A DNA stretch of 26,046 nt. Source: a virus. How positions within the stretch are numbered: the stretch's first letter is position 1; each line of letters starts with the position of its first letter. Positions 1 through 26,046 of this stretch are shown in pieces. The DNA is taken from IMG/VR virus record IMGVR_UViG_3300047557_001727, positions 1-26,046 of that record. One strand, 5' to 3'. A model generated the notes under the pieces. It was given only the letters and a program-made list of their open reading frames with translations. It was not told the origin of the DNA and ran no database searches. The translations under genes and the position numbers were made by a program.

Positions 1-43
1 GCCTGTGATTGAAAGTACTATGAACAAGGAGGGGTTACGCAAT

Positions 44-256
44 TTACAAAAAAACTTTTGAATAATAATCAAAATCTTCCAACAAGTGATCAATCGCAAT
101 TTTCATAGCGACCTGCCTATTTTTGGTGTGTTCCATTTCGGTTTTTATCCCTTTGTTCAGTTTCCGTAAAACCTGAGAAAGAGAAACGCCATATTTTTTA
201 GCAATCTGCTTAGGCGTTGCTGCAATGGTTAGCGTTACATTTATTTTTCTGCTCAT
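44..256 (-). CDS. Small phage protein, DUF5661-like C-terminus with HTH-like N-terminus
   Basis: This 70-residue protein has no assignable reaction. Residues ~15-35 (PKQIAKKYGVSLSQVLRKL) look like a short helix-turn-helix. The second half (GIKTEMEHT...A.KIAIDHLLED.DYY) resembles the Gly-Glu-His, IA.DHL, DYY pattern of DUF5661, a small family common in phages and Bacteroidetes. It starts one base before the stop of nothing else and ends 43 bases from the window edge, directly downstream of the ATPase gene on the same strand (the ATPase stop abuts its start), so it is the last visible gene of the left operon. Family resemblance is by eye; function is unknown. Confidence 0.65.
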   Translation of the reverse strand: MSRKINVTLTIAATPKQIAKKYGVSLSQVLRKLNKGIKTEMEHTKNRQVAMKIAIDHLLEDFDYYSKVFL

Positions 257-1258
257 TTAAAATAATTCCATTTGTCCATAATCATTGCTCACCTCAGAAA
301 CATCAAGGCGCTGCGGAGTTTCCTGAGTTTCCGGTTTTTGCTCCGGCCCATCAAAAATCTGCATTTCAGTATGTCCGGCATAGCGGCCCTGATGGTTGGC
401 CTGCCCTGCAATTACCTCCACAATCATATCGCAGTTGTGAGCAAATTCCTGTGAGCCTCTAAATTGACCGCCTTTTGTAGCTTGTTGAACAGTAATAAAG
501 GCCGTTCCGGGGTTTTCAGCTTTCAATTCCTCCACTTGCTCAGGAGTAATTTTTATGAAGTTTACCGAATCAATAAACACAAATTTATACCCCCGGCCCC
601 TGAGTGCCTGCCTTATTTGCTCGTATTCTCTAAAATTAGCAAAATCAAGGTTTTGGTTACTCATGCCAAATTCCTTAATTTTCTTTTGCAGGGTTGCTGA
701 AAATCCCTCCTCAGATGCAATATAAAGGACCTTGCCATGTTCGCGGCTTAGGTAGTTTGCAAATTGAACACAAAAAATTGATTTACCTTGCTTTGGCCGC
801 CCAAAAACCATAAGATGAAATTTCTTGCCAGGGTTGCCCATAAGTTCGCCCCATTTTGAGCCTGAAAAATCATAGCAATCGTATGTATAATTTTCAAGCT
901 CCTTACTATTCATAATGCCTGCAATTTCTCCCTCAGATAAAACGCCCGATTCTGCAACAGATTTCAGCTCATTTTGCAGCTCTTGAATTTGTGCGGTTAA
1001 TACTTGCCTGTCAATTTCAGTAAGATCAGCATTTCTGCCAACAAAAAAACCTCCGGCGGCTCCTGCAAGCGCCCCTGTCAAACCTCCGAAATAAGTACCA
1101 ACAAGAGAACCTAAAACAGCCAAACGAATAGGCGGCGGATATTCCAATTTTGATTTAAGTATTGAAATTTGAGCCTGCAATGCCTCACAATAAGCGGCTG
1201 CCTCTGCGGCTTGCTGCGCTTCGGTGTCTATATCGTTAATGTCATTTAGATCCAGCAT
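257..1258 (-). CDS. RadA/RecA-fold ATPase with N-terminal membrane hairpin
   Basis: This is a P-loop ATPase of 333 residues. Walker A is GRPKQGKS at residues 153-160 and Walker B is FVFID at 226-230. QQATKGGQFRG (258-268), followed by a conserved run of E/F/H/D, mimics the RadA/KaiC-type HVTK.G.IAGP motif. EEGFSATLQKKIKEFG (183-198) resembles the RadA EES...RA segment. The N-terminus has an acidic coiled-coil stretch (~15-38) and a Gly/Ala-rich hydrophobic hairpin (~44-74), so the enzyme is probably membrane associated. It overlaps the spanin-candidate gene by 17 bases at the end of the structural and lysis operon. In a tailless membrane phage it could be the DNA-packaging or translocation motor, although it lacks FtsK/HerA features. 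A recombination or regulatory ATPase is the alternative. Confidence 0.75.
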   Translation of the reverse strand: MLDLNDINDIDTEAQQAAEAAAYCEALQAQISILKSKLEYPPPIRLAVLGSLVGTYFGGLTGALAGAAGGFFVGRNADLTEIDRQVLTAQIQELQNELKSVAESGVLSEGEIAGIMNSKELENYTYDCYDFSGSKWGELMGNPGKKFHLMVFGRPKQGKSIFCVQFANYLSREHGKVLYIASEEGFSATLQKKIKEFGMSNQNLDFANFREYEQIRQALRGRGYKFVFIDSVNFIKITPEQVEELKAENPGTAFITVQQATKGGQFRGSQEFAHNCDMIVEVIAGQANHQGRYAGHTEMQIFDGPEQKPETQETPQRLDVSEVSNDYGQMELF

Positions 1259-1661
1259 TGAAAAAACGGCTCAAGATTATTACAAATATACCTCCCAAAA
1301 CAAGAATCAAAATCATTTTATCCAGGATATTCAATTTTTGATAAAACGGCCTTTCGCGTCTCGTTTCCTTTGTGTGCGATGTTGGTCGGATTTCGGTTTT
1401 GCTGATGTAAGTGGTGCAAGGTCGTTCAATGTAATGGAGCCTGAGGGTGTCTCCGGTTCTGTAAATGGTGCTGTACTCTGTGCGAATGGTGTCCGAACTT
1501 TTTTGAAAAATAAAAGTCGTATCGCGTACCAAGCCACTTGCAATTTTAATCGTGTCTGTTTTGTGAATTTCCACAATGCGGCTAAGATTTCCGCAACCAG
1601 CAGAAATAAAAAGAAGTACAATAAGCAGTAAAATAGGATTTCTGATATTTTCATTTTTCAT
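1242..1661 (-). CDS. Unimolecular spanin candidate (lipoprotein plus C-terminal TM)
   Basis: This 139-residue protein has an N-terminal hydrophobic signal ending in a lipobox-like ISAG|CGN (Cys ~23), a Thr/Asp-rich extended middle with many short DT and RT motifs, and a C-terminal TM segment (MILILVLGGIFVIILSRFF, ~114-132). An outer-membrane lipid anchor plus an inner-membrane anchor on one chain is the topology of u-spanins (T1 gp11 type), which disrupt the outer membrane at the last step of lysis in Gram-negative hosts. The position next to two holin-like genes fits. The lipobox -3 residue is Ser, which is less usual. A second open frame of 107 codons starts 7 bases later and lies almost entirely inside this gene (see findings). 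Confidence 0.6.
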   Translation of the reverse strand: MKNENIRNPILLLIVLLFISAGCGNLSRIVEIHKTDTIKIASGLVRDTTFIFQKSSDTIRTEYSTIYRTGDTLRLHYIERPCTTYISKTEIRPTSHTKETRRERPFYQKLNILDKMILILVLGGIFVIILSRFFNAGSK

Positions 1662-1866
1662 TTTCTAATGTGAATAAATTGGTAAAAACTTTGCCGGCAA
1701 TGCCACAAACCAGGATCACAATGGTTTTTTTCGGGTGTTCAAAGTTATCTAAGGTAGCCAAAAAAGTTGAAACGCCTAAACAGGTATCTCCCACTTTTCT
1801 AAAAAAAATGGGCGTTGGTTTCCAATACTGAAAAACGCCAAATTTCAGTTTTTTTTCTTGCGCCAT
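1651..1866 (-). CDS. Holin-like small membrane protein
   Basis: This 71-residue protein carries the FGVFQYWKPTPIFFRKVGD motif near the N-terminus, then a hydrophobic stretch (CLGVSTFLATL) and a second one (TIVILVCGIAGKVFTNLF). Small proteins with a W+PTP..RK.GD start and one or two TM segments ending in GK..TNFF recur beside lysis genes in Bacteroidetes phages; I recognise the pattern from memory but the family name is uncertain. The gene overlaps the spanin candidate by 11 bases and the upstream membrane gene by 22 bases, so translation is probably coupled. A role in membrane permeabilisation is inferred from context. Confidence 0.55.
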   Translation of the reverse strand: MAQEKKLKFGVFQYWKPTPIFFRKVGDTCLGVSTFLATLDNFEHPKKTIVILVCGIAGKVFTNLFTLENEK

Positions 1867-2030
1867 TGAATAATATAGTTAGCGCAGCCCATGCCTGTAA
1901 GAACGATAGCTCCACTTGTTGCAATTATGTTCAAAACTGCCTGTGATTCCACAATCCAAGAAGTAAGAACCATTAACCAGGTGCCGCCTATGTATTGCTC
2001 CTCATTCAATTTTATTGCACTACCTGGCAT
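1845..2030 (-). CDS. Small membrane protein, possible second holin
   Basis: This protein has 61 residues with hydrophobic segments at ~17-27 (GGTWLMVLTSWIV) and ~32-52 (VLNIIATSGAIVLTGMGCANYI), then a basic tail (QWRKKKN). Short length, TM content and a positively charged C-terminus are holin-like. It overlaps the genes on both sides, which binds it into the lysis block with the spanin candidate. No specific family is recognised. It could equally be a virion membrane protein. Confidence 0.5.
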   Translation of the reverse strand: MPGSAIKLNEEQYIGGTWLMVLTSWIVESQAVLNIIATSGAIVLTGMGCANYIIQWRKKKN

Positions 2031-2317
2031 GATCCTGGGCCTGTTATTGCCTCAATAGCAGTAATGGCCTTATTGTGATAATCAAGGGCAAGCTGTGGCC
2101 CCCAAAATTCTGCGGCTGTTATCTCTGCGTTAAAGGCGGAAGGGAGTGAAGGTATATTTAAAGATTGCGCCCCGGCAATAAAAGCGGCCTCATCTTTGTA
2201 ATAAGAGAGAATGCAGTTTGAAAATCCGGGATTGTAACATTGTATAAGCAAATAGCAAAAAGGCTGGACCTCAAAGCCATCTGCAGTAGTTACAGGAGTA
2301 TTTATTTGTATTGCCAT
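2012..2317 (-). CDS. Unknown protein downstream of the spike gene
   Basis: This protein of 101 residues has no signal or TM segment. The first half is beta-like with aromatic and Cys residues (VQPFCYLLIQCYNPGFSNCIL). The second half is Ala/Ile-rich and probably helical (AEITAAEFWGPQLALDYHNKAITAIEAITG). It lies 4 bases downstream of the spike gene, so a fibre chaperone, adaptor or co-spike role is possible, but this is inference from position only. It overlaps the next membrane gene by 19 bases. Confidence 0.6.
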   Translation of the reverse strand: MAIQINTPVTTADGFEVQPFCYLLIQCYNPGFSNCILSYYKDEAAFIAGAQSLNIPSLPSAFNAEITAAEFWGPQLALDYHNKAITAIEAITGPGSCQVVQ

Positions 2318-2321
2318 ATTT

Positions 2322-3644
2322 TTAATATCTTGTTTCTACGATGCGAGCTTTTGCAACTACTCTTAGAGTAACAGTTCCGCCTCCGGCAAAGTTAGGCCCT
2401 AAAAAGTTCACTTGCAAAGCTGCGCCGGTTACAGTAAATGTAGTATCACAGGCAGTCATTGAGGCATCATGCAATTTATGAATGGAATAAGGCGTACCAA
2501 CGATTGAGCCAGTTCCTGCCAAATTTTTGTAAGCACAAAGAGAATTTTGAGAAAACATATCTCCAACAGTTACGCCGGTTGCAGTTCCTGAAATTGCGGT
2601 AACAATGGCCACAATATCAATGTTTACAGTCATAGCGCTATTAGTCGGGCCTGTAATTCTCAAAGAGGATCCATCTAAGTAAATTTCTTTTGTTTGAGCA
2701 TCTGTAAAGCCACTATTTAACCTTAAAATAGCTTCGCTGCCCTGCGCATCTCCTGTTATAGTGAATCTGCCATTTGCTATAGTTCTTTGCCCATATAAAT
2801 AAGCGTTAGCATAATACCCTCCCAAATTGCTTGCATAATCACCTGCAACCGTATTTAATCTACCTCCGCCATTTGTGGCATAAGCACCTGTAATAGTATT
2901 TGTATCTCCGCCTAAATTTGAACCATAATTACTTGTAATTGAAATTCCCGCGCCTCCTGCACTTGTCGAACCATTGCCGCTTACGGTATTAAAACCGCCT
3001 ACACAAAAAATAAAATCTCCGTTTGTTGTTGTATTTGCATATCCTCCAGGTATAGAACCATAAAGTGAATTGCAATTATTTAAAATCCCTCCACCAACAA
3101 CAGAAAAATCTTTTTGAGCTTGATTTTGCAAACCTGCGCCTATAAAACTTGTGTAAGCTGTATTTATGTTGTCCGATCCTCCACAAATTACGCTATCTGT
3201 TCCATTGTTTCTATTGTTTATACCTCCTGCGATAACTGTTCTTGTTCCACTTGCAACCTGATTGGCAGCGCTGCGATTCATCTGCAAATCAACAGCGTAA
3301 CTTCCTCTGGCATTGCCCCCTGTTGCAGCGCCATCTGCAATATCTGCCACAATAGCTCCTGTACCTTTTGGAATAATCGCGGCATTTATGTTAGTTCCTG
3401 CACCTAAAGCAGTAAAACTTGAAGTATTGCCTACAGGGTTTGAAGTATAAGCCTCAATCCAATTTGTTAGGCCGATCACAATGTTTCCGGCTCCAAAAAT
3501 TGAATTACCATTTATTGTTTTGAATTGTGTTTGATCTAAAGCAACATTGCGCCCACTAACGCCAACATTTGTAATAACTACCGGACTTGTTCCAGTTATG
3601 CTTGTTATGCCGCCTCCGGCTCCTGTTATGTCAATCGCTGCCAT
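2322..3644 (-). CDS. Trimeric spike/fibre, YadA-head-like repeats
   Basis: This 440-residue secreted-type beta protein has no signal peptide. The N-terminus contains the motif KTINGNSIFGAGNIVIG (~42-58), which is common in phage fibre shafts. Residues ~130-290 hold degenerate repeats of the form S.V.GG..N....G (SVVGGGILNN, GSIPGGYANT, SNLGGDTNTI, TNGGGRLNTV, SNLGGYYANA), the pattern of YadA/Hia-type left-handed trimeric heads. The last ~120 residues form a separate beta-rich domain ending in VAKARIVETRY, plausibly the receptor-binding tip. It most likely makes the host-recognition spike. It sits between the muramidase and the lysis genes. Similar proteins occur on tailed phages too, so it does not decide virion type. 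Confidence 0.75.
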   Translation of the reverse strand: MAAIDITGAGGGITSITGTSPVVITNVGVSGRNVALDQTQFKTINGNSIFGAGNIVIGLTNWIEAYTSNPVGNTSSFTALGAGTNINAAIIPKGTGAIVADIADGAATGGNARGSYAVDLQMNRSAANQVASGTRTVIAGGINNRNNGTDSVICGGSDNINTAYTSFIGAGLQNQAQKDFSVVGGGILNNCNSLYGSIPGGYANTTTNGDFIFCVGGFNTVSGNGSTSAGGAGISITSNYGSNLGGDTNTITGAYATNGGGRLNTVAGDYASNLGGYYANAYLYGQRTIANGRFTITGDAQGSEAILRLNSGFTDAQTKEIYLDGSSLRITGPTNSAMTVNIDIVAIVTAISGTATGVTVGDMFSQNSLCAYKNLAGTGSIVGTPYSIHKLHDASMTACDTTFTVTGAALQVNFLGPNFAGGGTVTLRVVAKARIVETRY

Positions 3645-3654
3645 GTTTACAAAT

Positions 3655-4380
3655 TTAAGCTATCGGGGTTACTTTTTTTAAGTGTTTTGCACCATTTCCA
3701 AAAACATCAAGGCTGCCATATTTCCAGGCCACATAAACAGCTCCCGAAACGAGCAAAAGCCCTAAAATTGTTGATTTGCCGGGATTCTCCTGAATTATAT
3801 TTACTGTCATATTGTAAAAATCTTTCATTCGATTCAGCCAGCCTGTCCTAAATTGAGGGTAAGTATTTTTGCCTAAGTTATCCAAAAAGTCATAACGGAG
3901 CTTGTAAATATCCTCAAAAACAGCTTTTTCGCCTCGTTTTTTTATTTCATCATTTAAGGCTTTGCGGCTTAAACCTCCAAAATCACCATCAACAACAAGA
4001 GCATGGCCCTTTGTGTTAAGATACCTTTGAACAAATTTGTTTGCTACGCCCGGACCTGATCCCCAAACCCAATCCACCAAAAGTTCTGCAATGGCTTGAG
4101 AGTTGATATTGTCGGCTCCCACCGAATCCCAAAAAGTAACTTTAAAAATTTTAGTCCATACATCATCAGGCATTTTGTAAAAAAGCTCCGGCGTTGCAGT
4201 ATATCCGGCCTTAGCTGCTGAGCCTGCAAAAGTCTGCCAGGTTACGCCTTTATTTGTGTGATAACCGGAGCCATCAGGAACCGGAAACCGCGCGGCATAA
4301 TCTCCGCGATCCTTACTTAGGCCGCCCTCCCATTGCTTAATATATGCAATGAATTTCTGAGCTTTATTTATATCTGCCAT
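3655..4380 (-). CDS. GH108-type muramidase with C-terminal TM anchor
   Basis: This peptidoglycan hydrolase of 241 residues has an N-terminal catalytic motif QWEGGLSKD...GYHTNKGVTWQTF, in which Glu18 is the expected acid, matching glycoside hydrolase family 108 (EGG....D.GG.T..GIT). The middle part (VVDGDFGGLSRKALN) matches the peptidoglycan-binding region usually fused to GH108. After ~200 residues a TM segment follows (STILGLLLVSGAVYVAWKY, ~203-221). Free endolysins lack such an anchor, so this copy may be a virion-membrane lysozyme for entry or an anchored lysin. Its start codon overlaps the stop of the upstream gene at position 4380. Confidence 0.85.
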   Translation of the reverse strand: MADINKAQKFIAYIKQWEGGLSKDRGDYAARFPVPDGSGYHTNKGVTWQTFAGSAAKAGYTATPELFYKMPDDVWTKIFKVTFWDSVGADNINSQAIAELLVDWVWGSGPGVANKFVQRYLNTKGHALVVDGDFGGLSRKALNDEIKKRGEKAVFEDIYKLRYDFLDNLGKNTYPQFRTGWLNRMKDFYNMTVNIIQENPGKSTILGLLLVSGAVYVAWKYGSLDVFGNGAKHLKKVTPIA

Positions 4381-4655
4381 TACTCTTGCATTATACGGAT
4401 AACATATAGCATATCCTCGCCAGCTCCGCCTAAAAATACAACATCGTACTGAGAAAAATCCTGATCTCCTACATTCTGTTTTATTGAGTAGGTAGTTCCG
4501 GCCTCAATCGGTACGCCATCGACTTTCACATTATTTGAAGCCGCAGAATTTAGGGGATTTGTAGTGGGCCTAAAAAAACTGATTGCATTGCAGCCCTCCG
4601 CCAATATCAGCGAGCTTTCTCCTACAAAGGTTGTTATCGTTCTTGTTTTTGCCAT
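4380..4655 (-). CDS. Small beta-rich structural-type protein, unknown
   Basis: This 91-residue protein has no TM segment. Alternating hydrophobic strands (TITTFVGESSLILAEG, AGTTYSIKQNVGDQ, YDVVFLGGAGEDMLYVIRIM) suggest a small beta-sandwich. It stands between a single-TM protein and the muramidase in the structural operon, so a minor virion component is likely. No family is recognised. Confidence 0.65.
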   Translation of the reverse strand: MAKTRTITTFVGESSLILAEGCNAISFFRPTTNPLNSAASNNVKVDGVPIEAGTTYSIKQNVGDQDFSQYDVVFLGGAGEDMLYVIRIMQE

Positions 4656-4656
4656 T

Positions 4657-4827
4657 TTATTTATTTTTCAGTAGAATGATTAAAGCCAAAGCAACCAAAA
4701 GCCACTTTATTTGAGTGAGTTCTGAGTGAGTTCCCTCCAGGTGTTTATTTGTTTCAGCACTGTTTTTGTCAATGCTTGTAACATCTAAATCTGTTTCTTT
4801 TAGTGGTTGTAAGGCTCCGAGCTGCAT
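4657..4827 (-). CDS. Single-TM minor protein
   Basis: The chosen start is the ATG at 4827, giving 56 residues. A longer frame from 4896 would overlap the upstream gene by 65 bases and its extra 23 residues look like a shadow of that gene. The start chosen lies 5 bases after the upstream stop, the spacing seen elsewhere in this operon. The product is a polar helix with SAETNKHLEGTHSELTQIK followed by a C-terminal TM segment (WLLVALALIILL). It is another member of the set of small single-TM proteins in this module. Confidence 0.6.
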   Translation of the reverse strand: MQLGALQPLKETDLDVTSIDKNSAETNKHLEGTHSELTQIKWLLVALALIILLKNK

Positions 4828-4831
4828 AGTT

Positions 4832-5521
4832 TTAAGAGGTGAAAATGTCCCAGGTTTGAGGGTTAATTGCCACAATTCTCCTATCAGTGCCTCCAAATTT
4901 GTAGGGCAGTTTAACTATCCAAAAATTAGGGTTTCCGCTTGAAACAATGTGGTAATTAGCAAAAGTAGTGCCCGGCAAAATTGTTAAGGTGTTTCCTGTT
5001 GATTTATATCGCCCTGCGCTTGCATCGTAAAACAAAGCTCCGGCCTCTCCGCCTGTTCTAATTGTGGCAGTTTTACCCTGATTTAATGAAGCCAAAATTT
5101 GTGCGGCCCTGGTACCTGTTTGAGCTGTTTCTCTGCGAGTGCCAAGCGACAAATAAGCATCAATGTTCGAGGGGCTTACATTGCCAAGCCTTGCATAAGT
5201 CAAAGGGAACCATGAGGCAACAGTTTTGTTTGTTTGCGAATTTGCAGTATATCCGGGATCACCATCAACGCCAATTCCTAAGCGCGTTTGCAGGCTCATT
5301 ACTTTTTGTTGATAAGGTGTTGGCCCCTGGTAAGTAGTGCCTCCGCCGGTAGTTCCTCCGCCGGTAGTTCCGCTTGCTTTTTTCTCAGCTTCTGCCTTTG
5401 CCTTTGCTGCAGCCTCAGCCTCAAGCCTTTTTTTGTCTCTTGCTTTTTTTATTGCTCTGTAGCCGAAATATCCGGCAACGCCTACAATAGCAGCTCCGAT
5501 AATTATATTTTTCTGTTTCAT
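4832..5521 (-). CDS. N-terminal-TM protein with peptidoglycan-binding-like segment
   Basis: The product has 229 residues. A TM segment (~5-22, IIIGAAIVGVAGYFGYRAI) precedes a Lys/Ala/Glu-rich helix (~26-50) and a TTGGG-repeat linker (~51-64). The C-terminal part begins YQQKVMSLQTRLGIGVDGDPG, which resembles the LQ..LG...DG..G core of PG_binding_1, then a beta-rich end (ILPGTTFANYHIVSSG...FWIVKLPY). The architecture suggests a virion-membrane-anchored rod reaching the cell wall. The gene is tightly packed between two other TM-protein genes. The domain match is weak and by eye. Confidence 0.6.
   Translation of the reverse strand: MKQKNIIIGAAIVGVAGYFGYRAIKKARDKKRLEAEAAAKAKAEAEKKASGTTGGGTTGGGTTYQGPTPYQQKVMSLQTRLGIGVDGDPGYTANSQTNKTVASWFPLTYARLGNVSPSNIDAYLSLGTRRETAQTGTRAAQILASLNQGKTATIRTGGEAGALFYDASAGRYKSTGNTLTILPGTTFANYHIVSSGNPNFWIVKLPYKFGGTDRRIVAINPQTWDIFTS
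5334..5367. repeat. Short tandem repeat coding the TTGGG linker
   Basis: Two adjacent copies of the 15-mer cctccgccggtagtt with a partial third copy encode the TTGGGTTGGGTT linker of the TM/PG-binding-like protein on the minus strand. A similar Gly-rich stretch occurs at 9380-9475. These flexible spacers are typical of proteins that hold a domain away from a membrane. Confidence 0.7.
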
Positions 5522-6063
5522 TAGAATCTGTATTTTATTCCTTTAGAGGCCAAAATTTTGTTTATCTGATCAATCTCATCTGTATCCATGCCAACAGCAA
5601 GCCATTCAGGCAGCGCTACATTGTTAAGCAGTCCGATTATTGCAGTAGGCTCCCGGCGCTTGCCAAAGGCCTTAATAAGTTCAAGCACATCAAGGTCATT
5701 TTTCATTGCTTTAAATACCTCATAAATAGGCTCCTCGTTCAATCGGTCAAACGGATTGTAATTTGTGGACCAGCCTGTAAAAATTTTATCTGCATAGCCC
5801 TGATAACTACTCAAAGGGTAAGAGAGTTTTTGCGTTTTAGCAGCCTCCGCCTCATCTTGTTTAATCCGGTCCTCTCTTTGTTGCTCAGGAGATTTTTTAA
5901 GGCTGCGAATTAACGCATAACCTCCAACGCCAATAATGATGGCCCATGTCAAAGGCTTAGCAAAAATACTCTCCTTAAAAGTAGAGGGGTTGGCCGCAGT
6001 TGATTGCACTTTGTCGCTTTTTAGTGTTTTATAGGCCAAGGCTGTGCTTAATACATTACTCAT
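5521..6063 (-). CDS. Single-TM virion-type protein, unknown
   Basis: This 180-residue protein has a TM segment at ~36-53 (LTWAIIIGVGGYALIRSL), followed by a strongly charged helix (KKSPEQQREDRIKQDEAEAAK) and a soluble C-terminal domain of ~110 residues ending IDQINKILASKGIKYRF. The layout of TM followed by charged helix parallels the next gene downstream, as if a family of membrane-anchored spacers. No enzyme motif is visible. Stop and start of the neighbouring genes touch at 5521. A minor membrane component of the virion is inferred. Confidence 0.65.
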   Translation of the reverse strand: MSNVLSTALAYKTLKSDKVQSTAANPSTFKESIFAKPLTWAIIIGVGGYALIRSLKKSPEQQREDRIKQDEAEAAKTQKLSYPLSSYQGYADKIFTGWSTNYNPFDRLNEEPIYEVFKAMKNDLDVLELIKAFGKRREPTAIIGLLNNVALPEWLAVGMDTDEIDQINKILASKGIKYRF

Positions 6064-6064
6064 T

Positions 6065-6847
6065 TTAGCTCATTGTTTTTAGGATATTAACAGCCTGCCT
6101 GTAAACTTGTGGGTTTGTCTCTGCCATTTTTGCCAATCTCTCTAAGTTTTCGGCAAGGTTTGAGTCAAGCGCCATGAGCTTATTAACAGCGTCAATAATG
6201 CGTTTTTTCTGAATTTCCGGCGTAGTGTTCATATTGTTTTCTATTTCAGTTTCAGTTTCAGTTTCAGCAAATCCGGCCAAAGGTTTGCCGCCTGCAAAGC
6301 CTTTTAATAGGTCCGGAGCAATCGTTGAGGCAATACCCATGATTCTCTCCTCCCACCTGTTTTCTTTTTCGGCCATTTTGCGGTTATGCTCCGCCTCCAT
6401 TTCTCTAATTCGGGCCTCATATTCATTGCGAATGCGGTCCTTTTCAAGTTCTAAGCGCAAACCGGTTATTTCGTCTTTACCGCCCAAAAAGCGGTCAATC
6501 CAGCCATTTGTTTGCTCAAGCGCCCCAAGGCCACCGGCTCCGCTATAACCTGGAACCGGAGGCAGGGGTTCTTTTTCTTTGAGTGAGGGTATATGGTGAA
6601 TATCGCAATGCAAGTATTTGCCTAAAACAGGTTGGCCGTTTTTGCTCTGATCTTTAAAGGCGTACAATTTCACAGTATAAACGCCTGAATCAGCATTTTC
6701 AAAAAACTCGTTCAAAGCCTCCTCAGCATCTTTAAGGGTTACATTGCGGTTTTGCCTTGCAACCATATTCATATCCTTGTCATAAATGACAAAGCAGTTT
6801 AATGCCTCGTTGTGGAGCTGTTTAATGCAATACTCTTTTTTTACCAT
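6065..6847 (-). CDS. Coiled-coil structural-type protein
   Basis: The product has 260 residues. The N-terminal ~95 residues form a compact alpha/beta domain (CFVIYDKDMNMVARQNRNVTLKDAEEALNEFF) with a beta hairpin. A Pro/Gly linker follows at ~98-115. Residues ~128-172 are a charged coiled coil (RLELEKDRIRNEYEARIREM and following). A TETETEIENN stretch encoded by a hexanucleotide repeat precedes a helical C-terminus (LMALDSNLAENLERLAKM). It is packed directly against the beta-protein gene at 6847. Scaffold, vertex or DNA-contact roles are all possible; no family is recognised. Confidence 0.6.
   Translation of the reverse strand: MVKKEYCIKQLHNEALNCFVIYDKDMNMVARQNRNVTLKDAEEALNEFFENADSGVYTVKLYAFKDQSKNGQPVLGKYLHCDIHHIPSLKEKEPLPPVPGYSGAGGLGALEQTNGWIDRFLGGKDEITGLRLELEKDRIRNEYEARIREMEAEHNRKMAEKENRWEERIMGIASTIAPDLLKGFAGGKPLAGFAETETETEIENNMNTTPEIQKKRIIDAVNKLMALDSNLAENLERLAKMAETNPQVYRQAVNILKTMS
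6244..6267. repeat. Hexanucleotide tandem repeat (tttcag x4)
   Basis: Four perfect copies of tttcag are followed by a degenerate flank. On the minus strand they encode alternating Glu-Thr. Changes in copy number would keep the frame and only alter linker length. Confidence 0.9.
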
Positions 6848-7344
6848 TACTCTATTGAATTTTTGTCAATGTAGCAGACACGCAAAGTTAATGCGTTTGA
6901 GGTTGTTAAAATAGTGGCATCGGAGAACATAACATAGCAATTTTGCCAAACCTGATCTTGAACATTAAAAAAGGTAGGTTTACCTCCGTTCAATCTGCGA
7001 ATCAGGCTGTTAAGCGGAACCATTGCAATCTCATCTCTATTGTTATTTGATAAGACAAGCCAGCCGCCTGCAAGTTGCGTATTATTCAAATTGTCTTTGG
7101 CCGGATAAGTATTGGCAAGGTTTTGCGTTACCTGATCAACAACCTCAATCTCTGTAATGATTGCGTTTTCGCCATCTAAACTTGTATCAGAGTAAAAATA
7201 TAGCGCCTCATTGTTTTGAGTGCCTGCAGGCCATTGCAGAGTAACTGCCTTAGCCTTAGCGCCCTCAATACCGGCAAAGGGCTTGATTAACCCTTTAGCA
7301 TCAAAAAACGCTATTAATGGGGAAACTACGCCCTGAACCTCCAT
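6847..7344 (-). CDS. Beta-rich capsid-type protein (jelly-roll candidate 2)
   Basis: This 165-residue protein is nearly all beta by pattern (AVTLQWPAG, ALYFYSD, AIITEIEVVDQV, GWLVLSNNNRDEIAMVP, CYVMFSD, LTLRVCYID). Its C-terminal third aligns by eye with the gene just upstream: both have an R.LNGG motif, an aromatic/hydrophobic strand, a YV/YI strand plus T..SN pattern, and a final V.Y.D strand. The two are probably paralogous single-jelly-roll proteins. It follows that gene by 4 bases. A minor capsid, penton or second capsid protein is inferred. Confidence 0.6.
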   Translation of the reverse strand: MEVQGVVSPLIAFFDAKGLIKPFAGIEGAKAKAVTLQWPAGTQNNEALYFYSDTSLDGENAIITEIEVVDQVTQNLANTYPAKDNLNNTQLAGGWLVLSNNNRDEIAMVPLNSLIRRLNGGKPTFFNVQDQVWQNCYVMFSDATILTTSNALTLRVCYIDKNSIE

Positions 7345-7348
7345 TTTA

Positions 7349-7768
7349 TTAAGAAATTAAATCGTAATACATATTTACCGCAACAACCTCGTTTGAATTT
7401 ACGCCGGTTGTGTCGGTTAATTGAATGTAGCTGTCAGTCAAATTGATAATACGAGGCTTCATAAGGATAATAAAACCACCATTCAAGCTACGCACTGCAG
7501 TATAGGCGGGCATCTGATACACAAACTCTTGCTTTTTATTGTCTCTCCAAGTACATACAACCTGATCAATAGCAGAGGCCGCAATAACTGTCTCATTTTG
7601 AGGCGTCTTTGCAAGCTGAGTCGCTGAAAATACCTCAAAGCCATAGAGAATGATATTGTTTCGGCTCAGGTTTGGGACCTCGGTATAGTAATACTTGTTT
7701 CCGGTTGTGGGAGTGCCTGTAATTTTTGCGCGTACAAGCTGGCTGCGCTTAATAATCAAATTGTTCAT
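7349..7768 (-). CDS. Beta-rich capsid-type protein (jelly-roll candidate 1)
   Basis: This 139-residue protein has strands KYYYTEVPNL, NIILYGFEVFSA, VVCTWRDNKKQEFVYQMP, GGFIILMKP, SYIQLTD and VVAVNMYYD, with VRSLNGG near residue 92. It shares the LNGG motif and C-terminal strand order with the next gene, suggesting duplication. It is the first gene after the terminator that follows the capsid gene and has its own -7 element 19 bases before the ATG. Size and all-beta character fit a vertex or single-jelly-roll protein. This is inference, not a sequence-family match. Confidence 0.6.
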   Translation of the reverse strand: MNNLIIKRSQLVRAKITGTPTTGNKYYYTEVPNLSRNNIILYGFEVFSATQLAKTPQNETVIAASAIDQVVCTWRDNKKQEFVYQMPAYTAVRSLNGGFIILMKPRIINLTDSYIQLTDTTGVNSNEVVAVNMYYDLIS

Positions 7769-7787
7769 GTTTAAAGTAGTTAATACG

Positions 7788-7795
7788 CAAATATA
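7788..7795 (-). promoter_or_regulatory. Bacteroidetes-type -7 element restarting transcription
   Basis: Read on the minus strand this is TATATTTG, a perfect TAnnTTTG, placed 19 bases upstream of the ATG at 7768 and directly after the T-run of the terminator. No TTG is found at the -33 position because the hairpin occupies it. Promoter activity is therefore plausible but not certain. Confidence 0.5.
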
Positions 7796-7797
7796 AT

Positions 7798-7825
7798 AAA
7801 AAAGCCCCGGTTTTTACGCCGGGGC
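7798..7825 (-). terminator. Intrinsic terminator after the capsid gene
   Basis: On the minus strand GCCCCGG pairs with CCGGGGC around an 8-base loop, followed directly by six T residues. It is located 33 bases after the stop codon of the likely major capsid gene. It would end most transcripts there, allowing a higher level of capsid mRNA than of the minor genes downstream. Confidence 0.9.
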
Positions 7826-7857
7826 CATGAAAAACAAAAATCCCTATTCTACACCGA

Positions 7858-8508
7858 TTAGGATTTAGCGTTTGTTACCAGGTATCCGCGTACTTCGAAC
7901 ACAGCGAAAACGCTGAATCCATCTCCATCAATAGCAGAGGCGTTACCCAGGCTTACATTTATATCCAATGTTTGGCGCCCATCTACACATACAGGATCTG
8001 AAGGATAAAAACCATACAAGCCATTTGAATACTCGTTAGTCAATTTCTGAGCTGAAGCACTGAACCAGGCATTTGCTGCGGTCTGAGTTCCGGGAACACG
8101 CAAGAATGCGCGAGTAGGGAACGCAGGCAAAAACTCTCTGCGGTCAATAGTGAAATTCAGATCAGCGTTGAAAATACCGGCAGCATTAGCGGCGTTACCT
8201 GCAAAAACATTGGTGTCTGCATAGGTGTAAACCTGTGCGTTTAAATGCTGTAATGCGGTAGGGGTGTCGCTTGCAATGTACTTCAAACCTACTGTAAAAT
8301 GTGTTACCACGAATTGGTCGTTCAAATTTAGTAGATTTTCTGTTACAATTGGAGACGCTACGCGGTTAGCCTGGAGCTGAAAGGCATAGCTTGAAAGGTT
8401 AGTGAGCTGCGTTTCTGCACGCAGATAAGACTGAGAGAGAGAGGAGTAGTCCAGGCCTAATCTTTCCTGGATAAATTTTTTCTCGTTTACGATTGAAAAG
8501 GTACTCAT
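7858..8508 (-). CDS. Likely major capsid protein
   Basis: This 216-residue protein has no TM segment or enzyme motif. The N-terminus is helical (ERLGLDYSSLSQSYLRAETQL), followed by alternating strands (FVVTHFTVGLKYIA, LNAQVYTYADTNVF, FNADLNFTIDRREFLPAF, QTLDINVSLGNAS, GFSVFAVFEVRGYLV). The case for capsid is threefold: beta-rich fold, central place among small membrane proteins, and a dedicated strong terminator just after the gene that isolates it from the minor genes. HK97-type capsids are usually larger and follow portal and protease genes, which are absent here. A single- or small jelly-roll capsid is the preferred inference; no homologue is named from sequence. Confidence 0.6.
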   Translation of the reverse strand: MSTFSIVNEKKFIQERLGLDYSSLSQSYLRAETQLTNLSSYAFQLQANRVASPIVTENLLNLNDQFVVTHFTVGLKYIASDTPTALQHLNAQVYTYADTNVFAGNAANAAGIFNADLNFTIDRREFLPAFPTRAFLRVPGTQTAANAWFSASAQKLTNEYSNGLYGFYPSDPVCVDGRQTLDINVSLGNASAIDGDGFSVFAVFEVRGYLVTNAKS

Positions 8509-8542
8509 TTTATTTATGAATTATTAATGGTGTTTTGATTGA

Positions 8543-8941
8543 TTAAAAGTCCATTTCACCGGCTTCGGCAGCGCTTGTGTCAAAGCTGCTTGAGCTGTAA
8601 GAATCTACGGCGCCCATAAGAACGCTGTTGCTTGTTTCCATGGGAATTTCGCCCAAAAGAACATCAGTAGCGCCCAGGCCGGCTTTAGCAACCAAAGGCT
8701 TAACCAGGTTGTAGCCGCCCACAAGGCTCATGCCGAGGCCAAAGGATTTCAGCATAGAACCTTTTGCAAAGGCTCCGATTGCAATGCCTGCGATAACTGT
8801 CGCTGCATCTTGATACATTTCGTTGTCCTTAATAAAGGGAACTTTGCTCAGGACAAACTTTTTAGCTACAAGAGTAGTAGCGCCGCCGGCAACGCCAGCG
8901 CCTACGGTCTTGAGAGTTTCTGTTGAAAAGATATTTTTCAT
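8543..8941 (-). CDS. Gly/Ala-rich membrane protein, unknown
   Basis: The product has 132 residues. Hydrophobic Gly/Ala segments occur at ~10-28 (VGAGVAGGATTLVAKKF), ~46-60 (AATVIAGIAIGAFAKG) and ~65-84 (SFGLGMSLVGGYNLVKPL), giving two to three membrane helices, then a Ser/Asp/Glu-rich tail (SYSSSSFDTSAAEAGEMDF). It lies just upstream of the capsid gene in the same direction with a 34-base gap. Such proteins are expected in the internal membrane of tailless phages; this is inferred. Confidence 0.65.
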   Translation of the reverse strand: MKNIFSTETLKTVGAGVAGGATTLVAKKFVLSKVPFIKDNEMYQDAATVIAGIAIGAFAKGSMLKSFGLGMSLVGGYNLVKPLVAKAGLGATDVLLGEIPMETSNSVLMGAVDSYSSSSFDTSAAEAGEMDF

Positions 8942-8960
8942 ATTGTTGGTAAGTTGTTAA

Positions 8961-9284
8961 TTATTTTTTACGGAATAAGAGAAAATAAGCTAAAAGTAAG
9001 CCTCCGCCTATTAATAGCATATTCATTTTTTTGGGTTGTTCGGTTAATTCTTTTGATCCCTCAGCTCTCAGCGCTTCAGGTTTTACAAAAATATCCTCCC
9101 TGGGAGCTTCTAACGATCCGCCGCCAAATGGTGGAGGATTTGTTAAAACAGGACCTAAATTTACAGGCATTGTTTCTCCGCCGCCCTCAAAAACTATATC
9201 CGTTACAACGCCGCCGCCGGTAGTTGCCGAGGTCATCGGTCCTACAGGTGCGGTGTCTGTGATTGCTCCGAGTAGTGTGTTCAT
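8961..9284 (-). CDS. C-terminally anchored membrane protein
   Basis: This protein of 107 residues is Gly/Pro/Thr-rich for the first ~85, apparently extended (TGGGVVTDIVFEGGG, NPPPFGGGS), and ends in a TM segment plus basic tail (MLLIGGGLLLAYFLLFRKK, 89-107). The same tail style (hydrophobic helix then KKK) ends the next gene upstream, so both are probably inserted in the same membrane with the N-terminus outward. No catalytic residues are visible. Confidence 0.65.
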   Translation of the reverse strand: MNTLLGAITDTAPVGPMTSATTGGGVVTDIVFEGGGETMPVNLGPVLTNPPPFGGGSLEAPREDIFVKPEALRAEGSKELTEQPKKMNMLLIGGGLLLAYFLLFRKK

Positions 9285-9300
9285 ATTACAAAGATATTAC

Positions 9301-10602
9301 TTATTTTTTCTTTTTAGTGAAATACCACAATGCAGCCAAGGCAGCAACGCCTCCGACAATATACAGAGTGGTTTTGCTTTTTGGTGTTTCAGCTCCGCCT
9401 GGAGTTCCGCCCTGAGTTCCGCCTGGAGTTCCGCCGCCGCCTGGAGTTTCACCGCCGCCGCCGGTTGTTTCATCTGCGGAGGGAGCTACTTTTGCAATGA
9501 TTGCGGTTGTTATTGCAGCGCCAATAGCTACCGCCATGTTTTGCAAAATTGGGATCCAAATGCTTGAACTTGCTGCGGCTGTTGCTGTTGTTGTTGCAGG
9601 TTCACCTGAAATCCCGCCTGTTGATGCGTTGTATCTTTTGCCAAACAAAGCTGAAACAAGCGCCGCTATCCATTGATCGGGCCTTAAATTTTCTCCTTTT
9701 GCTTTCTTCGCCATCAATTCGGCAAATTTTTTGCCTTTAGGACTTTTTGACTGCCCTTTATTCATTGCGTCATAAAGCTCATTTGGGTTTCCACCATTTT
9801 CAAGCCAATTCAATTCTATTGACCTAAATTTATTCCATTGATCTTGATTTCCGGCCGCAGCTCCATTGCTTAAAGTTTTAAGCGCTGTTGCAAAACCTCC
9901 GGCGTTGCCGGCAATAGCAGTCAATATGATGCCTCTTGCTGCAATTCCTATAGGAAATACTTTTGCAGCCGCAATTTTTACCTTTTGAAATGCGTTGTAA
10001 TTATCCCAAACGCGATTCCGTTTGGCCCATTCAACAGCGCCCTCAGTGGCTCCTATTCCGCAGTAACCTCCACTTTTGCCGGTTCCGGCTATCATGGGAC
10101 CGGTTATCCCGGCCAAATAACTTACTTTCATTTTATATCTGTGATTTGCTTTTTTTTCTGAATCAAATTTACCCCAAACAACATCAATAATGCAACCCGA
10201 ATCCGTTACGCAATAAATATGGCCCGGAATGGCGCTATCTGTATAAGACGCCAAAACAAAGTGCCAGGGGATTCCTAAATTCTGCAAAATAGCCGCAGTA
10301 AAAAGGCTCATGCTCTTGCAGTCCGCAATGGCGCCCTTTCGCATAATTGCCGATGGCATTTGTACTACTTGCTGCCAATCGTCTGCCTTATACTTTACAT
10401 TCTTTTTAAGGTAGTCAAAAATTCGTTTACAGGTTTCTCTCTCGTTTGTAGCCTTAAAATACTGTGCAAGATCCTTTGTCTGTTCAACAGCAGCCGGAAC
10501 AGCGTCTCTGATTGCTTTTCTCAAGTCGCTATTGTCTGCGTCTGTGAGTAAATCCGTTTTTACCCCTGAGAACTTTGGTATGACTGCCTTTGGGATTCTC
10601 AT
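9301..10602 (-). CDS. Transglutaminase-like protein with C-terminal TM anchor
   Basis: The product has 433 residues. The N-terminal ~150 residues carry a transglutaminase-like papain fold: GAIADCKSMSLFTAAILQNLG (Cys95), a strand, PGHIYCV (His128) and IIDVVWGKF (Asp140) give the Cys-His-Asp triad in order and spacing. A hydrophobic region follows at ~214-240 (GIAARGIILTAIAGNAGG). The C-terminal half has a hydrophobic Ala/Ile stretch (~355-375), a GGGG/GGTP linker (~380-410) and a final TM plus KKKK tail. The family includes proteases and amidases. An entry or maturation protease tethered to the virion membrane is inferred. The stop overlaps nothing downstream; the start overlaps the LEA-like gene by 4 bases. 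Confidence 0.75.
   Translation of the reverse strand: MRIPKAVIPKFSGVKTDLLTDADNSDLRKAIRDAVPAAVEQTKDLAQYFKATNERETCKRIFDYLKKNVKYKADDWQQVVQMPSAIMRKGAIADCKSMSLFTAAILQNLGIPWHFVLASYTDSAIPGHIYCVTDSGCIIDVVWGKFDSEKKANHRYKMKVSYLAGITGPMIAGTGKSGGYCGIGATEGAVEWAKRNRVWDNYNAFQKVKIAAAKVFPIGIAARGIILTAIAGNAGGFATALKTLSNGAAAGNQDQWNKFRSIELNWLENGGNPNELYDAMNKGQSKSPKGKKFAELMAKKAKGENLRPDQWIAALVSALFGKRYNASTGGISGEPATTTATAAASSSIWIPILQNMAVAIGAAITTAIIAKVAPSADETTGGGGETPGGGGTPGGTQGGTPGGAETPKSKTTLYIVGGVAALAALWYFTKKKK
9380..9475. repeat. Gly/Pro-rich degenerate repeat in coding sequence
   Basis: Repeated ggagttccgcc-like units on the plus strand encode the GGGGTPGG/TQGGTPGG linker of the transglutaminase-like protein. Because the units are degenerate multiples of 3, length changes would keep the frame. 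Confidence 0.7.
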
Positions 10603-11075
10603 TTGAATAAGGCGCCCTGAATGTCCTTAATATAAGTTTGGGTGTTGATCTCAAAACTTTCAGGATAACTGAAAAGAGGCATTAAGGTTGTCATGTCCAC
10701 CTTAAATATAGGCCACTTTTTATCTGTGATTGATTTTACAAGCGCCGAAACTATTTGTAAATTGTTCAAGGCAAAGACAATGGTCATTTTTGTAACGCCT
10801 GGCTTAATTTCCGCCGGACCTGATCTAAAAGAACTGATTGCGTACTGATTCCAATTCAGATTGCCTTTTATACCCCTGATTTTAATTGTAGTATCGGTAG
10901 GATTCATAATATCCAGGTCAATGTGAGCTGAATAACTGAGTTTATCTCGCTTTAATCTCAAAGCAACAGGCGTGTAACTGAGCTTTCCGCTTGCCTTCCA
11001 TAACTGATAAAGCCGGTAAGCGCCTGCAAGTGCAACGATTCCCAAAACAGCCTTTGCCTGAGTTGATAACTTCAT
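10599..11075 (-). CDS. Membrane-anchored LEA14-like (WHy-type) protein
   Basis: This 158-residue protein has an N-terminal TM segment (~7-24, AKAVLGIVALAGAYRLYQLW). The remainder reads as a small beta sandwich of the LEA type 2 kind: LSYSAHIDLDIMNPTDTTIKIRGIKG is the typical first half, in which a strand is followed by N-P and a second strand. It is the first gene of the leftward structural operon. The ATG stands only 5 bases after a perfect -7 element. Its role could be a membrane-proximal virion protein. The fold call is by pattern and moderate. Confidence 0.65.
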   Translation of the reverse strand: MKLSTQAKAVLGIVALAGAYRLYQLWKASGKLSYTPVALRLKRDKLSYSAHIDLDIMNPTDTTIKIRGIKGNLNWNQYAISSFRSGPAEIKPGVTKMTIVFALNNLQIVSALVKSITDKKWPIFKVDMTTLMPLFSYPESFEINTQTYIKDIQGALFK

Positions 11076-11080
11076 AAACG

Positions 11081-11088
11081 CAAAAATA
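11081..11088 (-). promoter_or_regulatory. -7 element of the leftward structural operon
   Basis: On the minus strand TATTTTTG matches TAnnTTTG. It ends 5 bases before the ATG at 11075, so the mRNA would be leaderless or nearly so. A TTG lies upstream but at 13 bases, which is too close, so the -33 part is poor. Confidence 0.5.
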
Positions 11089-11108
11089 CAAGGATAAAAA
11101 GCAAAAAT

Positions 11109-11138
11109 TTGTTTTTTCGCCTATTTTGGGTACTTTTG
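11109..11138 (+). promoter_or_regulatory. Bacteroidetes-type promoter of the rightward small operon
   Basis: TTG at 11109-11111 and TACTTTTG at 11131-11138 are separated by 19 bases, both consensus. It shows that the first gene starts at the ATG at 11168 and not at the upstream TTG at 11126, which lies inside the promoter. It diverges from the structural operon promoter. Confidence 0.8.
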
Positions 11139-11167
11139 CGATACTTTATATCACTTTTTATATCAGT

Positions 11168-11347
11168 ATGCTCGGTAAAAATAAAACTTCTTTTTTGTTA
11201 TACTTAGATCGCAGAGTGGATAACATTTTGAGAAAAGAGGCAATGAGAAAAGGCCTGAGCAAAACTGCCTATTTGCGTTTGATATTGAACGAGCATATAA
11301 TAAAAGAGGGCCACAATATCAATGACTTACTTAACCAAGTACCATGA
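11168..11347 (+). CDS. Putative ribbon-helix-helix regulator
   Basis: This protein of 59 residues from the promoter-supported ATG begins with a strand (NKTSFLLYLDRRVDNIL), followed by two helices (LRKEAMRKGLSKTAYLRLILNEHI), the size and order of CopG/Arc-type ribbon-helix-helix proteins. It is the first gene of a three-gene operon divergent from the structural operon, a good place for a repressor or activator of late genes. Its stop overlaps the next start as ATGA. The DNA-binding role is inferred. Confidence 0.65.
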   Translation: MLGKNKTSFLLYLDRRVDNILRKEAMRKGLSKTAYLRLILNEHIIKEGHNINDLLNQVP

Positions 11348-11631
11348 ACAACAGAAAACTGATAAAAATTCAAAACGAGGAATTTGTACTCTCTGATCTT
11401 AAAGGCAATCCATTTATTTGCCCTTTTCAAAACTCTCATTTAATTCAGGGGCAACTTGCCGGCCAAATTATTAACCACAAACCGCAATGCAGCTCCGCCT
11501 GTGCGCTTTTTGTTATGGAGTCTTTGCCGAATAACAAAATAAGGGTTACAAAAAATTGCGCCCCGCAGCATGATGTTGAGGTATTGCCTGTTGAGGATAA
11601 TTCATCAAGTTCCCCTATATTGCAATCGTGA
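11344..11631 (+). CDS. Small Cys/His-containing protein, unknown
   Basis: This 95-residue protein contains cysteines in C-P-F-Q, HKPQCSSACALF and KNCAPQHD contexts, which could bind zinc or iron-sulfur, although the spacing matches no finger I know. The N-terminus is beta-like (LIKIQNEEFVLSDLKGNPF). It is translationally coupled to both neighbours (ATGA at the start, GTGA at the end). Function is unknown; a small regulatory or adaptor protein fits the operon. Confidence 0.6.
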   Translation: MNNRKLIKIQNEEFVLSDLKGNPFICPFQNSHLIQGQLAGQIINHKPQCSSACALFVMESLPNNKIRVTKNCAPQHDVEVLPVEDNSSSSPILQS

Positions 11632-11918
11632 AATTTTACCGCATACCCGCCGCAGTAAGGCAAAATGCCATTAAAGGGCTATTGCTACGCAAAAAGTACC
11701 GCAGAGGCGGAACGGCTGTGGGTATAGGTATGGCTCGCTTAATCTCTCGCGGCGGCTCAGTTCCCTTTGCCATTGTTAAAAAAATTTCTCAGTATTTCCC
11801 CAGGCATCAATTTGATAATTTGCATATCAAAAATTCAAATGGTTGGATTGCCTGGCAGTTATGGGGAGGCTCTGCAGGTTGGAGCTGGTCTAAGAAGATC
11901 GTCTCTTCAAACGGATAA
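11628..11918 (+). CDS. Stand-alone copy of an XkdF-N-terminal-like phage domain
   Basis: The product has 96 residues from a GTG start that overlaps the upstream stop. The order IPAAVRQNAIKGL..RKKYRRGGTAVGIGMARLISRGG...VKKISQYFPRH...GWIAWQLWGGSAGWSWSKKIV matches a domain I know from phage proteins, usually N-terminal to XkdF-like proteases or beside portal genes, where it appears as ARAR.L....V..M..FF.RH...GRIAWLLWGGD. Here it stands alone and in the Bacteroidetes backbone. Biochemical function of the domain is not known to me. The 3' end overlaps the convergent hydrolase gene by 29 bases. Confidence 0.65.
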   Translation: MKFYRIPAAVRQNAIKGLLLRKKYRRGGTAVGIGMARLISRGGSVPFAIVKKISQYFPRHQFDNLHIKNSNGWIAWQLWGGSAGWSWSKKIVSSNG

Positions 11919-12573
11919 AAGCCAAGGCCCCTAAAGCAAAAACGCCGCCGACTCTGATTGCGTTTCCTATCGCTGTTCTTGCTGCCTGTCTCTGATCAAA
12001 AAGAGTATAAGTAAACTTGTTTCCATATTTCTGTGATGCGCTTTCAGCAAATTTCAGCATTGAGTTAAAATCATCAACAGATTGAAAAACCTGGCAGCCT
12101 GCTGAGTGATCGGCAATGAGTTCTGTTTTACCTAATCTTTGCGCCCTGTGAATGTTTATGCCAAAATAACCGGTTTGCTTTGTTGCCGGATCAAAATCAG
12201 TTATTGCGTCTCGGTTGTAATCTCTGTAAATTGTAACCGGTCCGCCTGTTTGTACTAAAGCCCTATAAGTGTAGTGAGTGCCTAATTGATAAGCTCCTTT
12301 GTATTGCCCCTCTGCTAATAATGCGGCTGCTTTTTGCCCCGGCCAAATGTTTTTCAGCCAATAAGTGCCTGTGTCGGTGGTTCCGGGAGCCTGCCAAATT
12401 TCCCATTGGCCGGAGCCATTTTTAAAAATGTAGCCGAGTGTATCATCAAATTTGCCGCTTTGCTTGTTTGGGGATCTAACGCCAAAGAGATTCATTGAAA
12501 ACGGCCTTTCATCAAGCTCAAAGCCTTGCCGCCTGTAAGCGTTTACAATTTGTTGAGCTGTGAAGCGCTGCAT
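11890..12573 (-). CDS. L,D-transpeptidase-like or cell-wall hydrolase, C-terminal TM
   Basis: This 227-residue protein carries the core YFGINIHRAQRLGKTELIAD followed by HSAGCQVF, which resembles the H...(x14-17)...S.GC motif of YkuD-type catalytic domains and of small phage wall enzymes; candidate residues are His142, Ser157 and Cys160. A hydrophobic segment near the end (VGGVFALGALAFIRL, ~207-221) and basic RRSS tail give a C-terminal membrane anchor, the same layout as the muramidase and transglutaminase-like proteins. An envelope-processing enzyme carried in the virion membrane or used at lysis is inferred. It starts 6 bases after the basic-protein gene. Confidence 0.6.
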   Translation of the reverse strand: MQRFTAQQIVNAYRRQGFELDERPFSMNLFGVRSPNKQSGKFDDTLGYIFKNGSGQWEIWQAPGTTDTGTYWLKNIWPGQKAAALLAEGQYKGAYQLGTHYTYRALVQTGGPVTIYRDYNRDAITDFDPATKQTGYFGINIHRAQRLGKTELIADHSAGCQVFQSVDDFNSMLKFAESASQKYGNKFTYTLFDQRQAARTAIGNAIRVGGVFALGALAFIRLKRRSS

Positions 12574-12578
12574 GGTGA

Positions 12579-12809
12579 TTAATCGCAGCGTTTAAGGTTT
12601 CTGCCGGCGGCGCTTGACGGCCTTTTAGATAAAGAACGGCCATAAGTTGAACATTTTGCCGCTGAGGGCTTGCCGCCTGCCCTTGTTTTAAACTTAGATA
12701 GCGGAGCTGCCTTTTGCTTTTTGTATGCTGCCTCAGAGGCAAATTTTTTGGTTGCTGTGTTGAAATAGTAAACACTACCAGAGGCCGATTTTCTTTTAAC
12801 TATTGACAT
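12579..12809 (-). CDS. Small basic protein, possible DNA-condensing virion component
   Basis: The product has 76 residues with many Lys and Arg and few acidic residues (SIVKRKSASGSVYYFNTATKKF, KKQKAAPLSKFKTRAGGKPSAAK, RSLSKRPSSAAGRNLKRCD). Two cysteines are present. A second open frame overlapping it (12518-12775) is a shadow. High charge suggests binding to nucleic acid, such as genome condensation in the capsid, but this is inference. It is the first gene of the left block after the cassette-like region. Confidence 0.55.
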   Translation of the reverse strand: MSIVKRKSASGSVYYFNTATKKFASEAAYKKQKAAPLSKFKTRAGGKPSAAKCSTYGRSLSKRPSSAAGRNLKRCD

Positions 12810-12842
12810 AATTCGTTTTTCGCGAATATAAGCAATAAAACG

Positions 12843-12890
12843 CTAACAAACTGCAAGCGCCATTAAAACAGGCGCCTGCAGGACTGTTAG
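12843..12890 (-). repeat. attC-like imperfect palindrome, site A
   Basis: Plus-strand left arm CTAACA-AA-CTGCA-A-GCGCC pairs with right arm GGCGC-C-TGCAG-GAC-TGTTAG around a 9-base loop. The arms are interrupted by a 2-versus-3 internal loop (AA/GAC) and a single A/C mismatch. It starts just 6 bases after the stop codon of the 12897 gene on the minus strand, with the CTAAC edge nearest that stop. Edge YTAAC...GTTAR plus asymmetric loops are the properties of integron attC sites. Confidence 0.55.
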
Positions 12891-12896
12891 TGGTAA

Positions 12897-13217
12897 TTAT
12901 CGGAACGACACTTCTTCGTAATAACATTTGGTTATATTTTGAAGGCTATTCCATCTATCAAAATACTTTTCAACATATTCATCTGCTATCCATTTCATTC
13001 CATATTTATCCGTTTCAAACTGCTCATAATAAGCCTTCCATTTTTTTAATGCTTTATTAAATTTGGAGCAGTATTTTGTCGCAGTTGATTTTTTATTGGT
13101 AACAAAAACAACAGCACTATAATAGTCGTCATAAGAGCCACCGCAATATCGAACCAAATAATAACTGCCACTAACACGGGTTTGGCAAAATGGCTGTTTT
13201 GTAATTCTATTTGACAT
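12897..13217 (-). CDS. Cassette-type hypothetical protein 1
   Basis: This 106-residue protein has a beta start (QTRVSGSYYLVRYCGGSYDDYYSAVVFVTN) and a charged helical second half (TKYCSKFNKALKKWKAYYEQFE) rich in Tyr and Lys. The gene is visibly AT-rich: positions 13021-13080 have 17 G/C of 60, against 30 of 60 at 14881-14940 in the backbone. It is bracketed by attC-like sites A and B. Function is unknown. Confidence 0.65.
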   Translation of the reverse strand: MSNRITKQPFCQTRVSGSYYLVRYCGGSYDDYYSAVVFVTNKKSTATKYCSKFNKALKKWKAYYEQFETDKYGMKWIADEYVEKYFDRWNSLQNITKCYYEEVSFR

Positions 13218-13250
13218 TTGTTTTTAATTTTAAAGTTTTATAATTCTATT

Positions 13251-13292
13251 TAGCTTCGGGTTCAGCCACTTCGCCAAGCCCGAAACCGTTAT
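13251..13292 (-). repeat. attC-like palindrome, site B
   Basis: TTCGGG (13255-13260) pairs with CCCGAA (13279-13284), extended by TT with AA across a bulged G. An outer TAGC weakly pairs with GTTA across a 3-base ACC loop. The edge on the minus strand is ATAACG, 14 bases after the stop of the gene at 13306. It shares GCCAAGC and the CCGTTAT end with site C. It is weaker than site A. Confidence 0.4.
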
Positions 13293-13305
13293 AAGTAATA
13301 AAAAA

Positions 13306-13608
13306 CTATAATTTATCTTTAAACTCCTTTTTAAGAGCTTCTATTTTATCTTGTGTTTTTGCTGCTCTTTCAAGTGATATCTTATCACCTTTTTCTTCGT
13401 ATCTATTTTTGATGTCTTCCAATTCCTCTATTTCATCAGAAATTTGACCAATAGTTTTTTTACTACTTCTAACAGGCGGTTGGCGCAATGCTTTAATTGC
13501 ATACTCAACCCCATCCATAAACCCATTATTATAGTGTTTACAATCATTTGTACCAGTATCAGCATTTGTAAGCATCTTTTTTGCTTTATTGATTATTTCT
13601 TCTTCCAT
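13306..13608 (-). CDS. Cassette-type hypothetical protein 2, coiled coil
   Basis: The product has 100 residues. The N-terminal helix ends in a GFMDGVEYAIKAL stretch common in small phage proteins with unknown function. The C-terminal ~55 residues are a charged coiled coil (ISDEIEELEDIKNRYEEKGD, AAKTQDKIEALKKEF). It is AT-rich like its neighbour and lies between sites B and C. No enzyme motif is present. It may be cargo or a lost-function gene. Confidence 0.6.
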   Translation of the reverse strand: MEEEIINKAKKMLTNADTGTNDCKHYNNGFMDGVEYAIKALRQPPVRSSKKTIGQISDEIEELEDIKNRYEEKGDKISLERAAKTQDKIEALKKEFKDKL

Positions 13609-13627
13609 ATAAATTTAATTTTTAATT

Positions 13628-13656
13628 ACGCACTACGCCAAGCTGCCTATCGTTAT
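13628..13656 (-). repeat. attC-like half-site C
   Basis: On the minus strand it starts with ATAACG 1-2 bases after the stop of the gene at 13657, and carries GCTTGGCGTAGTG, which matches GCTTGGCGAAGTG in site B at the same offset. The right-hand arm is missing, so it may be a truncated remnant of a B-type site. Confidence 0.35.
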
Positions 13657-13863
13657 TCATATCGCCCCCTCTCTTTTCTCAATGTCAGTTTGCCGTCGCA
13701 ACTTCGCCCATGCTTCAAATGTTTCGTTGGCATTATCAATGGGTTGGTCGCGTTCAAACTTAAACGGCTCGGCTTCCGGGTGTTCAATCCTGCGTTTTGT
13801 TACCAATACCCACGCTACAAGGTAGGTAAATATCCCGGCTGTGATTACTGCGATTAGTTTCAT
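13657..13863 (-). CDS. Small single-TM protein
   Basis: This protein of 68 residues has a TM helix at the N-terminus (LIAVITAGIFTYLVAWVLV) followed by a charged soluble tail (KRRIEHPEAEPFKFERDQP). It follows the tandem-duplicated gene pair with a 4-base overlap (ATGA type). Base composition is close to the backbone. Function is unknown. Confidence 0.6.
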   Translation of the reverse strand: MKLIAVITAGIFTYLVAWVLVTKRRIEHPEAEPFKFERDQPIDNANETFEAWAKLRRQTDIEKREGAI

Positions 13864-14117
13864 TGTTCACCCCCGTATTCTTCGTTGTAGTATTGTTCAA
13901 ATCCTATGGATTTACAATCAAAACCATTTTCGCAGTCAATATAATCGCCAACGCCGCATTCATATCCTTTTTCAAAATCCTTTTTTTTCTGCTGCTTGTC
14001 CATTTCTTTGGCTTGTTGGATAAGAAAATTGTACTTTTTCAATCCAATTACTCTTGCAATTTTAGAGTCATCTCCCTCTAATTGGCTCATCAACCACTCT
14101 ACTGATGTTTGTTTCAT
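13860..14117 (-). CDS. Small acidic phage protein, tandem paralogue A
   Basis: This 85-residue protein opens KQTSVEWLMSQLEG, has a central QQAKEMDKQQKKK helix, a Cys-rich spot (ECGVGDYIDCENGFDC) and ends YNEEYGGE. Every one of those blocks recurs in the gene just upstream (TAVEWLVEKLA, QAKEMQKQQ, YQGEYGGE), so the two are tandem duplicates. Related small proteins are common in Bacteroidetes phages but I know no function. The genes overlap by 4 bases. Confidence 0.7.
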   Translation of the reverse strand: MKQTSVEWLMSQLEGDDSKIARVIGLKKYNFLIQQAKEMDKQQKKKDFEKGYECGVGDYIDCENGFDCKSIGFEQYYNEEYGGEQ

Positions 14118-14380
14118 TTTTCACCCCCGTATTCACCCTGATACCATTCATCTGCATTCTCATAATCAGGACACATCGCACCATCGGATAAAGCGCAGTT
14201 TTCGTCGTCGCGTCCGTGCTGGTATGCGTCTTTTAGTTGTTGCTTTTGCATTTCTTTGGCTTGTTCAATCACCTGATTAGATAGTGCGTCATATTCTTGT
14301 TTTGTCGAAAATCCTGCGATGTAATTAAAAGTTAAATCAGCCAATTTTTCAACCAACCATTCTACTGCTGTTTGTCTCAT
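14114..14380 (-). CDS. Small acidic phage protein, tandem paralogue B
   Basis: This 88-residue protein is homologous to the following gene: TAVEWLVEKLADL, QAKEMQKQQLKDAY, then C-A-L-S-D-G-A-M-C and a YQGEYGGEK end. The inserted cysteines differ in number and position from paralogue A. It overlaps the Rad52-associated gene upstream by 4 bases. It belongs to the early operon that begins at the promoter at 15261-15290. Function is unknown. Confidence 0.7.
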   Translation of the reverse strand: MRQTAVEWLVEKLADLTFNYIAGFSTKQEYDALSNQVIEQAKEMQKQQLKDAYQHGRDDENCALSDGAMCPDYENADEWYQGEYGGEK

Positions 14381-14775
14381 GCTTGTACCTCCTTCAATGC
14401 AATAGTGTCAGCACCGGGCGTATAGATAGCGGCTTCAACAATCACCCCGTCTTCATCAATGGGGGTGATACCTTTTTCTGCTGACTTAAACGCCCATTTT
14501 GCCTTTTCTTCAAGTTGTGAAAGTTCAAATTTTTTCGCTTCCCACTCCTTAATGTGTTTGTAATCCCAACGCCCAGCACCTGCCCGGCATTGTACCTCAA
14601 AACCCATGCGGGTAAATTGTTTGCCTTCGCGCTGTGCTTCGGTTACGGCCTGCGCCTGAATTTGTTTACGGGCTTCACCTGCAAGTTTTTCGATTTGGTG
14701 AAGCTGAATGTACGCGTCGAGTGCTGACAAATTGCCTTCTTCGACTGCGAATGTGAGTTGCTGTATGATTTCCAT
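14377..14775 (-). CDS. Phage protein paired with Rad52-like annealase, unknown
   Basis: This 132-residue, mostly helical protein is rich in Glu/Lys/Ala (LDAYIQLHQIEKLAGEARKQIQAQ, HIKEWEAKKFELSQLEEKAKWA). It begins 8 bases downstream of the Rad52-like gene and is in the same transcript, so an accessory role in recombination (exonuclease partner or loader) is possible. No nuclease motif is apparent, so this is context only. Confidence 0.65.
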   Translation of the reverse strand: MEIIQQLTFAVEEGNLSALDAYIQLHQIEKLAGEARKQIQAQAVTEAQREGKQFTRMGFEVQCRAGAGRWDYKHIKEWEAKKFELSQLEEKAKWAFKSAEKGITPIDEDGVIVEAAIYTPGADTIALKEVQA

Positions 14776-14783
14776 AGTGTTAG

Positions 14784-15245
14784 TTATTTTTCAACGATTA
14801 TGATGTCGCGGTCACACTTGCCCTCGTTTATCCAAGTGGTAAGTTTTTCAAGTTTAGGATAAGCCCAGTTAGGAATGTAGTTGTCGGCAGAAGCCACAAA
14901 CACACGCGGATAGTTGTAGAGGTCGCGTCCTAAACCAAATTGAACCGCTGCCCGTTTCATTGCATCGGATATGCCGCCCTTTTCAGGTTCGATGTTTGTC
15001 TTGCTCGCCCCGTCTTCGCGGTAAATGGTGCGGTCTTTTGTGATAACGGTTAGGCGGCAAATAAACCCGTTCGTAATTTCCCGGAACTCGCTTGTCCAAT
15101 TCTCTACGCCAAATGCCTTGTCAAATCGTTCCATAACGCAACGATTGGTGATGTACGGAACAATGGTCATCTTGCCATTGCCTTTGCTCTGAATGCGCCA
15201 TTCAATCTCATTCGGTTGAATTGGTGCGGTTAGTGTTTTATTCAT
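14784..15245 (-). CDS. Rad52-like single-strand annealing protein
   Basis: This 153-residue protein has the Rad52/22 pattern: FDKAFGVENWTSEF, then ICRLTVITKDRTIYREDGASKT, then ISDAMKRAAVQFGLGRDLYNYP, the KRA...FG.G..LY signature. It anneals single strands in phage recombination and can seed replication. The start is the ATG at 15245; a TTG at 15263 lies in the -7 box of the promoter and cannot be used. It heads the operon that continues leftwards into the small-gene array. Length is typical of phage Rad52-like annealases. Confidence 0.85.
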   Translation of the reverse strand: MNKTLTAPIQPNEIEWRIQSKGNGKMTIVPYITNRCVMERFDKAFGVENWTSEFREITNGFICRLTVITKDRTIYREDGASKTNIEPEKGGISDAMKRAAVQFGLGRDLYNYPRVFVASADNYIPNWAYPKLEKLTTWINEGKCDRDIIIVEK

Positions 15246-15260
15246 AGTGTTTCGATGTGG

Positions 15261-15290
15261 CAAAGATAGTGTAAAAAACTAAACTAACAA
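15261..15290 (-). promoter_or_regulatory. Promoter of the Rad52 operon
   Basis: On the minus strand TTG (15288-15290) and TATCTTTG (15261-15268) are separated by 19 bases, a perfect Bacteroidetes TTG/TAnnTTTG promoter. The ATG is 15 bases after the -7 box. It overlaps the 3' end of the small gene upstream and gives internal initiation inside the early block. Confidence 0.85.
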
Positions 15291-15442
15291 ACTTTTTGAA
15301 TAATTTTTTTTATCAGGTCATCGCTGTAAGGTTCGCACTCCCACCCCTCACGCTGGTATTTGCGGATGATGCGGTCGGCTTCCACCGCTGGAACCGGGTA
15401 ATAGTTGATGCAGTTTTTACGCCAATAGACAAGGGTAATCAT
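15284..15442 (-). CDS. Small phage protein, start inside attC-like site D edge
   Basis: Starting at ATG 15442 gives 52 residues: MITLVYWRKNCINYYPVP, then AVEADRIIRKYQREGWECEP and SDDLIKKIIQKVC. The start codon forms part of GTTATG, the GTT edge of site D. A longer frame from 15472 would run through the palindrome and is less likely. Composition of helix residues suggests a small DNA-binding or adaptor protein; function is unknown. Confidence 0.5.
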   Translation of the reverse strand: MITLVYWRKNCINYYPVPAVEADRIIRKYQREGWECEPYSDDLIKKIIQKVC

Positions 15443-15505
15443 AACAAAGTGCAAGCGCAATTTTAAAAGCAAACAATGGTAACAACTGCGCCTGCACGAC
15501 TGTTA
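15442..15505 (-). repeat. attC-like imperfect palindrome, site D
   Basis: Plus-strand left arm TAACA-AA-GTGCA-A-GCGCA pairs with TGCGC-C-TGCAC-GAC-TGTTA around a 27-base loop. The 2-versus-3 loop (AA/GAC) and the A/C mismatch are identical in position to site A although stem bases differ by compensating changes (C-G to G-C and C-G to A-T). The minus-strand edge GGCTAAC lies 9 bases after the stop at 15515; the other edge is GTTATG, containing the next ATG. Confidence 0.55.
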
Positions 15506-15514
15506 GCCGTAATT

Positions 15515-15781
15515 CTAATCACGCCACGTAATGTGCATTGCTTCTAACTTATCACCAAGTATAGGACTGCCATAGTTTTCAAACTTCATTTTAATTGAAG
15601 GATAAACTTCTAATCCGTTTGGACATTGTGTTTTTAATGGTAGCTTTCGTTTATCTTCTGAAATTCGTAATGCCTCTAAAATGAAGTCATTCAAACTTTT
15701 ATCTTCGGAAGAAGAACTACGGCTAACAACGTATTGCTGAACATTGCCAGCTTCATCGGTTATTTGAACTTTATATTCCAT
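15515..15781 (-). CDS. Cassette-type hypothetical protein 3
   Basis: This 88-residue protein has strand-rich ends (YKVQITDEAGNVQQYVVSR; GLEVYPSIKMKFENYG) and a helix (DKSLNDFILEALRISED) between. The gene is AT-rich (19 G/C of 60 at 15541-15600). It is bracketed by attC-like sites D and E. No family is recognised, and no TM or signal is present. Confidence 0.6.
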   Translation of the reverse strand: MEYKVQITDEAGNVQQYVVSRSSSSEDKSLNDFILEALRISEDKRKLPLKTQCPNGLEVYPSIKMKFENYGSPILGDKLEAMHITWRD

Positions 15782-15820
15782 ATCAACTTTTTATTTTAAA
15801 TTAAACATTTGTGCTTCTAA

Positions 15821-15859
15821 ATTGGCAACGTCAGCAATACGCAAAACGTTAGTGGCAAT
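15821..15859 (-). repeat. attC-like palindrome, site E
   Basis: AACGT (15827-15831) pairs with ACGTT (15846-15850) around 14 bases, and outer ATTG (15821-15824) pairs with CAAT (15856-15859) across an asymmetric 2-versus-5 loop. On the minus strand the edge reads GCCACTAACG, close to CCACTAACA of site A, and lies just after the stop of the 15867 gene. Confidence 0.4.
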
Positions 15860-15866
15860 TAGTTTG

Positions 15867-16124
15867 CTACTTAATACCATCAAAACAACTTTGTGAACAA
15901 TAACCTTCATATTCTTTGTTTGTATGATTGTTGAAGCAATTACCGCAAACTAACAGTTCGCTTCGCCCACTAACAGCAACTAAACGAAAGTTTTTTAACT
16001 CGGTTAGGTGCTTGTCAATAGCTTTTCTTACATCTTCCATTGTTTCAGGTTTAAGTCCTACTTTTTCATCAAGAGCATTTATGTAGTCTTGAATTTCAAT
16101 TAATGTTGTTTCGTCTAATTTCAT
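15867..16124 (-). CDS. Cassette-type hypothetical protein 4, C-terminal zinc-like Cys cluster
   Basis: This 85-residue protein is helical for ~50 residues (LIEIQDYINALDEKVGLKPETMEDVRKA). The C-terminus has CGNC and then H-T-N-K-E-Y-E-G-Y-C-S-Q-S-C, two CxxC-like pairs that could bind one zinc ion. It is AT-rich (20 G/C of 60 at 16021-16080). It lies between sites E and F. Function is unknown. Confidence 0.6.
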   Translation of the reverse strand: MKLDETTLIEIQDYINALDEKVGLKPETMEDVRKAIDKHLTELKNFRLVAVSGRSELLVCGNCFNNHTNKEYEGYCSQSCFDGIK

Positions 16125-16148
16125 TTTGTCGTTATTAAGTCGTTAAAA

Positions 16149-16178
16149 AACTTTCGTTTAGTTGCAAACCGTTATGTG
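16149..16178 (-). repeat. attC-like candidate, site F (weak)
   Basis: CGTTT (16155-16159) pairs with AAAC-CG (16166-16171) across one bulged C. On the minus strand the outer edge is CATAACGG, matching the ATAACG edge of sites B and C, 36 bases after the stop at 16215. The stem is short, so this is included only because it follows the same rule. Confidence 0.25.
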
Positions 16179-16214
16179 AACCTACCCATTTACAATTTGA
16201 CAAATTTTGAGAAG

Positions 16215-16406
16215 TCATAAATTGACAATTTCGTAAGCCGTGTCAATCACCACCTGATGTTTGGCTGGCTTGTACTTCTGCCCGTTTTTCAGCGCATCGA
16301 AAATCGTTTTCCGGCTCACTCGCCCGGTAAGAGTTTTGACAAGCCTTTCGGTATCGCCTTTTCTGCGATTGCTGATGAAGTAATTGCGTTTATCTTCGGT
16401 GGTCAT
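16215..16406 (-). CDS. Small putative DNA-binding protein
   Basis: This 63-residue basic protein has RRKGDTERLVKTLTGRVSRKTIFDALKNGQKYKP, which could be a helix-turn-helix (LVKTLT...SRKTIFDAL) of the kind found in phage regulators and in ribosome-binding-type proteins. It is coupled to the upstream gene by a 4-base ATGA overlap. No certain function. Confidence 0.6.
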   Translation of the reverse strand: MTTEDKRNYFISNRRKGDTERLVKTLTGRVSRKTIFDALKNGQKYKPAKHQVVIDTAYEIVNL

Positions 16407-16600
16407 ATAGCTTCAATTTCAGCCAGTACATTCACAAAATACCCGGCATCTTCTTTCGGGCAGTGTTTCATAATTTCTTCGACCGCTATCTTTGCGTGGA
16501 GTTTTGCGGTTGGCAGGTCAATCCGGGAATAATCAGACATCTTCGCGCTGATTTCGGTCATCTTTTCAACCAATCGGTGTGCGTATTGTGCGGGTGTCAT
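16403..16600 (-). CDS. Small helical phage protein
   Basis: The product has 65 residues with AHRLVEKMTEI and AKLHAKIAVEEIMKHCPKED, a pattern seen in many small Bacteroidetes phage proteins (A..C..AVEEII). No function is assigned. It overlaps the genes on either side by 4 bases, so it is part of the SSB-to-HTH transcript. Confidence 0.65.
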   Translation of the reverse strand: MTPAQYAHRLVEKMTEISAKMSDYSRIDLPTAKLHAKIAVEEIMKHCPKEDAGYFVNVLAEIEAI

Positions 16601-16845
16601 AATTCTTCAATCAATCGTTTCAAATACCATTCAGCCTTTTCTAGATCCTGCTTCCCGCCCTTGTTTTCGTAACGCCATAAATACTTAATTACATTGCCAC
16701 GAAGAAAGCCAAGATACTGCTCGGTAGTCATCGCAGCCTTGACCGCATCAATAAATTGAATGGGCGTGTCTTTGTAGTGAGCCGGGTTTATTGCACTGGT
16801 TTCCACTTCTTTGGTGGGCGATTGCCACTTTTTTTCGAATGTCAT
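16597..16845 (-). CDS. DUF3310-like protein
   Basis: This 82-residue protein has NPAHYKDTPIQFIDAVKAAM followed by FLRGNVIKYLWRYENKGGKQDLEKAEWYLKRL, the full core of DUF3310 (nucleotide kinase-like phage proteins of the YxGN.IKYLWR.K.K.G..DL.KA..YL type). Reaction is not established; it is common in T4-like and siphovirus early regions near nucleotide metabolism genes. It shares one base with the SSB-like gene. Confidence 0.85.
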   Translation of the reverse strand: MTFEKKWQSPTKEVETSAINPAHYKDTPIQFIDAVKAAMTTEQYLGFLRGNVIKYLWRYENKGGKQDLEKAEWYLKRLIEEL

Positions 16846-17120
16846 CAGAACGGCAAATCTGTGTTATTACTTTCGAACGCTGGCTTGCCGGCATCCGGTT
16901 TTTGCTCAAAGGAATACTCCTTGCCACCACCAACATAAACGGCTGCGGCCTTCGCTTCGCGCTGCTCTTTTGTTTGGCTTAACTGCAAGGTGTGAGTTTC
17001 CCCAAACTTGCCCTCGCTTTTGCGTTTGTTCAGCACCAGTTTCAGGTACTTCTTGCCGTTTTTGCCCTCGGTGATTGCATCCTTTGGAATGTCAGTCAGG
17101 CAGATGTCTATTACTATCAT
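16845..17120 (-). CDS. SSB-like protein with DLPF tail
   Basis: This 91-residue protein has a beta-strand start (MIVIDICLTDIPKDAIT....GKKYLKLVLNKR), a short oligonucleotide-binding-like core, then a disordered region ending in NNTDLPF. Acidic-PF tails are the protein-docking tip of bacterial SSB, so binding of ssDNA and recruitment of host replication partners are likely. It is shorter than cellular SSB. Its ATG lies 4 bases after the -7 element of a perfect promoter. Confidence 0.7.
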   Translation of the reverse strand: MIVIDICLTDIPKDAITEGKNGKKYLKLVLNKRKSEGKFGETHTLQLSQTKEQREAKAAAVYVGGGKEYSFEQKPDAGKPAFESNNTDLPF

Positions 17121-17124
17121 GTTG

Positions 17125-17155
17125 CAAATATAGTTTAATTTTCTTTACTATGCAA
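17125..17155 (-). promoter_or_regulatory. Promoter of the SSB-like operon
   Basis: On the minus strand TTG (17153-17155) and TATATTTG (17125-17132) are 20 bases apart, both consensus. The -7 box ends 4 bases before the ATG of the SSB-like gene, which points to a leaderless mRNA. It overlaps the end of the DnaA-like gene. Confidence 0.85.
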
Positions 17156-17632
17156 TTTGTCAATCAAATTTTTAAGGACTTTTTCATACTGCAACCTAAA
17201 CCGCTTTTCGTAAAGGCACATGGCATCCACTTTGTGAATGGCATGAATGACGGTTGTATGGTCGCGCCCGGCAATGTCTCCCACTTTTGACAGCGAAAGC
17301 CCAGAGTATTTATACATCAATTGCATCCATATATGACGCAGTTCTACCAGTTCCCCTTTTCGGCTCCGGCAGGAAATAAACGACGGCAGGAAATGCGGGT
17401 AAACTTCACCTATTGCGGCTTCGATGTGTTCTTGAACCGATGTTTTCGCCACCTTTTCAAACAGCATTTGTTTGAGGTAGGCAATGTCATTCATGCAGAG
17501 TTGCAATTTATCCGACATTTCGGTCTGATTTTCGATTTGCTGCTGGTACCTAGCAGCCATTGTCTGCCAATACTTCACTTCGCGTTTAAGCTGGTGGATT
17601 TTGGTGTTTAGATTTTCTGTTTGTGTATTCAT
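17135..17632 (-). CDS. DnaA domain-IV-like protein
   Basis: The product has 165 residues. The N-terminal ~50 residues form a coiled coil (KIHQLKREVKYWQTMAARYQQQIE), and the rest is DnaA domain IV: SRKGELVELRHIWMQLMYKYSGLSLSKVGD followed by IAGRDHTTVIHAIHKV, the DnaA signature that reads DnaA boxes. AAA+ domain III is missing, so it binds DNA but cannot assemble as DnaA does. Phages and plasmids use such proteins as initiators or to divert host DnaA. It neighbours the helicase-loader gene three positions upstream, supporting a role in origin recognition. Confidence 0.85.
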   Translation of the reverse strand: MNTQTENLNTKIHQLKREVKYWQTMAARYQQQIENQTEMSDKLQLCMNDIAYLKQMLFEKVAKTSVQEHIEAAIGEVYPHFLPSFISCRSRKGELVELRHIWMQLMYKYSGLSLSKVGDIAGRDHTTVIHAIHKVDAMCLYEKRFRLQYEKVLKNLIDKLHSKEN

Positions 17633-17816
17633 CTCTTAATAGTTTTAGTGTGTATTCGCCAAGATTGACCGCTTCAATGTCCTTCATCAGCTGGTAAATT
17701 TCAATCATGGTGTTTTGCGGTGCTTTTCGCAGGTAAATTTTAGCCTTGGGTATGGCAGCAGCAAGGCGTTTACCCTGCCGGATTAGTTCTTCATCAGTCC
17801 AATTTTTGTAGTTCAT
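17586..17816 (-). CDS. Small phage protein, unknown
   Basis: This 76-residue protein begins MNYKNWTDEELIRQGKRLAAA, helix-rich with a KLLRDEYTNRKSKHQNPPA tail. It overlaps the DNA methyltransferase at its start by 23 bases and the DnaA-like gene by 47 bases. No family is recognised. The W-T-D-E-E-L start resembles small proteins of many phages but gives no function. Confidence 0.55.
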   Translation of the reverse strand: MNYKNWTDEELIRQGKRLAAAIPKAKIYLRKAPQNTMIEIYQLMKDIEAVNLGEYTLKLLRDEYTNRKSKHQNPPA

Positions 17817-18651
17817 CGATTATTTGAAAAAGTTGTAGTGCGATTTGCGGAACGATTGCGTTTCCATACCCCTTTATGCTTTCATTTCGCCACTTTGAAA
17901 AGGTAATTCCGTCCAATTCGGTGGGAAGCCCATCATCTCCGCCACAAATCGGGGATTGAGTTGGGAAGTTTTGGAAGTTGTTAATTCCATTTCCGCAATC
18001 TGATCCGTCAAATTCCCTTTGCCACGTTTGTCTGATGTGTTCCCCCTGCCAGATTGGGCTGTTGGTGTACAAAGTAACCGATTCAACGTCATACTGTGCA
18101 TTGAACCCTCTTTGACTTGTGTTGATTTCATCGTTGCGGTTGCGTTTGTTGAGTCCATTGCCGTCGGCGTAGGCAACAAACCAAACTCTTTCTCTTCGGT
18201 GTGGCGCATCGACACCGCACGCAGGTATAATACAGGGCGCGACTTGATACCCAAGAGCTTCCAACTCAATACACACCTCGTCGAATACCAATCCTCCGTT
18301 CCAATTAGTGAGGCCGCGAACATTTTCGCCCACGACGAAACGAGGGGAAATTTCTCGTATTGCTCTAAGCATCTGGGGCCATAAATGGCGTTCATCTTCT
18401 TTTCCTTTGCGTTGTCCTGCTTGGGAATAGGGTTGGCATGGGAATCCTCCTGTGAGAATGTCAATTTTGTTTGCATATTTTGTAAAGTCGGTTTTTGTAA
18501 TGTCATCAAATGATTCTGCGTTCGGCCAATAATGGTGTAACACTTTTTTACCAAATTCGTTCCACTCGCAATGAAATACATTTTCCCACCCCATCCATTC
18601 GGCTGCAAGATCAAAACCACCAATCCCGGAAAACAAACTGCCGTGCTTCAT
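17794..18651 (-). CDS. C5-cytosine DNA methyltransferase
   Basis: This 285-residue protein transfers a methyl group from SAM to C5 of cytosine in DNA. Motif I is LFSGIGGFDLAAEWMGW, motif IV contains the catalytic GGFPCQPYSQAG with Cys of PCQ, motif VI is ENVRGL, motif VIII is APHRRERVW, and the last motifs end with YGNAIVPQIA. All core motifs are present, so it is probably active. No restriction partner is adjacent. In a phage it would protect DNA from host restriction or mark replication. It overlaps the helicase-loader gene by 4 bases. Confidence 0.95.
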   Translation of the reverse strand: MKHGSLFSGIGGFDLAAEWMGWENVFHCEWNEFGKKVLHHYWPNAESFDDITKTDFTKYANKIDILTGGFPCQPYSQAGQRKGKEDERHLWPQMLRAIREISPRFVVGENVRGLTNWNGGLVFDEVCIELEALGYQVAPCIIPACGVDAPHRRERVWFVAYADGNGLNKRNRNDEINTSQRGFNAQYDVESVTLYTNSPIWQGEHIRQTWQREFDGSDCGNGINNFQNFPTQSPICGGDDGLPTELDGITFSKWRNESIKGYGNAIVPQIALQLFQIIDELQKLD

Positions 18652-19241
18652 CTTTTGCTTTCTCCATAAAAAGTCCGGTATTCAAACATCTCTTTAAACC
18701 TATCAGCAAGGCGTTCGCCATATTTTGCTTTCATCATTTCCCGGTTCAGGTTCGTGTTAATGAATGTCCGGGCGCGGTTTTCGTAGCGCAAATAAAGGAG
18801 AGTGGACATCGGGTCAACCTTTGTGCCGTACCGAGTGACAACATCGTGTTCAGTTCCCAAATCGTCAATCATCAGATATCCCCGGGAACGGCTCAAAATT
18901 TCTTCTTCGCCATTCTTTTGATACAAGGCGTGGAACATCCGGGTATTGATTACCTCGCAATCTATGCCAATGGTTTTCAATGCCCCGGCAGCAAGTCGGA
19001 AAATAGTTGTTTTGCCGTTACCAAGCCCACCCATTAGGCACAGCCCTTTGTCACCATTGAAAATGTGGTCAATGACCTTCAATTCGTTTTCTGCGTAGTG
19101 CCATTCCTTACCCCAATTCGTTGCAATTTGCTGCATGATTGCGGCAATCTTTGCCGGGTTCTGATAGATTTTTACTTTTTCAACTGGCTGTCTTTTTTGT
19201 AGGTATGCCAGAATGTGGTCGAGTGCTATATCGTTATTCAT
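18648..19241 (-). CDS. DnaC/IstB-like helicase loader ATPase
   Basis: The 197-residue AAA+ protein has Walker A GGLGNGKT at 71-78 and Walker B LMIDDLGTE (~127-135), with a Pro/Arg-rich end and R fingers (NLNREMMKAKYGERLADRFKEM) typical of DnaC/DnaI loaders. It loads replicative helicase at origin ssDNA. With the upstream DUF6291-like gene and the DnaA-domain protein it makes a phage initiation set. No helicase gene is in the window, so host DnaB is likely the cargo. Confidence 0.9.
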   Translation of the reverse strand: MNNDIALDHILAYLQKRQPVEKVKIYQNPAKIAAIMQQIATNWGKEWHYAENELKVIDHIFNGDKGLCLMGGLGNGKTTIFRLAAGALKTIGIDCEVINTRMFHALYQKNGEEEILSRSRGYLMIDDLGTEHDVVTRYGTKVDPMSTLLYLRYENRARTFINTNLNREMMKAKYGERLADRFKEMFEYRTFYGESKR

Positions 19242-19854
19242 ATTTTATGTTTGTCAGTCCTATTGCCCTGCCCGGGTCGCGCTGTTCCGTTTCCATTGGT
19301 TTCAGGTATGGAATTGTATTGGCAAGTTTCGTTTTCCAATTTTTTATTTTCTGCCCTTTGCCGTCGCGCCACTTGTTTTCAACCCAGCTGTCAAATTTGG
19401 CGTTAAGGGTAAATTCATATCCCTTGTTATTCCCAACCAAACTTAACCCATATTCAACAAAAACTTCGCGCGCTGGTATATCTGTATTCCTTACATTATC
19501 AATATCATTATCATTATCATTATCATTATCATTATCAGCTTTTTTTGCTTTCGTTTGCTTTTCAAAAAAACCATTTGCTTTTTTTGCTTCTATTTGCTTT
19601 TTAGGTCTGCCACCTAATTTTCCGCTTTCGCTTCGCTTTTTACATACATCTTCGTACAACTTCAAATCCCTTTTTAATTGCTGTTTGATTGGCTCAAATG
19701 CCAGTTGTAAATACAAATCAGGTGTTGCCGGGTTTTCGTCATTGACATAAGCGAAAATGTGTTTAATCAGTTTCCCTGCCAATTCATCAGGCAGTAACTT
19801 AAAAATGCTCTGTTGGTCTGTGTAGAGCAGGAAGGACTTTTTATCCTTGGCCAT
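19234..19854 (-). CDS. DUF6291-like replication-region protein
   Basis: From ATG 19854 the product has 206 residues. AKDKKSFLLYTDQQSIFKLL, then KLIKHIFAYVNDENP and KRSESGKLGGRPKK match the DUF6291 pattern of phage replication regions, which is followed by a Lys/Asn/Asp-rich linker. The C-terminus (FDSWVENKWRDGKGQKIKNWKTKLANTIPYLK) resembles the DnaD/DnaT-like ssDNA-contact helix. It stands directly upstream of the helicase loader, the typical place of an initiator. Earlier start at 19893 would overlap the gene before it and is not preferred. Confidence 0.7.
   Translation of the reverse strand: MAKDKKSFLLYTDQQSIFKLLPDELAGKLIKHIFAYVNDENPATPDLYLQLAFEPIKQQLKRDLKLYEDVCKKRSESGKLGGRPKKQIEAKKANGFFEKQTKAKKADNDNDNDNDNDIDNVRNTDIPAREVFVEYGLSLVGNNKGYEFTLNAKFDSWVENKWRDGKGQKIKNWKTKLANTIPYLKPMETEQRDPGRAIGLTNIKYE
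19504..19537. repeat. Hexanucleotide tandem repeat (atcatt x5)
   Basis: Five perfect atcatt copies plus a partial one. They encode an Asp-Asn run in the DUF6291-like protein linker. Copy-number change by whole units keeps the reading frame. Confidence 0.95.
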
Positions 19855-19960
19855 TGTGTAGTGATTTAAATACAAAACCCCCCACACTTTCAAAGATGAA
19901 CCCGGCAGGAACTACGCCGTCTTTTACTTGTGTGAGGGGTTTCGGTTTGAGATTTTTCAT
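19841..19960 (-). CDS. Small Pro/Gly-type ORF upstream of the DUF6291-like gene
   Basis: This 39-codon ORF (MKNLKPKPLTQVKDGVVPAG, then FIFESVGGFVFKSLHNGQG) starts at ATG 19960 and overlaps the next gene start by 14 bases. The GFV.....G pattern looks like a small folded domain rather than random sequence. It fills most of the gap between 19854 and 20019. A real short phage gene is more likely than not; function is unknown. Confidence 0.5.
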   Translation of the reverse strand: MKNLKPKPLTQVKDGVVPAGFIFESVGGFVFKSLHNGQG

Positions 19961-20005
19961 TGTTCCTTATTTCGGCAGGGGGTTCAGTCCTGATGTTCCG
20001 ATGTG

Positions 20006-20013
20006 CAAATATA
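20006..20013 (-). promoter_or_regulatory. -7-like element upstream of the 39-codon gene
   Basis: On the minus strand TATATTTG matches TAnnTTTG, but no TTG is at 19-21 bases upstream. It leaves a 45-base leader before the ATG at 19960. It may be a weak internal promoter. Confidence 0.35.
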
Positions 20014-20018
20014 CAACT

Positions 20019-20222
20019 TTATTCGTTATCTTTTTCGATTTGCTCAACTTTTCGCAAAATATCTTTTGCAAACATATAAGCCGTTTCAGCGTCAAACTGA
20101 ATTACAACGGACGCGGTGCTATCATCATTGATGCAGATTTCAACAAATGTCTTGTGAATTTGAATTTCTGCCCGTGTGCCATGCCCGTTGTCATCGTGAT
20201 AAATTACAACTTCTTCAATCAT
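20019..20222 (-). CDS. Small phage protein, unknown
   Basis: This 67-residue protein has a beta-rich start (MIEEVVIYHDDNGHGTRAEIQIHKTFVEICINDD) and a helix at the end (FAKDILRKVEQIEKDNE). The start at 20222 is chosen because it overlaps the end of the previous gene by 8 bases and because the extended frame to 20411 would translate sequence that belongs to that gene. No family is recognised. Confidence 0.6.
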   Translation of the reverse strand: MIEEVVIYHDDNGHGTRAEIQIHKTFVEICINDDSTASVVIQFDAETAYMFAKDILRKVEQIEKDNE

Positions 20223-20403
20223 TTTGAACCTCCATTTCTGCCCATTGTTGTTCATGTCTGTACTGGTCAAGACGCATGGCATTTGTCCAGCCTTGTTCCC
20301 ATTCCTGAAATTGTGGTGTGTGTTGGCGGTGGGGGTTGTCGCCATCGTGGAAGCCCTTACAAAATAAATTGTAGGCTTCTGCCCCTTGCATTTCGATTTC
20401 CAT
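20215..20403 (-). CDS. Rmf/CrpP-like small phage protein
   Basis: This 62-residue protein has EAYNLFCKGFHDGD...PQFQEWEQGWTNAM, resembling the A...G..AG...NPY......W..GW..A pattern of Rmf/CrpP-type small proteins. In cells such proteins bind ribosomes or modify drugs; the phage role is unknown. It is the first gene of the leftward early operon, with its ATG 5 bases after a near-consensus -7 box. Confidence 0.6.
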   Translation of the reverse strand: MEIEMQGAEAYNLFCKGFHDGDNPHRQHTPQFQEWEQGWTNAMRLDQYRHEQQWAEMEVQND

Positions 20404-20408
20404 GTGTG

Positions 20409-20439
20409 CAAATTAAGGTATAAAAAACTACACCTGCAA
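20409..20439 (-). promoter_or_regulatory. Leftward early promoter (divergent pair)
   Basis: On the minus strand TTG (20437-20439) and TTAATTTG (20409-20416; one mismatch to TAnnTTTG) are 20 bases apart. The -7 box ends 5 bases before the ATG at 20403. It faces away from the rightward promoter with -33 boxes 7 bases apart. Confidence 0.65.
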
Positions 20440-20446
20440 ATTTATT

Positions 20447-20478
20447 TTGCAAAAAAGATATTTTTTTTTATACCTTTG
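20447..20478 (+). promoter_or_regulatory. Rightward promoter of HNH-sigma operon (divergent pair)
   Basis: TTG at 20447-20449 and TACCTTTG at 20471-20478 are separated by 21 bases, both consensus. It shows that the open frame from the TTG at 20447 is not the gene start; translation should begin downstream, most likely at the GTG at 20483. Confidence 0.8.
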
Positions 20479-20482
20479 TGTC

Positions 20483-20740
20483 GTGCAAAAGCACACAAAA
20501 ATCTACTTGCGCCATTTTGGCTACGATGTAAGCGACTTCGTGCCCTGCGAGGTGTGCGGATGCCGGGCAGTAGATATTCACCACATTGAACCCCGGGGAA
20601 TGGGGGGCAGTAAAAAAGCAGATACCATTGACAACCTTATGGCATTGTGCCGTGAGTGCCACATCGAATACGGGGATAAAAAGCAGCACAAATTTCGGCT
20701 GCATATTTGCCACCAATTAAAGTTAAGTGAAGCGCGATGA
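20483..20740 (+). CDS. HNH-type endonuclease
   Basis: From GTG 20483 the product has 85 residues. PCEVCGCRAVDIHHIEPRG, then IDNLMALCRECHIEYGDKK, gives two CxxC pairs that bind zinc with the DIHHI...N...LC..CH core of HNH nucleases. Such genes occur in phages next to terminase or at the head of late operons, where they cut DNA for packaging or spread as homing elements. The GTG is only 4 bases after the -7 box, so the mRNA would be leaderless; the TTG at 20507 is an alternative start. Function as a nuclease is well supported. Confidence 0.85.
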   Translation: MQKHTKIYLRHFGYDVSDFVPCEVCGCRAVDIHHIEPRGMGGSKKADTIDNLMALCRECHIEYGDKKQHKFRLHICHQLKLSEAR

Positions 20741-21263
20741 AATTGTCCTGCAACTTTCGCAAGCGGACTGGCTGCGACAAGCAACGAAAAATATCGGTGG
20801 TCACCTTTCTGACGACTTGCTTCAAGAATTTTTTGTCGTTGTTTGTTCAAAGCCGGACGAAGAAATTGAACGCATCCATGCAGACGGGTATCTCTCATGG
20901 TGGTCCATCCGCATATTGGTTAGGCTATTCCACGGCAACGGCAAACAGAAATTTTACCGGGAGTTTAGAAAGCCATCGGACAGCCTGCCCGAACATCTTG
21001 ACGACCTTTCAGACGAGTATAACGAGGACGAGTATCAGCGGCAACTTTTGGCACTCAAACATGACGAGCAATTTTATGGGCGTGTGGCAAAGGATCACAA
21101 CCGCGCTGACTGGTATGTCCGAATTCTTTGGGAAATGTATAGCAAGAACCGGAGCATGAAACAAATCAGCAGGGATAGCGGGATAAACTTCCGAGAAATC
21201 CAAACCATAATCAACGCAATGAAAGACGAAATACGCAGACAATATGACAGACACACTAATTAA
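20727..21263 (+). CDS. Sigma-70-like phage transcription factor
   Basis: This 178-residue protein from a GTG overlapping the HNH gene has LSDDLLQEFFVVV (region-2-like), a WSIRILVRLF helix, and a C-terminal helix-turn-helix (EMYSKNRSMKQISRDSGINFREIQTIINAMKDEIRR) that resembles region 4. The layout is that of phage sigma-like proteins which redirect host RNA polymerase to late promoters. Non-consensus promoter positions in the left module would then be natural targets, but this is inference. A terminase small subunit is the alternative. Confidence 0.7.
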   Translation: MKRDEIVLQLSQADWLRQATKNIGGHLSDDLLQEFFVVVCSKPDEEIERIHADGYLSWWSIRILVRLFHGNGKQKFYREFRKPSDSLPEHLDDLSDEYNEDEYQRQLLALKHDEQFYGRVAKDHNRADWYVRILWEMYSKNRSMKQISRDSGINFREIQTIINAMKDEIRRQYDRHTN

Positions 21264-21501
21264 ATCAATCCTGATTGCCTGCACTTGCCTGCTGGCATCG
21301 CGGTACTTTTTCCCGCCCCTGATTTCATTTATCACCCGAAAGAACAGTTACTTCCGTAAATCAGTGAAGCCGTTTGAGTGTGCCTTTTGTTTGTCATGGT
21401 GGACAGCTCTGTGCTACTTCCTTTTTATTGGTGAACCCTGGGCTATCCCAGCAGCGGCTTTTTGTGCAATCGTAGCGGCTCAAATTGATAAAAAGTTATG
21501 A
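21244..21501 (+). CDS. Small membrane protein, DUF1360-like
   Basis: This 85-residue protein has hydrophobic stretches around residues 7-27 (KSILIACTCLLASRYFFPPLI) and after PFECAFCLSWWTALCYFLFIG, with the C..CLSWW motif reminiscent of DUF1360 and related small phage membrane proteins. It overlaps the sigma-like gene by 20 bases and the next gene by 4. It could act in superinfection control or lysis; unknown. Confidence 0.6.
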   Translation: MTDTLIKSILIACTCLLASRYFFPPLISFITRKNSYFRKSVKPFECAFCLSWWTALCYFLFIGEPWAIPAAAFCAIVAAQIDKKL

Positions 21502-21680
21502 AGTTAGGTTGGTGGCTTTGCGCGTCGGTGATTTGCTCTTATTTGTGCTTTGCTTATTTTCATGGACAAAATGTGTCCACTTGGCCGCAAAAGGTTGTGA
21601 TTGTTTGGTTGCTACTGACCGGGCTTTGTTGGCTCAATATTTTAATCGTTTCATACCTTGAACTTAAAAGAAGAACTTAA
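21498..21680 (+). CDS. Small two-TM membrane protein
   Basis: This 60-residue protein is hydrophobic at both ends (WWLCASVICSYLCFAYF; VVIVWLLLTGLCWLNILIV) with a short polar turn (HGQNVSTWPQK), so it is a two-helix membrane protein. It is coupled to the previous gene by an ATGA overlap and overlaps the next short gene. Function is unknown; holin or exclusion function is possible. Confidence 0.55.
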   Translation: MKLGWWLCASVICSYLCFAYFHGQNVSTWPQKVVIVWLLLTGLCWLNILIVSYLELKRRT

Positions 21681-21837
21681 ACCGCACCTTAATCAGCTTC
21701 ACCGCACCGGCACATTGAATTTGCCCCAAGAACTTTACAACCGGGTGCGCGACGAATACGAACGCAGGAACGGGCGCAAATTGCCCCCTTGTCCCACTTG
21801 CTTACAAGATTTTATTAAACAGATATGCAGAGAGTAA
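21658..21837 (+). CDS. Small phage protein with a CxxC near its end
   Basis: This ORF is too short for most callers: 59 residues from TTG 21658, overlapping the next gene by 13 bases. Sequence features are LNLPQELYNRVRDEYERRNG and KLPPCPTCLQDFIKQICRE, with three cysteines including CPTC. Similar small proteins with a CP.C near the C-terminus occur before terminase or modification genes in phages. A zinc-ribbon-like fragment is possible. The weak start is the main doubt. Confidence 0.55.
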   Translation: MNLKEELKPHLNQLHRTGTLNLPQELYNRVRDEYERRNGRKLPPCPTCLQDFIKQICRE

Positions 21838-22574
21838 AACATAGCGGCAACGCAGGGGATTTAATTTATTCACTTCCAGCCATGCGGGCAATCGGGCAAG
21901 ACATTGAACTTGTACTTGTTCCTAATGTCCCATTGCAGGCGAATATTCAGCACCCGAACAACGGAGTGCAACTCACAAACGGAATGTGCGATATGCTGCG
22001 CCCCTTGTTATTTGCAACGGGTTTCATTAAGTCCGTGCAAATTACTGAAACCCCAGAACGAATTGATTATGATTTTGATTTGTTCAGGAAATTCCACAAC
22101 TACACCGGACATATTAGCCAATGGTATTTTCACATTTACCCAAAATTGACCTGCGATTTATCCGAGCCGATTAAATTTAAGTGGACAGAGCAATTCAAAA
22201 CAGACCGCCCGATCATCTTGAACCGCACCGCCCGGTATCACAACCCCACTTTTGATTATTCAGTCCTTGCCCCATATCAGGATAAAATCACATTCGTAGG
22301 ATTGCCGCAGGAGTTCAAAGTTATATCCGCAAAACTGCCCGGCATCTCTTACAGCGAAGTGAAAGATTTTTGGCAACTTGCCGGGTACATTTCTAATTGT
22401 GAGTTATTCATCGGCAATCAATCTATGGCATACGCAATCGCAGAGGTTATGAAAACCCCCCGGATAGTTGAGGTATGCCCGTATGCAAATAATGTAATCC
22501 CGACCGGGGCAAATGGATATGGAGCGTTTACGGTGATGAACCTTATCCAAATAATGAAATACAAATATGGCTGA
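21825..22574 (+). CDS. GT9-like glycosyltransferase
   Basis: The product has 249 residues. The N-terminal KHSGNAGDLIYSLPAMRAIG and the C-terminal domain (PIILNRTARYHNP, ITFVGLPQEFK, ELFIGNQSMAYAIAEVMKTPRIVEVCP) match the GT-B folds of family 9 (heptosyl- and similar transferases): GD....LPAL at the start and a GN.S....AE.....P pocket near the end. Donor and acceptor cannot be read. It sits next to a methyltransferase and the ParB-Mom pair, so glycosylation of modified DNA is possible, but surface-glycan modification is equally likely. Confidence 0.75.
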   Translation: MQRVKHSGNAGDLIYSLPAMRAIGQDIELVLVPNVPLQANIQHPNNGVQLTNGMCDMLRPLLFATGFIKSVQITETPERIDYDFDLFRKFHNYTGHISQWYFHIYPKLTCDLSEPIKFKWTEQFKTDRPIILNRTARYHNPTFDYSVLAPYQDKITFVGLPQEFKVISAKLPGISYSEVKDFWQLAGYISNCELFIGNQSMAYAIAEVMKTPRIVEVCPYANNVIPTGANGYGAFTVMNLIQIMKYKYG

Positions 22575-23157
22575 AACACGCAAGGCACACCAGCGCAGAT
22601 TGAAGTCCGGATTTTATGACCGCTACATCAAAGGGCAGGGCATTGACATCGGATGCGGCAGGATAGACACGCACGATGGCTTAGACACGATTTCAACGAG
22701 CGATTGCATCCACCATGACAAAGACGATTGCGATGCAACCACAATGGACAAATACGCTGACAATACCTTTGATTATGTTTACGCTTCCCATGTCCTTGAA
22801 CATTTGGATGACCCGGTGACGGCAATACAAAACTGGCATCGCATCTGCAAACCGGGCGGCCATATCATTATGAGCATTCCGCACCGGGATTTGTACGAAC
22901 GCAAAAAGACATTGCCAAGCCGTTGGAATTTAGACCACCGATATTTCTATCTTCCATATTCTTGTGAGCCGCCCCATACTTTCAGCGTTGAGGGTATCCT
23001 GCTACAAACGGGCATCAAAGAATTTTGGGATATTCAGGTAATCGACACGGCAACAAATAAGGACAAACCCGAAGAACACAGCAACGGGGAGTTTAGCATC
23101 GAAGTAATAATAAAAAAAAATGAAGTGGGTAAAAATAAACGAAGTAAGGTACAATGA
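22567..23157 (+). CDS. SAM-dependent methyltransferase, class I
   Basis: This 196-residue protein has GIDIGCGRIDTHDGLD (motif I), then DATTMDKYADNTFDYVYASHVLEHLDDP (motifs II to IV) and WHRICKPGGHIIMSIPHRD, the type-11 methyltransferase pattern. The substrate is unknown; small molecules, sugars or protein are common for this family. The gene overlaps the glycosyltransferase by 8 bases and the ParB-like gene by 38 bases, so all are co-expressed. It might act on the sugar or the base made by its neighbours. Confidence 0.8.
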   Translation: MAETRKAHQRRLKSGFYDRYIKGQGIDIGCGRIDTHDGLDTISTSDCIHHDKDDCDATTMDKYADNTFDYVYASHVLEHLDDPVTAIQNWHRICKPGGHIIMSIPHRDLYERKKTLPSRWNLDHRYFYLPYSCEPPHTFSVEGILLQTGIKEFWDIQVIDTATNKDKPEEHSNGEFSIEVIIKKNEVGKNKRSKVQ

Positions 23158-23725
23158 TAAGAACCCCCGTGTTATCCGTGATGAGAAGTTCGCCAAATTA
23201 AAGCGGTCAATAATTGAGTTCCCGGAAATGCTTGAAAAACGCCCGCTGGTTTGCGTTACCCGTGATGACGGCAAACTCATGGTGCTGGGCGGCAATATGC
23301 GGTTAAAAGCCCTCAATGACATCGGGGCGGCAGAAGTACCCGTGATATTGGCAGACGATTGGACAGAAGAACAACGGGCGCAGTTCCTAATTAAGGACAA
23401 TGTGGGCTTCGGTGAGTGGGATTGGAACACCCTTGCAAACGAATGGGATGCGGAGCAGTTAGAAGCGTGGGGATTGGACTTGCCCGGTTTCAAAGTTGAT
23501 ACAGATGAGTTGGGAACTGAATTTAGTTTGCCCGATGGGGATAAAGCACCATTTCAGCAAATGACCTTCACATTGGCAGACGAACAAGCGGAGCAAATAA
23601 AAATGGCTATTTCGGATATAAAGCTAACCAATGAGTATAAATACTCGGAAACCTTTGGAAATGAAAACAGCAATGGCAATGCGCTATATTTAATCATAAT
23701 GCAATGGGCAGAGCAAAAGAAATAA
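23120..23725 (+). CDS. ParB/Srx-fold protein
   Basis: This 201-residue protein has KWVKINEVRYNDKNPRVIRD near the start, followed by LKRSIIEFPEMLEKRPLVC and DGKLMVLGGNMRLKALNDIG, the ParB N-terminal order NPR....L..SI..F......P.....G..V..G..RL.AL. This is not a chromosomal ParB (no HTH or dimer domain obvious). Phages often encode such ParB-like proteins next to Mom-type or other DNA-modification genes, where the fold may act as nucleotidase or DNA-binding ATPase. It overlaps the mom-like gene by 22 bases. Confidence 0.85.
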   Translation: MKWVKINEVRYNDKNPRVIRDEKFAKLKRSIIEFPEMLEKRPLVCVTRDDGKLMVLGGNMRLKALNDIGAAEVPVILADDWTEEQRAQFLIKDNVGFGEWDWNTLANEWDAEQLEAWGLDLPGFKVDTDELGTEFSLPDGDKAPFQQMTFTLADEQAEQIKMAISDIKLTNEYKYSETFGNENSNGNALYLIIMQWAEQKK

Positions 23726-24483
23726 TCGTTAAGGTTATCCCGGCAAAGATTGCCAATGAATTTGTAAAGCAGCACCATTACTCTGGCAAGGTTGCTCCTA
23801 ATTCAAAACTTCATTTCGGTGCATTTTTAGATAATAAATTACATGGAGTATTGAGTTTTGGGAGTCCATTAGATAAAAGCAAAGTAATAGGATTGGTTGA
23901 AAATACATTATGGAATGAAATGCTTGAACTGAATAGGATGGCTTTTGACGAATATTTGCCTAAATATTCAGAAAGCAGATGTTTATCAATTTGTTTTAAG
24001 TTGATAAAGAAAAACGCACCTCATATTAAATGGATATTAAGTTTTAGCGATGGAGTTCTTTGTGGAGATGGCACTATATACAGGGCAAGTGGATTTAAAC
24101 TTACCCAAATAAATGACAAAACCGAAAACTGGGAACTACCAAATAAGCAAGTAGTACAAGCGTGTACATTAAGGCAAAGCGGATATACAAGTTGGTTATT
24201 ACCATTTATAAGTAAACAAAAGTTTGACGAAATAAGGAACGGTTCGACAAGTTCAAAAAGAATTATGGAGTATATAGGAGCTAAAAAACTTAATGGAAAT
24301 CAACTTCGATATATTTATCTAATAGACAAAACCTGCAAAATAACCGTTCCTATTTTATCATTCAGCAAAATAGATGAGATGGGAGCAGGAATGTATAAGG
24401 GGCAAAAAATAACCCTGCAAGAACGCAGGGCTAATTTGAGCGGTGAGGTAGGCTCGAACTCCAATTCTAAACTGGAAGTTTAG
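23704..24483 (+). CDS. Mom-like DNA adenine modification protein
   Basis: The product has 259 residues with a GNAT-like fold: EFVKQHHYSGKVAPNSKLHFGAFLD and LHGVLSFG, WNEMLELNRMAFDEYLPKYSESRCLSI, and ILSFSDGVLCGDGTIYRASGF match the phage Mu Mom family, which makes methylcarbamoyl-adenine and blocks many restriction enzymes. The gene is AT-rich against its neighbours (18 G/C of 60 at 23881-23940, 32 of 60 at 25561-25620), which suggests recent transfer. Its last ~20 residues (RRANLSGEVGSNSNSKLEV) are read across an antisense tRNA gene, so the natural end may have been altered. Confidence 0.8.
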   Translation: MGRAKEIIVKVIPAKIANEFVKQHHYSGKVAPNSKLHFGAFLDNKLHGVLSFGSPLDKSKVIGLVENTLWNEMLELNRMAFDEYLPKYSESRCLSICFKLIKKNAPHIKWILSFSDGVLCGDGTIYRASGFKLTQINDKTENWELPNKQVVQACTLRQSGYTSWLLPFISKQKFDEIRNGSTSSKRIMEYIGAKKLNGNQLRYIYLIDKTCKITVPILSFSKIDEMGAGMYKGQKITLQERRANLSGEVGSNSNSKLEV

Positions 24484-24509
24484 CGTGTTACCAATTACAC
24501 TATCACCGC
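24439..24509 (-). tRNA. tRNA-Gly (anticodon UCC)
   Basis: On the minus strand GCGGTGA pairs with TCACCGC in the acceptor stem; D-stem GTGT/ACAC with loop AATTGGTA; anticodon stem CTAAA/TTTAG with a 7-base loop CTTCCAG reading UCC at positions 34-36. The T-loop TTCGAGC is normal, but its stem has G-A and T-C mismatches, so the T-arm is imperfect. No CCA is encoded. A consensus promoter stands just upstream. Total length is 71 bases. Confidence 0.85.
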
Positions 24510-24519
24510 TTGTATGCCA

Positions 24520-24549
24520 CAAAGATAATCAAAAAAAACAAATAAACAA
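24520..24549 (-). promoter_or_regulatory. Promoter of tRNA-Gly
   Basis: On the minus strand TTG (24547-24549) and TATCTTTG (24520-24527) are 19 bases apart, a perfect Bacteroidetes promoter. The -7 box ends 10 bases before the tRNA 5' end, as expected for a short 5' leader. Its presence makes the tRNA real and expressed against the surrounding plus operon. Confidence 0.85.
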
Positions 24550-24566
24550 ACAGCGAAACAACAGCG

Positions 24567-24953
24567 ATGCCAAACCCCGAAAATATACTACCCCACAAAA
24601 TGCAAAAGGGGCAGACACTAAACCCCAACGGGCGACCCAAAAAAATAGAAACAGTCCTGCGCGATTACTTCCTTGCCGAAGCGAATATCAAGTTGAGCAA
24701 ATCGCAGGTGGAAGACATCATAAAGAATGTGCTGTCCAAAACCCGTTCTGAACTTATGGAACTGGCAAAGAACGACGAACTGCCGTTTTGGATTAGCCTG
24801 ATTGCAAAGAAAGCGGCACGCGATTATGACAAGGGCAGCATTCACATTTTGGATGTGCTGTTTGACCGCGTTTATGGCAAGCCAAAGGAAACGGCTGATG
24901 TGAACCAGACTGTGCAGGGCAAAGTAGAAATAACCTTAGATTTAGGCAAATGA
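24567..24953 (+). CDS. DUF5681-like protein (small-terminase-like)
   Basis: This 128-residue protein starts with GQTLNPNGRPKK, the (GQ)...NP.GRPKG hallmark of DUF5681, followed by a helical region (VLRDYFLAEANIKLSKSQVEDIIKNVL) and an end VYGKPKETADVNQTVQ that is typical of the family before terminase large-subunit genes. It is a candidate DNA-recognition subunit for packaging. Here the next large gene is a glycosyltransferase, not a terminase, so the role is not settled. Confidence 0.7.
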   Translation: MPNPENILPHKMQKGQTLNPNGRPKKIETVLRDYFLAEANIKLSKSQVEDIIKNVLSKTRSELMELAKNDELPFWISLIAKKAARDYDKGSIHILDVLFDRVYGKPKETADVNQTVQGKVEITLDLGK

Positions 24954-25087
24954 CAATCAGAAGACAACGCAAAGTGCAATGGCGTAAGTACAACCGCAAA
25001 AAGTGGCATAAATTAAGCCTGATTGCAATATGCCTACAAAACAGAACTATGATGCAGTTATATAAAGCAATAAGGGGGTTAGAATGA
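24950..25087 (+). CDS. Small basic protein
   Basis: This 45-codon ORF (MTIRRQRKVQWRKYNRKKW, then HKLSLIAICLQNRTMMQLYK) overlaps the preceding stop by 4 bases and the next start by 4 bases, the perfect ATGA coupling that speaks for real translation. The highly basic first half suggests nucleic-acid binding. No family is recognised. It is too short for common gene callers. Confidence 0.55.
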   Translation: MTIRRQRKVQWRKYNRKKWHKLSLIAICLQNRTMMQLYKAIRGLE

Positions 25088-26046
25088 AAATACTCGCACT
25101 TTGGGAGGGCATGGGTGGTGTGGAATATCACCGCCTTTATTCGCCCCTGAAATACCTGCAAATTAACCACAGCGACAAAGTTGAGGTCGATATTTGCACG
25201 GACATAAACGAAAAGGGGCTGCCTGATTTACGGGGTTATGACCTTGTTCTGTTCAATCGCTACATCGGGGCGCGGCATTACGATGTGTTGGTACACCTTG
25301 CAAAGCACAATATCCCGTACATTATTGACATTGATGATTACTGGGTGCTGCCCCGGTTTCACCACGCTTATAGGTGGTTCAAGTCAAACCAAATCAAAGC
25401 AGCCATAACGGATGCAATCAACTACGCCCACGCGGTTACAACCACCACCCCGGAACTGGCAGCGAAAATCAGGCCTTTAAACCCGAATGTGGCTGTCATT
25501 CCCAACGCCTTAAACCTGACCGATGAGCAATGGCTATCAGAGCCGACCGCATCCGATAAGATCCGGTTCGGGTGGGTTGGTGGTCTGACCCATGCCAATG
25601 ACATCCAAATCATTTGCGACAGCATTGCGGACATTTGCGCGGCATATCCCGACCGGGTGGAGTTCTACCTTTGCGGTTATGAGCAGCACCACATTTGGCA
25701 GTCCATTCTGTACCGATTTAACGGGGCAGCCGACAAGGTACGCCCACAAATAAAGGTTAGCCACGCCCAAAGTGTTAACGAATACGGCAACTTTTACCGC
25801 TTGTTTGATGTTGCACTTGCACCGCTAGAAGACACCAACTGGAACAACTGCAAATCAGAGTTGAAACTGATTGAAGCTGCTGCCTATTCTCTGCCCGTGA
25901 TCGCATCCGGGGTGAAACCGTACCTGAACCATGCAGGGAATGCCGGGGTGCGGTTGGTGAAGAACACGCCAACGGATTGGTTCAATGCGATGCGGTGGTT
26001 TATTGATAACCCCGACAAGACAAAAATCATGGGCGAAGCGAACAAA
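25084..26046 (+). CDS. GT4-type glycosyltransferase, cut by window end
   Basis: The 321 codons visible have no stop before the window ends. KILALWEGMGGVEYHRLYSP near the N-terminus, IIDIDDYWVLP and HAVTTTTPELAAKI in the middle, and IRFGWVGGLTHANDI followed by LAPLEDTNWNNCKSELKLIEAAAYSLPVIAS are the two-domain GT-B fold of family 4, with the E...E-type donor pocket as KSELKLIEAA. Donor and acceptor are unknown. Such genes occur in phages that decorate DNA or capsid, or alter host glycans. It is the second glycosyltransferase in this operon. Confidence 0.85.
   Translation, partial: MKILALWEGMGGVEYHRLYSPLKYLQINHSDKVEVDICTDINEKGLPDLRGYDLVLFNRYIGARHYDVLVHLAKHNIPYIIDIDDYWVLPRFHHAYRWFKSNQIKAAITDAINYAHAVTTTTPELAAKIRPLNPNVAVIPNALNLTDEQWLSEPTASDKIRFGWVGGLTHANDIQIICDSIADICAAYPDRVEFYLCGYEQHHIWQSILYRFNGAADKVRPQIKVSHAQSVNEYGNFYRLFDVALAPLEDTNWNNCKSELKLIEAAAYSLPVIASGVKPYLNHAGNAGVRLVKNTPTDWFNAMRWFIDNPDKTKIMGEANK

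Follow-up and report, generated by a model that had tools for sequence, protein, structure and literature searches.

The 26,046-base stretch analysed here (IMGVR_UViG_3300047557_001727, hereafter the window) is very likely a fragment from the genome of an icosahedral DNA virus that has no tail, infects Bacteroidota (probably Chitinophagales) and belongs to an extended group around SSIP-1, an icosahedral phage with an internal membrane (PMC6356626). A tail is almost certainly absent from this virus, and a membrane probably surrounds its DNA inside the protein shell. An earlier note on this DNA had proposed a tailless, probably membrane-containing phage of Bacteroidetes. This reading was well supported by complete circular relatives that carry the same module with neither portal nor terminase, and by SSIP-1 as the only annotated phage with the module's transglutaminase-like hallmark protein. 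The stand-alone new lineage also suggested in that note was not borne out because the window belongs with SSIP-1.

Relatives in Bacteroidota genomes and virus contigs

The record is a fragment with both ends incomplete and no detected end repeat. The previously listed open reading frames were present at their positions, nearly all on the minus strand (genes given below as start..end lie on that strand, with one exception). A collinear provirus was found in a Bacteroidales MAG (L019), then 12 further loci in the phylum sample by profile searches, which also recovered 32 virus contigs carrying related modules. Collinear modules were observed in many Bacteroidota genomes, some of them inside multi-megabase contigs, such as L053 on a contig of 5.08 Mb. 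Twelve of the 32 virus contigs had identical ends and are complete circles of 10.6-13.5 kb with a single gene order, their genes running intact across the join. Sequence comparison showed that the window module shares homologous genes, arranged alike, with the modules of the circular genomes and of the Bacteroidota genomes and, in part, with that of SSIP-1. One candidate second provirus (L032) was rejected as a host RadA, while L065 and the transglutaminase matches of 640-700 aa look like host enzymes and were left out of the provirus counts.

Scans of IMG/VR with single proteins (capsid candidate, ATPase, transglutaminase) returned no matches because exact 8-residue patterns fail on relatives of such divergence, and a scan with the 216-aa protein together with L089 and L087 also returned none. 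The capsid proteins of two circular genomes evade annotation, one being without a match in 50,697 phage records and another without a PHROG. The window and L090, from a Chitinophagales MAG, have 358 bp at 97% identity in common. In the transglutaminase tree the window fell within the group of Chitinophagales and circular genomes (support 100/98), on a long branch that leaves its nearest relative unsure. The window is a larger, divergent member of the group, probably of Chitinophagales origin, with its own replication genes attached. These include an Erf/Rad52-type annealing protein (14784..15263; phrog_1097 1e-41, Pfam 6e-19), a C5 DNA methyltransferase (17794..18651; phrog_363 1e-70) also present in L019, L107 and L131, and a DnaC-type helicase loader (18648..19241; phrog_50 3e-19). 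We consider it likely that the relatives represent an order-level group of tailless, single jelly-roll, probably membrane-containing viruses that is widespread in mesophilic Bacteroidota, comprising the 10.6-13.5 kb circles, the chromosomal proviruses and the 44-kb SSIP-1. The window would then form a branch of its own, in which the virion module common to the group is coupled to a distinct replication module. The group is apparently large and undescribed.

Capsid candidates and the membrane-rich module

The major capsid protein candidate is a 216-aa protein (7858..8508) with homologues in the 32 virus contigs and in 9 Chitinophagales loci, where it lies beside the transglutaminase gene. Structure prediction, proposed in the earlier note, modelled a single jelly roll: AlphaFold with relatives (28-row alignment) gave eight strands with a pLDDT of 61 and a pTM of 0.65, while the single-sequence run reached a pLDDT of only 33. 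The best PDB match of the model was the capsid protein of Sulfolobus polyhedral virus 1 (Z 7.7, rmsd 4.0 over 148 residues, model pLDDT 61), where a Z below 8 with middling model confidence may reflect a common fold alone. Fold matches in BFVD included two accessions of the same length as SSIP-1 gp46 and gp47, and P23-77/SH1 proteins were absent among the matches listed. The profile link to SSIP-1 was indirect, running from the 216-aa family to a provirus capsid family (hhalign E 3.3e-7) and from this to the SSIP-1 gp45/46 family (E 2.7e-4), while the direct comparison was not significant (E 0.15). The comparison with tectivirus and corticovirus types made in the earlier note proved wrong because the candidate is a 216-residue single-domain protein; the double jelly roll of those viruses was rejected, the model having one eight-stranded domain, and no larger capsid candidate was found in the genomes of the circular relatives.

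Nor is the candidate isolated, as had been thought. It is adjoined by, and conserved with, a 139-aa beta protein (7349..7768), whose L089 and L090 homologues also adjoin the capsid candidate, and a 165-aa beta protein (6847..7344; homologues in L105 at 4e-5 and L091 at 1.8e-5). We regard these as the third and second capsid-type proteins, respectively, and hhalign between their families (3.3e-10) identified them as paralogues. Directly upstream of the capsid gene lies a 132-aa Gly/Ala-rich membrane protein (8543..8941), the counterpart of SSIP-1 gp44 by position and by hhalign to the gp44 family (1.8e-5); the 132-aa protein also matched a provirus family (1.2e-3, or 4.2e-4 as a single sequence).

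The membrane-rich character of the module at 1.2-12.8 kb, described earlier, was confirmed by a hydrophobicity scan (Kyte-Doolittle, 19-residue mean, threshold 1.6). The threshold was reached by 11 of 24 ORFs in 1242-12809 versus 1 of 20 in the replication module (12.9-20.4 kb), with the LEA-like protein, the muramidase and the 180-aa protein slightly under it. Of these 11, the ORFs at 1242-1661 and 1331-1654 are nested, each in its own frame, and the 440-aa beta-rich protein probably passed the threshold spuriously; counted more conservatively, with 9 ORFs, the enrichment had a Fisher p of 0.013.

A 333-aa ATPase (257..1258) is the counterpart of gp40, the virion ATPase of SSIP-1, and has an N-terminal glycine-zipper membrane-like stretch followed by a KaiC/RadA-type P-loop domain (Pfam KaiC 4e-6, Gly-zipper 3e-3). 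It matched gp40 at E 4e-6 in a search of all phages (phmmer 1e-10) and provirus L019 at 7e-32. Its role in packaging stays a proposal because tailed Bacteroides phages and one huge phage gave it better scores than SSIP-1 did, and because the ATPase of the circular genomes is only distantly related (E 8e-4). The 433-aa transglutaminase-like protein (9301..10602), with a C-terminal TM segment, is the counterpart of the structural protein gp34 of SSIP-1, which was its only match in 50,697 phage records (phmmer 1e-9) and likewise that of its L105 homologue. Asp94, Cys95 and His128 were invariant between the window protein, L019 and SSIP-1, and a two-row alignment matched SSIP-1 alone in IMG/VR and nothing in GTDB. 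The earlier assignments of a transglutaminase core (Pfam 1e-6), a GH108 muramidase (4e-11) and Rad52/Erf (6e-19) all held.

The remaining module genes begin with a lipoprotein-like protein of 139 aa (1242..1661) that, from its sequence and the TM scan, has an N-terminal signal and a C-terminal TM segment, resembling SSIP-1 gp50 and L019 12171-12746 in layout only. A 440-aa beta-rich repeat protein (2322..3644) without a family match in Pfam and PHROG scans occupies the fibre-gene position of the circular relatives and is a fibre or spike candidate. It is followed by the GH108 muramidase (3655..4380), with a hydrophobic C-terminal segment and provirus homologues to 3e-17, several relatives also encoding GH108 enzymes, and by a 91-aa beta protein (4380..4655; phmmer 9e-6 from L105) homologous to an 87-aa protein encoded ahead of the fibre gene of the circular relatives. 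The TM scan placed C-terminal segments in a 79-aa (4657..4896) and a 107-aa protein (8961..9284). An N-terminal segment was found in a 229-aa protein (4832..5521), laid out like provirus TM proteins with SH3/PG-binding domains and aligned over its TM end to family ANb (hhalign 1.4e-4). A 180-aa protein with one hydrophobic segment (5521..6063) is kept in proviruses (hhalign 5.6e-6 over 110 columns; phmmer L084 1.9e-6), and a 260-aa protein (6065..6847) combines a beta domain and a coiled coil as in SSIP-1 gp33, with matches down to 1.5e-6 in circular genomes (phmmer) and 6e-6 to a provirus family (hhalign). Upstream of the transglutaminase gene, a LEA-14-like protein of 158 aa (10599..11075) with an N-terminal hydrophobic segment has homologues in L019 (1.8e-5, same position), L100 (1.6e-7) and L105 (1.6e-4). 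A 227-aa wall-hydrolase-like protein with a C-terminal TM segment (11890..12573) matched phrog_3000 (4e-32) and provirus loci L053-L055 (1e-48 to 1e-60). The one gene listed here from the plus strand encodes a 96-aa protein (11628..11918; phmmer 2e-7) whose homologue is the 92-aa neighbour of the transglutaminase gene in circular genomes; its strand is opposite here.

That the virus is tailless with a jelly-roll capsid yet has no internal lipid membrane, its one-TM proteins acting solely in the host membrane during lysis or entry, appears unlikely. Many of the TM proteins are small and the evidence is genomic, but SSIP-1 has an internal membrane (PMC6356626), the Gly/Ala-rich neighbour of the capsid gene is conserved to gp44, a recorded virion protein, and the window, the proviruses and the circles all have many TM-tailed proteins at structural positions.

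Searches for terminase, portal and tail genes in the window and in complete relatives

In the window proteins that they covered, PHROG and Pfam scans upheld the reported absence of portal, large terminase, tape measure and sheath genes and detected no HK97 capsid; Terminase_6N and Phage_portal searches were negative over the whole record. The Caudoviricetes hallmarks (large terminase, portal, HK97-type capsid, tail proteins) were not found in this fragment. Absence within the window alone proves little because the record is a fragment without an end repeat, and the test therefore came from complete relatives: the Terminase_6N and Phage_portal searches were negative in all 12 circular genomes and in the complete genome of SSIP-1.

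The circles are small and encode one AAA_25/DnaB-like ATPase, beyond which neither a polymerase nor any other recognisable replication gene was found in them. Satellites or capsid-carrying plasmids relying on a helper virus would have such genomes, but this is very unlikely, as a capsid candidate, a lysozyme and fibre-like proteins are encoded on the circles themselves, and the window and SSIP-1 pair the same structural set with larger replication or regulation modules. DUF5681 proteins in tailed phages often lie near terminase genes, and one is encoded near the right end of the window (24567-24953). Still less probable is an ordinary tailed phage with portal, terminase and tail genes beyond the recovered 26 kb and the 216-aa protein as a tail or decoration protein, for which the fragmentary record, the DUF5681 protein and the ATPase relatives in tailed Bacteroides phages might speak, and which we rejected on the 12 complete circles (10.6-13.5 kb) and the complete SSIP-1 genome, where the same module or its SSIP-1 counterpart occurs with neither terminase nor portal.

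Proposed virion and comparison with known viruses

For a tailless, membrane-containing virus we propose a shell of single jelly-roll capsomers standing upright, which the 216-aa protein would build, probably together with the mutually paralogous 139- and 165-aa proteins. The membrane inside this shell would hold the 132-aa protein rich in Gly and Ala along with the remaining one-TM proteins. Packaging of the genome may be driven or assisted by the ATPase of KaiC/RadA type, whose counterpart in SSIP-1 is a recorded virion protein. The transglutaminase-like protein, with its conserved Cys and His, and the coiled-coil protein may act in assembly, penetration or cross-linking. The 440-aa repeat protein could be the receptor-binding spike, and the TM-anchored muramidase and the wall hydrolase could breach the cell wall when the virus enters or leaves. 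In replication, host polymerases would work with the virus's own Erf/Rad52, its primosomal proteins and its loader of DnaC type. The Bacteroidota modules and the 32 metagenomic contigs (12 circles) would make the orphan SSIP-1 one end of a broad group that standard phage annotation overlooks. A small set of core genes for virions of this kind can be defined from the relatives, and the chromosomal proviruses in sequenced species are candidates for induction and imaging.

Sphaerolipoviridae, Simuloviridae and the Thermus phages P23-77/IN93 are tailless, with vertical single jelly-roll capsids and an internal membrane (PMC4958249, PMC12642351), properties that the window virus would share. We found no sequence link to these viruses. 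A P9/A32 motif marks the ATPase with which they package DNA; the window ATPase is of KaiC/RadA type by family match and had no FtsK/HerA-type match in Pfam. The two vertical single jelly-roll capsid proteins of the Sphaerolipoviridae type may have counterparts in the 216-aa protein, the sole one modelled, and in the 139- and 165-aa proteins beside it, which are paralogous to each other. Among Portogloboviridae, Sulfolobus polyhedral virus 1 has the capsid protein that the modelled candidate matched best in structure; this virus has a circular dsDNA genome of about 20 kb and an inner lipid layer (PMC8459092), but the Portogloboviridae infect archaea and no other gene in common was found. The Flavobacterium phages FLiP, with a small circular genome, and PhiCjT23 are lipid-containing and tailless and have Bacteroidota hosts; in contrast to the window's single-domain candidate, the capsid protein of FLiP is a double jelly roll, and its DNA is single-stranded (PMC6356626), as is that of the lipid-containing PhiCjT23 (PMC9719478). 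No sequence match to these phages was found.

SSIP-1 shares with the window the homologous transglutaminase-like gp34, ATPase gp40 and Gly/Ala membrane protein gp44, the layout of coiled-coil gp33 and lipoprotein gp50, a GH108-like endolysin (gp31) and the lack of a terminase or portal match; the link of the capsid candidate to gp45/gp46 is indirect. SSIP-1 differs in its 43.8 kb genome, an integrase, a 2,319-aa methylase-type virion protein and two paralogous 210-aa proteins, whereas the window has its ATPase at the far end of the module, very divergent capsid proteins and different replication genes. SSIP-1 is unclassified, was isolated from a halophilic bacterium and is distantly related to the window virus; the earlier note took no account of it and underestimated the extent of the group.

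Membrane-rich module of the window and complete circular relatives

Gene content, gene order and kinship link the structural module of the window to complete relatives without tailed-phage hallmarks. The window itself is a complete IMG/VR record (26,046 bases), linear and with end repeats absent, and is therefore a fragment. Its replication module (20.4-12.9 kb, minus strand) encodes Erf/Rad52, a DnaC-type loader, a primosomal protein and a C5 methylase, and the structural module (12.8-0.3 kb) continues this minus-strand run downstream, with a transglutaminase core, a GH108 muramidase and a KaiC-type P-loop ATPase. Right-hand genes (20.4-26 kb, plus strand) encode HNH, ParB-like, Mom-like, methyltransferase and glycosyltransferase proteins. 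Hydrophobic segments reached a Kyte-Doolittle value of at least 1.6 in 11 of the 24 structural-module ORFs versus 1 of 20 in the replication module, bearing out the membrane-rich character claimed in the earlier note. Its claim of a module lacking portal, tail and large terminase genes also held for this fragment: none of the window proteins scanned matched a portal, large terminase, tail or HK97 family, and six-frame searches of the record gave no match to Terminase_6N or Phage_portal.

Scanning IMG/VR with the 216-aa capsid candidate (w216; window 7858-8508, minus strand) and its L102 homologue yielded 32 loci, twelve with identical ends of 55-127 bases. Genes cut by the contig ends were restored across the join at the lengths of relatives' genes (L106 ATPase, 319 aa; L114 transglutaminase, 380 aa; L133 lysozyme, 166 aa), and these 12 contigs, 10.6-13.5 kb long, are therefore complete, either as circles or as circularly permuted genomes. 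Their common order was ATPase, LEA, transglutaminase, (92-aa), 150-330-aa basic protein, Gly/Ala protein, capsid candidate, 140-aa beta protein, coiled coil, 81-135-aa beta protein, fibre and lysozyme; exceptions were single missing calls, e.g. LEA before the transglutaminase gene in L113 and L114. Neither Terminase_6N nor Phage_portal matched any of the twelve. Their larger proteins, scanned against PHROG, showed no match to a portal, terminase or HK97 capsid; the long fibre-like proteins partly matched tail-fibre and virion-protein profiles. An AAA_25/DnaB-like ATPase was the sole recognised replication-type enzyme in L105, L121 and other circles.

Single circular-genome queries directly recovered the LEA, transglutaminase, capsid candidate, 165-aa, 91-aa and 96-aa proteins of the window, and the coiled-coil and Gly/Ala proteins were matched with window proteins as queries. 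The order of these genes agreed with one exception: the 96-aa gene, which in the window is encoded on the other strand and sits outside the transglutaminase gene, unlike in the circles. The ATPases of circles and window are only distantly related.

Relatives in Bacteroidota, SSIP-1 and the probable host

A provirus-like region of a Bacteroidales MAG (L019), obtained via its methylase, was collinear with the module: LEA-like, transglutaminase, Gly/Ala membrane protein, capsid-position protein, small beta proteins, coiled coil, TM proteins, lysozyme, lipoprotein, giant methylase/helicase and ATPase. A transglutaminase profile had strong matches when searched against 395 genomes of the phylum, and 12 of the 13 regions fetched contained the module. 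Three of these (L062-L064) match Salisaeta icosahedral phage 1 (SSIP-1) gene by gene (gp34, gp35, gp40, gp43, gp44, gp45/46, gp47, gp54). Strong matches occurred in about 20 of 299 Chitinophagales genomes; a capsid-family gene adjoined the transglutaminase gene in 13 of the 20 regions fetched, nine being direct w216 homologues (best 6e-18). No strong match was found in 250 Sphingobacteriales genomes. Integration in host genomes is likely because some loci lie in multi-megabase contigs (L053, 5.08 Mb; L084, 3.3 Mb).

Among 50,697 phage records, the only match to the transglutaminase-like protein of the window was SSIP-1 gp34, recorded as a structural protein; Asp94, Cys95 and His128 were invariant across window, L019 and SSIP-1. 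For the window ATPase, SSIP-1 gp40 (likewise recorded as a structural protein) was one of the phage matches, and the nearest relatives include tailed phages. SSIP-1, unclassified in NCBI taxonomy, is an icosahedral, membrane-containing phage of PRD1-type architecture with two capsid protein types (reviews, PMC6356626). Neither the SSIP-1 relatives in Bacteroidota genomes nor the small circles were described in the literature searched, which covered few subscription papers; both may have been described elsewhere.

Giant methylase/helicase-type proteins (1,500-2,300 aa) were observed near the ATPase (L019, 12743-17851; L053, 225-5414; L059, 3716-8224, fused to the ATPase; SSIP-1 gp43, recorded as a virion protein), with none seen in the window or the small circles. 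They are possibly injected anti-restriction proteins.

In the transglutaminase tree the window fell on a long branch inside a Chitinophagales-plus-circular group (support 100/98). Window positions 15495-15852 (358 bases) were 97% identical to L090, a module-bearing contig of Chitinophagales MAG G471 (G471:C69), in otherwise divergent DNA, which suggests recent exchange between such viruses; G471 also holds L102, placed among the circular genomes by the transglutaminase tree. From this identity and the tree placement, a Chitinophagales host is likely.

Capsid candidate and proposed mechanism

Profile-profile comparison joined the w216 family to the provirus capsid family (93% probability, 3.3e-7, 178 columns) and the latter to the SSIP-1 gp45/46 family (2.7e-4); direct comparison of w216 and gp45/46 families gave no significant match. 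The neighbouring 139-aa and 165-aa families are paralogues (3.3e-10). The earlier note had proposed structure prediction for all three proteins; w216, the only one modelled (AlphaFold, 28 sequences), gave a predicted jelly roll with viral capsid matches, at pLDDT 61 and pTM 0.65. Its eight strands span residues 23-34, 40-45, 65-78, 116-121, 124-131, 168-176, 181-186 and 198-212. The best solved-structure match was the Sulfolobus polyhedral virus 1 capsid protein (Foldseek E 2e-3 and 1e-2; VIA Z 7.7, rmsd 4.0, 148 residues), the Z value being on its own no proof of kinship, and viral jelly rolls, PRD1 P3 and PBCV-1 among them, made up most of the remaining matches listed. In BFVD, I1ZBH9 (211 aa) and I1ZBI0 (256 aa) matched with probability 0.99; from consecutive accessions and equal lengths in a nameless table, we infer these to be SSIP-1 gp46 and gp47. 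Together with the profile chain and the conservation of gene position, the fold match makes w216 a likely single jelly-roll capsid protein.

Capsomers would be built from w216 with the 139/165-aa pair, around an internal membrane in which the Gly/Ala protein and further proteins with one TM segment would sit. Assembly or penetration may be the role of the coiled-coil and transglutaminase-like proteins, TM-anchored hydrolases would serve wall passage and the ATPase might drive packaging. This last step is the weakest, because the nearest ATPase relatives include tailed phages and the circles use a distantly related ATPase.

Other features of the window

A Mom-like DNA modification protein (23704-24483; phrog_1384, 4e-46) adjoins the ParB-like protein (23120-23725), a pair possibly serving DNA modification against restriction. 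A doubtful tRNA-Gly call (24438-24509) lies on the other strand, overlapping the Mom-like ORF at its end. Positions 24567-24953 encode a DUF5681 protein; such proteins are frequent near small terminase genes of tailed phages. By eye only, a DnaA-domain-IV-like stretch can be seen in a 165-aa protein (17135-17632), and a 91-aa protein (16845-17120) resembles a single-strand-binding-like protein across the L115 join. A lipoprotein-like ORF (1242-1661) and a TM-bearing ORF (1331-1654), nested in different frames, recall embedded spanin pairs.
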